Assembly: GCF_037975245.1 (NCBI RefSeq)
Contig: NC_092581.1
Span: 6,289,501-6,353,500 of the forward strand
Length of the DNA stretch: 64,000 bases
Reading direction: 5' to 3'
Source of the DNA: Apostichopus japonicus
Taxonomy: Eukaryota; Echinodermata; Holothuroidea; Aspidochirotida; Stichopodidae
Positions 1 through 64,000 of the stretch are shown one piece after another (the first letter of the stretch is position 1; every line of letters starts with the position of its first letter). A model generated the notes under the pieces. The model was not told where the DNA came from, did not search any database, and saw only the letters and a list, made by a program, of their open reading frames with translations. The position numbers and the translations under genes were made by a program.

Positions 1-146
1 GTATTGTGTAACACCTCCAGAAAGAGCTTATTAGTTTCTCTTCCTAACTCCCCTTTTGACACAATATGTTGGTTTCATTAAAACATAGTGTATGTGAGGT
101 TAATCGCATCGAGACCAAATATCCGACTATTGATTAATTTCTCCAG

Positions 147-372
147 AACTTTGTGTGTTGGTGTTTGCTCGGTGGCAGCTCGTGTTGGTGGCCTCATTGC
201 ACCACTTATCTTAGTGCTGGAGAATACATGGCAGTCCCTGCCTCTTATCTGCTTTGCATCTTCATCTGTGCTTGCCGGACTTTTGGTATTTTTCCTGCCG
301 GAGACGAAGGGGAAATTAATGCCTGACACGATAGAAGATACTTTGAAATTAAGAAAGACCTACGTCAAGTAA
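147..372 (+). CDS. SLC22-family organic ion transporter, last coding exon
   Basis: Terminal exon of a major-facilitator transporter of the SLC22 (organic cation/anion/carnitine) family, a 12-helix plasma-membrane carrier. A pyrimidine-rich acceptor ends in AG at 145-146 and the exon opens with the last base of an Arg codon. The translation contains a CSVAARVGG segment typical of SLC22 helix 11, a hydrophobic helix 12 (SVLAGLLVFFLPETKGK) and the family signature PETKGKxMPDTIED, then a short basic tail and TAA at 370-372. Upstream exons lie outside the window to the left. The same frame stays open upstream to an ATG at 88, but that stretch has no family similarity and is read as intron. Substrate cannot be inferred from this exon. 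The frame is intact, so it may be functional. Confidence 0.85.
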
Positions 373-447
373 GAATTTAATTTCATATTGGATTGTATGA
401 ATTTACCTACAAAGGACGTAAAGGTAAAATTAGAGTTCTAACACCAA

Positions 448-502
448 TGATATTTTTCATATAGTTAACATCGATATGATATTTTTCATATAGTTAACAT
501 CG
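448..502. repeat. Two-copy 29-bp tandem duplication
   Basis: The segment TGATATTTTTCATATAGTTA continuing to ACATCG occurs at 448-473 and again at 477-502, with no mismatch over 26 bases. It lies in the likely 3' UTR of the SLC22 gene. Confidence 0.9.
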
Positions 503-909
503 GCAGTGAGTCGCTGCCAATCTTGTCTCAGCGAACCATTCTTAATATTCAAGTTATATAAGAAATTCGTTAGATCAAGATTAGTTGCATGGCACATGTT
601 TTCAAACAATGTTACCCGCAGCTACATGTTTCTATAAGATGTCTGTTTCCAAAGACAGCAAGCAAATCGCATGTTTTCTGAACTACAAGAGAGTAACTAA
701 AATATTGTACAATCTTCAAGCTGAAGATTTAAATGTTTTGATCGATAAGGGAATATTATGAAAGTCTGATGACTAATTGACTGGACTAAACCAGACTATT
801 CGTCAATAATTTTGTCCACATTTTAACAAAAATTGGATGACGCTTTATTGCAAAACGCTTAAAATCTGCAATTTGAACCATCTTATACAAGGTATACTTA
901 CTAGTCAAA

Positions 910-931
910 CCAGGGAGTTGTAACTCCCTGG
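910..931. repeat. Perfect 10-bp hairpin next to transposon end
   Basis: CCAGGGAGTT, a two-base spacer, then AACTCCCTGG form a perfect inverted repeat. It lies 35 bp outside the left terminus of the FLYWCH element. It may be a relic of another element end or an isolated palindrome. Confidence 0.85.
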
Positions 932-966
932 TCAAACATAAGGAAAGTTGTTAATACGCTTTCTAA

Positions 967-1057
967 TCACCTCGCCCAACAACCATTTCGCCCAACTGCC
1001 ATTTCGCCCAACTAGCCTGGTCATTTCGCCCAACCAGCATGGTCATTTCGCCCAACC
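967..1057. repeat. Left terminal repeat array (TTTCGCCCAAC motif)
   Basis: Five tandem degenerate copies of a 17-23 bp unit containing TTTCGCCCAAC, with CAGCCTGGTC spacers in the inner copies. The right end at 7288-7422 holds the reverse complement in matching order. This makes it a terminal inverted repeat built from subrepeats. Confidence 0.85.
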
Positions 1058-1094
1058 TTTTTTTTACTAATATTCAGTCAGATAAATAATTTAC

Positions 1095-1376
1095 TTTTTC
1101 TATTTCACTAGTTCAATTTGATTTATTTTGGGTTATGTTACTTCGTAGTAGGTAAATAAAGTGAGGTCCGCTCGATATCGATCGGAGTCTCAGCAGTTAT
1201 TTCGGGTGTAATGGGAGGTTACGCATACAATGGAACTTATATTATTATACAAACAAAGGGGAATCGGTGTGGAATAATATCACCGTTTCTATTTCTCTAG
1301 TTCAATTTGATTTATTTTTGGTTATATTATTGGTAGGTAAATAAAGTGATGTCCGTTCGATATCGACCGGAGCCTG
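1095..1376. repeat. Diverged direct repeat of about 100 bp inside the FLYWCH element
   Basis: Segments at about 1095-1195 and 1282-1376 are direct copies. Both run from TCAATTTGATTTATTTT to GTCCGYTCGATATCGAYCGG with a few substitutions and small indels. They sit just inside the left terminal array. Confidence 0.8.
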
Positions 1377-1496
1377 ACAAAAGTTAGGCAATGAGCCCTT
1401 TGCATGTTTGAGGAACTGTATAGTTGTCCTTTTCTGGAGCATTGAGTGGCCCTTAGAAGAGCCGTTAGCATGTTTGAGGAACTGTATGGTTGTCAT
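1302..1496 (-). pseudogene. Short reading frame with duplicated 29-residue block
   Basis: A 64-codon frame in which TIQFLKHANGSSKGHSMLQK is followed by a second TIQFLKHAKGS: a tandem duplication seen in the DNA as two copies of GCATGTTTGAGGAACTGTAT at 1402 and 1469. It lies downstream of the second FLYWCH-protein piece, inside the same transposon. It overlaps the inner direct repeat and resembles no family I know. It may be decayed transposon sequence rather than a protein. Confidence 0.3.
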
Positions 1497-1529
1497 CTTT
1501 CTGGAGGATGGTTGAGGAGCTGTGTAGCC

Positions 1530-1794
1530 TCACATTGTTGGTCCGTTCAGGAAAGAGCACGCTCTCAGAAGACTGGATGTGGACCGCCTCCCTTCAGAGT
1601 GACGTGCATTCGGTAGCACGATGTCTGCCCTCAAGAAGCCAGGGGGCATGAAGTACTCTGCGATGGTGAATTTGACGTCCTTCGGCTCGTGCGGTCGCTG
1701 AGTCTGTCGATGCCTGTTCGCCCTCCTTATCAAGCTGATGACTGATGACTGACTGCCCGACGGTTGTTGTTGGAGATCCTCCTTGCTGGCAATC
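1530..1794 (-). pseudogene. FLYWCH-transposon protein, second piece
   Basis: An open frame of about 85 codons. The part IRRANRHRQTQRP, then KDVKFTIAEYFMPPGFLRAD, fits the region after the FLYWCH finger in FLYWCH/MULE transposon proteins, where an ANR-R-RP block precedes an acidic stretch and DFLRADI. Its first codons (from ATG at 1796) abut the left end of the element at 1799-6159. The first piece of the same protein ends at the other side of that element. Removing the insertion and one ATAT copy joins the two in frame (His-Met-Ile-Ala). The frame degrades after ARHSEG, where the transposase would be expected. Non-functional remnant. Confidence 0.7.
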
Positions 1795-2219
1795 ATATCG
1801 TCCCCGTTCTGGCGTAGTGACGAATGTTCAAAATGTGAGTTTTGAGAAAACGCGCTCTAAAGATTTTCACATTTTGACTTTAGTATAGCGTAATTAAAAA
1901 AGGATCTTTTGTACCGAAAGTTGTCAATATTTTAAATATTACAAATAGAACTTTGAGTTCTCATGTTTGTTGCTGATCGAAAAATTTCTTAATTTTAGTG
2001 TAAACATATTCGTCGTTATGTCATGTCATTTTCAGTTAATTTTATACATTCGTCACACATTCGTCACTACGCTAGAACTAAATTTTGAAGTTTCGTCCTG
2101 TCACAGACTTGTATTGGTTGTTTGTGTGTAGCAGCCATATGGTACACCGTGAATGTTCACTGTCTGGGGGAGAGGAAGGGGGGGGTAGGTGGAATAACCT
2201 TACGATAGAAGAAAATAAT

Positions 2220-2690
2220 CGAAGGGGTGGTACATTGGTCTTATTAATTTTAAAAAGAACGTCCACGGTTTACTTTAATGTATAAAATAGACAAGGAATG
2301 GGTTATACGCAGGTATCAACATACGTGTTTTAGTATGTTTTTCTCGAGTGGCATGTATGGAGTCGGATATGACAAGGGGAGGTGGTATATAGGGCAAGGA
2401 GAGCCGGCTGTTGAATGGGTGGTATTTTGGTCTTATTAATTTTAAAAAGAACGCCCACGTTTTGTTGCAATGTATAAAATAGACAAGGAATTTGTATGGG
2501 TTATGGGCGGATGTAAGTGTTTTAGTATGTTTTTCTTGGGTGAAATGGAGGGTGTCGGATAGAGAGATGTTGAGGTAGGGAGGGCAAGGAGAGCCGGCTG
2601 CTGAAAGGGTGATATATTGGTCCTATTTATTTTAAAAGAACCCCCACCATTTTCTACAATGTATAAAATAGACAAGGTATATGATGAAAT
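2220..2690. repeat. Three diverged direct repeats (about 190-bp spacing)
   Basis: A block containing TTGGTCTTATTAATTTTAAA, then AGAACGYCCACG and AATGTATAAAATAGACAAGG, recurs at about 2225-2300, 2425-2495 and 2610-2680. G-rich stretches and GAGCCGGCTG separate the copies. Together with TTTTAGTATGTTTTTCT at 2329 and 2519 this gives a degenerate tandem array with a period near 190-200 bp. Confidence 0.8.
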
Positions 2691-2901
2691 GTGAACACAT
2701 GCAGTTGCAAAAATAATAGTTCCAGTGGCGTAATCTGTTAAGTCGGAACTCTTATAGAGCACACAGACTACGGAAAATTGTGTGCAATTTTTCATTTTCA
2801 AGTTAGTGTATTACGTGAAATGTCTCTGACAATAGTTTCTAAGTATCCTTCAAACGCTTTGGGAAGCTTTTCACTATACTATCCCCTTAAACGGAATGTG
2901 A

Positions 2902-3187
2902 AATTTTCTTACGCCCACAGGCACATTCATAATATCCAACCCAACAACTGTGCCATTGTTCAAGTGTTTCCAAGTTGTACTATAGTATGTTGTTCCTTCT
3001 TTTTATTTCCTTCCAGTATACATATAAAAAAATTCTTACGCTCACAGGCACATTTATAATATCCAACCCATCCTCGTGTGAATCCTCAGATTTAAAGAAG
3101 GACACAACTGTGCCATTGTTCAAGTGTTTTCAAGTTGTAGTGTAGTATGTTGTTCCTTCTTTTTATTTCCTTCCAGTATACATATAA
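2902..3187. repeat. Two-copy direct duplication of 127-160 bp
   Basis: Copies at 2902-3028 and 3027-3187 share ACTGTGCCATTGTTCAAGTG and TTCCTTCTTTTTATTTCCTT, each ending CAGTATACATATAAAA. The second copy has about 33 extra bases (around 3075-3107). Confidence 0.85.
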
Positions 3188-4039
3188 AATTTATAGAGAG
3201 GAGTCATATAATACCTCAACAAGAAGAATAACTCATATCAAAGTTGCTTTTTTTAAGATGATAGGATACCAAACAGTCCAAGAATAACTAATATAAAAGG
3301 GGAGAAAATGTCAGGATGATAGGATATCATATAAAATACATCTACTAATACAAAAGTTAATACATAAAACGATATAACAAACAGACTTCAACAAACATTC
3401 TAAGTGCTCGAATGGAATGTATAAAGCAGCACGGTAAATAAATGAGTTGCTGTAAACTTACGTTCGGTATTTTGTGGGGATTACTTAGATTTCCGCTCGA
3501 TTTGTGCAGGAGACTTTCTAGTACAGTATACAAAAGGTTATTTTGATCACTGTAAATCTTATTAGCCATTTTTGTAAACTCAGGTCTTGCAGCAGCATTT
3601 ACTTTTTCTAAAAGTATATTGTGTTCTAAATTAATATAGCTGATGTGTATTTAAGAAACTTCATTCTACTTTTCTTTGCTTTTTTTGCAATATAAAATGG
3701 TACCAGACAGGTACTGTATAGATCACATGTGCCAGGTTGTATAATATAATTGAAAACATTTTCCTTAGCATTTTGGTTAAAGAAAGACACAACGTAAGCC
3801 ACACTAGATACTTTGTAATATACATTTTTAATACCTTAATGCTTTGCAAGAAAAGGTCAAACTGTCGTCGCTGTATACTCCCAGTACTCAGTTTTGGAGG
3901 TTCTAGCCACATCAGATCCCTCAATAATAATAATACGTTGCGACCTTGATAGAATGAGACCTTCATGTTATATGGTTTATTTTCAAAACGAATTTCCTTT
4001 ATTTATTTATTTTTTTGGAGGTGGGGGGGGGGGGGGTTA

Positions 4040-4460
4040 CGCAATGAAGTCTTGCGGTCACATGTTGGAACTATGTCATTTAAAGAACACTGAAAATGTC
4101 ATTGGTCAGTTTCAACAGAGCTCTTATGAATTGTGCATGATACAGCAGTATCATCGGCATATTTTGTTATAGAAATGTGTGAGTTTGACCTAATTTCATC
4201 AGTATATATAGTAAATAATATAGCATATAATGGACCCCCCCCCCCCCACCCCAAGGCACACCAACCTTTATTTCCAATATTTCCAATATTTCCGATAACC
4301 CTTTATCCAACCTTACTTGTCTGGGCCATCCTTGAAGAAAGTGTGTCAGCCAATGAATAAGCCATGTTTCTTTGATAAATCGTAAAAGATGTTCATTAAT
4401 TGATCTGGCAAGACAGTATTAAACGCACTTGAAGAGTCAAGAAAAAGACCCTTTGTTATA
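4040..4460 (-). pseudogene. Non-LTR reverse transcriptase fragment (SSAFNT/YADD)
   Basis: Minus-strand frames give LFLDSSSAFNTVLPDQLMN (about 4460-4390), then, past a poly-C stretch, KYADDTAVSCTIHKSS (about 4155-4105). The first fits the RT motif DFSSAFNT-P and the second is the YADD catalytic box of LINE RTs of the Rex/L2/CR1 type. The stretch between them is shortened and stops interrupt both. This is a dead fragment within the 1799-6159 element and suggests that element once took a LINE insertion. Confidence 0.65.
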
Positions 4461-4469
4461 ATTCTTTCC

Positions 4470-5870
4470 TTACAATCTTAATGAGACACAATATCATGGA
4501 TTAATCAAACGTTTGATATGGATATGGACTCTTCAAGTGGCTTGAAACTTCCGTTCTGGAACAGCAAGTGCCTTCTCCTTTCTTATGTCAAGCAACCTTT
4601 ATGGGTTAATAATCCCAATGTATGGAAACCAGGGCTGAGGGTGTATCAGTTTGGTGATGCTCATTTGGTTTCTGTGTCCATGTTTTGACTTGGTTTATTT
4701 TTCCAAAAAGTCTGGTATAACTTCCCCTTATGACCCTGGACTTCTCAGCATGTGGAAGAAAACATCCAAGATTCTCTCATTTCTAAAGGGTGCTATACAG
4801 ATGTTCTACTAAGTCTGTCTAACGCCGCCACTCCCACCCCATCCCCCGACCCCCGCAACCCGACCTCCCCGTCCTTTGTAGCATATTTTCTATACTTAGT
4901 AGAAAAACTATGCTACTACCTTCCAAAGTTTCATGTAAAAGTGTGTGACCTATATCTATGTCACTAGGTATTACTTAGCCAGATAAAGGTAGTTATAAAT
5001 TAGGCTAGACTAATGTTTATGAAGAGCAGAGCCGCCAATAGCTATGAAACTGAAGACTGGAGGAAGTCTAAAGTGGAAATGAGCTGGTGTTTTGATGTTT
5101 TAACTTGTCATAATACTGGTACTTGTGTATTGGACTGTTAACATTTACATTGAGACTGTGACAGAAAACCAAGAGAATTAATGTATACTACACCCTCCTC
5201 ACTCCATCCCAAGTCTCACTATGACATCAAACATTGGCAAAAAGGTAGCTCCATGCCAATTTACTCCCGTACCGTGCAAGGTAAAGGTCTAAGATATGTT
5301 CGGGATAAGTTCATCACAAGGATCTCCGTTATATAAGTTCATTACGATGGTTTGGATTCCTTCTATTTAATCCTAAGGTATTGTTAGGCTGACACTAAGA
5401 ATGGCTTAAATTAATTAACCTTGGTCTAAGTATTGTGGTCTTGTCGGTCACAATTACAATTTGAGTGGTTTTTCATAATTTTTATACAAGTTACATCCAT
5501 GGTCATCATGCTCCTGACTTACACCATGGGTTTCCTCCTTTACATAACTCTAATTAAATGTACCGACACTGTTGTTACACTGATTCAGTAGAGAAATAGC
5601 GTTACTGTATTGTCTATAGCTACTCGCGCAACAGGTATAAGCATCGAATGTATTGCAATCATAACACTAGGCTGCTATTCAGGTATACTATTGTTGACCC
5701 ACTGGTCATTCCGTTTTCACGATTGAGGCTATCGTGTAGGAGATACTGCATTAATTAATTAATAGATGAGGTGGAAATAATAAAGATATTACCTTCCCAT
5801 AGTCCGGGTGCTTTCAAATGGATGTATGTTGGTTCTAAAATCAGTATGACATGGTTGTTATGTTCGACTT
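4470..5870. other. AT-rich interior of the nested element, nothing recognised
   Basis: Apart from a C-rich patch at 4826-4875 there is no coding signal, tandem repeat or RNA gene that I can support. AT-rich with frequent stops in all frames. Confidence 0.4.
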
Positions 5871-6163
5871 GTCCCAAAGGGTAATATTCGTCGTTATGCA
5901 AAAACGCAGAAATTTTGACAAATTGTGTTACTGAGTCTGAGTGGTCATAATGACGAAGTTAGAATTCGTCAGTATGTTAAAACGAGAATGCGCCTTAGAT
6001 GGACATTCGTCAAAACCAGTCAGAAATAACTAAGAAACTAGACATTTTTTGAACTTCCTACCCGGCTCAATCGATTCTTCACCCTCGAAATAGGTAAGAA
6101 CATTATTTAACTCAATTTCGCCAAAAGTGCATATTCGTCACTACGCCAAAACGGGGACGATAT

Positions 6164-6596
6164 GCTCTTCGACGATGTTTGCAGCCGACTGGAAGGCCTC
6201 CTCCCTTGCCTTCTTCTTGATCTTGGCAACGAGCTTCGTGGTTGTGGCGATCCCCGGGTTCCCGGCATGGCAGTGAGCATTCAGACCCCTCCTGAAGTTT
6301 TTACCGACTTGTTGAACCGTTGCTCCGCAACTCAGCTTCTTTCCCCGTACGCTGCATCTCCACGCAGATTTACAGCTGGGCCAGGTGTGACGTTGAGTGT
6401 ACGTGTAGCCTTGGTTGTCGACTAGCTTAGGTTTGCCTCGCGTCGAACCACCAGTAACTACATCGCACTCGATCTCTGTGTTGGCCGCCTGGTCGTCGCC
6501 GTCGACCGCCGGGAGTTGGTCATTTTGAAGTGGCTCCTCCTCTATCGTCTTGGGATCGGCGAAGTCTGCGGTGACGTGGAACTCGGTGGACGGCAC
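6164..6596 (-). pseudogene. FLYWCH zinc-finger transposon protein, first piece
   Basis: About 144 codons read in frame from 6596. An acidic lead (TIEEEPLQNDQLPAVDGDDQ) is followed by a FLYWCH-type finger: KLVDNQGYTYTQRHT, then W-CS-W-CSVRGKKLSCGATVQQ, and a His pair in NAHCHAGNPG. This matches the C2H2 zinc site and the GYTY-W-C spacing. A helical Lys/Ala-rich tail ends at EEH where the nested element cuts in. Such fingers sit N-terminal to MULE transposases and are thought to bind DNA. There is no ATG: a stop lies directly upstream and the piece may start at a weak acceptor near 6597. The second piece is at 1530-1794. Confidence 0.75.
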
Positions 6597-6939
6597 TTAG
6601 TTGGGTGTAGGCTGAGAGATGCAGAGAGATGCCATACTAAGTTCGGCGATCTGGAGCTGAAGGTCTGATAGAGCTGAATCTTGATGTGAACTAATGTTCG
6701 GAACAGATTGTACTGTGCCCAATCAACAAAAAGGAGTTTACACCTGTTCGACCTCACAAGAGGTCCTACGGGGAATAATAATATGGTTTTGCAGAATAGA
6801 CACTTTTTTTTCTCTAGGAAAAGTTGTCTATTATTCAGTCAAGGAAGGTGCTGAGAAGTGAAGTATTTTGCAATTAGAAGCCATAGGTAAACAAGAGGTC
6901 AGAACTGAAAAGCCAATTAGGTAGGGATTACTAAAGGGA

Positions 6940-7265
6940 GGAATTTCCTTAATATTCGGTTCGTATCCCGTAACGTTAACAATTCCCGAACGTTTACTGC
7001 CAAACTTATCAAACCTAACCCCTAAAACACTGATCCATCTTCAAGTTTCCTTAATATCCAGTTCGTATCCCGTAACGTTAACAATTCCCGAACGTTTCCT
7101 TACTAAAGTTATACAAAGTAAAGGCTTCAAGTTTCCTTAATATTCCTTAATATTCGAACTTTTACTAGCAAACCTATCAAACCTAACCCCTAAAACACTG
7201 ATCCATCCTCAAGTTTCCTTAATATTCGGTTCGTATCCCGTAACGTTAACAATTCCCGAGCGTTT
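6940..7265. repeat. About three copies of a 100-130 bp tandem repeat
   Basis: Repeats of TTCGTATCCCGTAACGTTAA with CAATTCCCGAACGTTT and AACCTAACCCCTAAAACACT occur at about 6955, 7063 and 7215. The middle copy is partly rearranged. They sit between the FLYWCH gene and the right terminal array, like subterminal repeats of the outer element. Confidence 0.85.
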
Positions 7266-7287
7266 AATTTTGAAGTATAATATTTAA

Positions 7288-7422
7288 TCAAGGTTGGGCG
7301 AAATGACCAGGCTGGTTGCGCGAAATGACCAGGCTGCTTGGGCGAAATGACCAGGCTGGTTGGGCGAAATGGTAAGGTTGGGCGAAATGGCAGTTGGGTG
7401 AAATGGTTGTTGGGCGAAGTGA
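7288..7422. repeat. Right terminal repeat array (GGGCGAAATG motif)
   Basis: Tandem copies of GTTGGGCGAAATGACCAGGC, the reverse complement of the array at 967-1057. The outer 50 bp matches the left end almost base for base, which sets the right border at 7422. Confidence 0.85.
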
Positions 7423-7490
7423 CCTGCTTCTAACCAATCATTAGTTGAACCAGGCTTTGGGTAATGAATTCGTCTGTAAGTATTTTTTCA

Positions 7491-7733
7491 CAGTAGCATC
7501 AGCTGACAGGTCTAACATGTGTTACGGTGTTATACCACACTTCAGTTTATACTGATAATCGATTGTCTTTTATTTACAGTATAAACTGATCAAGCCATGT
7601 ACATTGGGTGGACAGTAGCATCTGTTACAGGTCTAACATGTGTTACGGTGTTATACCACACTTCAGTTTATACTGATTATCGATCGTCTCTTATTCACAG
7701 AACAAACTAATGAAGTCATTTACATTGGGTGTG
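7491..7733. repeat. Two-copy tandem duplication, 122-bp period
   Basis: Both copies (7491-7612 and 7613-7733) contain CAGGTCTAACATGTGTTACG, GTGTTATACCACACTTCAGT and TTACATTGGGTG-like ends, with a few substitutions. No coding role is seen. Confidence 0.85.
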
Positions 7734-7739
7734 AGAACA

Positions 7740-9826
7740 CAACAGCCGGACTGTATAATATGCTGTACAATGATGGATTCCCTCATCTTTCAATTTTACG
7801 TTTTCTTTTCTTTCCACAGCACGGCAGAAGGTAGCAAAAACGATCCGAATGAAAAGATAGCTTAGCGTTTGTGACAGTAGTATGTAACAAGAAATGAGGA
7901 CACGAAACAAAGCAGTGAACTAAACCGTACAACTACTTCTACCACTGATACAATGAGTGTGGGGTATATTAGATCTTGATCTGGCTAGATATCTACTACT
8001 GAATTCAATGAGTTTGGGGAATACTATATCCCGCCCTTCGCGATGGGATTTTAATAAGTAATAAAGCATGACGGTTAACAAATTTGTTTAAGCAATGTAT
8101 CGAGATTAAGCATGTCAAAGCATGAACACACAAAAAAAATTGTATGTATTTAGCCCTTCCCAACAAATGCTTCCAGTTCGCAAAACTTAACAACTGGATC
8201 TACACCTTATTTGCATATATAATATTTAGAACGAAACTTGGTTGCAATTATTGGCTGTTATTTTTATTAATAGTACAATAATTTATAGCTGTTAATTTAT
8301 ATCTACTCTTAAGTTTATGAATATTTTCATAATGTCTTTAAAGAGAATTGTCTGTCAATTAACCTTGCGGCAGCTTTGGTAACTTGGAGAAGTGAGGTGT
8401 CTGAAATGTGAAAGACCACGACAGATTACCCTTTCAGTGTTGAAATTATCTACTAATTGGTTGTACCATAACCAATATTAGATGCTACGTGCTTATTCTC
8501 TTCATCATTTTGTTTATTTTCTTTATATTCATAATTTATGGTAATACGGTGACAAACCTCACACACAGCTGAAGGTAGTCCTGGCATATTCTACAGCTCC
8601 CATGATGACAACTGGTTTACCTGTCTTCTATTTGGAATGTAAATTAAATAAAGTAAACTGAAGAATTGATGGCAATTCCTTCACCTTGAGAGATAACACA
8701 TCAGGTCATTCTAAACATGGAATCAAACTTATATAATTTATGGATTCATTAATTAATGTTGTTCACGAGGCAGTCTCAAATACTCATTTATATACGTTAT
8801 CACTTTCCATCCTCTCCTCTTACAAAGAAATACATTGTTGATGCTACAGCCCATCAAATATAAAGTAAACATTATGAAATATAATTCTTTGATCATTGTA
8901 GCTATTTACCGCAATGGACTTTGAACTTTACAGACTCATATTGCTGATAACAAACTTTGAAAATAAATCAATCACCGTTGCCATGACATTATAAAACATT
9001 GTCAGAAGAATAGTTTAGATTACTTTCGAGGGCTAAACAACACTGAAGTAAAATACAACACAACACCTGACTAAACTGAGATGGTCGAATTAAAAGATTT
9101 ATAGAGTCAACAGGAACAGTGTCAAAACTATAATGATAGGTTAAAGGTCGTCATTACCCAATCATTCCTTTGTTCTGATCGGGTGTTCGGTGCATGGTTT
9201 AATGTAAGTATAACAGCATGTTCACTCTGGAAAATCACTTATTTAAACATATTTCACTGTTCAGTACAATGAGGCTTGGAACCTATTCTTTGGAACTTTG
9301 GAAATAAAATGAGATTGTTTTATCGACATTTCAACTTCTATTTTGAATGTTCTTCTTTTCGTCTCAACATTAAGCCTTTCTATTTAAAATTACGAGTTTT
9401 ATCTCGAAACTTCGTTGTTGATTAAACCCGGTAGCGTCAGTACAGGGTACGGAATACGGACCTAGTAGGTTGGCTATCCGTAAGGCTAAGGAACCTTTAA
9501 TTACGCCTCACTCGCTCCAAGTAAACGTTGATAGTTGATTGAAAGATCCCGTTGATTGACATGATGTAGTACCATAGTCTGTGTCAACTTTCATTTCCAG
9601 CAAATTGTGGAGGCAATCATGCAACACTATACATAGGTTGCCCAAAATATCAATAAATAAAGCAAAACAGACCTGATCAAAGCTCCAAACAAAATCGTAT
9701 TCCCAAATAGCCACCCCCGAAAACAATCGAAATAAAAAAATAACATTCCCTCCTCCGATAAAGTTAACTTAGTATGTTTTTGTTCTTGATTTCGTTAAAC
9801 CGTTACCGAAGAGGCAGAATTACACC
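7740..9826. other. AT-rich stretch without recognised genes
   Basis: Only short open frames below 75 codons occur, none with family similarity. No repeat or element end is obvious. Confidence 0.4.
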
Positions 9827-11679
9827 TTAAAGACCAACTATGGAGACTTTTCGATGAGCATAAAATCCCACCATTTTGCATGTATGTAATCCTTAACGCA
9901 CTCCAATTACATTGCTGTAATTAACTTTACCAATTTCGGACGTTAAATACGTGAAAAATGGGAAGAAAAGTCAGCTTTTTATGAAACCTGTTTCAGACAT
10001 TCCTGAAACATTCCGAAGACATCAGGTGACCATGTGACGTCACTGTTTGTATACCTCACTCACAACAATACTTTTAGTGTGTAAAGTTGTATACTTGAGC
10101 TGCCAAAAACATCAACGATATTACTCCTTTTCCCCGAAATGCCACAATTCTGTGTTGTTGGAGGTTGCAGTTATACCTCATCCAACAAAAGCATCAGCTT
10201 TTTTAGATTTCCGAGTAAAAGAACCGACGTAAAACGCCGCAGACTTTGGATCAATTTTTGAGATCCACGCGGAAAGATTTTTCAGCACCCGGAGTATCTC
10301 ATGCCCATGAGTCCACATGCATGACCCTGCCTCTGTGTATTAAGCTGCAAATGTCTCATTCCGCGAAAGTTATATTCTGTCGATAGCTGTGTCGGACCAT
10401 GGCCGGACATAGCTAAAGTGAAATTGACCGTAAACAAGCTCTGGACGTCCTTACATGTAACATTATATCAAGCAATTGACAGTATAATATTTACCGTAAG
10501 AGATGACCGTGTATATACCGTGTCTATAGGGTAGCATTGTTAGTACATGTATGGCTCACAGCATGTGTAAATAGTCATGCTATAGGATTTCATCGCATTT
10601 ATCTATTTCCTTTGTTGTATTCCAGTATCGTGTGTTCGTAATACATTATGTTATATTGTCCGGTATGTTTATTCCGGCATCTGCATGGTCCAAGGAGTTG
10701 AATAAAAACGGTTCTATGTAGCGATCGGACGTTTTATTTCGTTAGTGACTGTCTGGTGATTGTGGGATGTAACTGGTCAAGGCCTGTTTCAACTAGACCT
10801 AACTCTATGGAATTACACAGAGTCACGGTAGTATTTCGCCCAGGATTGGACGAGAAACGTAAATTTGGATATTCACTGCTAAATTTTGTTTATTGAAAGG
10901 ATCCTTTTTCTGTGTTTGTACTTTTGGATATTAAAATGAGTAAGTACTATGTTCAGCTGAAGCTTAGTCATGTATATGCTACCCTGGTCGATTCGGGTCA
11001 GCGTCTTCTCGTAGTTGTTCGATTATGTTTAGTGTCTTTTTGGTAATTCGTTGACAGTAACGTAAGCCATTTTCCCGTCACATATCACGCATGAGGCATC
11101 TTTTAGGTCTATTCTTCTGTTCAGTTTACGGTATCTTGCGATCAAATTGTATTACGGAATCGCCAAGCTGCTTGCATGTTCTACAGTATATTGTACCGTA
11201 CGGACCTATTGACGCTCCGCTATGTAAAAGATGCTTCCATTTGAGTGGAAATTTTGCTAATGAAATAACCAATTTAACTAACATTTCTGCTTATAATTGT
11301 CTTAAAACTAGTTGTTAACCTTTCTTGTTTGAAGCTAACAACTTTTCAAACGCTCGAAATTGGAAGTCAAAAACAGTAGAATTGATCGCTATCTGTGTAC
11401 AAACAGTGCCTATATCAGCGTTTGATTTTCGCGGTATACAAACAATGACGTCACACGTTGACCAGAGGCTCCTTTGGGTCAATCTCTGTTTTCAGACATT
11501 CCAGAGGTTCATGTCACGTGACTACCCAAAATGTCCATTTTCGTGGTCGCTTTTTGATGGGTTATAGTAAGTTTTCGAAGATTATTTTTTACACATGTTG
11601 ATTATGGGTGTGTAAACTCCTAAATTAATGGAAAATCCCCCCCCCCAAAAAAAAAATTGCCTCCATAGTTGGTCTTTAA
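9827..11679 (+). mobile_element. TTAA-flanked DNA transposon with THAP-domain relic
   Basis: A 1.85-kb element with a 19-bp terminal inverted repeat, TTAAAGACCAACTATGGAG, at 9827-9845 and its complement at 11661-11679. A second inverted pair lies further in: GTGACGTCACTGTTTGTATA at about 10034, with its complement around 11436 (TATACAAACAATGACGTCAC). TTAA at each extreme could be the target duplication, as in TTAA-specific transposons, or part of the inverted repeat. A THAP-finger start lies inside, which is typical of P-element and related transposases. The body is too short for a full transposase and the frames are broken. Non-autonomous or decayed. Confidence 0.75.
10139..10261 (+). pseudogene. 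THAP zinc-finger N-terminus, frameshifted
   Basis: From ATG at 10139 the frame reads MPQFCVVGGC, then SFFRFPSKRTDVKRRRLWIN and stop. This is the opening of a THAP domain: MPxxC-x4-C followed by F-RFP, Arg-rich helix and WI. THAP fingers are C2CH zinc DNA-binding domains found in P-type transposases and their host derivatives. After WIN the match continues in another frame as RSTRKDFSAPGVS (to about 10305), which indicates a single-base frameshift. The final Cys-x2-His is not clear. Relic. Confidence 0.6.
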
Positions 11680-11954
11680 TATAAATGTAATAATTAGCTA
11701 TGCCGTTGTCCAAGTCTTCCGTTGAAGAGCTGAACAAAAAAGAGTTTTCATCCTCATATTCTGAGCCTGTTTCCATTATCTGATGGATAATAACATTTCT
11801 AGTTCCTTCAAAATTCATCTTAACATTAACAGTGTCACTCCTTACGTAATCACGAAACTTTCCTATATAGCTTTAGCGTGCTATACTTGGAGCCTATAAA
11901 GCAGATCTTTAAACAGTGTCCTACTTGCTTTATCAATAAATGCCATTAAAAGTT

Positions 11955-12135
11955 TCATATTTTTCAATTAAAATCTAAAGTAGGATATTTTCCATCTCAT
12001 TCAAATCCACAAAATTATAGGCCAATTAGTCTCCTTTCAATTCTGGGAAAGATCTTTCAAAAATCTTAAACCACCGTATGAGGCTATTTCTCGATACCAT
12101 TTTATTTGTCAGAGGCAGGAAATATTTTTTGAATC
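11955..12135 (+). pseudogene. Non-LTR reverse transcriptase fragment (NYRPISLL)
   Basis: The plus-strand frame gives FPSHSNPQNYRPISLLSILG, then KIFQK and a stop; one base shifted it continues ILNHRMRLFLDTILFVRG. This is the fingers region of a non-LTR RT (NYRPISLL-KI-EK), most like CR1/jockey-type LINEs. It has at least one frameshift and no catalytic box remains. An isolated fragment of under 200 bp. Confidence 0.65.
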
Positions 12136-12433
12136 CCATATTTAGAATCTCTGAAGGTATCAAAATCGGCTTCCAACTTTCTAGACAGCCGCTCTGAGTC
12201 TTGACTGTGACTTAGCTTTTGAAAAATTAAATTTAAAACAAGTGGGCAATCCACAGAGTTGCATATCTCATCGCAAGCATACACTGATTTCAAATGAACA
12301 ATTTGTTATTAGCTATACAATCTGGCAATACCGTTTTGGACCTTAACATTACTACACTCCTTTGTAATGAAATTATTGTGAAATTTTCCGCTCTTTTTTG
12401 TTGACTTTTATAACTTTTAACACTAGAAAGATT

Positions 12434-12435
<2 letters not shown>

Positions 12436-12464
<29 letters not shown>
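12436..12464. repeat. (TA)n microsatellite
   Basis: About 14 AT dinucleotides preceded by CACACA. Confidence 0.95.
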
Positions 12465-12490
12465 CGTACTATATGTACTAGGTAAAAAAG

Positions 12491-12685
12491 TGTACCTTAG
12501 GTCGACAGTGTACCTTAGGTCGACCATTTTAAGAAATTTTTTTATTCTCGAAAATAGCTTTATAATGTTCTCCGTCCTCTAAAACGTTCATTTACAAGGT
12601 TTGGTTAGGGTCGGTTCAGGGTAAGGGTTAGAAAAAATCGATTGAATTTAGTGTGTAAGTCAATGTAAATGTCGACCTAAGGTAT
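12491..12685. mobile_element. Small MITE with GTACCTTAGGTCGAC ends
   Basis: TGTACCTTAGGTCGAC occurs at 12491 and again in tandem at 12509. The complement GTCGACCTAAGGTA is at 12671-12684. This gives an element of about 195 bp bounded by inverted repeats and sitting between two TA microsatellites. The inside has GGTTAGGGTCGGTTCAGGGT and no coding signal. Confidence 0.65.
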
Positions 12686-12696
12686 GATCCAGAGTA

Positions 12697-12698
<2 letters not shown>

Positions 12699-12744
<46 letters not shown>

Positions 12745-12763
12745 CTATATATATATATATGTA

Positions 12764-12802
<39 letters not shown>
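12699..12802. repeat. (AT)n microsatellite with GTATC interruptions
   Basis: About 100 bp of AT dinucleotides interrupted twice by GTATCT at 12740 and 12760. Confidence 0.95.
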
Positions 12803-12804
<2 letters not shown>

Positions 12805-13800
12805 CATTATGCCTACGCGCGTAGACTAGGCCTATTCCATGCGTCTAAGCGCGCAAAAGGACAAAGTCGGCCTAGTCTTTGTATAATTACCTTCACGTAT
12901 ATATTTATTATGACAAGGTATTCCTGGTATTCCCAGGACGGGGCAGCTCCCAGTGAAGCAGTGAATTCAATCCCCCCCCCCCCCCTCCCTCTTCCTCTGG
13001 CTGACACTGGTTTTACTTTTGTCTAATTTTATAATAATAATAATAATCAGCAGTTATTTCAACGACGCTTAAGCGACCACAAATGTGGGAGAAACCGCAA
13101 GGGCTTATGGTTTACAACTTACACGTCGGGTGGCTTTCAATTCAACATTTTAACTCAATTTTGGAATCTTTTCAATCGAGAAAGGTTTTGTTGGCGATCC
13201 TATCTGAAAACTAGTTGCTTGTCTTCATTTCTCCTACTCTATCATTTACTAGTCTGCTTTATTTATTTATTTGGCTAACCTGTAGGAGCTGCTCAAACAG
13301 GCTTTTCCGCCCCCTTCCCAACCTTTCCCTGTCACATTGAAGCAAACGACGTGTGTTGTCCTTGATTCATGCAAATGTAAACGTAGGTAAAGTTCAGTCA
13401 CTGAATTAAAGGTCAAGTGACACGTAACAGATTTCCTTCAAACTTACACAAATTGAAAAGCTACATATCAAAACCCTATATTCCAAATTTGGAGTTCCAC
13501 AATTGTTTCTTTGCTGTTTTAATTAAGTTAATAACCAAGCTAATTCCGTAAGATAATGACGTCACGGGGGAACCGCCAATGATACCAAAACTAAGTATGC
13601 CTAATATGCTAACCGAGATCAAAGCCGTAAACAATACGTCACGAACAGTAAACAAAATATCAGATGAGAATGGGTGCACAACAGTAGAAGAAAGTTTCGT
13701 GTTCGTCAAACACTGTATACAGCGATAGCTTAGTACCAGTGCACTCAGCCAGCCTAGCTGCCTATATAAGTAAAGATTGGCATGGACCTTCGATTGAATC
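12803..13800. other. Region with poly-C tract, nothing recognised
   Basis: Holds a C-run at 12972-12985 and an ATT/AAT triplet run at 13031-13048. No coding segment can be supported, though the last 100 bp could be a promoter for the weak exon at 13803. Confidence 0.35.
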
Positions 13801-13802
13801 TT

Positions 13803-13958
13803 ATGTGTGCAGTGCGCCCTTCACTAGTTAAAGTTTCGATTCCTATCGCCTATCCGCGCAACTTGGACTTGGAACACCAACAGCTCGCCGTCTACAAGAC
13901 AATGCCGTTCCTTCTCTATTTGGAGAAAGTATCTTCAAATCTCGAGGAGATATACTGA
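13803..13958 (+). CDS. Short ORF in a possible first exon
   Basis: ATG at 13803 opens 51 codons (MCAVRPSLVKVSIPIAYPRN onward) ending TGA at 13956. A strong donor-like GTAAGT follows at 14001, so this could be a 5' exon carrying a short upstream ORF. Exon-like segments with AG/GT borders follow at 14449-14528 and 15296-15533. No family similarity was recognised and codon phases do not join cleanly. This may be chance. Confidence 0.2.
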   Translation: MCAVRPSLVKVSIPIAYPRNLDLEHQQLAVYKTMPFLLYLEKVSSNLEEIY

Positions 13959-14448
13959 GAAACAAGTAGACCAGTAGTTGCGAAGCTGGATCGGAAAAGA
14001 GTAAGTGTATTTTCTGGCCTAGGCCTACTACAACAAGGACTAACTTGGTATTATTACTAACTTACAGTAGGCTAATTCTTATAATTTCGTTCAGTTAGTT
14101 AGGCCCTAAATTAGGTACGGCGACGATAAAGTTAGGCGTAGGCTAGGGCTATATTAACTTTTATCTGTGGTACATCATGAAAAATCCAGAATAACAAGCA
14201 TAAGATGTTTACATGTCATTTTGCCCAATATTATAATGTGCTCCCACCTATCTATATACTCAGAGTCATAGCTCATATGTTTCACAGTAAATGACATCCT
14301 TATATTTTGCCATTTTTGATGGTAGGGCTGCAATTTTTGTTACAAGAGAAAACGCTTGTGACAGGTACTTTCAAACATATCAAACTGCTTTCTTAAATGA
14401 ACTTTCATAACTTCCTTGTTATTTTCTTTCCCAATTTTCAATACTTAG

Positions 14449-14528
14449 ATAAATCTAGAAGCTGTTCCCCAACCAACTGCAGTGAAAATAAAGGCAGGAT
14501 TCTGCAGAATGTACATCTCCATCTAAAG
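14449..14528 (+). CDS. Possible internal exon, unknown protein
   Basis: Bounded by a pyrimidine-rich acceptor (AATACTTAG) and a donor GTAGCA at 14529. One frame is open throughout, reading KSRSCSPTNCSENKGRILQN and VHLHLK. I do not recognise it. Its end phase gives a stop if joined directly to the exon at 15296, so the two are not simply consecutive. Confidence 0.2.
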
Positions 14529-15295
14529 GTAGCATGATCTTATAGACATGTGCTTGATATTACCGAAAAACAGTTGGGAAATAGGGGAGGGGAGGGTGGT
14601 ACGTGACAGGCATTAAAGATTTAAGTAGTCAGTTTTGAACGGGATACAAGGAATCTCCACCAGTAAAACATCGAGGCATGTATATGGGGGGCAAGCTACC
14701 AGACAAAAAGGAGGCAGCAGTATTACGGCCGAAAGGTCCCCATAAATAGGCTTTAATAGAGTGATGGATGGGGAGGGGGGGTGGGGGGAGAAAATGTGGT
14801 AGAGAAGTGTAAGCTAGGGTAATACAAGGTAATGGAAAACTTTCATACATCTATAGAGTATTCTATAGCAGAAGTGAGTACATGCAAGGGCCAAAATTTT
14901 AGAAACAGTACTCGTTGAAAGCAAAATAGCAATTAAAACTGCACATCGGGCAGGCTGACTAGGGGATAATATACATTGTATTTTATCCATCATATACGCC
15001 TGCCTGACGAGAGTGGTTGAGGAGGCTATACCTGATGGCTTCACAGGAAAATATAAAGGCTACATCTATAGTTACTGAGAGAAGGGAGATTACATTGTAG
15101 TTATACTATATGAAACCAAGTTGAAGTCATTTGCAATGCTCATGGTGTGAGTGGCCCATATTTTTGCAGCCACATAAAGCAGGAGGATATGCTCTCCTTC
15201 AGAAAAGATAAGTGAACCATCTAGGCAGCTGACCCCTGTCCAAGAGCAGCCTACTGTATGTGTGTGGTATAATAAGCGTTTATTCTAATTTTCAG

Positions 15296-15533
15296 TGAAT
15301 GTAACACATGTAGAAGTCCAGTGTTCACTGGTCCCCCTACCACCATTGAAGTTGCTGACTGTACCAACAGAGACAAGAACACCATCAAAGCAACCAGGGC
15401 CATCTCACAGTGGCGATGATGGTCCGTCTGCTGCTGTGGCATCCACATCGGGATACACCGAAAAACCGCCAGGTAGTCCGGACTACACTGCATCTGTTAA
15501 CTCATCTGAACATGACAAAGATGACGCTTCAAG
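15296..15533 (+). CDS. Possible internal exon with Ser/Pro-rich protein
   Basis: An acceptor (TTCTAATTTTCAG) precedes 15296 and a donor GTAATT follows 15533. The longest open frame has 79 codons, rich in Pro, Ser and Thr with an acidic end (SVNSSEHDKDDASR). A second frame is open over half the exon and reads ECNTCRSPVFTGPPTTIEVA, so the true frame is uncertain. No family match is seen. It could join to an exon from 16239 (acceptor TTCTACAG). Confidence 0.35.
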
Positions 15534-16238
15534 GTAATTTTCAAGATTGATAGTAGATTAGTCTGGAAAATCAATTGGTGCCATAACTTTCTGGAAAGAG
15601 GATCATTATTAATTTTGACACCAACACTGTGGGGCAGTCTGGAATGTGTGGTGAGGCCATCAGTCTTTACTTCAATTAGCATATACATACTGTATCTGGT
15701 AGAGTTGTCACAGCTGTATGTGAACAAGAAATAAAGGCACAAACAAGTTGTTGGATTTAACAGAGTATATTATATCATCACTTGGCTGGATATCTGCTAC
15801 TGAATACAAATGGTGAAAGTTGCATCTTATACACTCTTTTACCATGGATTACAAGGGGATGGGACAGGATGTTACTCTGTCCACATGTTTACTTTACTAC
15901 ATAAACAGTGGTTAAGCTACTGAGACAATGACCACACATCCTGCTGAAGATTACATAATCCATAATATTAGGTGCACAAACAGGTGTAGGGTTTTTGTTG
16001 TAATCAGTAAAAAATATATTGGAATTGTTCAGGCACAAGTTGTCAGGTAAAACCTGACCCATGTATCCACACCAATTGAGGTGTACTCAGCTGTCGCCTT
16101 AGTTGGGCATCCAAAGACTTGACTGACAACTGTGCCATGCCTATTGACCGAAATGGAGTGATTGGAATGCCTCTATCTAAATGGTATGTTTTTATGAACT
16201 ATTATTATATTATTCTTCATATCTTTACTATTCTACAG

Positions 16239-16371
16239 ATTATGTATGGGAACTTCTTGACTGCTTGCAACAACTTCTGCAGAAGTGGAACTCTGGGAGA
16301 GGAGTGTCCTGTTCCTGTCAGAAAAGAGCCCCCACCACTTGCAAGCTCCTATGTTCATCCGAACAATGAGG
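16239..16371 (+). CDS. Possible terminal exon, Cys-containing
   Basis: After acceptor TTCTACAG one frame reads YVWELLDCLQQLLQKWNSGR, then SCSCQKRAPTTCKLLC and stop. The closely spaced cysteines recall the CXC-type tails seen in some transposon proteins such as the one at 26.7 kb, but this is only a loose resemblance. Joining in phase with the 15296-15533 exon would instead give a short tail and stop. Confidence 0.2.
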
Positions 16372-16399
16372 ATGCCATAAAACAACACTGAAGCAGATT

Positions 16400-17290
16400 T
16401 CAAAAGCTTTGCTGAAGTACTGTAGTTGATGGCCTCCCAATTTCTAATTTTGTTTCATTGTAGTGGGGAGCAATCGACTCTGTGAATGGTCTGTTCACAT
16501 GATGTTTTGGCACAGCTGCAGAGCAGTGTTAATTAACAGGTCGCTACCAGCCTTTAGGGAAGTTGCTAAAGTTTTACATTAAAGTTTTACTTACATCTGG
16601 TTTCCATTGTAACTAACTAAATGATAACATTATATTTTAAAAAAAGTTCCAATGAGTATTCCTCTCTAGAGAGCCTAGACTCCATAAATATAAATTTCAT
16701 GCTGACTTACTATTTGTATGCAACTTTGGTGTTTCAAACATGTTGCCAATTTTTTGTTTTTCTCGAAAAGACTTGACAGAAATTTGCTGTTTGTTCCCCG
16801 CATGGGATAAAATGTGATTTTTTTTATCCCATTTATGATCAAGTAACCTTGATATTCCATGGATTAATGAACAATTTCAGATTGATTCTCATTACACTTT
16901 TATTAAAATGAAAGCCTAAGCTCTCCAGATCCCATTGACATAGTGGTTTAGGGTACTTTATTCAAACTATTCTTCTATTTTAACCTAGTATATTTTAGAT
17001 TTCAGTCATCCAGATTTTGTTGGCAGGCTACTAGAAGTGACAGCTTTGCTTACAAGAGAGAATACATACAAAAAATTAACTTGAGTTTTTATTATTTATT
17101 ACTGTTATGTACTTCCCAAACTTGAAAATGTAAAATTTCATCCAAGATTGTAGTTAATACCATGAACCAGAAAAATGTAAGCTGGAATTCCAAAATGTTC
17201 ACCATTCAGTCACAAAACAGACAGGACTGGACCCTGTTTCTATAAAACTTTGCAGAAATGATACTATGACTTGGCATAAACAGTCCACAT
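16400..17290. other. No gene recognised
   Basis: AT-rich with frequent stops. It lies between weak plus-strand exons and the 3' end of the P2X7-like gene and probably holds 3' UTR sequence of one or both. Confidence 0.35.
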
Positions 17291-17292
17291 TC

Positions 17293-17449
17293 TCACAGTC
17301 TTGATAATTTAAATCCTTTATACTGTTCAGATGGTAAAGCTTCTCTAATCCTCCTTACTGCATAGGATGGGAGAACAACACAAATCTCCTTCCCTAAAAA
17401 CTGCTAGCTCATCCGTGCAAGTTGTCTGTATGCTGTGTGTCTGTATTTC
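17293..17449 (-). pseudogene. P2X7 C-terminal-like protein, exon 3 (last)
   Basis: Minus-strand exon after acceptor TTTTACAG at 17450-17451. The first base completes a Glu codon from exon 2; then KYRHTAYRQLARMS, an in-frame TAG, and FLGKEICVVLPSYAVRRIRE, ALPSEQYKGF and a final TGA at 17293-17295. The family pattern is YRQ--W--LG--VR-V-PSCAV--IR--FPS--Y-GF, so the TAG probably replaces a Trp codon (TGG). This domain was named from the cytoplasmic tail of vertebrate P2X7 and occurs as stand-alone proteins in invertebrates; their function is unknown. The stop leaves only a shortened product unless it is read through or is a sequencing error. Confidence 0.7.
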
Positions 17450-17975
17450 CTGTAAAATAATCATATGAAAACCAGCTATAAAAGATGAAGACACACAAAA
17501 ACTTGGTAGCCATCTGGGGACGTCAATTTTAAAATAAATTTCTATATGATTTCCAGAATTTGCTTGGCCCCTAAATCTGCCTCCCCTAAAGTAAGCCTAG
17601 CTATGCCATTTATACAAACTGATCATTGTATCTCGGGCACTAAAATTTGTAAATGGATCGTGCACAAGCATGGTGGACATTTTTTGTGTGGCATTTGGTT
17701 CCATGGCTCAGTGTTAATGACTACTATGTCAGTCAGCATGATAAGGGTTAACCTCAAGGGCATTACACCAGTTTTTGGACAAAATGACCTAATCAGAAGC
17801 AGGTTTTGAACATGGTGCACAAATTTTCTTGATCAAATCTATATCTTAATGTTATTCCTTTCACAACGAAACAAAACTAAACTATGAATACACCCTCTGT
17901 ATTGTTACATCTTTCAACAGCAGGTCAGAGCAATGAATAAAGGTATACAACAAAAATAATGTATTCTATACTTAC

Positions 17976-18196
17976 TCTTGGATCCTGTTTTCCTGTGCAC
18001 GTCCACCATACTGTTGACGGTACATGTAGAAAGCTGTCTGAAGAAACAATGGGTTCAGGCACATAGCTTCAAAACCTGGGTGTAAGGTGATGCATGCAGC
18101 ACCTTCTTCATCCATCACAGTCCTTACTTATCTATTTCGCTGCAGCATCTACACTCCCTTGCTGTAGGCATCACAGCACATTGGCCACAATGACAC
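17976..18196 (-). pseudogene. P2X7 C-terminal-like protein, exon 2
   Basis: Exon between acceptor AG at 18197-18198 and donor GT at 17975-17974. It reads CHCGQCAVMPTARECRCCSE and IDK, then stops; one base over it continues TVMDEEGAACITLHPGFEAM, CLNPLFLQTAFYMYRQQYGG. Features fit the P2X7 ballast-like domain: CxCxxC-x-MPT-xEC-CC zinc-binding cysteines, then CIT-HPGF-x-CLNP--LQTA-Y-YRQQYG. The frame break looks like loss of one G near AAG|TAAGG at about 18125. Splice phases to exon 1 (CG|G) and exon 3 (GA|G) are exact, which strongly supports the gene model. With the stop in exon 3 this is probably a recent pseudogene. Confidence 0.75.
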
Positions 18197-18249
18197 CTGT
18201 AAACAATACAAACCAGTTCAAATAATAAAGAGCCAATTCAATGACTTCA

Positions 18250-18900
18250 TACCGACCTCAATTATTGGGGCATACTGTACTAACATGTCAAAATAGAAAA
18301 GGGGCACCTCTGAAGGGCAATCTACCGTTGAAGCTCCTTACAAGTAACATCACTAGTAAGGAGGGGGTAGCCTCTTCTTAGAAGTCTTGCCTCTGTTGGG
18401 ACAATGCTGCAAAGGAAAATAAAACAGGCCGATGTTGCCTCGTTTCCAACTCTTTCCCACTTCTGAATCCATTCCCTAGATTGAGAAAATCTGGTTATGA
18501 AATTAGTTCAAGCAGAAATGACAAAAAGCTGGTGTGAGGTGCCACCTTCTCCCTCCCCCCACCCTTCCCTGATTTGTGGTAACTTCACTAATTTGCAACT
18601 ACAACTGCTAGGAAATTAATAATAGGCCACCTCTGAATTTGTTGTGCACTCTTCCAATTGGCTCCTTCAATCTACTAACCAAATGAAATATGTCTGTGTG
18701 ACATGTTCCTGGGGCATGTTGCTGCCACAACTTTTAAGGAAAATAGTAACTTCCTTAACTTAACTCGACCGCACTTTCATGTTAATTTTGCTGCTCCATC
18801 AACAAATTGGCTAGCTAAGAGTATGAGCAAAGTTAGGAAACATTTATCGGTTCTAGGCCTAACTAGTGACACAACTATCCTATATACAGTATAGTGCGCT
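18250..18900. other. Intron 1 of the P2X7-like gene
   Basis: Intronic sequence between exons 1 and 2 on the minus strand. No inserted element or coding stretch is recognised. Confidence 0.6.
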
Positions 18901-18914
18901 AGGCGTAACGTTAC

Positions 18915-19096
18915 CGTTGTATTCCGTCAAGACGATCAATTTCGACATCGCTGTCCGATCCCGCTTCCTCTTCGCTGGTCTCCGGTTCGAACATGTAGGG
19001 AAAAACTTCCCCACGATCGTCCACCATGTCCTCCATTTCCCTTACTTCTTCGCCGTTGCTATCTAAATACTGTGTGTCAATGCCACCAGCAGCCAT
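18915..19096 (-). CDS. P2X7 C-terminal-like protein, exon 1
   Basis: ATG at 19096 begins an acidic 61-residue leader: MAAGGIDTQYLDSNGEEVRE, later FPYMFEPETSEEEAGSDSDV and DRLDGIQR. An aromatic-Y-x-FEP segment before an acidic stretch is usual at the N-terminus of stand-alone P2X7-like proteins. The exon ends CAACG with donor GTAACG at 18914, leaving two bases that complete Arg in exon 2. Introns are about 720 and 530 bp. Start chosen as the first ATG of the frame; a 673-bp fold-back element lies 57 bp upstream, in the promoter region. The full product would be about 185 residues. This exon itself is intact. Confidence 0.7.
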
Positions 19097-19152
19097 TTCG
19101 CGATATGTATAAGCTATGCTGTGCTGTGTATATATGCGTACTACAGTGCGTG

Positions 19153-19825
19153 TATAGAAACAACGAGGTAAATGAATCTGGAGGATTCATGTCAATTGGG
19201 TGCGCGCGTACCATGTATGGAGGGTCATGTGATGTGTTCCAGGGTGGTACTATACTGATATTTCTCTGTAGCAGTTCGAGAACAGTGTTAGTGACTTCGT
19301 GAAAGATTGGTCGGTTCGGACATGGGAAATAACGGCATAAGAAGGTACTGGTACTTCAGGCCTACGAAATAGTGCTAATATGCTAACGTTCAACCTTATT
19401 CTCTTGAATGAAGGCAGGCTTTCTACATAATCTTACTTATTAATACAGCTCTAGGGCACGCTTTGTCTCATATGGCCTAACGTTTTAATACACGCTATAA
19501 GTTAATGTAGAAATGGGAAATGTTTAGTTCAGTGCAACCACGGAATTCTCCATGGAACAGAGCCTAATGCTGCTCGACGGGAATATAGCTATCACGTTAG
19601 GCTACAGGCACGGTTATTGCTAGGTAACGGGTGTCGTCTGCTGCTCTAAGCACGCAAACACATTTACGTACTAGTTGGGTGAAATAATCATGCGTAATAG
19701 GGAGAGTAGTATATTAGTACCACCCTGGAACACATCACATGACCCTCCATACATGGTACGCGCGTACGCCCGTATTTACTGTGTGATAGTTTCTCCAGAT
19801 TCATTTACCTCGTTGTATAGAAACT
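19153..19825. mobile_element. Fold-back MITE with about 100-bp inverted arms
   Basis: Left arm 19153-19251 and right arm 19716-19825 are inverted copies sharing AACGAGGTAAATGAATCTGG, CGCGCGTACCATGTATGGAG and TCATGTGATGTGTTCCAGGG. A short internal part of each arm has diverged. The spacer of about 460 bp has no coding signal. It lies just upstream of the P2X7-like start codon and may include or displace its promoter. Confidence 0.85.
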
Positions 19826-19829
19826 GTAT

Positions 19830-20905
19830 GTGGTAGCAATAAGCAGTGCAACGATATCATGCACTTTCGACTTGGTAAACAAATGACGTCATTTGTTTTC
19901 GGCTTTCCCTGAACGAGTCAATCTAGCCGATTTTTGCGGAGTTTATGTTGCTTGATAGGAAGAAAATGCAAGAAATTTATGAAAAAAGAAGTCAATGGAT
20001 GTTTTGTTCGATGTCTTATGTATCAATTTGTGATTTTTCATCTTAATCGAAATCTTAAAGGCACACTCTCAGCTAGGAAATTGCTAAAATCAAAAATCTT
20101 GTCTCAACGTATTCCCCGATTAAAAAATAAAAACAATGCTGCCCTCTTCTCACAGCGGCAACATATTCATTTCTTTAATATGGCATTCTCATCCTTAGCT
20201 ATAAACAGCATACGCAAATGGGTACCGTTACCGTGAAAGTATCAGATTTCCGAGATTCTAATCTGCCTCTCAGTGTTGCGTAACCTATAGGCACACTGTG
20301 TAATTGTACTGTGTGCTATTCGAGTTACGCAATTTTTCGATTTGCTATATGGAACAGTGCATATTGTACTGCTGGGAAAACGCTATACTAGCTCGTAGCA
20401 GCAGGTAGTTGTTATGGAGAGTCATATGGGCCCTTATGATCTCGTGCTGCCGATTTTTGTTGGAGAAATTGCTGAAGAAATAAAATGCGAATAGTTTCGT
20501 CGTGTAATTCTCTATAAACATGTGACTGAATGTGTGCTGCTTATTTACTGTTATTTGACGAAACGACTTGCTTCTGGCCTAACGTTCTTCAATACTTGAG
20601 TTCAAAATAAAATAAAACAGTGAGCAAACAGCTTATCCACTAGACGGCCTGTGTAGAAAAAACACGCACATAATACAGACAGGTTAATGAGCATGGTGAA
20701 CACAAAGAGATAGATGTAAGGGGATGGATGTTCAGCTGGCATTCACCAGCCAGCCATGTAGATCATGGAGCGTGATAGTAATTTCAATGTTGAAACGCGC
20801 ATGCGCACTACAATAACTAGTCAATCACCTGGCAGATCGCCAGTTAGACAGTGCCCGCCCTCTGTAGTAACCATGGAGAGCACCATTGTATATAGTTACA
20901 AAATC
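19830..20905. other. No gene recognised; one structured hairpin
   Basis: An open frame at 19934-20236 of 100 codons has Lys/Arg-rich composition and no family similarity. Otherwise only the hairpin at 20276-20332 stands out. Confidence 0.35.
20276..20332. repeat. Two-stem hairpin (TTGCGTAAC / GTTACGCAA)
   Basis: A 9-bp outer stem TTGCGTAAC...GTTACGCAA and a 6-bp inner stem GCACAC...GTGTGC are nested within 57 bases. CTATAG and TATTCGA separate the two stems. A compact fold is predicted on either strand. Confidence 0.75.
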
Positions 20906-21050
20906 ATATTCAGGGGCGTACCCAGGATTTTCCAATAGGGGGGGGGGCGCCAGGCATGAATGATCGCCGTCCTGGGGGATGGGTCTAAGGGGAGGGGGTG
21001 TACAATTTTTGCTTTCAAAGAAGGGCTGAAATGCCAAATGGTGTCATATG

Positions 21051-21894
21051 CATGGGCGGCGATCCGTACTTCCGAGTGGGGGGCGGGGGATATGACCTTG
21101 TTGACTATCTAAGCGTAGCGCCACCATGAGTTGGCGCGAAGCGTACAAGAAGATTTTGGGATTAACAATCCCTCTAGATGGCCGGAAACGGCACTTCCCG
21201 AGGTTTCCAAGCGGCATATACCCAACTTTAAAATAGGGATGTCATGTCCGAAATATCTCATAATCAGGATCCAAAATAATTTTTTTTTTAATTTCGGGTG
21301 TTATTTTGGGAAAATTGCCCCTGTCAATCTTGCTTCAGGCGCAACGTTAGAATGTTCGAGAGCTCTGTTATATTATTCGATGAAGAAAATGGCCTCATGC
21401 AGGCTATTATAGGCCTATACACATGCAATACACAATTACACATAGTTACATTCCTAGGTACCGATTGCTAGGGCATCCAGGTGAAACGTGTATTAAGCAT
21501 TACCCTGGTTACATGAGATTCTCAGCTGTTCGAGGGAACATGTACGTGTGTAGGCCTACTATAGGGCCTATATGAATACTATGAGGGTGCATATATGTAC
21601 TATATCAATACCGTGGGCGCAATAATACATTTTGTTGTTATAGGGCCAATGAAGCCTACAGTCAACTATTTTTGCTTTATAAAGACGCTTTATTTGAAAA
21701 GATCGCACTGCGTTTATGGTAGGCGAGAAATGAAGCTAAAAAAGAGCCGTACATTAACGAAGATGCATAAATGTAGGCATGAAAATATTCTTATCCCTGG
21801 CATTTGGTGGGGGGGGGGGTATGGTGCATTACATCCCCTCCACCCATTTCCATGGGGGGATATATCCCCCCTCCACCCAGGATCGCCGCCCATG
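21051..21894 (+). mobile_element. hAT-like MITE family A, copy 1
   Basis: Ends CATGGGCGGCGATCC and its complement. The flanks GTCATATG (21043-21050) and GCCATATG (21895-21902) are an 8-bp duplication with one change, the hAT signature. A second copy at 46342-47155 in the opposite orientation is similar over its whole length. It has no coding capacity. It carries the structured core at 21104-21203 shared with other MITE families. Inserted inside the 20911-22254 element. Confidence 0.9.
21104..21203 (+). repeat. Shared structured MITE core, copy A
   Basis: Runs from ACTATCTAAGCGTAGCGCCA to GGCCGGAAACGGCACTTCCC. It includes two potential hairpins: GCGCCA-8 bases-TGGCGC, and GCCG-GAAA-CGGC. Related copies lie at 47003-47107, 47610-47704 and 61501-61597. 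Confidence 0.85.
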
Positions 21895-22299
21895 GCCATA
21901 TGTGATCCATTTTTCGACCTTAATAATAAGCAACATTTCCAGTAAATATGGACACAAAATGCACAATTTAGTATGGCTGGCATGTCATTTAGTGTTTATA
22001 GTGATAATACAAACACAATTACCATCTATGTTTCTAAAACTATTATGCCGCCGAACTTCGCCAGAACCTTTTTTTGGCAAACAAAAAATAAAGCATACGG
22101 GAGGGGGGGGGGGGGGTTGAGCGATCACCGACATCTCACATAAAGGTCGTCATCAATTTTTTTTTTTTTTTTGGCTAAACTTTTTTTTTTTTTGGTGACG
22201 GCCAATAGGGGGGGGGCGCGCGCCTGTTGCGCCCCCCCCCTGGATACGCCCCTGATATTTAAGATCACTTTCTTGCAATATTTACGGTGTATGTATGTA

Positions 22300-22455
22300 T
22301 GTATGTATATGTGATCTTCCCGCAAGCAGGAACTCGCGAAAGAAGCCATGGAGGCTTGTAGACTCGCAAGCTGACCGAAGCCAATCTCTCGGCACACATC
22401 CATTTAACGTCCATGTCAGGAAGTTGTTATTGAACAACACCCTTGCCAGACGACA
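22300..22455 (-). mobile_element. tRNA-derived SINE body, headless copy
   Basis: On the minus strand it shares with the SINE at 34260-34430 the blocks ATGGACGTTAAAT, CTTCGGTCAGCTTGCG, ATGGCTTCTTTCGCGAGT and CTGCTTGC. Its tail is a (TATG)n run at 22288-22312. The tRNA-like head is absent, so it is 5'-truncated or diverged. It lies just outside the right end of the 20911-22254 element. Confidence 0.75.
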
Positions 22456-22519
22456 CACATTGCTGTCGGCGGTGACATGGTTATTTATGAAAAGTCCGAA
22501 TACGTGGAACTTTTGATAA

Positions 22520-24290
22520 CTGGAATCAGTGATTGTTGATGATTCAGCTGTTCGTCATATGTCTGATTACTAAGTGTGTGTAAATATGTTTTTAAAATGT
22601 AAATATATTCTAATAGGATATCAATTATTTAACTATGTTTCAGGTTAGTTTGCCTGTCACACTCATTGCTTATGTCAATAATAGCCTACTTTCATGAGGT
22701 CTCTTATCATTTTTTATGGTTGAACAAGGCCATCATCTCCCATTTGGAAAGGATATGTGACAAAGCCAATAGACTTGCGTATCGAATATACTGACCTATA
22801 TGGATGAATTTAACATATGTGAAGATAGTGTATGGAAATAACTTTACACCGATTTCGTAAATTATGCCAGCTCAGAAAAACCTTCTTAACTTTTACCTAA
22901 CTTTCATTGCAAAGGATCCTTTTTTTAAATCACAACAATTCAATGACAATAATGGAAGTATGCCGGCAGGACTAAAGCAGTGTTTAAATGTTGTTAGATC
23001 TAATGAAATAGCATGTTGTTGATATCAGCTTCAGGGAAATAACTGATTTTTGTTAAACCAAATTAAGCACAACCCCACTGACAACAACGCTTAACCTGCA
23101 ATCCAAGTAAAAGCCAACTGAAATGCGTCTAAAGGAGTTTTTCAATACATGGCAAAACAGTTTTATTTTTAAAGATGTTGCCATTGTTCGTCTTGTACAA
23201 ATACCACACACGAGAACACTTTATACTTTAATATTTTAGTTGTCATAATGCCTTTGAAATTGCATCCTTTATGTTTCTTTCTTTTTGGTGGTACAATCCT
23301 ACATTTTACCTGTTACGGAAAATAATGCTGATGTTCAGAAGTCATTTATCAATTAAACTCATTTACTATCTTATGATGGATTTTCAAACTGTTGGTTGTA
23401 GGGAACCAGTTCAGTTGGATTGGTCATGGACTGTTTCACTGCTTCACATAAAAAATAAAATTGTACAAATGTATTTACTCTCTATATGTAAAGCATATGT
23501 TTGTTCTGGTGGGGTGATCATACTTATCTTTGTAACATATGCTTAACGTTCGATTTGGAATAAAAGCAAATGAACACAGCACCGCGGCAGCTGTCGGTTG
23601 GATGATAGGCTGGGTAAGTATGCAGGATTCTTAGCATTAAAGCAGCATTTTGCGTTCTTTTCTATGGTTTTTCTCAACCTCACTGATTCCACGATGCCAT
23701 AACGACATACATAACTAGCTTATCTTTTCAAATCTTACTTCAAATGGTGGCAATAAAGTCGAAAAATTTACAACTTTCAACTTTGTTTTTCTCGAAGATA
23801 TTTTCCGTTGGGATCCAAATAAACCACGCCCATAATATGAATATTTAAAAGCTACGAACGTCATTGGCCAATACGTAATACAGCACCAAGCTTGATTTGA
23901 GCAGATTGTCTATGGCAGTTGCAGGGAGCTGCTGTTAAGAGTCCAGCTCGCTGGTTGTACCAAGTTACCAACTCGACGTTTGAATCTATTTTTAGCAACG
24001 GCTCATAACTAAACCTGCATCTATGATTGGTTGGATTCAAACTAGTGGGTTGGGGGAACTATATGCGACTAATATAAAAATGTGGAATTTGTCGGTGGAC
24101 AGTTTTCTCATTATATGCAAATGTCCTTAATTACTCGCCAGTTAACGCTTTTGGCAGGGAAAAACTTGGCTAATAACTTACTTTGCTGTTTTGTGATTGA
24201 TATATGTAAAAAACTTGATGGACTTGTCAAAAAAGTGGAAAACGGCGACGAAACGCAAAATGTTGCTTTAAGGTACGAGCCATTGTTTTC
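22520..24290. other. No gene recognised
   Basis: AT-rich sequence with short frames only. The 91-codon frame at 23271-23546 has no family similarity. Confidence 0.35.
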
Positions 24291-24699
24291 TTTTAGACCG
24301 TGGGGCAAAGCCGTTTTTCTTGCAGTTCCGTAGTCCAGTCAGAGGGGCAACTCAAAATTACTCTCAAAAATTCACAAAAATTATATTATTCGTAAATCCG
24401 CTTTGTTCCACCAAAAATTTGCGCACGTTTTTTAGTTATTCGGTAAACTTGGTACTATTTTTTGCACGAAAGCACTTGGAAACTCTCTCTTTGAAAGGTA
24501 GGATTAAGTCCGTATACACCAATCGCAAAGCAGCATTACTGCCAAATGACAATCACATGACAATAAGCACACACAAATCAGCATGGCTATCACATAGTTA
24601 TGTTGAAACGTCCATATTTTGCGTACGAAAACAAGTTCGTTCGTCCAAGTTTTTCAAATTTGATAGATGTACCGATATGACCTGAAAACAACATACCTA

Positions 24700-25930
24700 T
24701 TTACCCAATGGTGAGTACTTTTCAGGTTCTTTTCATATGAAATAAAGTTGAAATCGTCATTCGAAGTTCGTATTTACACAGCCGAATCACGTTTGGCAAG
24801 TATTGATAGGATGGACACTGGAACAGCTAGTTTCGCGAAAACGGTTCAATCTTAACTGTTGAGTCATTAGTGTACGATTTGCCCGTGTTTACTGAAATTT
24901 TTACTCAGTATTTGCCTAACTTTTTCATACTCTTGAGCTTTGTGGGTAGTAAAGTTACATTTTTATGACCCCAAGAAGCTAAAAACAAGGCTTGTCTACA
25001 TTATAGTCCGTCAACTAAAAGAAGATTGAAAATGACATTAGGACAAATTGAGTGATAGACTAACGTTAATCATTAACATGGTGACTATTCGCAGAGGCTG
25101 CTAGTGTACGTAGGTAAAGTCACACGCTTTCGTATCGTAATCTATGTGTATACTATATGTATATTTACAACTAGATAACATCAATTTGTTTATATGTTTT
25201 GTTATTTAACTTTTGGCATGAGGGTGAAATTCAGTTAGCTTAATAAGCTAATCACACCGAGGCCCTCCCCTACATGTAATTTAAGCTAGGCCTAGGCCTT
25301 CTACAACTAGCATTGACCAGTAGTCAATAGAAGGAATAGAAGTACTTGTCCCATGTATATTAAACTGAATTGCACTAGGATAAAACTGATGTCTTGTTTT
25401 TACTATATCGTTCAGTAATAGTAATGACTGTGGGCTACTGTTTGAGCAGTCTCGTTTTCCAATTGTGTACACTGTTGGAATAAATAAAGACTGATTTGTG
25501 ACAACATGTCTAAGGCAGTATGACATTGCTTTACATTTAAGGACTATTGAAAAGTAGACAGCTTTTATGGTTTGACAATTGAGATGCAATAACCTGGTCG
25601 CATATAAGACATAGTTTGTATTGGAAACTTTCAAAGTCACACTACCTCCATCGAGAAGCTTTGTCAATAATCAACCCATTGTATTCAGTAAAACGTGTTT
25701 TCATTTTCAGGTTATATATTGGAAATTTACCTAACCACATCAAATCAATTTTGCTATGCCTGATAAATCAAGACAGTTACCGAGTTACGTAGACCAAACT
25801 CTGTTATTTTTGCAAACCTTAAATAGTCGACTCATTTTTCTACAGCAAAGTAATTAAACTATTGCTTATTTACATTCCCTTGTAGGTCTTTCAACTATGA
25901 CCGAACCAACCTCAACTGATTATGATAGGA
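24700..25930. other. Interior of the CXC element upstream of its gene
   Basis: Expected to hold the N-terminal half of the element's gene, but no matching blocks were recognised on the plus strand. A 128-codon open frame on the minus strand (25667-25281) has ordinary composition and no family match. Confidence 0.35.
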
Positions 25931-25934
25931 GTGA

Positions 25935-26036
25935 AGAACCATGTGTCATACACCATCCAATGTAGATGTCAGTGACATTTACAAGAAGTTCACTCCCAAG
26001 ACTTGGGATACTTTCCTAAAATGCATGGATATATGA
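25935..26036 (+). pseudogene. N-terminal block of the CXC-type transposon protein
   Basis: In the same frame as the main ORF downstream. It reads CHTPSNVDVSDIYKKFTPKT and WDTFLKCMDI, then TGA at 26034. A block of the form FT-KTW-TF-KC is typical shortly before the conserved parts of large uncharacterised transposon-associated proteins in invertebrates. The stop and missing sequence before 26148 show decay, or introns I cannot resolve. Confidence 0.45.
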
Positions 26037-26147
26037 AAGGATCATACTCACACTGAAAATGGAAAAACTGCCATTAAGTTTTAACATTTTCAAAATTGTG
26101 ATCTACAGTACAGTCAGCCTTCCTACCTGCACTTCTAGTTCCAACTA

Positions 26148-26831
26148 ATGGTGGATTTCACAGGAAATGCTATCAGAGATTTACGGATGCAACCAGAATT
26201 GAAATGGTTAAGAAAGCCAAGATGTGATTCAGTAAGTGCCTTTTTCTTGAAGGGAAAAGTGAAAGCCTTGAGACACATACAAGGTGATGCAGAATCTGCA
26301 AAGTCACTAAAGATGTTGGGTGACTCCTTTCGAGTTGATGAAGTCAATTTCCTTGCTGTTGAAAAATTCGTCTACAAGCTGTATGGTCAAATGGATGCAA
26401 CTTCAGTCAACAACGTGCGGTTTGATATGTTTAAGAAAGCCAACAGGATGGAGAGTACAATGCCTCCAAATAATGATGCCCTTCGTCAACATATCCTTCG
26501 TGCCAACTGCCAGGCAAGAATTTATAAATTAAGCTGAATGAAGAATCAAGATTTACCATCTCCTAGTGAAGATGGATGGGTATTTGATGATGGACACTTT
26601 GCCATTCATTGGATGAGCCTCCCACCTGCTCCTGAAAGCATAATTGAACTTGGGAACTGCTCATGTAAGAAAAACAAGTGCCAACTACCAAATGCAGGAG
26701 ACAGTTGCTGTGTATCCTTCGGCCTTCCATGCACAGATTTATGCCAATGCAAGGGGTGTGAAAACATCAGTCAGATTATACTTGAGATTGAAGAAGACTT
26801 GGACACAGACGAAGATGATCAGATGGAATAA
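26148..26831 (+). pseudogene. CXC-type transposon-associated protein, C-terminal half, one in-frame TGA
   Basis: A 684-bp frame interrupted once, by TGA at 26535, with ATG resuming in the same frame. First part: RCDSVSAFFLKGKVKALRHI, then VEKFVYKLYG and ALRQHILRANCQARIYKL. Second part: LPSPSEDGWVFDDGHFAIHW, SLPPAPESIIELGNCSCKKN and a Cys-rich end (CQ, CC, GLPCTDLCQCKGCEN), then acidic residues. The order CD-TSA-F-KGK, R-H--RA-YQ--IW, P-P---GW, LPPAPE-ILEL--C-CK--C and GL-CT--C-C--C-N matches a large family of uncharacterised mobile-element proteins in invertebrates, ending in a CXC-like metal-binding motif. Biochemical role is not known to me. The single stop suggests recent inactivation or readthrough. 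Confidence 0.7.
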
Positions 26832-26839
26832 CTAGTTTT

Positions 26840-27714
26840 TAGTCTTGGAACAGCCATGATAATAACTGACTGTGTAAGCTGTGCCCAGGCAGACTTTCTG
26901 CAAATCTAGCCATTTGTATGTTAAGTTTGAGAGCTCTCATGTGTTCGTATTTTGTAGCATGAAGTTAGAATCAAGAATTGGCAAAGCCATTGGGTACTGG
27001 CACTGGAGGGGAGGGGAGGGGGCTTCCCCATCAGAATTTTGTGTCTCTGGTCAATTAAAAAATATTGCAATGCCATATTGTAATTACTTTTATGTTGTGG
27101 TCAATTCAAGGAATGAAGGTAGCAGAAGGCAGAAGAAGGTAGCAGAAAGTTTAACTCAATAGTATCATTATTTATGCAAACAAATTTTGAAGGGATGAGT
27201 TCAGGATAATTGTACCCCCAGAAAAAGTTCATGGTACCAATTGCAATGTTTCTAAACTATAACATCACATAAATTTGTTGTAAATACCCTTTTCAGAGTG
27301 AACATATAAGCTTAACAATTGTCACATTGACAATGTCTGTGTCATTGATCTTCAATCTCATTCTCCATATAGCACGTACTGTGAGAAAATGAAGGAATAG
27401 TTATTAAAGGTGCACCACTGGCATAACTACTGGCATATTTAAGGTAACATTAACATTGCATTTCATGTTCACACATTAAGTTATGTCAATCCTCGAATCT
27501 ACATTATGTGTAAGCTTGCTTTTAAACTATGAGTGTGTATGGACAAACTGAATATATGTGTGGTTATAACCCCAAACCTGTTATTGATATTTATTATGTT
27601 ACTTTCTAATAGATCTAGACATTTCTAAAAGAGTTAGGTCAATTCCATTTAAATGTAGAGGTGTTAAAACCAGTTTGAAAAAATAGAGGGCGCCCTTTAT
27701 TTCCAGTATTCTTG
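26840..27714. other. 3' part of the CXC element, non-coding
   Basis: AT-rich with short frames. Likely 3' UTR of the element gene, running into the right inverted repeat. Confidence 0.4.
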
Positions 27715-28061
27715 TACCGCCATTTTCTCCTTAACGTCCGCGAAATTTTGGTGGAACAAAGTGATTTTTATTTTAGGGTGTTCTAAGCAACACTTTTATT
27801 AAGAAATTATGTTGCCCCCAGAGGTGGACTACGGAAGTCAAAAACTAAAGGGATTTTTGCCTTATGCCCCACGGTCTAATGGAGACACAATATTTGTGTG
27901 CTGTAACTTGTGACGTTATATCTGATACAGAACAACATCATTTTTATTTTATTTTTATTTTTTTTATTATCATTCTAACAAGAGTCCAAAAAATGTACAA
28001 TTCATAATAACATATACTTTATGACCAATAGTCAATATTATCGTCAACAACAAATAAATCA

Positions 28062-28523
28062 TTAAACTTCAAATAAAGATTTCCACTTATGCCATCTGAT
28101 ATTAAAAGCATTTTGCTTACAATTAGTTTGATACATAAACTTTTCTTTTACATAAAAATTCTTTAAATCAATTTTACCATAGTTAAAGGAAGGATTCTCA
28201 TTTTTAACCTTACTTTTGTAAACAAGAAATTTCATAACCAGAAGGATGTTATTAAACACATAGTCTTTGTACAAATAATTTCCAAACAGAACAAGCTCTT
28301 TACTAACTGCAATATTGATATTCAGTTTGATTTGAACCCAGATTTGAAACTCCCTCCATACTTTCTGGGTGAAGCTGCATTCCCAAAATAAATGAATTAA
28401 AGTCTCATCTGCCACACCACAAAAAGTGCACAATGGATCAATGGTTTTGCCAATTTTAACCATGAGAGTATTTGTCCCTAAAATTCTGTTAAGAAGACGA
28501 CATTGGAACCAACGGAGCTTCAC
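28062..28523 (-). pseudogene. LINE C-terminal zinc knuckle (zf-RVT type)
   Basis: Reads KLRWFQCRLLNRILGTNTLM, then CTFCGVADETLIHLFWECSF and QKVWREFQIWV. The CTFC-x4-ET--HLFW-C pattern is the zf-RVT knuckle that closes ORF2 in many LINEs and plant-type retroelements. The frame then runs on to a stop at 28062. Just below it the A-rich tail marks the 3' end. Confidence 0.85.
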
Positions 28524-28739
28524 CTCAGAAGTACATTTCCAGTTGTATGCAACACTTTATACCAATCTACTTCAGCAAAAAGTGGGGACAAAGCATGTTC
28601 CATTTGTGAATACAGTTATATTGGACCTTATTAATTGTTAATAAAATATTATAAACCTGTTACACCCTTTTGGATCCATAAAAAACAGTTTTAATATGAA
28701 AGCCTTGAAATGGGGGTGCAAGAGAATTATTTATCTGGC

Positions 28740-29507
28740 CTAATAGACCAGAAAAGGATTTCTATATTGCTTTTTAATACAATGCACGTGAAGAAAATTT
28801 GTTCTCACATCATATTTTGTGTAAATCTCATCAGCAGATAAGAACTCACCCTTAGAGTTTATCAGATCGTTAACATATAATATACAATGTCTTTGCCAAT
28901 CTTCATACAAAATGCATATATTACCCACCTTAATTTTTTCGTTGTGCCAAATACTGGAACTCAAAACATCATGAATATTTTGGGGGTTAAGCGAAACGGT
29001 GAAATCCTTCCAGGCTGAAAAACACTTTTCCAAAAGGTATTTTTACTTTCTTTAATAACTCTATCCCAATAAGTACCAGAAGAGTAATCAAAATTACAAT
29101 TAGGATTATTCACTTTATATAAATTATACACCTTACTGTCAATGTTATATTTAAGCAATCTACGAATCCAAGTAATCTTAAGTGCCTTCTCGAAAGGTTC
29201 AAATTGGATCATACCAGTACGTCCTTGTGTAACGGGAAGCGCCATTTGATTTCTACTGATCCTATCTACTTTACCTCCCCATACAAAGTTATAAAACTTG
29301 GAATTAATCTCCTTGATAATTTCTTTACTTGGGGTTTGGAAGTGAAAGAACGAGATGGTTCAATTTTGGCAACAAAAGGGATTTAACCACAACTATTCTG
29401 CCTAAAGCTGTCAGAAACCTCTTTGACCAGTGGTGAATTTGTTTTGTAAAAGCTTGCATAGTAGTAACATAATTTACATTCACAATAACATCCAGTTGTG
29501 TACACAA
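28740..29507 (-). pseudogene. LINE ORF2 region after the RT, three broken frames
   Basis: Frames at 29507-29325, 29245-28961 and 29033-28740. The first reads KQIHHWSKRFLTALGRIVVV and KSLLLPKLNHLVLSLPNP, a hallmark of Tx1/L1 elements in marine animals. The next has WIRRLLKY and a YWDRVIKESKNTFWKSVF block. The third has NPQNIHDVLSSSIWHNEKIK and VGNICILYEDW. The order is co-linear with intact relatives and each junction is a frameshift. Confidence 0.8.
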
Positions 29508-29591
29508 TGTTGCCCCAAGATAACTGAATATATTATCTCCACCCCAATATAAGTTATAATTCTTACATAAAATATCATCACTACCTTTATT

Positions 29592-30572
29592 TTATCCTAT
29601 CCAAATAGCACTAGTTTTATCCATGTTAATTTTCAAACCAGATATATTATGGAAATTTTCCAGAAGATTGAAAGTTTGTGAAAGAGAATTTTCAGTGCCA
29701 TCTAAAATAAGAGTTGTGTCATCGGCAAATTGGAAAACTTTATATTCCATATCACATATGATAATACCCTTAATATGCACGCAATTATTAATGGCAATGT
29801 TTAAAATCTGAGAACACAGAAGAAAAATATAAGACGAAAGACCATCCCCTTGACGGCATCCCGATTTAATATAAAAAAATCGGGTCATTTGGCCATTTAC
29901 TAAGACTGAAGATTGTGCATTGTTGTAAAAAACTGAGATCCATCTTTTAAAGCCTTCCCCAAAATGAAACAAATTTAGCGTTTTGAAAATAAATTCATGT
30001 GAAACTGAGTCGAATGCTTTTTCAAAATCAATTAAGAGTAAGAGACCTGGAATATTATTTAACTCAGTGTAACTCATAATATCGTAAACCTGTTTTATGT
30101 TCTCCCCAATGAATCTACCTGCCATAAACCCTAACTTATCAGAACTAATCAAATGAGGTAAAACTTGCTTTAACCTGTTGGCAATACATGATGATTCAAG
30201 CTTGTAGGATACATTAAGGAGAGAGATTGGACGCCAGTTTTTTAAGAGATGGCGTGGCTTTTGCCCTTTTGGAAGCAATGTAATTACACCACGTCTTTGT
30301 GTGCTTGAAAGACAACCAGTATCATAGGATTCATTTAGTGACCTTAATAAAAACCATGAGAGATCGTTAAAAAACCCTTTATAGAATTCAACAGTGTAAC
30401 CATCTAAACCAGGACTCTTGTTATTACTCATCTTTCTGAGGGCACTTAGAAGTTCCTCATGCTGAATTGGGCCATCGAGACCCTCACTTTGTTCATCATG
30501 TAAACAAGAAAAATTATCAGTTTTTACAAAATCTTGTAACATAACATCATGGGTATTTCTTGTATCATACAA
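29592..30572 (-). pseudogene. LINE reverse transcriptase domain
   Basis: A 326-codon uninterrupted block, the best kept part of the element. In order: KMSNNKSPGLDGYTVEFYKG, NWRPISLLNVSYKLESSCIA, LGFMAGRFIGENIKQVYDIM, LLLLIDFEKAFDSVSHEFIF, SGCRQGDGLSSYIFLLCSQI and YKVFQFADDTTLILDGTENS, with GLKINMDKT at the end. The catalytic Asp residues in LLIDFEKAFD and FADD are all present, as is the QGD box. It would copy LINE RNA at a nicked target. It is cut off from the endonuclease and thumb by stops. A stop at its right edge follows IWIG. Confidence 0.92.
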
Positions 30573-30721
30573 CTTTTTATAAAAACCATAAGTTTCATCT
30601 AAAATGGCCTTGTTGGTAAATTTACGAATACTATCCGATCCAGCAATTGTTTAAATCGTTTTATTTGCACAATTTCTTTTCTCTAGACTCAAGAAATACG
30701 AGGAGGGTTTTTCACCAGTTT

Positions 30722-30988
30722 CTAACCATTTGACCCTGGACCGCAACATGGCCCCTCCATCTTTATTTTACGCAAAGATTCAAGCTCGTTATTTTTGTCT
30801 TTGAGTATCTCCAGATGATTCAGATCAAAAATATTATGATAGCGCTCAAGATTTTCAATTTCGGTCAAAAGGTCAGATATCCTGCGACTACCTTCCTTTT
30901 TCTTAAATGAAGAGTATGAAAATGTTTCCCCCCGTATCTCTAATAAAAGAGCGTCGAAAAATAAGTTATCACTGATAAGTAAATTCAA
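30722..30988 (-). pseudogene. LINE ORF2 linker between endonuclease and RT
   Basis: Reads LFFDALLLEIRGETFSYSSF, then a Lys/Glu-rich coiled stretch and LESLRKIKMEG. After a frameshift near 30752 it continues MLRSRVKWLETGEKPSSYFL and SLEKRNCANKT. The IRG-T--YA--KKK and R-KW-E-GEKP--YF-LEK blocks are typical of L1/Tx1 ORF2 just before the RT. Confidence 0.8.
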
Positions 30989-31835
30989 ATCACTAGGGTG
31001 GATATCAGAGATTCGCTCTGGATTATAGGGGTAACAGCATATTGTTGAATAACCTCGTTTATTGTACCTTTAACCATGTTGATATAATCAGTATCCTTCA
31101 AAAGTGAATTAATAAATTTCCAATCACTTTTCCCTCTTGGTATATCATTCAAACTAAACTGAGTTGTAACAATAGAGTGGTTTGTTCTATATCCCGGCAA
31201 AATCTCTGTACTTGTGGTACAATTCAATAACTCTTCTGAAATTAAAAAGAAGTCCAATCTACTCATTTTTAAAGGAGTGGGTTGTTTCCAAGTGTAACGC
31301 CTCACGTCTTCATTATTACTCCTCCATACATCAACAACATTCAACACTTGAATTAAATCAAGAACAACCTTTCTTGCTCTTGGGTTATTAATGTGAATGT
31401 AGTTGTATGTATCAATTTTAGGATCACTAACCAAATTCCAATTCCCTCAAAATTTGTATTCTGAAAATCCTCCAAAACTGTTTTAACATTGTGATAAAAC
31501 TTAGGTGTATCTTTGTTTGGGCCGTACAAAGAACAAAGAGTAAATCTTTTATCACTGAAACTTAAATCAATTGCAACATAGTTACCTTCCTCGTCCATGT
31601 TTGTACTATGGATTGTATAATCAAAATTATTATTAAACAAGATTGCAACCCCTCTGGATTGAGAGTTTAGAACTTGTTTAAAATTATTATCAAAGTGTGT
31701 ATCTTGCAGGCAATAAATCATACTATTTTTACTCTTGAAATAATTTAAGACATCAAACCTTTTCTTAATATCTGAGAGGCCACGACAATTCAATGTAATT
31801 ATTTTAACATCTGTACTATTAGCCATAACAACCAT
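30985..31835 (-). pseudogene. LINE endonuclease domain (APE type), frameshifted
   Basis: The first part, from 31835, reads VKIITLNCRGLSDIKKRFDV, YCLQDTHFD, RGVAILFN and FTLCSLYGPNKDTP. These are the LNCRGL, LQETH and LYGPN motifs of AP endonuclease-like LINE domains that nick the target. After GIGIW the frame shifts near 31437. It continues NLVSDPKIDTYNYIHINNPR, then TWKQPTPLKMSRLDFFLISE and ILPGYRTNHSIV; the last contains the usual SDH motif in altered form (NHS). The GGDFN motif is lost at the frameshift. The catalytic residues are therefore damaged. Confidence 0.85.
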
Positions 31836-31869
31836 CAGTTTTTATCCAAAATTTTACATTGATCATGCA

Positions 31870-33170
31870 TTATAATAATATTAACATCGGGCATAAAAAC
31901 ATCAACCGTGTGCATACCTACATGGACTCTGTATTCAGGAATGTGAATAGTATAATACTAGTACTACTAGTACACGACATGTTAAAATACAACACCTGTT
32001 GATCTATCGGTGACTGCGCTAATATATTGCGCTAATATATAATATATATAAATTGTTGCAGCTTATTATAATGACAATGGTTTGATACGCGCCCGCGGTA
32101 CGGGCAACATTCCTAAAGGCAGTACATTGCCTTCCAATAACTTTGGATGACACACATAATAAATTAGTACTCAGCAATGTAAGAATAATACCTTGTGGTG
32201 TGTACCTGTACCACTCGACCGTACACACATGTTGATACAACGGCAACTGGGTTTGAATGAAACACTTATTTATCATAATATGATTGATGACATTCATAAA
32301 AAAAGATACATTTCGTTGAAATAAACAAGAATGATTTCAGAGGTCGGGTTCGATACATAAAAAAAAAAATTGAAGAAGAACACTTATCTCGGCTCACGAT
32401 GGAATGATTATTTTATTAAATGAAAACTCACACGCACACACAAAACTACATCATTGTACTTGTGGTGAACTAATGGTAAACAGTGTCTCACTATTCGACA
32501 AGCAAAAAAAATATGAATAATAAAGCATGCAATCCAGCAGATACTATGACTTGATTCTGGTTCGTAAGATCAGTGCAATCGATATCGATATCGCTACGGT
32601 ACTGTACCTGTACCATCATTACAAATAAATTGTTTGAAACATGACAATGGTAGGAAGCCCCAGGATGACTACATGGAGTAACACCTCCTTGATTAGTGCA
32701 TGTAGGACAGAAACAACTATAACATCAAATTATATGACCTACCATGCATTTGTTTATAACAGTTAACCTTTCCGACCTTTTTTAACCTCAAAGTAAAAGA
32801 ACATCTCCCTTCTTTGCGTGCACATTGTAGCTGGTTTATTGAAATCATGCATGATGCTCTTCATTAAGTTTTTGTTCTCATCAAAGAACAGTTCTTTTCT
32901 AATAATGCATACAATCCAACTTTGATTAAAACGATTAGTTAGTTCTTACAGCCATTGGTATATTCAAAACACAACAGAAGCTTTATTAAAGACGATATTT
33001 CCCCTTCGATTTTAGTTATCGTGAACAGGTATTACTATCGAGTGACTTAGGCCTATAGTTAATATAATACTAAAAGAATGGTTCTTAAATATCTCTTTGC
33101 TGCAGTTGCCAATGAAGACATGGTACATTGTGCTAAGAAAAAACGCACTTTATTAATTTTAATGATCGCA
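31870..33170. other. No gene recognised
   Basis: AT-rich. Contains a short palindromic run CGATATCGATATCG at 32579-32592. It may include the 5' UTR of the LINE, but the 5' border is not visible. Confidence 0.35.
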
Positions 33171-33173
33171 ATC

Positions 33174-33245
33174 AGTGGCGAAACCAGAATTTTTCAGTTG
33201 AGGCGGGGTGGGGTGTCGGGGGGGGGGAGTCTGGGGGCCAAAGTG
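33174..33245. mobile_element. Possible lone end of a CAGTGGCG-type element
   Basis: CAGTGGCGAAACCAGAATTT followed by a long G-rich run looks like the terminus of the small elements seen at 47384 and 61423. No matching opposite end was found to the right, so the rest is deleted or diverged. Confidence 0.4.
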
Positions 33246-33764
33246 TTCAAATGAGGGAGCTTCGCACACGAAACTTCGGTCCTGCTAGGTAGCATTGCAA
33301 TATGCCTCATTCCCAAAATACTAGTAACCAAGATAACGGTACTGTTATGAATGTTTTTTTCACCCAAATTGAACAGTTCATTCCTGAGTTCCATCCGCTT
33401 AGTTGTTGAAGGTATAGTCTAACTAAACATTTGACACTCGGTATATTGTTGGGAAAGCTACTATATTCTTAGCTGATAACCCCGTGTGCTCTGTTATCAT
33501 ACTCTTTACAATAAATAAATGTATCGCTCAGACTTAGATTAAAAAGCCTATGAATTTCTTTATAATTGGATGATTCATTTTTCCAGTTAAATTTGTGATT
33601 TGCCGAATCAAATTTCGAATTTGGATCAAATTAAAAAATCAAAATTACTATAGCGATGGGACTTTGACGATTGCGTTCAATTTTTCTTCCTTTTAATTGT
33701 TTTGTCTGAAGTGTTCAGTTTGGTCTCATCTGGAGTGTTAGCTCAGTTACGGAGTGCAAGCTCA

Positions 33765-34440
33765 GTGTTAGCTCAGTGGTTAACGCCTATGGCAAGCCAT
33801 ATGGGACAAACACTTCATAATATATCCGCGTATTAATTGGAATTTATACGCGTATTAAATGGAATATATACGCGTATATATTATGAGCCAATCATACTGC
33901 TTAAATATATCCGCGTATTAATTCGAATATATCCACGTATTAATTCGAATATATACACGTATTAATTCGAAAATATACACGTATTAAATAAAATACACAT
34001 GGAGATTAAATCCAATATATGCACGAATTAATTAGAATATACACGAAAAAACAATTCCGCTCTTACTGTGTACATATACCAACGATAAATGTTTTGGCGG
34101 GCTCGCGAGATCGCCTCAAAAAGCGAAACTTTACACATGTACAATTAATACGGGTATAATATTCGAATTAATACGCGGATATATTATGCGGTGTTTGTCC
34201 CACATGGCTTGCCATAAACGCCGGTGCCTTTTAATCATAAGGTCCCGGGTTCGAGTCGCTCCAAGATTAATGTATGTCGTCCAGTTACATAGTTGTTGAC
34301 AATTGACAATTCATAATCATGGACGTTAAATATGAATCTAAGAGACTGACTTCGGTCAGCTTGCGGCGTTGATAAGCCAATGATGGCTTCTTCGCGAGTC
34401 CCTGCTTGCAGGAGGATCTCAAATAAAGTAATATCGTGTG
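33765..34440 (+). mobile_element. Lys-tRNA-derived SINE, split by a MITE
   Basis: A tRNA-like head begins GTTAGCTCAGTGGTTAACGC (A box) and, after the inserted MITE at 33788-34216, continues GCCTTTTAATCATAAGG with a TTT anticodon position and the B box GGTTCGAGTC at 34249. RNA polymerase III promoter layout and anticodon arm suggest descent from tRNA-Lys(TTT). The body (34260-34430) contains CTTCGGTCAGCTTGCG and a CTGCTTGCAGGAGGATCTC end, shared with the copy at 22300-22455. The tail is AAATAAAGTAAT. Confidence 0.8.
33788..34216. mobile_element. 429-bp MITE inserted in the SINE head
   Basis: Ends TATGGCAAGCCATATGGGAC and the complement GTCCCACATGGCTTGCCATA. The repeats extend through GTGTTTG-like and ATATATCCGCGTATTAAT blocks for about 55 bp. 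Flanks AACGCC at 33782-33787 and 34217-34222 form a target duplication; removing the MITE and one copy restores the SINE tRNA head. The inside is a tandem array of about 23-bp units (ATATATNCRCGTATTAATTCGA) at 33820-33975. Confidence 0.85.
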
Positions 34441-34444
34441 ATCG

Positions 34445-36800
34445 ATGGGGGTAATTATATTAACCAGAGCATGTTTCTCACATTATGGATCGCTAACATG
34501 TCTCATGGCTTAGGAAATATTAAGAAAATGAGATTTGAACAGGTGAAGTCATGATCTCATATCATGTGGTTGATATTTGAAGTTTGTCATACACTGTCAT
34601 ATGCGTCCGTCGCTCAGCAGATATTATTTCGATTGAATCACGTGACTTACGACTTCAAACGCCTGATTGGTGGTTGCTACATTCGATATTTAACCATATC
34701 CTAATTTTGTCCCGATAAGTCATCAATCTATTGCAATAAAGTGAAATCAAATTAATTCAAAGTTCAAACTTGTCCATCGCAAGAACGGTTGGCTTTGTTT
34801 CTCCTTAAAATGTACCGGCTAATTAGACAGCCCGAAGCACTGTCCAAGCGTTCTTACAGACCATCGTACAAAACACCAAGTTGATTAAATCCGGAAGAGG
34901 GTGAATTAAGATGATTTGATGCTTATTAGGAAAACAACGCAACCTCAAAACTGCTGTTAGTCTTTGACCATTGAATATTCGAGGAGGTTCACTTTCATGC
35001 AGTGCAAAACAACCTTTCGTGCAGCTGTGTGTACCTTTGTTGTCAGCAGAGTAAATAAAGCTGACAAAGTATACACTATAAGTATGAGTTATTACACTAT
35101 TTCAAGGGAAGGGCTTGCAGATTTCCTGTCAATGCCATTTAGTTGCACGTCAAAACAAATACTTCATATCAATATTATTGCTAAAATTGTTTTATGTGAC
35201 GACAGAAAATTATATGTTTGTCAATATTCTGATGCTTGATACACAACCATAAAAGCAGGCATTTTGAAATGACACCTAACATGCCCGTGCACGCATTTGT
35301 TTAAGGGGCTTTAGGGGATTTGAAGCTATGGACTGGTGAAAGGCGGGTGGTCTGAGGGGAGGCGTGTCCCAAGGGGCCTGGGGAGGGATGAAGGGAGAGG
35401 AATGGGTGTTCCTCTCCCCTTATATAATTGTCTGTATAAGGGGGCTTAAATTCGAAATGATGCGATCTTTCGTAGAGCTGCAAAACCGTATTAATTATCA
35501 AGCTTTTAGGGATCAAATGCACATATCATCTTTTATACAAGAAACATATTAAAGTTACATAACTTTCTGAACTGTTGAAGTTTTTGTTTTATTTGAAAAG
35601 TAAAGGAATGTTGCCCAAGGATGAGTGTAAGGGGAGAGGGGTGACCAGCTTACCTTTCAAAAATGTGCGCAAAGTTTTTTAGTTGTTAAATAGGATATGA
35701 TTCCATCGTTTGCAATTGACAAAGAACATTTATTTTCAAAAAAAGTCAAATACTGTCAGTAGACTTGCAAAATGTTCTCAACTTTGTTGAAAATGAGCAA
35801 TCTTTTAGATTTAAGAGATTAAATTTTACACACCTCATTAATTACCACAGGGGAGGGGTTGTTAAAATATTGGAAGATGCTAGTCACGTGGTATGCTGAG
35901 GCAGTAGGTTAGTACGTTGCTCATAAATTCCCAACCCATGTATAGGCTAAGGTGTGTCATTTTTGGAATTGATCATTCAAGTCTAAAGCAGGTAACTTAC
36001 GAATTTTGTTGTTATATATGATTATTGTGCCGCACATTTTTGAACACCATTTGGGTGTCTTCTTTAATCTGCAACATCACCAACACTTTTGTGAGCATTC
36101 AATTCACTTTATAATTTGAAAAACAATTGGCACTTAATAGTGTACTTTACGGCAAATTGCATCACGTTAATATGTTAAGTTTCAATGCAAATGTTTTTAT
36201 AACCGATGGAATATGTGACTAATACGCAGACGACAATCAACCTAACTCCACACTACAAACGATTAGCCTGAATTGTTACTTATAGTGATCCCAGTTGTCA
36301 AAGTAGGCAGTGCACAAAACCAAACGATAGGCTATGAAAAATCTTCATAACCTGCAAAAGTAATCTTCATAAACTATTGCAATACACGGTTTTTATCACC
36401 TTTTTGTTTCTGTTTAATCTTGTGTTGATTTCTCCAGTGACTATAAGGTATCATGTGTTTATGCGTTAAAGCACATTTGAGTTATATACCTTTGCTAAGG
36501 TACATTTGGTCAATCATGTGTTATTTCCATCAAATGACTGCAAATTTTTCTCCTTAATTCGCTGATACTTGAAGCAATGAATCAAATATAGTTTGTGATT
36601 GTTAAACGCAATCGCTAATAACGTTTTTGGTCTCAAATGGTCTTAGTTTCAAATATTTGATATTTAATAAATTCGTTTATGGTGACATATATAATAACCA
36701 CTATTTCTTGTCAAGTCGTAAAAGAAATGTTATATGTATTGATATAAAAAAAGACAGCATGTTGCAACTACCCGTCATTGAAATTTTAGATTGTTCCGGT
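34445..36800. other. No gene recognised
   Basis: AT-rich. Frames of 60-91 codons (34964, 35301, 36627) show no family similarity. A G-rich patch lies at 35340-35410. Confidence 0.35.
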
Positions 36801-37277
36801 TTTATGCTACTCGCCCACTTTCACGATGTTGAACACGATGTATAAAGAGCTCCTGAGCTCTTGACATATCGCCCCCAGCACGTACCAATCTCGTGATAAG
36901 CACGGCATACGTCGTGACACATCCTGAACAGATCGTGCTTGTTGGCGAACAGCCCAATAGTTTTAAACATGCTCAAAACTTTTGGCGACATCCTGTGTCA
37001 GCTAAATATGCACTTGTTGTGTTAGTGATACATCGTGCTGTGTTCGTGATACATCGTGTTTGACACGTGTTGCTCGTGCAGTGCACGCGATCCCCTCGTG
37101 GAACGATTTTCGGTACGTACATAATACGAGGTATTCACGATGTACACGATTAGTACGAGCTAAACACGAGGTCAGTACGTTGATAAATGAGCAGAATACG
37201 TCCTTCACACGTCCTTGACTAGACTTCAACTCGAGTTTACTACAAGTTTACTACGAGCTTTAGTGCGTGCCTGTCAT

Positions 37278-37306
37278 GATAATCACGTGCTCAACAAGTG
37301 ATTATC
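37278..37306. repeat. 9-bp hairpin GATAATCAC / GTGATTATC
   Basis: Perfect 9-bp stem with an 11-base loop beginning GTG (so CACGTG spans the stem edge). Lies inside the element at 36804-37978, upstream of its ORF. Confidence 0.85.
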
Positions 37307-37462
37307 ACGAGCTCCTTTCAATGGCGTGGAAATGATCACGTGGTACGGACGTTTATAGGCTATATGTCAATAACCAGACTCTCGTCGCCCCTACCACCAG
37401 TGTGCAGCAAGTGTTCAGAGAGTTTCATCATAACAGCAGATTCACACCGCATCAGTAGAACT

Positions 37463-37732
37463 ATGCCACCCAAGAGAAGGGGACGCGGGGGACCCTGGGG
37501 GCCAAGCTTCTTCCCCAGTTACGCAGGAGCCCAAGGAAGAGGCCGCAAGCATCCGAGCAGGCATCCGAGCAGACATGCCAGCCGTCACCCGAGCAGGCAC
37601 CCGAGCAAGCACCAGAACCGTCACCCCATCAGGCACCCGAAGACGCATCCGAGCAGGCCCGTTGAAAGACCGGGTCCGCAGAGAACGTATCGAAAACGTA
37701 TAGATCGTGCCTTGGTCCTGTTGAGCGCGTAG
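37463..37732 (+). CDS. Basic protein with HPSR repeats
   Basis: ATG at 37463 gives 89 residues: MPPKRRGRGGPWGPSFFPSY, then GRGRKHPSRHPSRHASRHPS and further HPSR-like tetrapeptides, ending RPGPQRTYRKRIDRALVLLS. The same frame is open upstream to 37298, but the MPPK start with an Arg/Gly cluster looks natural. About a third of residues are Arg, Lys or His. The repeats come from a 12-bp DNA unit (CATCCGAGCAGG), which could create such a protein by slippage. Nucleic-acid binding is plausible from charge alone. No family is recognised and it may be the first exon of a transposon protein whose rest is missing. Confidence 0.45.
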   Translation: MPPKRRGRGGPWGPSFFPSYAGAQGRGRKHPSRHPSRHASRHPSRHPSKHQNRHPIRHPKTHPSRPVERPGPQRTYRKRIDRALVLLSA

Positions 37733-37979
37733 AGAGCGTACTAAGCTTGTATTAAGGTCGTATTAAGGTCGTTTAAAGGTCGTGCTGTTTCGTAGTCAAA
37801 ATGTGTATGCTCGTGGTAGGCTCGAACAAAGTTCGTATTGTACTCTTGGTGAACTCGTGCTTTACTAGTAAGCACAGATTAGATGTACAGGAATTTCTTG
37901 GATTCTCTTAGTGACTACGATCAACCACAGCTCGTTGTATACATCGTGTTTAACATCGTGGAAGTGGGCGAGTAGCATC

Positions 37980-40620
37980 ACACTTGCCCAATGCTGCCTA
38001 ATGTAGGACATACGCAGGCAGACAATGTGTCTAGTATGTGTCATTTGATAGTTGCTATCCTTTGGGATATGTTAATTTGGTTTCTATATAATAACCTCTA
38101 ACCTTAGCGCTAGTTGGTGTTTCAATAATGCTTCATCATGTCTGTACCTTGGATTAGGATTTTGTTCTCGGACACCCCAATCATATTCAGTCGCGGCCGC
38201 GGGGACGACGGGACCAGTTTTGGAGGGGGAGGGAGGGGGATCAAGATTTCTCGAACTTTGTGCTCTGTGGTGTCAACCTTTTAGTTTCTTATCTTAGAAG
38301 TTTTCGAACTATTCTTGAAATTCCAACACTTTACCTCAAAATATCGTTCAATATGATTGTACTAAGTAAGGTAGAGTTAACGAAATATCCCAAAATGAAC
38401 TGTTAAATGATTTTGGTGTTTTAGCAAAATTCTGACTTTTATATAAATTTTAGGGAAATATTCAACGGATTAGGTGTACATCAACCAAAACAATTATCAC
38501 TTTACGGTTTCCACGTACGGGAATTTAAGGTGGACATTTCTTTGAACGGAGGAACCGATATCCGATACAGGCCTGCTCGTTGTGTAAATTTATGCCTGTT
38601 AAAATTTAATGTTGAATGATTTGAATGATTTAAAAAGTTAATGAGAATTTATGTAAATTTATTTTGCTCTTCTTTGCATTTATCAAATTGTCAAAATTCG
38701 ACATGGATAGAAGGCGGGTGGGGGAGGAGTTAAAGTCCAGAGAGACACAGTCGTATAATGGCTGATGGTTGGTAAGGTCAAAGAAATCTATAATCAATAA
38801 CAGGGGTGGAATAAATTCTTAGTTTCTTTATAAGGATTTGAATTGTTTTTTTGTTTGTTTTGTGAATATCATAGACAATTTATTTGTCTATAATCTAAAG
38901 GAAGTGACGAATGGATTTAAAGAAAAAGACGATAAGATCATCTGCTTCCAATTTCCCAATCTATGGTAGGGGGAGCAAACTTCAAAGGGCAATGGGACAT
39001 GTGATTTTAATTTGTGAAACAACAAAATCACCTCAAACCTCAAAATATTCCAACAAAATGCACCCTCTGTGCATTCTGTACCACAAATTCCAGATTTTCA
39101 ATGTTTTATCAAAAAGTTACTTTCAAATGTACAAGTTTCTGAACTTTTATTTTTGTCTTGCAAAAATGGAAAAGTGGACTTTCCATTAACAGAAAGGGAC
39201 AAGCCTACAGAGGGACACTTTAAGGTTTTTCAATACACTGGGGCACTTGTCCAGCTCTCCCCTCCCCCTCCCCCCCCCCCTCCCTGCTCCGCAGCTCCTA
39301 TATTCACACATAAACGATTAATCTTGACTCTAACAGAAAGCAATCATTTTTCTTCTCAACATTAAAACAGATTCTTACCGTCTTTTCCGATGCCGATGAT
39401 TTTTGTGTCAAAGGAAATAAAGCTAATGATAAAATTGCTCCTTTTCATACAATGTGTTTTGTTCCTGGTAATATTTTAAAAGGTTTATTAATATTGATTC
39501 CATCAAAGTAACTATAATGTTTCCATCAACAGTCACTTATCATAACACGAGATTGCGAGGAACTATAACTGCAGGATGCTATAAGTATAACTGGCTGTCC
39601 ATGGCAATCTGTATGAAAGATGGTATATTAAGACAAGACAGAATAACGCAGAATATATGTAGTAAATCAGCCAAAACAGCTGTTAATATTTTCTGCAGAT
39701 AAACAAACACAGGTGTTCTCTTTTATTATCATGCGATCTATGGTAATATGTTAAAAAAAACTTTCAACGAAAAAGTTGAAATATTATAGAATAGCTAACT
39801 TGGTGATTTACCATCAGGAGAAAGAATCGATATTAGGAATAATATTAGATTGAATTATGATTAAGGATCTACTTGGTGAAACATTAATTAGAAAACAAAC
39901 TCTTGATCTCACTTTATAGAGAAAAAAACAAAAATGTAATACGTAAACATGAAATATTGCTTTTGCTAATTGCTTTGTAATTATAAAACAACACTTATTG
40001 ATAACAGAGAGCGACTCATTTATCTAATTTAGTAACATCTGTACCTTAATATAAGCCGAATCTGGCATAAAATGCGGTTTTTAGCCATTCTGGTGAATTT
40101 GGGTTGACAAGAGCTCTCTCTCTCGACCTCCTATAAAGGTTTGCATTAAAACATTATTATCTATCGTCTGTATAACTGCCGTGAAATGAAAGTTTTCGTC
40201 CTGAACTTCTACATTGGGTGACAATTCTTAAATACGTGCTATAGGTGGGTACGGGTGAGTATGAGAACAAACATAATCTATTAAGTCACATCTGTGTTGA
40301 TAACTTTATCAAATAAAGTCGTCTGTTGATATCATTTTTAATGTTATTTTCTATTTGCGTCCGAAATCTGGACTATATATGTATATTTTCAACAAAAAAC
40401 GCAAAATGCGAAGTCAATGTGAAGAGATGACGAATTAATTGATTTGTGATTATGCAATACAAAACTGACCCAAGTAAGTTGCGACTGCTAGATCGAGATG
40501 TTGCACAAGACAGAGCGAACTTTCTCTATTGATCTGGTCATTTCCGACTCCTTAAAAAAATGGTGTGTTAAAAAATCTCATAAATTATGAAAATATTGAC
40601 AGGTTACGCAGTACTATATA
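37980..40620. other. No gene recognised; 3' flank of the NXPE gene
   Basis: Contains G-rich (38221-38240) and C-rich (39257-39285) patches that resemble ends of small elements, without pairs. Frames below 100 codons have no family similarity. The last few hundred bases probably include the NXPE 3' UTR. Confidence 0.35.
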
Positions 40621-40629
40621 AACCGTACC

Positions 40630-41482
40630 TTACGTTTCACAAGTATAAGTCATTAAGCGATCGATGTAATTAGAAATGATCGGGGCTTTCGGATGAACAT
40701 TGTCAGGAAACGGTTGAACTTGAGTAATATCCCATGTGTCGATAAATCCGAATTCTTTATAATCTTTATATAATTCCCTTAAAACAAATTCAAATTGTAG
40801 GGCGATCCAGTCACTCGATATGAGTTGGTAGGTCTTCACCGAATAATTTCTTGTATTGGCTCCTTTCATGTAGATTTTAGTTCCTGGTGGGGACCTGGCT
40901 AGTAGCCGGTCCAGTGCATCCCGGACAGATTCAAGACGCTTTTTGTAGAAATCCATCCCTGTCATAGTAAAATGGGCCCAATAAGAAAGAAATATAATTG
41001 TACCTGGACCTCCCTCTAGTCTGTCAATATCGTTAGCAGCGTAGTGGATACCAGAAATAGGACTAACATTACTACCTTTGGTTGGAAGACCATGAAATTG
41101 AAAATGTAATGTAACATTGTTTATTCTGCAACGACAATCCAACCGACTACTATTTCTCGGTGGATCTAAAGGAATCGATTTGCATTTCAGAAACTTTTGG
41201 AGAACTTCATAGACCTGACGACTTGTGGAATCACCAAATATTCGAACAGTCTTTCCATTAAGACATTCTAATATATCTTCTTTTGAGAAATGTTTGATCC
41301 TGCAGTTCAAAGGATACCAAATATTTTGAAAGAAGTATCCGTTTGTTTTGATTGGTGGAGGACCCTCTGGCTTACAGTATGGTAACATCGATCCTGCTAT
41401 CTCGGCGTAGTGTGCTGTGGTAGAGTTATCCCTTTGTTGCACTGTTATCAATCCTTTGGAACGGTAAACAAGGCTCTTGGAT
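40630..41482 (-). CDS. NXPE family protein, exon with PC-esterase domain (last)
   Basis: The last exon of an NXPE (neurexophilin and PC-esterase domain) gene. The acceptor AG is at 41483-41484 and the first base completes an Arg codon from the previous exon. About 284 codons end in TAA at 40632-40630. Motifs: LPYCKPEGPPP, ILECLNGKTVRIFGDSTSRQ (GDS nucleophile block of the PC-esterase/SGNH-like fold), CRCRINNVTLHFQFHGLP, IIFLSYWAHFT and FPDNVHPKAP (DxxH catalytic pair). All catalytic positions seem present. NXPE proteins are secreted or Golgi proteins; an acetyltransferase-type role on glycans has been proposed for members. Intact, so probably functional. Confidence 0.93.
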
Positions 41483-41925
41483 CTGTTTAAGAGAAATATC
41501 GTTGAAAATATTCAGTGCTCAATAGCCGTTTGTTCTAGACAGAAGACAAACTTAGTTTCAGCCAGACGGCTTAAATGCAAAATGGTGCTTTTATTGTGAC
41601 AATAATTCAAGTAAAGCTTAATTGTATTTCACTTGAGCGGAATTCCTGTAATTATATATTTTAATATATATTAATTATATATTAATCATACATTAGGAGA
41701 GTACGGAGTGTGGCCTAATGTCGAGATTTAAATAAAACCTACGTTTAAATTTTTCGAGTAAGTAGCCTATATTAATTCTTATCATTTCCATAATACACAA
41801 TAGCTCATTATTTTCTTTTTGCCATATTTTTCATTCCTCGTCCCGATTTCGTCCATTAAAATGTATGTACTGTGCCCGCCTCACCCCTTCTGGCTACACG
41901 ACTGGGAATGACAATACTTTCCAAC

Positions 41926-41993
41926 CCCCCACGAACCCCCCACCAACCCCCCACCAACCCCCCCCCCCCCACCAACCCCCCCCCCCCCCCACC
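41926..41993. repeat. C-rich simple repeat (CCCCCCACCAA)
   Basis: Several copies of CCCCCCACCAAC with expanded C-runs. Confidence 0.9.
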
Positions 41994-42246
41994 AAGAAAT
42001 AAAACCAGAATTCATGAAATAAATCATAAAGCTCAACGGATTGGTAATAAAGAGGTAAAATGTGTTACTGAAACCGTTAATTCCTTTTTACTCATAGTTA
42101 AGTGTAGGGTATCCAATTAATTGTGCATACTATATGTGACGGCGACGTCATAATCAACAACAAAACCAGAGCGATTAGATATAAGCTTTGATAAACGAAG
42201 ACGGTTTTGTAGTATGGGTAATGCTTCATTTCGACCCCCATACACT

Positions 42247-44060
42247 CAGGTAACCTAGTCTGATCAATATTTCTTTTATTTATCTCACCAAGTCTGATTA
42301 ATATATTTTAATTATCTCACGTGATTTGATTAATAATTTATACTTTATACCTATATACAAAGCTACAGTGAAATATGCGCACAAATAAAGATGCCATGGA
42401 CCCCAAAAAATATTCTGATTATATAAATTTTATTTATCTCACCTATTCTGATTAATATATATTTTATTATTATCTCACCTATTCTGACCAATATGTTTTA
42501 TCAATGTCACCTATTCTTTCTTTTTTTTTCTTCTTTTTTTCTCCGTTTATTTCAACTATACATTAATATACAAATAACGTATCCATTCAAAATAAAAATA
42601 AAATATAAATTAAATTAAATAAAAATGACCATGCAGTATAATAACGACCATCGTGGCGGATAGAAAAAAAATAAATATCATAAGAACAATTAGAAGTACT
42701 ATACAATTTATAGAAACACTACAAGAATCCCAGACTTACTACAAAAATATTACAACGAATAGCAGCAAAATATAATAATTGAGGATGCGGAAATTGCGAA
42801 ATATAAATTTAATGTCACCTATTCTTATTAATACTGTTTTATGGATCTTACCTGTTCTGATTAATCTATATTTTTTATCTCACCTGTCCTGGTTAATATA
42901 TATTTATTAATGTCACTTATTCTAAGTAATATATTTCTTATCTCACCTATTCTGATTAATGTATCGTTTATTTATCTCATCTATTCTTACTAATATAATT
43001 ATTATTAATGTTACCTACTTTAAATAATGTATATTTAATTTAAGTCAGAATTCTGATTTATATAAATTATATTTATCTCACTTGTTCTGATTATTATATA
43101 TTTTGTTTATCTCAAATATTCTTACTTATATTTATTTCATATATTTCCCCTGGTCTGATTAATGGTATCTTGTATATATCTCACCTATTCTGATTAATAT
43201 ATCTTATGTATCTCATCTAGTCTGCTTAATATATATCTATATTTATCTAATCTTGTCTGAATAATATATCTTATTTATCTCTGCATTTATGATTAATATT
43301 ATAAATTTACGTCACCTTTTCTGAATAATGAATATTTTATTTATATCATCTATTCTGATTGATAATATATTGTATTTATTTCACCTATTCTGATTACTAA
43401 ATATTGTATTTATCTCACCTATTCTGATTGATAATATATCTTATTTATTTCACCGATTCTGATTACTAAATATTTTATTTATCTCAACTATTCTGATTGA
43501 TAATATATTTTATTTATCTCACCTATTCTGATTGATAATATATCTTACTTATTTCACTTATTCTGATTACTAAATATTGTATTTGTCTCACCTATTGTGA
43601 CTGATAATATATCTTATTTATTTCACCTATTCTGATTACTAAATATTTTATTTATCTCAACTATTCTGATTGATAATATATCTTATTTATTTCACCTATT
43701 CTGATTGATAATATATCTTATTTATTTCACCTATTCTGATTGATCATATATCTTATTTATTTCACCTATTCTGATTGATAATATATTTTATTTATCTCAC
43801 CTATTATGATTGGTAATATATTTTATTTATTTCACCTATTCTGATTGATAATATATCTTATTTATTTCACCTATTCTGATTGATAATATATTTTGTTTAT
43901 ATCATCTATTCTTATTGATCATATATTTTATTTATATCACCTATTCTGATTGGTAATATATTTTATTTATATCATCTAGTCTCATTGATAATATATTTTA
44001 CTTATATCATATATTTTATTTATATCATATATTCTGAGTGATAATATATTTTATTTATAT
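42247..44060. repeat. AT-rich minisatellite, about 35-bp unit, in NXPE intron
   Basis: Tandem degenerate copies of a unit near 35 bp with TCACCTATTCTGATTGATAA and TATATYTTATTTAT. Copies are most regular at 43320-44060, more diverged at 42250-43320 and interrupted at 42505-42815 by an A-rich unrelated insert. The array ends at the splice donor of the upstream exon: CACCT at 44061-44065 forms the exon border itself. Confidence 0.92.
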
Positions 44061-44063
44061 CAC

Positions 44064-44236
44064 CTCTTCAAGATTTCCTCTGCTGTCTGATCTAGTTCTG
44101 CCTGCAACAATTTCTGTATAGCGGCTTTATCTGTGGCGTGCGTCTTCCAGTGACTACAGTTTAACAAGTTGTCTTTTGGAGAAGAACAGAACCAAGGGGC
44201 GTAGATTTGATTATCACTGAAGTTACAAAAAGGTTT
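44064..44236 (-). CDS. NXPE family protein, middle exon
   Basis: Exon of 173 bp with acceptor TTTTCAG (44237-44238) and donor GTGATA (44063). It reads KPFCNFSDNQIYAPWFCSSP, KDNLLNCSHWKTHATDKAAI and QKLLQAELDQTAEEILKR. The KPLC-F-D-----PWFC-KP--L-C pattern is the linker of NXPE proteins between the neurexophilin-like and esterase parts. It begins in phase 0 after the upstream exon and leaves two bases that pair with the last exon. The donor is immediately bordered by the minisatellite. Confidence 0.9.
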
Positions 44237-45217
44237 CTGAAAATAAAATAATCATATAGATATCTAAACCAAATAAATTAATCCATACAATACTTTTGTC
44301 TTTTAATAGCGCTCAACTTGACAATCCAATATAAATGTCCATTTTCTGCGTCCTGGATTGTCAACACACAATAACATTATTAAGTGGAAGGTAACAGACA
44401 GTGCAATTTAAGATTAAAAGTCTAAGGAAATGTAAGTCTATATGGTAAATAACCTCACAGCCCAACCACTCCCACCCCCACCCCACCCCACCCATAAAAT
44501 GAATCACAACTACCATCTTGATAGTTTGCTGAGATGAGATTGTGAAATGTATTTATTTTAAATGCATTCTGTAATATTTTAGGATGTCATACGTGGACAA
44601 TGCATTAATCTGTCTTTGTCTTCACTGGCCTCCTTAATCACTGTTTCATTTTGATGAAATCAGGTAGTATGCCTTACCAACATAAAATAATAACTTTTCC
44701 CACAAGTTAATTACATATAAAATGCCCAAACCACTGTGTCAACAACAAACAAAACAGTACAAGTTTATAGGTCTACTAATGTATTGAAATTTCTCGAAAA
44801 TAAGTGTTCTTTGTGGGTTGCAAAAGACCGCATCATTCGCAGTTAAGAACTCGTAATGATACAAAATGTATATCATTTCAATAAATTGAATCCTACCCGC
44901 ACCCCAATCCCTCCTTTCGCCTTAAACAAAGCTATTTCACGGGCATGTATGAACAATCCAACTTTAAAGGGAAATCAAATTTGTCGGTATACTATTTCAT
45001 GTTTGACATCATTTATTCATTTCAACAAAGGGAATTAGCTGATATATTATATCTCACCAACGGAACATGTTATGAAGCTGGTCGTTTCACTAACTCAGTA
45101 TTACATATCTATAATAAATCAAATCAAATTTCGTTATGCTCTAACGTAAGAGGAATGTGGTTTATTTGAAATGATCGATACAGCCTACTTTTTCATAATT
45201 TTATGGTATAGTATTAC
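44237..45217 (-). other. NXPE intron between neurexophilin-like and middle exons
   Basis: A 981-bp intron. It contains a short CCACCCC repeat at 44467-44492 and no coding segment. Confidence 0.8.
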
Positions 45218-45772
45218 CTCTCTTTCATATATGGTGCAAGTTGTTACCTCTTGATGCATCTTGCCAGTATCATCCTTGGTTTCGAATCCTCCTTTATATA
45301 ATGCTTTGACACTTCTACCTCCCTTTATAGTTGGAAGAAACAAAGGGATAGCCTCAGCTGGATGGACCAACAAGACTTGTAAGTCAATTTCACCTTCCCA
45401 TAAAATTCTGAAAATAGCTAAATAAGTTCCATTTTGAAAATCAATGAGATGATCTGCATTTACAGCTGCGTACGGCTTCCCTGAGAATAGTTTAACCCTA
45501 AACATGTCACCTCCGTATGACTTTGATCGATTCAGACTGTCCATGGCTTCGATCTTAACAAATACTCTGTCACAAAGATGATACACATTTTTCTTATCAA
45601 GGACCGTCACTCTTGTGAAATTGGCATGTGTTATGTTATCAACGGAATAAACTGGCACATTTTGGTCAACTTCTTTGTTCGAGTTATAAAATTTGCTGAA
45701 CCAAAATCGATCAAGTGAGTTATAGTCACATCTTGTGATATTATCAACATAGCCGTTGACATCTCCTGTAGT
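45218..45772 (-). CDS. NXPE family protein, neurexophilin-like exon
   Basis: Exon of 555 bp in phase 0 with acceptor CTTACAG (45773-45774) and donor GTAATA (45217). It reads TTGDVNGYVDNITRCDYNSL, VYHLCDRVFVKIEAMDSLNR, YGGDMFRVKLFSGKPYAAVN and YLAIFRILWEGEIDLQVLLV with HPAEAI. This is the Ig-like neurexophilin/filamin-type segment of NXPE (GGD-F-A-L, V-D--NGTY-A-F-LLW-G---V-V-LVHPSEA). Several NxS/T sites (NIT, NGT, NFT) fit a luminal or secreted protein. The three exons give 526 residues against about 550 for family members, so one or more short 5' exons with the signal anchor lie further right and were not found. Confidence 0.92.
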
Positions 45773-45779
45773 CTGTAAG

Positions 45780-46333
45780 ATGAAAAATAAAACAAGAAAA
45801 GGAATAGTAAAACAATGACAATTTAATATTTCATTACCCTCTGTTTACTTTACTGCTATGACTGAGTCCTTACATATGTGACAATGTACATAGAATTAAC
45901 ACTTTGCGGGCAAGCCAAACCGTAATTATAAAATGAATGTGTATAGCAATTGGTATAACAGATATATATTGAATAAATAAAGATCAACACACCAGAAAAA
46001 ATCCTTTTGGGACTCATCAGACAAAGATAGGAATGGAACCTTAGATCTTCGTGACACAGACCTAAGTCCTTATTGGTCACAGTTATTGTACTGGTGTGAA
46101 TGCGTATTACTGGCTATGTATATCTGTCAATGTATTATTCACGTGTTACAATTAGACAGAGTGCACCTCGGGTGTGTTAATCTGAGGATTATGACTTATT
46201 TGGACATTTTGTATATCTACATTTTCTGATGACGTTGTTGGTTGATTTACATATATTGGCAAGACCTAAAATAGTAGGATATCTAACGGAAAGGCACGGT
46301 TACGCGAAACGTATATGACTTCCCACTAACACA
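45780..46333. other. 5' side of the NXPE gene, no exon recognised
   Basis: Likely intron or upstream region of the NXPE gene. No signal-peptide exon could be identified. Confidence 0.4.
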
Positions 46334-46341
46334 GTAATTGA

Positions 46342-47155
46342 CATGGGCGGCGATCCTGGGGGGGAAGGGGGGATATATCCCCCCCATGAAAATGGGTGGA
46401 GGGGATGTAATACACCATATCCCCCCCACCAAATGCCAGGGATAAGAATATTTTCATGCCTACATTTATGCATCATGGCTTCATTTCTCGCCTACCATAA
46501 ACGCAGTGCGATCTTTTCAAATAAACCATCTTTATAAAGCAAGAATAGTTGACTGTAGGCTTCACTGGCCCTATAACAACAAAATGTATATATTATTTCC
46601 CCACGGTATTGATATAGTACATATATGCACCCTCATAGTATTCATATGGGCCCTATAGTAGGCCTACACACGTACATGTTCCCTCGAATAGCTGAGAATC
46701 TCATGTTACCAGGATAATGCTTAATACACGTTTCACCTGGATGCCCTAGCAATCGGTACCTAGGAATGTAACTATGTTTAATTGTGTATTGCATGTGTAT
46801 AGGCCTATAATAGCCTGAGGCCATTTTCTTCATCGAATAATATAAAAGAGCTCTCGAACATTCTAACGTACCGCCTGAAACAAGATTGACAGGGGCAATT
46901 TTCCCAAAATAACACTCGAAATTAAAAAAAAGTATTTTGGATCCTGATTATGAGATATTTCGGACATGATATCCCTATTTTAAAGTTGGGTATATGCCGC
47001 TTGGAAACCTTGGGAAGTGCCGTTTCCGGCCATCTAGAGGGTTTGTAAATCTCCAAATTTTCTTGTACGCTTCGCGCCAACTCACGGTGGCGCTACGCTT
47101 AGATAGTCAAAAAGGTCATATCCCCCCCACTCGGAAGTACGGATCGCCGCCCATG
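46342..47155 (-). mobile_element. hAT-like MITE family A, copy 2
   Basis: Ends CATGGGCGGCGATCC and its complement, flanked by a perfect 8-bp target duplication GTAATTGA (46334-46341 and 47156-47163). It is homologous over its whole length, in reverse orientation, to the copy at 21051-21894, with shared blocks such as ATGCATAAATGTAGGCATGA and ATAGGCCTATACACATGCAA. It is 814 bp against 844; the differences are small indels and the length of G runs. No coding capacity. Confidence 0.95.
47003..47107 (-). repeat. Shared structured MITE core, copy B
   Basis: Reverse-complement copy of the core at 21104-21203. The GCGCCA/TGGCGC and GCCG-GAAA-CGGC hairpins are both intact. Confidence 0.85.
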
Positions 47156-47383
47156 GTAATTGATACCTAGGCCTAGCTTAAAATATTTCCTGAAATTCGG
47201 ATCAAATCCGTCCAGAGGAAAACACGCCTTGATTAAAGTCGGCTTTTCTCAAGATTTGAATTTCAAAGCGGCTGACTGGTGGTCGAACGCATAAAACAAT
47301 CCACAAAAGTGTTTATGTCGTCTGTAACTCAACAAACTGATACATTATTTATTGTGTTTATAAGACAGAGACATAAATCAGCT

Positions 47384-47767
47384 CAGTGGCGGAGCGTCCA
47401 TACAGTCAGGGGGAGGATGCCCCCCCGCCCTGACGGACTCAAATGGACTGCTGGCGCCCTTTTCAGCTCTTTACCACTTTTTACTTATTCGCGATTATTG
47501 ACTTTTTTATTGCGCTCTCATCTACTTATTGACATTTGTCACATTTTGTTGGTGTAATTTGGCGATGACACCTATTTATTCTTCGTTTATCTGCAAATTA
47601 GCCAGGCCCGGAAATGCTCATTTCCGGCGATCTAGAGAGTATCTTTACTCAAAAATTGTCTGTACGCTCCGCGCCAACCAGTGGTGGCGCTCCGCTTAGA
47701 TAGTGTCGAAAGCGCCCCTACAGACCATTCTCGACCCCCCTGACCAATACCCCTAGCTGCGCCACTG
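47384..47767 (-). mobile_element. 384-bp MITE family B (CAGTGGCG ends)
   Basis: Ends CAGTGGCG/CGCCACTG (imperfect further in), flanked by ATCAGCT at 47377-47383 and 47768-47774, a 7-bp direct repeat. Its right half holds a copy of the structured core otherwise seen in family A and in the element at 61423. Its other internal sequence is unrelated to family A. No coding capacity. Confidence 0.85.
47610..47704 (-). repeat. Shared structured MITE core, copy C
   Basis: On the minus strand it matches TAGATAGT-type start through CGGAGCGCCACCACTGGTTG and GCGCGGAGCGTACA to the CTAGAtCGCCGGAAATG end. The first hairpin is kept; the second is altered. Confidence 0.8.
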
Positions 47768-48034
47768 ATCAGCTTGTGAGTTTCGTGCTAGACAGCTAGT
47801 GTTATGTTACGGAATGTGACTCCCGGTACCGTCGTATAGAAGGTACAGAATACTGAACATGCTCCGGACTTGATTAAATGTTGGATCAAATTGTTGCTGT
47901 ACTATAAAGCAAATTAATTTACATATTTAGAGTAGGAATATTATAGCAGAAGATGAGTTTCATGCTTACCTACTCCCATTTTTCAGGAAGAGTTATGCAT
48001 GACTTGCTAATTCCAAACTACTGTAGAGAGTATT

Positions 48035-48270
48035 GTACCTCCCCCCTCCTTCTCCCCTTGTCCCCCCCCCTCCCCATCACTCCTCTTTTCATAGATCTCT
48101 TCCACTCTTTTTTCTCCACACCTTTCTGTCTTTGTCCTTCTCCAGTTTATTCCCTACCCCATTCCCTTAATCCTCTCTTTGTCCCTCCACTGTTTATCTC
48201 CTACCTCTCCTCTTCCCCTGTTGGTTTCTTTCTTTCTTCTCTCCATCCCTTGTCTACTAATCCCCTTACA
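48035..48270 (+). repeat. Pyrimidine (C/T)-rich tract
   Basis: About 235 bp almost entirely C and T on the plus strand. It creates a long Pro/Ser/Leu-rich reading frame (47953-48432) that I regard as an artefact of composition. Confidence 0.85.
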
Positions 48271-48355
48271 TCTATCTCTTTGTGTTCACCATGCTCAACC
48301 TGTCTGTATTCTGTGCGTGTTTTTGTCCCTTCTGTTACTGTTACTTGTCATTTAG

Positions 48356-48398
48356 CCTTTGAAGAAGATCCTGCTAGGATCGAAACGTCAGGCCAACT
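48356..48398 (+). ncRNA. Hammerhead-ribozyme-like motif
   Basis: The sequence around TTGAAGAAGATCC-TGCTA-GGATCGAAACGTC has the core arrangement of a hammerhead: a CTGANGA-like box (here TTGAAGA), a stem II of five pairs (GATCC/GGATC) with loop TGCTA, GAAA, and GTC at the cleavage position. Minimal hammerheads with GAAACGTC ends occur in Penelope-like and related retroelements. The first box has T instead of C, so activity is doubtful. An AT-rich, A/T-tail-like stretch follows at 48452. Confidence 0.45.
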
Positions 48399-48479
48399 TA
48401 CTTTTACACATTCTCTTACACAGGCTCTCTAGTGGATAAACAGTTCGCTAACAGTTTTATTTTATTTTCATTTTATTAT

Positions 48480-50200
48480 TAAACCAGACAACAAAACTGC
48501 TGTGCGGTTTCGATGATGCTACATGAATAATCTTATATGAATGTGACACCAATTAGGCTGTAGGATATAGCCAGGGTGAAAAACATACTTCAATCCAAGT
48601 AGCACAGCAAACAGCACTGAGATATGACAAACAATATTCACATTGGCTGCTGATGACCCAGATGGAAAAGTTGATTGTATTCAGGATTCAGATTGATCTC
48701 TACCAAAGACAACAGGCTTCTTATCAGGCCTCGACAAATATGTTTTAAAGTACTCTATTGGCGAACGTGACAAAAAACTACTCCCAAAGCGCAAAATTCA
48801 CTCGCTACTATGATCCCTGTTCAAGTCTCCATAATACAGATCTACAACATCAATAAGTTTCTGTGAACAAAGGTTAGGCACTTAGGCAGATACGTAGTGC
48901 TACGAAATTGCACATTGGAACATTTTGTTTCGGTGTAGTATAAAATTTAAACTTTTTTCCACCAAAAGTAAGTCATAAACAAAGTCAAACATGTCGCAGA
49001 ATCATAAATAAGCAGCTAGGCTTACTGAGGTGTCTCAAACAATTTAAAAAAAAAACATTTGCAAAAATACCTGCGAAGATAGCTTGGCTTCTGTTACATT
49101 ATTGCTCCTCTAGTACTAGGCAGGTGTGCGCGAGTCCTAAGCCTATACAGTACCTCATTGCTACTTTGAACCGCTAATCGATTAGCGCGATTTGTACATT
49201 TTCCCAATTATTTATCTTGTCTTTTAGCTGCAGATTGGTGCGCTGTTACTCCATTAAACTGCCTAAATAAAAGCGATATTTTACACACTGAAAATCTAAG
49301 GTTGAAAGAGCATCTTTCTTCCACACGCAATCGGTGTTGAGTGAAAATCTTTGCAAAAAAATCCTAACAGCAATAACAACAAACTTGTCTCAAAACTCCT
49401 TAAATTGTTGTATATTTTTCGAATTATAACTGATGGCATGTAGGAAATGCATTAAGAAATAATTTAGGATATGTTTGGCCACCTTAAATGAATTGGTTTC
49501 GGACACGAAACATATTTAACAATTCGTATTGTTAGTTGTCTATCTGCATTATACTCTACTGTGCAGGGATTGCCTGCGCAGAACCAAGCCGTCGTGATAT
49601 CGACGTTTAATAATTTCTTTAATTGATTGAGATATTAATATATGAACACAACATATGTATGAATGCCTTTAAAACACACTACGTACTTCGTAAGCTCAAA
49701 CCGTTCCCTAAATTGTTTTTGCTGCATGTTTGTAAATGCTCCAAGTTTGTGAACAATCTCCGCATATGAAAACTTCCCGTACGTAATGCACGTGCAGGTA
49801 GCGAACCAATGTACACAGTTAATTCGCATTGAGATCGGTCATTGATACAAATGTAACTAGGCGACAGTTACTTTTCTTAAGCGGCTACTTGTCATTACCC
49901 CCAACGTAACCACGACGAAAGTTTTTTACCTGGCAGTGAATCTCGACATTTGCGAAATACGAAGGAAAATTTCCAATAGCACCGCTCTATGTTCAAAGAG
50001 TACACCTTTATGCACACCGTGTGTGTAGCGAAATTATGCAGCTTAGCGACACGATGAAGCCTACGGAACTTTGAGCGTGAGTTTTGAATCGATTCTACGG
50101 TTGCCCATCAGCTTATTTCTAATTGCCAACAGTATCCTATTCTTCCTATGAGGCGTAACACACATGTTATCTAAAAGGCTGGTCGTTGAGAGATACGGTA
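48480..50200. other. No gene recognised
   Basis: AT-rich with frames under 75 codons. No element ends or RNA genes can be supported. Confidence 0.35.
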
Positions 50201-50204
50201 AATT

Positions 50205-50485
50205 ATAAAACAAGGTTTCCACAATTTGGCCTCTGCTGACTCCAAATGACCTTTGACCTATAGGCTTCTTGTACTGAAAGTGTCACAACTACATACTAAA
50301 TATGAGATTGGTCCAATGTTCCCTTCCTGAGATATCGTGTTGACAAGGTTTTTCACAATTTGACCCCTGGTGAGCCCAAATGACCGTTTCTAAAAACAAT
50401 AGGCGTCTGCTACTCAATGTGGTACACCTACTCACCAGATATGAGATTGGTCCAAGATTCCCTTCTTGAGACATCGTGTTTACAA
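50205..50485. repeat. Two-copy direct repeat of about 140 bp
   Basis: Copies at about 50208-50341 and 50343-50481 share ACAAGGTTTYYCACAATTTG, CCAAATGACC, TATGAGATTGGTCCAA and TTCCCTTCYTGAGAYATCGT. The first contains TGACCTTTGACCT (50249), a perfect DR1 arrangement of nuclear-receptor half-sites on the minus strand. A second DR1 lies at 53429. Both look repeat-borne. Confidence 0.75.
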
Positions 50486-50619
50486 GCAAGGCGCCGCACA
50501 CCCGCGCACACCCATCCGAATATGTGACTGCATAGGTTACGATTATCATTGAAACAAAAAACTGCTTCTTCTCGTACAGTGTTTGATGGATTTAGATGAA
50601 ACTTGGACACAATGATCCT

Positions 50620-50641
50620 TGGATGGGGGGGGGGGGGGGGC
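50620..50641. repeat. Poly-G tract
   Basis: An unbroken run of at least 17 G after GGAT. Such runs occur repeatedly in this window next to small-element ends. Confidence 0.95.
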
Positions 50642-50699
50642 ATCAGAGTTGTTAGGGAAATTGGGTCAAAGGTCCATCCAGGGATCAATAAAGGCCATT

Positions 50700-51395
50700 G
50701 TTTGCAAATCTACAAAATGCTCCTCGTCCTACATAATTAAATGGAATAATCAAAGTTCACATATTAATGGTTCATAACATTTGTTCAGGAATTATTTTTG
50801 TCAAAGGTCACCTGTACTGTTCAGTTTCAACCATTACCTTTCACAATGTCAAGATTTTTGTTGCCAAAGAAAGTTGACGAGACAGTGGTTGTATTATGGT
50901 TGTTTTTAAGCAGCTGTTTATGATGATTGTTCGTTAGTGCAATAAATGTATATTATCTGTCATCAACGGAGGAAACTAACTTTCTTACTGCTTTTTGTTT
51001 GTAAATAATTCTGCAAACAGGTGTAATTGGGGTAAAGATTGATTTTTTATGTGACAAATGGAATGACAGTAGAAGTGTTTATGTACTTTTAGCCGCAGGG
51101 AAACTCCTTTGACAATATGTTATAGAAGTGATGGGGATAATGAATTACCAGCTCGATTAGCCTGAAACATAGGTTTTGATAGATATTCAGATTTGGAGGA
51201 TTGCTGTGCTGTTTTTCTCCTGCCATTCATATTTCTTTGTAAGTCTTCAGAGCTGATGCTGAAGTATGAAAGCAGGGAGGAGGAAAAAGTCAGATTTTCC
51301 TGGTACTTTTTATTACCTCCCAAATACCAAGTAATATGAGGTACATTCTCTAAACTTAAGAACCAATTAAAGAGATACATGCGATGATAAAGAAA
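50700..51395. other. No gene recognised
   Basis: A 99-codon frame on the minus strand (51419-51120) begins inside the satellite array and has no family similarity. Confidence 0.35.
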
Positions 51396-51396
51396 T

Positions 51397-53278
51397 GCAG
51401 AGATGGGACAGCACATCAACGTACGTTATACTGGTGTGGTAACGTAGAGATGGGAGAGCACATCGACGTACGTTATACTGGTGTGGTAACGTAGAGATGG
51501 GAGAGCACATCGACGTACGTTATACTGGTGTGGTAACGTAGAGATGGGACAGCACATCGACGTACGTTATACTGGTGTGGTAACGTAGAGATGGGAGAGC
51601 ACATCGACGTACGTTATACTGGTGTGGTAACGTAGAGATGGGAGAGCACATCGACGTACGTTATACTGGTGTGGTAACGTAGAGATGGGACAGCACATCG
51701 ACGTACGTTATACTGGTGTGGTAACGTAGAGATGGGACAGCACATCAACGTACGTTATACTGGTGTGGTAACGTAGAGATGGGAGAGCACATCGACGTAC
51801 GTTATACTGGTGTGGTAACGTAGAGATGGGAGAGCACATCGACGTACGTTATACTGGTGTGGTAACGTAGAGATGGGACAGCACATCGACGTACGTTATA
51901 CTGGTGTGGTAACGTAGAGGTGGGACAGCACATCGACGTACGTTATACTGGTATGGTACCGTAGAGATGGGACATCACATCGACGTACGTTATACTGGTG
52001 TGGTAACGTAGAGGTGGGACAGCACATCAACGTACGTTATACTGGTGTGGTAACGTAGAGATGGGAGAGCACATCGACGTACGTTATACTGGTGTGGTAA
52101 CGTAGAGATGGGACAGCACATCGACGTACGTTATACTGGTGTGGTAACGTAGAGGTGGGGCAGCACATCAACGTACGTTATACTGGTATGGTACCGTAGA
52201 GATGGGACAGCACATCGACGTACGTTATACTGGTGTGGTAACGTAGAGATGGGACAGCACATCAACGTACGTTATACTGGTGTGGTAACGTAGAGGTGGG
52301 GCAGCACATCAGCGTACGTTATACTGGTGTGGTAACGTAGAGATGGGACAGCACATCGACGTACGTTATACTGGTGTGGTAACGTAGAGATGGGACAGCA
52401 CATCGACGTACGTTATACTGGTGTGGTAACGTAGAGGTGGGACAGCACATCAACGTACGTTATACTGGTGTGGTAACGTAGAGATAGGACAGAACCTCAA
52501 CGTACGTTATACTGTTGTGGTAACGTAGAGATGGGACAGCACATCGACGTACGTTATACTGGTGTGGTAACGTAGAGATAGGACAGAACCTCAACGTACG
52601 TTATACTGCTGTGGTAACGTAGAGATAGGACAGAACCTCAACGTACGTTATACTGTTGTGGTAACGTAGAGATGGGACAGCACATCAACGTACGTTATAC
52701 TGGTGTGGTAACGTAGAGATGGGACAGCACATCGACGTACGTTATACTGGTGTGGTAACGTAGAGATAGGACAGAACATCAACGTACGTTATACTGTTGT
52801 GGTAACGTAGAGACGGGACAGCACATCGACGTACGTTATACTGGTGTGGTAACGTAGAGATGGGACAGCACATCGACGTACGTTATACTGGTGTGGTAAC
52901 GTAGAGATCGGACAGCACATCGACGTACGTTATACTGGTATGGTTACGTAGAGACGGGACAGCACATCGACGTACGTTATACTGGTATGGTTACGTAGAG
53001 ATGGGACAGCACATCGACGTACGTTATACTGGTGTGGTAACGTAGAGATGGGACAGCACATCGACGTACGTTATACTGGTGTGGTAACGTAGAGATGGGA
53101 CAGCACATCAACGTACGTTATACTGGTGTGGTAACGTAGAGATGGGACAGCACATCGACGTACGTTACACTGGTGTGGTAACGTAGAGATGGGACAGCAC
53201 ATCCACGTACGTTATACTGGTGTGGTAACGTAGAGATGGGACAGCACATCAACGTACGTTATACTGGTGTGGTAACGT
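51397..53278. repeat. 47-bp tandem array, about 40 copies
   Basis: Head-to-tail units of 47 bp containing GTACGTTATACTGGTGTGGT, AACGTAGAGATGGGACAGCA and CATCRAC. Copies are close to identical. Variants include GAGAGCAC or GACAGCAC, GAGGTGGG, GATAGGACAGAACCTC and CTGGTATGGTACC. The array starts with a partial unit and stops abruptly after GGTAACGTTAC. Each unit carries the palindrome ACGTACGT. 47 is not a multiple of three, so it is not protein-coding. Confidence 0.97.
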
Positions 53279-53289
53279 TACTTTTTCTT

Positions 53290-54020
53290 GACAGGACTGA
53301 TTTTGAACCTCTAGTGTGTGTATTTATAAGTTTTGTTCATGATGATTCATAATAAAATGAAATCCCTGTGTGGAGAAGTATTTTAAAGGATTTAACCTTT
53401 GGCCACTAGTGACCTTAAGTGACCTTTGACCTACTTTTCATACACATGCATGAAATTCCCTAACCAGCCCTACAACTTTTTTACAATTTTGACTCCCATC
53501 TGTAAATAAACTTTCAAATTGTTGACCGAAGGATATAGATAGGAGTGAAGGATTGAATAAGTGAGTGATAGATACATTCTATAAGCCTGTTCAGCTAAAG
53601 ATGGACATAATGTCAGTCATCAGGAAATAAATGATTTTGTAAGGCTTAAAATGTTATGTATAGGGTGACAGGGATACTGTCATAAATGACTAGTTAACCG
53701 GTACGTAAACAAATGTTTTACATGTTGAATGAATTTTCACAAGAGTATAGTTTGTTCGCTTCCACTGCAGGATGCGACTCCTTGCCTCCTGTGGAAGTGT
53801 GAGAGCCCACTTTTTTTCTGATACTAGCAGGAGAAGAGTTTGGAGAAACATGAAATATATGTGAAGGAATAGCTACCCTGGTTACTGCGTGAATACTGCG
53901 TGATAACTGATACTAGCAGGAGAAGATGGATCGACCAGCGGGTTCACAATATACTTCTATCAAGGTTTAGAAAAACGGCCCCATCGAGCCATGTGAATAA
54001 TTTTTAGAAATATGTCAAGG
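53290..54020. other. No gene recognised
   Basis: Contains a DR1-like TGACCTTTGACCT at 53429 and two copies of CTGATACTAGCAGGAGAAGA (53818, 53908). No coding signal. Confidence 0.4.
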
Positions 54021-54889
54021 AAAATTGAGAGGCTTAAAGATTTTTTTAAAACATAATATATAAGAATTTCACCAAAAATTAAGGAAGAAATTAATCTGTT
54101 ATCAAACGCGGTTTTTGTTGTGATTACTGTAGCCTACTGTATGGAGCGTGGGTTATGTCGCAAGCTGCATTTGCGAAGATAACGTCACGTTCTCTTCTGT
54201 TCAAAGTATATTTGAATATCCATTTAATATCCGATTAAAAAATCGTTCCTCTGTTAAACGCAACACTAGCGTTCTCATATTTTAAATACATATTTTGAAA
54301 ATTATTTTCGTTTTGTAAGAGTTACTTGTAAGGGCTACAAGACAATTCTTTTAACAGGTTAGCACTAGGATTATGTTAGGGCTAGATCGGTCCATAAACC
54401 GTAGCTTTAGGCCTGAGTACCCGGGTACCCGAACGAACATTCGGGTACGCGAATCGAAAACGCACAAAACGGGTACCCGTTCTCTTGGGAAAAACGGCGT
54501 AACTGCTACGCTGTAAGGTATGCATGTGTTGATTAATCAAGGCACGCGAATACGGAAGATAAATTTCATGAAATAAGTTTCTTGTAGTGTAGATGGTTGT
54601 TTTAATTACTTACTATTTCAACTTGTAGCCATTCTTAATTATTCTTTTCGTGTGTGGATAAATCATTCAACACCGAAAACGAAAATATTATACCGGTGAA
54701 AACTACTCAAAATTGAAACCTTCAATCCATCACAACTGCAACAGTATACTCAAAGTACTACATTCCCATTCAAAACATAGCACTACCTTCCAAACAATTG
54801 CCTATTTGCAGCTAATTGAAAGTTGTAAACAAGGCTACGCAAAGTGGGTGTGTGTGTGTTTGTTTTTTGTTCTTTTTCCTTTTAAAACC

Positions 54890-55080
54890 GATGGTTAGGC
54901 ATGATTTCCTTATTGACTTAGTGTGGTGTTAGACTACCATGTGGTCGAAGATAGCAATAATTAAAGCATTCCATGGATATTTTAGTTCCAGCTAACTGCG
55001 TCACAATTTGAGCGAATAAACAGATGGTTAGGTTAGATTTACTCTTTGTGATTTGAGGCTACCATGTGGTCGAAGATTTT
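54890..55080. repeat. Direct repeat (GATGGTTAGG ... CTACCATGTGGTCGAAGAT)
   Basis: Two diverged copies, at about 54889-54950 and 55023-55077, both begin GATGGTTAGG and end CTACCATGTGGTCGAAGAT. Confidence 0.75.
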
Positions 55081-55710
55081 TGGGGATTTTACGCAAACAT
55101 AGTTTTTGCTCGTGTCTTTGTTGTTATCAAGTAGCTAGCTCTGGTAGTCCATAGCAAGTGCTTTCCTCTAGATGTCATAGTTGTAGCTACTGTATGCGTG
55201 CATGCGTAAATATTGAAATTGTCAAAATTATTATTTTCATTCATTTAATTCATAGAAGGAAAGACTTGCAATGACATTTACGGGATGTTAAGATGGACTA
55301 TATAGACGGGATAACAAAACAAAATCGCAAGTGGGTTTTTGCTAAACGTTTATTCCAAATGTTATCGTTTAGCGATGAATCGCTACACGGTCACAGCCGT
55401 AATGTAGTTTTAATTCAAGTTTAGAGCGAAGTTTATTACGGGAATTCCCGTCTTGGCAACTTTTGACATGCGGGATTTCAAATCAAAGTGCGGGAATCGC
55501 GCAATCGCGCGGCTAATGCGAATCCAGGATCTTCGTTAAAGAAGCAGTCGGAAGTAATTTTATACAAGTTTTCTTTATTTCATGTGCATCTGCATTATTC
55601 TTTATGATACATCAAAACAGGAAATTCAGTTGTTCATATCAGGAGTATCGATTGAAAACGTTTACTTCGGAGGTGTAATGTAATGTGGCATAGTAATCGG
55701 CCATTTATCC

Positions 55711-58060
55711 ATGTACATTGTTTGGCTAGTTCTTCATTTTATTTTCAATATTCGGTCCGAAGTTTATTATTGTGGAGACATTCATCGAAAAGAAATCTTT
55801 ACTCTGATAAATGTTTATGGTCCTAACACAGACGATCCACACTTTCTTGATCTCTTGAGTTCGTCTCTTTCTGATTCTGACAATGATTCTCTCATTTTTG
55901 GGGGGCGGGGGAGGGGGGTTTCAATTTCGTTTTCAATTTAGATGTCAACAAACTTCGTGGTAATCCTATGACTTAAGGCACGGGGTTAGTGTACTGAGTC
56001 AATGTATACTTTCGATTTGTGTAACATTGCGGGGGAAGGGGAGGGGGGAGAAACCGGCACCAGAAAAAGGTCACTTTGAGTTCGAACATTACGCCAGGTA
56101 TTAGGTGTAGATTTGACCTTGTTCTCATCTCTCGTCACATCTATAACTTGGTAGCGACAAACAATCTCTCTCCCAGTTTTCAGTCCGATCACGTGGCAGT
56201 AAATCTCACACTTAATTTTCATAATAATCAGCGGATCCGGGTTTTCTGGAAATTTGGTAACTCTTTGCTTTTCGATGAGCTCACTAGTCAATTAAAAGAT
56301 ATTATCATCTCGGATAGCCACGACATTCAGGATAGTAATCCGTCTGCGAAATGGGAACTCATTAAATATAAAATACGTTTTATTACTGTGAAATACAGAA
56401 AAAGAAAAGCAGTGGAGAGCAATAAACAGAACTCATGAAGGAGATTTGTAAATTACAATGTATTTATTGTAATTTCAATTTACCTGAGGACCTAATAGAA
56501 TGAAGGGCGCCGGAGCTCAGCTTGTTGCCATTTATGATTATAAGTTAAGTTAAGTTTATCAGTTCTACGTAAAAATAAAAGTACTTTTTTTTTGGAAAAC
56601 CGCATAAGGTTGGTAAATGTTATCCGCAAATTTCAAATTGTTTCTGGGGATATTATGACAGATGAAGTTAGCATTTTGGAAGAATTAAGATTTTTTTTAT
56701 CGAGGACTTATACAGTAGTCAGTGTTGTAGGCCATCTTCTTTTTCCCCAGAACCTTTGCTGTCTTAATCCTCTTAGTAGTGAAGACGCCAATGTTTGGCG
56801 AGCTTTCAAAGGAGGAATGTAATAATCCTTTATTTGCTTTTGAAGATATAAAATAAGAGCCCTAGGAGTGATGGTTTAATGGCCGAATATTATAGTTTTT
56901 TTAGGCATATTAGTTCCAATCTGGTTACGAATTCCCGCAATCTTTCTTACAATCATGGCACCTTGTCGCACGTCAAACAGTCTCGTGGCATCATCGCTCT
57001 TCTGCCCAAACCATGCAAGGATCTTGTTTTACTTAAAAACTACCGTCTCATCAGTCTGCTGAATGTAGACTATAACATTTTTTCGAAATCCCTATAGCTT
57101 TTAAAATTAAACATGTCATCAATAATTTAATCGATCCGAATCAAACGGGGTTTATTAAGGGTCGCTTCATAGAACATATTCGTTATATTTTATATTTTAT
57201 ATACGATTGGCTACACGGATACCATGTCGATCCCTGGGTGCTAAGTGTTTGTTGATTTTAAGAAAGCGGTTGATAAGTTAGAATGGGGATTAGGTTTTAA
57301 AATTCTTAGTTTTTTCAAGTTCAGTAATGACTTTTCTCGCTAGATTCGTACTTTATATCTCACATCTTCTGCTTGCGTGTGTAACAATTCTTTCTCGTGT
57401 AATTCGTTCCCCATTTCCAGTGGAGTTAGAGGGTTGCCCATTAAGCCTGGACATTTTTATTTTATGTGCCGAGGTTTTTGCGTAGTTTTGAGTAGTTAAG
57501 TTATTAAAGGTATATTACAATTGACAACAATGAAATTCATGTTTTCCAGTCTGCTGATGCCACAACTGTTTCTCTTGAGGGGGAGTGAAGCCTTTTTGGC
57601 TGAAATAAATAAATATTTAAGCTTCTTGAGAGTACTTCAGGGCTAAGAGTAAACTGCAACAAAACTTCTATTTATCCCTTGGGTCCTTTTTATAAGAAGA
57701 AAACCAAACTTTTTTTGACATGTAATCCTTTAAATGGACAATTGGTCCAATTACTGTGTTGGGTGTTACTTTGAAGAGGGGAGATGATGAAAGTCTTTTC
57801 CAGCATAATTTTATTCCCAGGCTCTCACGTCTAAAGGCATTCTTCATATGTGGTCACAGCGCGACCTTACTCCTATTGGTAAGATAACGTTCTTCAAGTC
57901 TTTTGCCCTGTCTCAGATGGTGTTTTTTTTTTTTGTTAAGGTCTTCCTAATCCTCCTGTTGTATTTTTGGCAAGTTCTTCCTAATCCCCTTGTTCAGTCT
58001 ATTAAGAGCCTCGAGTCAATTGTATTCAATTTTATTTGATCAGGCAAGCCAGATAAGGTT
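55711..58060 (+). pseudogene. Second L1/Tx1-like LINE ORF2, heavily decayed
   Basis: Plus-strand fragments in ORF2 order. Endonuclease: IFTLINVYGPNTDDPHFLDL (55795) and RFDLVLISRHI, PSFQSDHVAVNLTLNF (56110-56215). Linker after 56590. RT: RGIIALLPKPCKDLVLLKNY and ISLLNVDYNIFSK (56970-57090), NLIDPNQTGFIKGRFIEH (57125), LFVDFKK-type block, ISSGVRG, and SADATTVSLEGE where FADD is expected (57548). Thumb: WSQRDLTPIGKITFFKSFAL (57850). Many stops and frameshifts, a damaged catalytic box and C-terminal loss show an old copy. It belongs to a different lineage from the LINE at 28-32 kb by motif wording (NVYGPN against SLYGPN, ISSGVRG against SGCRQGD). Confidence 0.8.
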
Positions 58061-58383
58061 AAGCGTAGCACGATGATAAATCCTATTGGGAAAGTGTGCA
58101 CTCAAACATCCATATAACTTTCTCATTTTTCATGCGAAATACTTCATATTTCTACAAAAACTCTGGGCAGTATTCCTAAGATTATGAATTTCTTTTACAA
58201 ATTTAAGTTCTACTTACAAGTTGTTAAACGTTCTCTCTGTTTACAGTTCTATTTATCTTATGCGCTGGTGACCTAGTCAAGATTGCTTGCTTATTTGATT
58301 ATAGAGTTGAACCTGAAGTATGATGCCACTAGTAAAGTACACTTTTCTGATCTCTGTACTGCAACAAGTGTTATTTATCAGGG

Positions 58384-58432
58384 CCTCCAATCTGCTAGAC
58401 AGATGCTCTAACCACTTGGCTACGCTCATGTA
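58384..58432 (-). mobile_element. tRNA-like half (A box), SINE head fragment
   Basis: On the minus strand GTAGCCAAGTGGTTAGAGCA is a good RNA polymerase III A box in a D-arm context. It is followed by TCTGTCTAGCAGATTGGAGG, which resembles an anticodon arm. The T arm with B box does not follow. Probably a truncated tRNA-derived SINE inside the 54028-58898 element. Confidence 0.5.
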
Positions 58433-58899
58433 CATGTAGGAGAACAATTGTCACTTTATTAATCAAGGTTAGATGTGGAAATAGACTGTGTGACTACTGC
58501 TTTGGTTGGAGGAACATTCACATGCAGTATTTGAACATCAATATCAGTGTACACAGACAGTTGCACAGGTGCAGACTTAAAAGAATTGTCTGGTAGCCCT
58601 TAGAAATTACCTTAAAAATCGATAAATAATTTTCAAAATATGTTTTCAAAATATGAGAAAAATGCGCTTGACAGAGAAACGATTTTGTAATAGTTTAGGA
58701 TGTATATTTCAAATATACTTTGAACAGTAGAAAACGTGACGTCATCTTCGCAAATGCAGATTGCGACATAACCCACGCTCCATAAAGTTCTTACAGTAAT
58801 CACACACAAAAAACGTTCGAAAACAGATTAATTTCTTCCTTATTTTTGGTGACATTTCTTATAAATTATATATATTTTTTTTTAAATCAATTAAGCCAT

Positions 58900-59820
58900 C
58901 ATAAATGTAGTGCATCGGTGATTTTGTGTAACACAAGATAAGTTTGAACAGCAGATTCTTCGTTGTTTATACATCGTGTTGTCAAGCTCCAATGCGAGGA
59001 ATGTTCGCATCTAGGCAACTCTAACGTTTACAATCGGACAGTTCTGCGAAGCCTAAGCTTCTCGGTACTACATTCTGCTCTGACATTGATTCCTCGAAGT
59101 TTCATCTTTCGATCTTCCAAATACTTTCCAAGCTTCCTTTTGTTGTCAAGTTGATCCGTGAATTTTATTTCAGCGATGTCAAAGAACAGTTTATGAACTG
59201 TAGTTTGAGTGTGAGAGTGTATTATCTGCGACGCTATATACGTACCAACTGGGCATGGTAGGCTGTATACGTACATACGCGATGTGTACGTAATACATTA
59301 TAATAGGCAATCACCTAGCTGTGCGTGTACATGCGAGAGTGTCTTTGCTGCGGAAATGGGAGTGCTAACTTAAAGTCGCTCGTTTTGCCTATTTGCCTGC
59401 ACTACGTCATTCAACAAATTGACGCGGGCGAGCAAACGTTGCTTTTGTCGAGAAACTGGTGAATTTGAAAACCAGATTTTTACAAGAAGAAAACGTCGAA
59501 TGGGGACAATTTTCACATGGTTAGAAAGAGAACAATAATAACAACGAGGATAATGTATTCAAATCTTTTCCTTTAAATGACTGATTAATGATGTTACAGA
59601 ACATGACACACCCTTAGTATGTCCACAGACAGGACATGTAACCTGTTAAGATACCGACTAGTGTTGCCATAGCACAACGTGTCCCTCTTATACAACGGCA
59701 ACGTTGTACTCTTACAGTATTAAGCCAACCGACTAGTATTGTTGCATTACAACAGGCCTTGTTAGTGGACACTCATATTATTGTACACTCAACTCTGTCC
59801 ATGATAGCATGGACCTACAA
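58900..59820. other. No gene recognised
   Basis: An 82-codon minus-strand frame (59276-59028) contains KLFFDIAEIKFTDQLDNKRK but matches no family I know. The rest has short frames only. Confidence 0.35.
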
Positions 59821-59824
59821 AACA

Positions 59825-61310
59825 AAGAATCCAAACAACATGGAGAAGAATCCATCAAGAATGCTATCAGAATAGCACTGGCAGACCTGCTAAGGGAGAA
59901 AGTGCAGATGATTGTTGACAGATTGGGAAGTTTGGGAGCATATCAACTATAGGATGCCCAGTATGTCACTGCTGAGGAGCTTTCTGAGGTACTTCTACCA
60001 GTCCACGCAAGGAAGCCATCTTCAGGGTATGGCTGATTTAGGTTGGCTACTCACTACTTTTGCAACTTTCAAAATAGGTAGATATGTGCAGTTACTTTAC
60101 TTTAGCAAAGAAATGAATAAGGGGTGTTTTGAAATATTGGACTGCATTGGTTGCCATCTGTAATTATGCTGTATTTGAACAGTCAAAATATATGGCTTTA
60201 ATCATACTATCAATCTTAATTAGCAGGTTGAAATATTCAGAGTCCTGTTTGAACAAATAAGTAATGCTGTAACATTATGTCTATAACATAGAGTGCAATT
60301 AAATCGCGTGCAAACATTTTCTTCATTACATCTTTAATAAATCCTAATGCATATAAAAGTGTAATTGGTTTCCTAGACCTCTCATTATCTCAAGGTACGT
60401 TGTCAGATTTCAGTCCTGACTTAGCCAGTCCTGCTTCAGATAGAGATGATTGGGCTAGAGAATTTCAGGTCCCTTGGAATAATTTCCCTACCCAGTTTAT
60501 GAAGGTGTGTAAGTCTGGTCACACACCATGACCTAAATGTAGAAGGGATATGATCCTGTGTGATAACATTGAAACATCTACTAACAAAGTAAGTAGGCAA
60601 CAACTCCATTGTTGCACACGTGATGGTTTCTAAGTATAGTGTTCTTGTTGATGGGTTTGCAATAGGGTCAGAATTTTACTCTTTGATTGGTCAATTGAAA
60701 ATCGTTTGTACCATCTCAATTGAAAGCCGGCCAGTCTGGATTTTGGTAATCTGATGCCAAACCAGAAACCTCATTTTCTTAAGCCAAAAATGAGAGATAA
60801 ATATATATGGAGTGTTAACTGGCAGCAAGTATGTATCGATGAAGGGGAAATACAACAGTCTTTAGACGAGAAAGGCAAATTGCTTGTAGAAGAACATGAA
60901 AATGTTGTAAGAGATTGAAGAAAGGTTCTGAGTACCTGGCGTCTTGCTACATTCTTCATCGCAAACTGATCAACAAAGAACCTCCAGTAAGCACTTTGGG
61001 AAGTTAAGTCTGCATGGCCATTTCTCTTTGAAAAGCCATGGCCACTGCAACATTTTCAACAGTTAGTTGGGAAATCTTAGGATGAAATTCTTGTTGAAAT
61101 GCAGGACAGAGGGTGAAGAATATTTGATTTCAAGAAAAGTTGTAGCAAAAAAAAGGTGTGCGATCTTGTCTTAGTCTAATTGAGAAAGCTGTAGCAGCCC
61201 TTGGCAATGAAAAGCCTAAGACTATAAGACTAGTGCTTCTCATGCCGAAATATCTTGAAGAAGGGACTGACATTTCATTAAAGGTGGGGGCGCTCGTATA
61301 CTTTAAGTAA
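59825..61310 (+). pseudogene. SAMD3-like expanded-family gene, decayed
   Basis: Plus-strand blocks in order. First ADLLREKVQMIVDRLGSLGA (59880), then AQYVTAEELSEVLLPVHARK, a SAM/helical-bundle type segment (GV---DL--V-E-DL--VL-P-QARK). Next LSDFSPDLASPASDRDDWAR, EFQVPWNNFPTQFMKVCKSG (60400-60530), then AHVMVSKYSVLVDGFAIGSE with YSLIGQL (60615-60695), and PKMRDKYIWSVNWQQVCIDE with EGEIQQSLDEKGKLLVEEHE (60783-60900). This order fits a large family in fishes and marine invertebrates often annotated as sterile-alpha-motif domain protein 3-like; function unknown. Stops in nearly every block and frame changes make it a pseudogene. The name is from memory of the pattern, so the family call is tentative. 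Confidence 0.55.
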
Positions 61311-61500
61311 TAGGGGACTTTGATTTCAGTGGTTTTGTGTGTTACCCATTACTCACATGACTTTTCTGAGTGGTCACCTGATCGTAGCTGTACCTGACTG
61401 TGAACGGTATTGTGCGGCAAGCCAGCGACGTAGCCAGGAATTTGAAAGGGGGGGGGAGCACTTTTTGCGATTGATATGGATTATCAAAGTTGTAGGCACG

Positions 61501-61597
61501 ACTATCTGAGCGGAGCGCCACCATCGGTTGACGCGGAGCGTACAACAACACTTTTGGTTTTACAAACCCTCCAGATGGCCGGAAACGGCCCTTCCCT
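61501..61597 (+). repeat. Shared structured MITE core, copy D
   Basis: Starts ACTATCTGAGCGGAGCGCCA and ends GATGGCCGGAAACGGCCCTT. The GCCG-GAAA-CGGC hairpin is intact; the first stem has one change (TGACGC). Confidence 0.85.
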
Positions 61598-61733
61598 AGT
61601 GTTCATTCTGGTTCCCTGGCCTCTTGCTAACTTGAGACACCTCATTCAATATCACTTTTAAACCCAAAAAACAAACGAGTTAAAACAGTACGTAATTCAA
61701 TAATACATAATGTATTAAAATTAGCAAGTTACA

Positions 61734-62582
61734 CAAGGGCGGCGGAAGCACTTTTAATCTTGGGGGGGGGGGGGGGCACCGACGTCAAAGAGCACTTTGC
61801 AGAAATTCGATTGGACTGATGCAGCCTGATATTTAGTACCCTTTATAAATCTTATTGTATTATCTTATTTGCGTATACACATCACTCCATCAACGCCCCC
61901 CCCCCCCCCCCCGTCTTAGTAGTCTTACTTTTCAACTTCTGATACTTGTAGATACAAAGATAGGCCAGAAATGTCTTTGATACAACCATAGCCAGTATTT
62001 GTCTTTGATACAACTGTAGCTAGTAAATGTTTATCGAAAAGGCTGTTTTGGAACTTGGAACGCCGATCGTGACAACAACAGGCAACAAAGTGCTGCAGCT
62101 CTATACATATAAAGTCTGTTAATCAACGATAGGCTTATTTGACTGTGGAATGTTCCCAACTGAAATTTTATCTGCGTAAACGGGTTCTTAACTACATGTG
62201 CGGGTAGAGTATTGAATGAAACGGCACGCGATATGAATGACAGCCTAGATGACAGAAGAATAGGTCACCTAATCTTGCTACGTTCATTTCAATAGTTTTT
62301 CCTGTCTAGACTCTTAAACTCGTCCAGCAAGCTTATGGATTTGAATTATGGGTGTTTTAATAAAAAAGATAACTTGGCCAAAAAAAGTGCAGGCCCGGGC
62401 CTACAGTGCTACATACTGGCTACGCCCCTGATAGTTCTAAATTAGGATTAGATCTCTTACTGAAATATCGCTGACCTAATAAGGTGATCAAGAGTACAAG
62501 TTTTATGTAGAAAAGGACACATTTTTAACCTGAGGAAAAGTGGGGGCACTTGCCCCCTGTGCCCCCGGTCCCGCCGCCCTTG
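61734..62582. mobile_element. 849-bp MITE nested in the 61423 element
   Basis: Ends CAAGGGCGGCGG and complement CCGCCGCCCTTG. It is flanked by AAGTTACA (61726-61733) and AAGGTACA (62583-62590), an 8-bp duplication with one change. Internal G/C runs at 61761 and 61895. Its middle part (61917-62430) is similar to sequence of the host element outside it (62598-62885). Confidence 0.85.
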
Positions 62583-62885
62583 AAGGTACATGTACAGAGT
62601 AGTCTTACTTTTCAACTTCTGATACTTGTAGATACAAAGATAGTCCAGAAATGTCTTTGATACAACTGTAGCTAGTAAATGTTTAAGTTAGCCTAATAAG
62701 AGAAGGCGAGAGCTATCCGACGATTGCCATCTGATGCAAATTTCTCAAGTGTTTTCTCAACTGAAATATTATCTGCGTAATCTGGTTCTTAACTACATGT
62801 TATAAAACTGACAAGATCGGATCCTTTAGTCTTTTTCGGCGGGTAGAGTGAATGAAACTATCGTGCTACATACTGGCTACGCCCT
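61917..62885. repeat. Diverged internal duplication (61917-62430 and 62598-62885)
   Basis: Shared blocks in the same order: TAGTCTTACTTTTCAACTTC, GATACTTGTAGATACAAAGA, TGTCTTTGATACAACTGTAG, TTCTTAACTACATGT, GCGGGTAGAGT, and GTGCTACATACTGGCTACGC. The first copy lies in the nested element and the second in the host element. Confidence 0.85.
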
Positions 62886-63589
62886 TATCATATGATATCA
62901 GTATCAGCAGATTTTGCTTCATGTTTAAATTCTTTTACATGTTCTTTTACATAATATATCAGAAAGACAAACATAGTGCTCTTTTACAAGTTTTCCAGTA
63001 GGATGATTCTTGTTTATTGTCCAATGTCTGGACTTTAATACATTTGACGAACTTAACTGATGGACAATATAAACTTTCATATTTTGTAATACAGCCAGAT
63101 ATGCAGTGGCCTAAAAACAAATATCGTTATCGCAGTGTATTAGCAGTGTAATAATTATTTATAGGAAGTGCGTATCACGTACGATTGCTAGCTTAGCTTC
63201 ATAACATGCTGTTCGTGCAACAACTTAGGACGACTCATTGAACGAACGTTGTCGACGTTGTTGTGCATACAGTTCGTGACATTCCATAGAGTGCGGTTAG
63301 GTAGGCAATATGTATTTTATAACGCAGTGGCCAACTGTAGGCTTGTAATTGGCTATAAGCTAAATTTAGCTAATTGCATCTGCCAAACTAAGTAAGTAGT
63401 TGAATCAGTAGGCGTGAATGTTACTACGATTACAATCGAGTTAACGGAGCTGACGAGTATTCAAGATCAAAAGAGCACTGACAAAATACCATGCTAAAAA
63501 ACGACAATTTAAAAAAAAAATCGACACTGAAAGGGGGGGAGCGGTCGCTCCCCCTGCTCCCCCTGGCTACGTCCCTGCGGCAAGCTATG

Positions 63590-64000
63590 GCCGTAAGTGA
63601 TATACGTTTGTTTACTGTAAGTTGGTCAGTGTTGTGGATATTCAAGTTGATTGGTAGTTAGCACAGTGTTTACGTACGTATTTTACATACAACCCGTTTG
63701 CAGTAACACAGTATCGAGATTGTAATTTGAAGCATGAAAGGTTGCTAAACATGGAGGCGTATTCCGGAGAAAGAAAGAGAACGTATCTGAACAGAAGAGA
63801 TCGACATGTATACAACAGGGGCGGGCACTTTTCCCAGACTTTCGTTAACAGGTCGTGCGACATTCACAAATCATTGGATCTGCAGCTATTTATACATCTG
63901 CATCTCCAGATTGAGATCAATTGCTTTCGTCCATTTTGTTCGATAGTAGCTATGACTGTGCAGCAGTCGCTTGGCCACCCTCTAATTCAAGGCGGGCTAG
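63590..64000. other. Right edge of the window, nothing recognised
   Basis: Short open frames only. No element end or exon can be supported. Confidence 0.35.

Follow-up and report, generated by a model that had tools for sequence, protein, structure and literature searches.

Results

Four copies of one core lie in three families of polar elements

The window analysed here, a 64,000-nt stretch of Apostichopus japonicus DNA, holds the elements A to F, and in it four cores of ~97 bp are spread over three families of short TIR elements with duplications of 7-8 bp. The elements, cores and far-end hairpins are as follows.

20911..22254, + strand: element E; body plan as in A-D; without its own core; hosts A; no clear TSD
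21051..21894, + strand: element A; 844 bp; TIR CATGGGCGGCGATCC; duplication GTCATATG/GCCATATG, 7/8; nested in element E
21104..21203, + strand: core copy in element A; near end 53 bp away
21854..21871, + strand: far-end G-run/C-run hairpin of A
22208..22240, + strand: far-end G-run/C-run hairpin of E
46342..47155, - strand: element B; 814 bp; family of A; 8-bp TSD GTAATTGA, 8/8
46358..46385, + strand: far-end G-run/C-run hairpin of B
47008..47107, - strand: core copy in element B; near end 48 bp away
47384..47767, - strand: element C; 384 bp; TIR CAGTGGCG; TSD ATCAGCT, 7 bp
47409..47426, + strand: far-end G-run/C-run hairpin of C
47610..47704, - strand: core copy in element C; near end 63 bp away
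61423..63577, + strand: element D; 2155 bp; TIR CAGCGACGTAGCC/CAGGGACGTAGCC; 8-bp TSD CGGCAAGC, 8/8; element F inside
61501..61597, + strand: core copy in element D; near end 78 bp away
61734..62582, + strand: element F; body plan as in A-D; without core; TIR CAAGGGCGGCGG; TSD AAGTTACA/AAGGTACA, 7/8; nested in D
62542..62566, + strand: far-end G-run/C-run hairpin of F
63533..63563, + strand: far-end G-run/C-run hairpin of D

The original prediction had placed four cores in three element families with 7-8 bp duplications, and both parts were borne out. Searching with nhmmer, we recovered the four copies where they had been predicted (E 2e-39 to 3e-35) and no fifth in the window (next match E 2), and the element borders carry duplications that match at 7/8 positions in A, at 8/8 in B and D, and over 7 bp in C. 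Elements A and B form one family, with 91% identity. Under a simple model, the chance that the core would lie near the same polar end in all three families is ~5e-4.

All six elements, including the core-less E and F, share a body plan, with a TIR and a G-run at one end and a GGGGG..CCCCC hairpin at the far end; this hairpin occurs at six places in the window, which are exactly the far ends of A-F. The core is not needed by every element of this type, since E and F show the body plan and lack it. The TIRs of A-F all start with CA. The termini of the three families had been described as different, and they do differ, yet they are not unrelated: the first 10 nt of A agree with those of C at 6-7 positions and with those of D at 5-6, and only 0.9% of the 10-mers in the window match the start of A at six or more positions and 0.1% at seven or more.

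Between families, the core aligns with scores of 52-67, compared with shuffle means of 8.2-8.6, and in each pair the observed score was reached by 0/500 shuffles. The remaining inner sequence had been said not to align, and we likewise found it to align between families about as well as shuffled sequence. In 18 of 20 tests (500 shuffles for the left, right and far-end stretches, 100 for the interior), more than 5% of shuffles did as well; only the left stretch of C and D (10/500) and the far end of B and D (3/500) departed from this. On its left side the core begins abruptly: in three cross-family pairs, 1-3 of 10 bases match just outside it and 9-10 of 10 just inside.

Cores sampled across the genome have a steady place and many left ends

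A 28-base signature of the core has 9,112 exact matches in the 671.6-Mb genome, and its reversed control has none there. We clustered the ends of the first 100 of these places, taken without selection, and obtained 14 left-end clusters, 12 of which (97 places) have a CA..GGCG-like consensus terminus 37-76 bp from the core and always on the same side. We preferred the cluster consensus to a regular expression for the terminus (56/100 places upstream, 0/100 downstream) because the expression cannot match ends of the CAGGCGCG type. GGGGG is found upstream of the core at 58/100 places and in equal downstream stretches at 0/100. Over 66 family pairs, core consensus identity is 0.77-0.99 (median 0.85), and the stretch from end to core, past its first 16 nt, aligns better than shuffles (p <= 0.01) in 8.

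Matching far TIRs with 8-bp duplications (at least 7/8) were found for 35 of 123 usable core hits, in a search that required CA, so that the resulting CA starts are not free of the filter. Among these 35, the duplication is perfect in 25 (12 distinct sequences) and a GGGG..CCCC stretch lies at the far end in 32. Had all core hits fallen in one family with one set of ends, this would, as named at the outset, have spoken against the prediction; instead, the 100 unselected places gave 12 terminus types, and four end types only are confirmed by TIR and duplication. Families F11 and F12 are single copies, and the copies of F2 and of F3 have sequence in common beyond the ends assigned to them, which may therefore be inner ends of larger elements. 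Because the core itself served to find the genome-wide copies, its presence in every family follows from the search, and only its place, its side and the diversity of ends are free of this. Near one core copy lies a DDE_3 fragment (L175:218-709) that is absent from the other 67 loci.

Some families are alike in the core and right flank and have unrelated left ends, and the ends have thus probably been exchanged while the core module was retained. The best case is the pair F1/F8, with a core identity of 97%, a right-flank score of 27 and left flanks that align no better than by chance (p 0.16); the pairs F3/F6, F10/F11 and F0/F6 behave in a similar way. The earlier suggestion of a common ancestor with swapped ends gains support from these pairs.

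The same pattern might be passive heritage from one ancestral element, in which a functionless core either was the part that changed least by drift or came along as elements nested and ends were replaced. Consistent with this, A and B differ at 7/97 core and 24/710 other sites, and thus the core is unprotected after insertion. Composite elements also carry passenger cores (one flanking duplication inside E-type sequence is common to seven A-query copies, and three cores lie together in single loci of the C query), and the ascertainment of families by the core points the same way. However, a passenger would not be expected to have a sharp left edge or to keep its side and a steady distance of 37-76 bp across 12 end types, and the stretches beside the core are mostly no longer alignable between families. 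On this balance we regard passive heritage as rather unlikely.

Hairpins, reading frames and database searches

Each core copy had been predicted to form GCGCCA/TGGCGC, but this dyad is perfect in only 3/4, as D has TGACGC. Among 100 listed places, an arm of the stem is changed in 15, each time by one single-sided change, and a two-sided change is found at none; the single copy E10 has one. The second predicted stem, with its GNRA loop, is broken in several families and has no two-sided change among 14 family sequences. One-sided variation in the first stem and breakage of the second lend little support to reading the two as an RNA fold; the original interpretation is supported in part, for the end swap rather than for this fold.

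Several other measures do speak for a core that acts single-stranded, as folded RNA or as hairpins of single-stranded DNA. The DNA fold z is -1.6 to -2.4 in the four cores of the window. For the two predicted stems, the covariation score on the 14 family sequences was reached by 21/500 shuffles. Swapping halves of the first stem gave p 0.0002 when DNA energies were used, 0.008 on the RNA minus strand and 0.07 otherwise. A third, central hairpin has stems that differ by family (GAGTA/TACTC, GGTTT/AAACC, GGCAA/TTGCC, CAGAT/ATCTG), and its matched halves pair better than family-swapped halves (p 0.001-0.003, whether judged by energy or by Watson-Crick stem length). Yet this test gave p 0.19-0.20 once G-U pairs were allowed, and a decoy whose 3' half had been reversed scored too (p 0.003-0.014), which leaves the central hairpin suggestive but weakened. 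Likewise, the RNA fold z is only -0.3 to -2.1, the combined p against dinucleotide shuffles is 0.02-0.43, and sliding the partners by one column gave a higher covariation score than the structure itself (0.220 vs 0.122). Rfam 15 covariance models gave no match in the window at the gathering score and none up to E 1 in 21051-21300. With the lack of two-sided changes described above, these results make a single-stranded role improbable.

A coding core was also considered and rejected. No + strand frame is free of stops in all four copies of the window; on the minus strand, a stop in C interrupts the frame that stays open in A, B and D, and the pattern by codon position is uninformative. We saw no relatives among the matches listed from collections of viral, prokaryotic, plasmid and phage sequences, and the core profile, run on fetched pattern hits, gave nothing convincing (best of 131 loci E 0.005, 15.7 bits). 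A literature search by the letters of the core and TIRs returned no transposon paper by title.

The cores of A, B and D contain CCNSYAGRKGGC, which we take to be a CTCF-like consensus; by attracting CTCF or another DNA-binding protein of the host, the core might favour insertion or expression. The motif occurs three times in the window, each time in a core, where 0.09 would be expected. But it was picked after the sequence was seen, the three occurrences are one sequence in three copies, the motif is missing from C, and AGATC or AGATT stands there in several of the family consensus sequences; we consider a host-factor site very unlikely. That the core is itself a mobile unit inserted into unrelated transposons would suit its sharp left edge and the many end types, but is hardly credible given its steady place and side near one end, the right flank common within groups of families, and the lack of any flanking duplication of the core noticeable by eye.

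Discussion

The reading that we prefer, with a probability of roughly one half, is that the core acts in cis as the left-end module of one large group of cut-and-paste transposons that are polar and non-autonomous. We call the group hAT-like because of its CA..GGCG ends and its duplications of 8 bp. A typical element would begin with a TIR, often followed by a G-run, and then a short spacer specific to the family; next would come the 97-bp core, a body that is again specific to the family, the G-run/C-run hairpin and the other TIR. A protein supplied in trans, most likely a transposase, would identify the left end by its core, and the near-invariant dyad GCGCCA-N8-TGGCGC may, instead of forming an RNA stem, be bound by a dimer as double-stranded DNA. 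The steady subterminal place of the core fits a candidate transposase-binding module. Given such recognition, new terminal segments could replace old ones while the core is kept, and nested insertions, which are seen in the window, are a possible source of new ends.

A bolder form of this reading, which we hold only tentatively and find somewhat doubtful, is that the lasting recognition unit is the 97-bp left-end cassette and not the TIR. Terminal segments of 37-76 bp would then have been refitted many times, with one trans-acting machinery serving many end types, and the central hairpin with its family-specific stems may be read single-stranded during transposition. Usually, TIRs define a DNA transposon family and are its best-conserved part; here the ends are less conserved than an inner module that has about ten thousand signature matches. 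If the core is the recognition unit, then families should be grouped by core rather than by TIR, end turnover becomes measurable, and the module points to its partner transposase.

The core-sharing SINE superfamilies (CORE, V, Deu and Meta) likewise have a conserved central block with differing heads and tails, and the likeness lies in a block common to families with different ends. Unlike these superfamilies, which have a Pol III head and no TIR, the elements here have TIRs and fixed-length duplications, and ARAGORN found no tRNA gene in the window.

A closer precedent for the pattern is CMITE of Acropora corals, non-autonomous TIR elements whose 75-bp inner region, of unknown origin according to the portion of the report that we draw on, is more conserved between families than the TIRs, as is the core here (Wang et al., 2010; PMC2872659). 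In that portion, CMITE elements are ~100 bp long with TTAA duplications and piggyBac-type ends (PMC2872659), whereas ours are 352-2155 bp with 7-8 bp duplications and CA..GGCG ends, and differ further in their polar body plan, a core near one end only and about 10,000 signature matches. Neither the window elements nor the core hits show the CMITE hallmarks of a TTAA duplication and a CC[C/T]T terminal motif.

hAT elements offer a precedent for recognition at one end. In the part of the Hermes account used here, BED domains bind the left end only (PMC10368747); the 8-bp duplications and short imperfect TIRs of hAT ends resemble what we describe, and the recognition beyond the TIR at one end only, as in Hermes, resembles what we propose. 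Such 8-bp duplications are those of the 35/123 core hits and of B and D in the window, and the short TIRs starting with CA are those of A-F. The target preference reported in that part, nTnnnnAn (PMC10368747), is not followed: among the 12 distinct perfect duplications, T stands at position 2 in 2 and A at position 7 in 4. The same account describes hAT subterminal sites as scattered short repeats (PMC10368747), whereas here there is one 97-bp block. Among 16 comparisons for TIR-like repeats within the core, only the far TIR of C stood out, its match being reached by 2/500 shuffles on one strand and 11/500 on the other.

The core and its host elements

The core, a module of about 97 bp, lies once in each of four short elements, and two further elements share their body plan:

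21051-21894 (+), element A, core-bearing TIR element
46342-47155 (-), element B, core-bearing TIR element
47384-47767 (-), element C, core-bearing TIR element
61423-63577 (+), element D, core-bearing TIR element
20911-22254, element E, hosts A, without a core of its own
61734-62582, element F, nested in D, without a core of its own

We found the four core copies of the original prediction and no further copy in the window; its three host families were also confirmed, A and B belonging to the same one. TIRs and 7-8 bp duplications are present in all four core-bearing elements. Between families, cores align with scores of 52-67 against a shuffle mean of 8.2-8.6, and 0/500 shuffles reach the observed values. 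Outside the core, more than 5% of shuffles did at least as well as the observed alignment in 18 of 20 cross-family tests (500 each for left, right and far-end stretches, 100 for the interior), the exceptions being C-D on the left (10/500) and B-D at the far end (3/500). The core has a sharp left border: compared in 10-base blocks without gaps, pairs A-D, A-C and C-D match at 9-10 of 10 positions just inside and at 1-3 of 10 just outside. On the right, similarity drops more gradually. Between A and B, 7/97 core sites and 24/710 other sites differ, indels excluded (p 0.08, towards more change in the core). In this family the core was unprotected after insertion, so individual copies do not appear to be maintained by the host. 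Three cores contain a CTCF-like word found nowhere else in the window (21171-21182, 47029-47040, 61568-61579).

A GGGGG..CCCCC hairpin occurs at six places in the window, each at the far end of one of the six elements, the core-less E and F included; the pattern gives 17 rows in the window versus 0.07 expected. At the opposite, near end, the elements carry a TIR and a G-run. Termini take one of two looks, CA[T/A]GGGCGGCG in A, B and F or CAGNG[G/A]CGNA in C, D and E, each look including core-bearing and core-less elements.

The core occurs behind twelve end types in a sample of 100 places

In the 671.6-Mb assembly holding the window, queries with cores A, D, C and E11 returned 1055, 779, 1749 and 591 candidates at a first look; only 40 per query were scored. 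Exact matches to a signature of 28 fixed bases numbered 4518 + 4594 = 9,112, against 0 for its reversed control; with the stem-1 arms freed, the count rose to 5374 + 5541 = 10,915. We fetched, unselected, the first 100 listed signature places, from the beginning of one contig (C1), a sample that requires an intact signature and so lets decayed and divergent cores escape. When clustered by 60 nt of left flank, these fell into 14 groups, F0-F13 (sizes 24, 15, 15, 12, 7, 6, 5, 5, 4, 2, 2, 1, 1, 1), among which A corresponds to F5, C to F0 and D to F7. In the consensus of 12 groups (97/100 places), the core lies 37-76 bp from a CA..GGCG-like terminus; the consensus of F9 (two places) and F13 (one place) has none. 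Searching the genome with the core and clustering by termini, as originally proposed, places it behind 12 end types in this sample. Pairs of the 12 have core consensus identities of 0.77-0.99 (median 0.85). The first 10 nt of their ends match at 4-10 positions per pair (median 7), and beyond the first 16 nt the end-to-core stretch beats shuffles (p <= 0.01) in 8/66 pairs. The supposed ends of F2 and F3 may lie inside larger elements, since copies have sequence in common outward of them.

Among 137 core hits in 68 loci, 123 were usable (sufficient flank and a well-defined start of the core), and 35 of these were complete elements of 352-1933 bp, with a far TIR of at least 9/12 and a duplication of at least 7/8. 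GGGG..CCCC stood at the far end of 32/35. Far TIR and duplication confirmed the end types CATGGGCGGCGA, CAGTGGCGGAGC and CAGCGACGTAGC, and CAGGGGCGGGAT in one copy. Seven A-query copies have one imperfect duplication in common, as expected if they lie inside amplified E, and in 16/22 C-type rows the duplication is CGCGGCGG or differs from it by one base, which would be expected inside a larger repeat. In several C-query loci, L171, L175 and L184 among them, three cores with three different end types are spaced by about 700 bp; such composite elements were apparently amplified as a whole. A DDE_3 transposase fragment adjoins the core cluster in 1/68 loci (L175:218-709). Upstream of the core at L157, a ~42-bp palindromic insert breaks the start of a core; ACGACTATC, seen by eye on both sides, is likely the 9-bp duplication of another small element.

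Left ends appear to be exchanged

The 28 nt right of the core align at p <= 0.01 in 7/66 pairs, and the 28 nt left in 3/66. In F1/F8 the core is 97% common and the right flank scores 27, while the left 28 nt align no better than chance (p 0.16), though the 7 nt next to the core agree. The three inspected copies of each have different outer flanks, which makes both ends look like genuine termini. The same pattern recurs in F3/F6, F10/F11 and F0/F6; F2/F7 and F5/F12 have both flanks in common. Over the 66 non-independent pairs, core identity is uncorrelated with left-flank score (Spearman -0.02) and weakly correlated with right-flank score (0.24, nominal p 0.048). These results agree with the left terminal segment having been replaced; nested insertion, as of A in E, F in D and at three-core loci, is a likely source of new ends.

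The steady distance and side of the core across 12 end types, which ascertainment through the core could not create, point to a cis-acting left-end function. A shared transposase would recognise the core. Elements E and F have such ends without it. The closest mechanism known is that of Hermes, in which the BED domains touch just the left end (PMC10368747, in part).

Structure within the core

Fold z-scores of the four window cores were -0.3 to -2.1 as RNA, on both strands, and -1.6 to -2.4 as DNA. Across three stems these copies show one two-sided change, a level that 417/500 shuffles reach. In sixteen copies, 77.9% of cells are paired (0/500 shuffles), and the covariation score of 0.122 is reached by 39/500 and exceeded by a one-column slide (0.220).

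The original prediction had proposed two stems, GCGCCA/TGGCGC (stem 1) and GCCG-GAAA-CGGC with a GNRA loop. The latter showed no compensatory change in fourteen family sequences, 4/14 being unpaired at its third pair. With the arms of stem 1 free, 15 of the 100 listed places differ, each by a single change; by our own reading, the change leaves a wobble pair, on this strand, in 7 of them and destroys pairing in 8. Among the fourteen sequences, E10 is the one copy with a two-sided change in stem 1, and the covariation score of both stems is reached by 21/500 shuffles, which ignore relatedness. Swapping halves among these sequences gave p 0.0002 (DNA energy), 0.008 (RNA minus strand) and 0.07 (three other measures) for stem 1, and 0.05-0.30 for stem 3.

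A central hairpin, absent from that prediction, has stems that differ from family to family. Half-swaps reduce its pairing by stem length and energies (p 0.001-0.003), and give p 0.19-0.20 with G-U pairs permitted. A decoy with the 3' half reversed gave p 0.003-0.014, complemented decoys 0.87-1.0, and per-family dinucleotide shuffles a combined p of 0.02-0.43. Collectively, these comparisons of sequence are only suggestive of a real structure.

Relation to known elements and other features of the window

Coral CMITEs, which bear piggyBac hallmarks, likewise have an inner region more conserved than their TIRs (PMC2872659, in part). We found no second such case in a search mostly outside subscription journals, and no transposon paper, by title, containing the letters of this core or these TIRs. 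We thus regard the core as a variant of the pattern known from CMITEs.

Elsewhere in the window, inverted arrays of a CATTTCGCCCAACC motif (967-1059 and 7290-7422) enclose ~6.2 kb, together possibly a transposon with repeat-array ends; an open frame between them (6141-6596) had no Pfam match at E 0.001. NXPE4_C and neurexophilin-like open frames at 40630-41511 and 45185-45844 mark the window as animal DNA, and 51399-53278 is taken up by 40 tandem copies of a 47-bp unit, with 95% matches.
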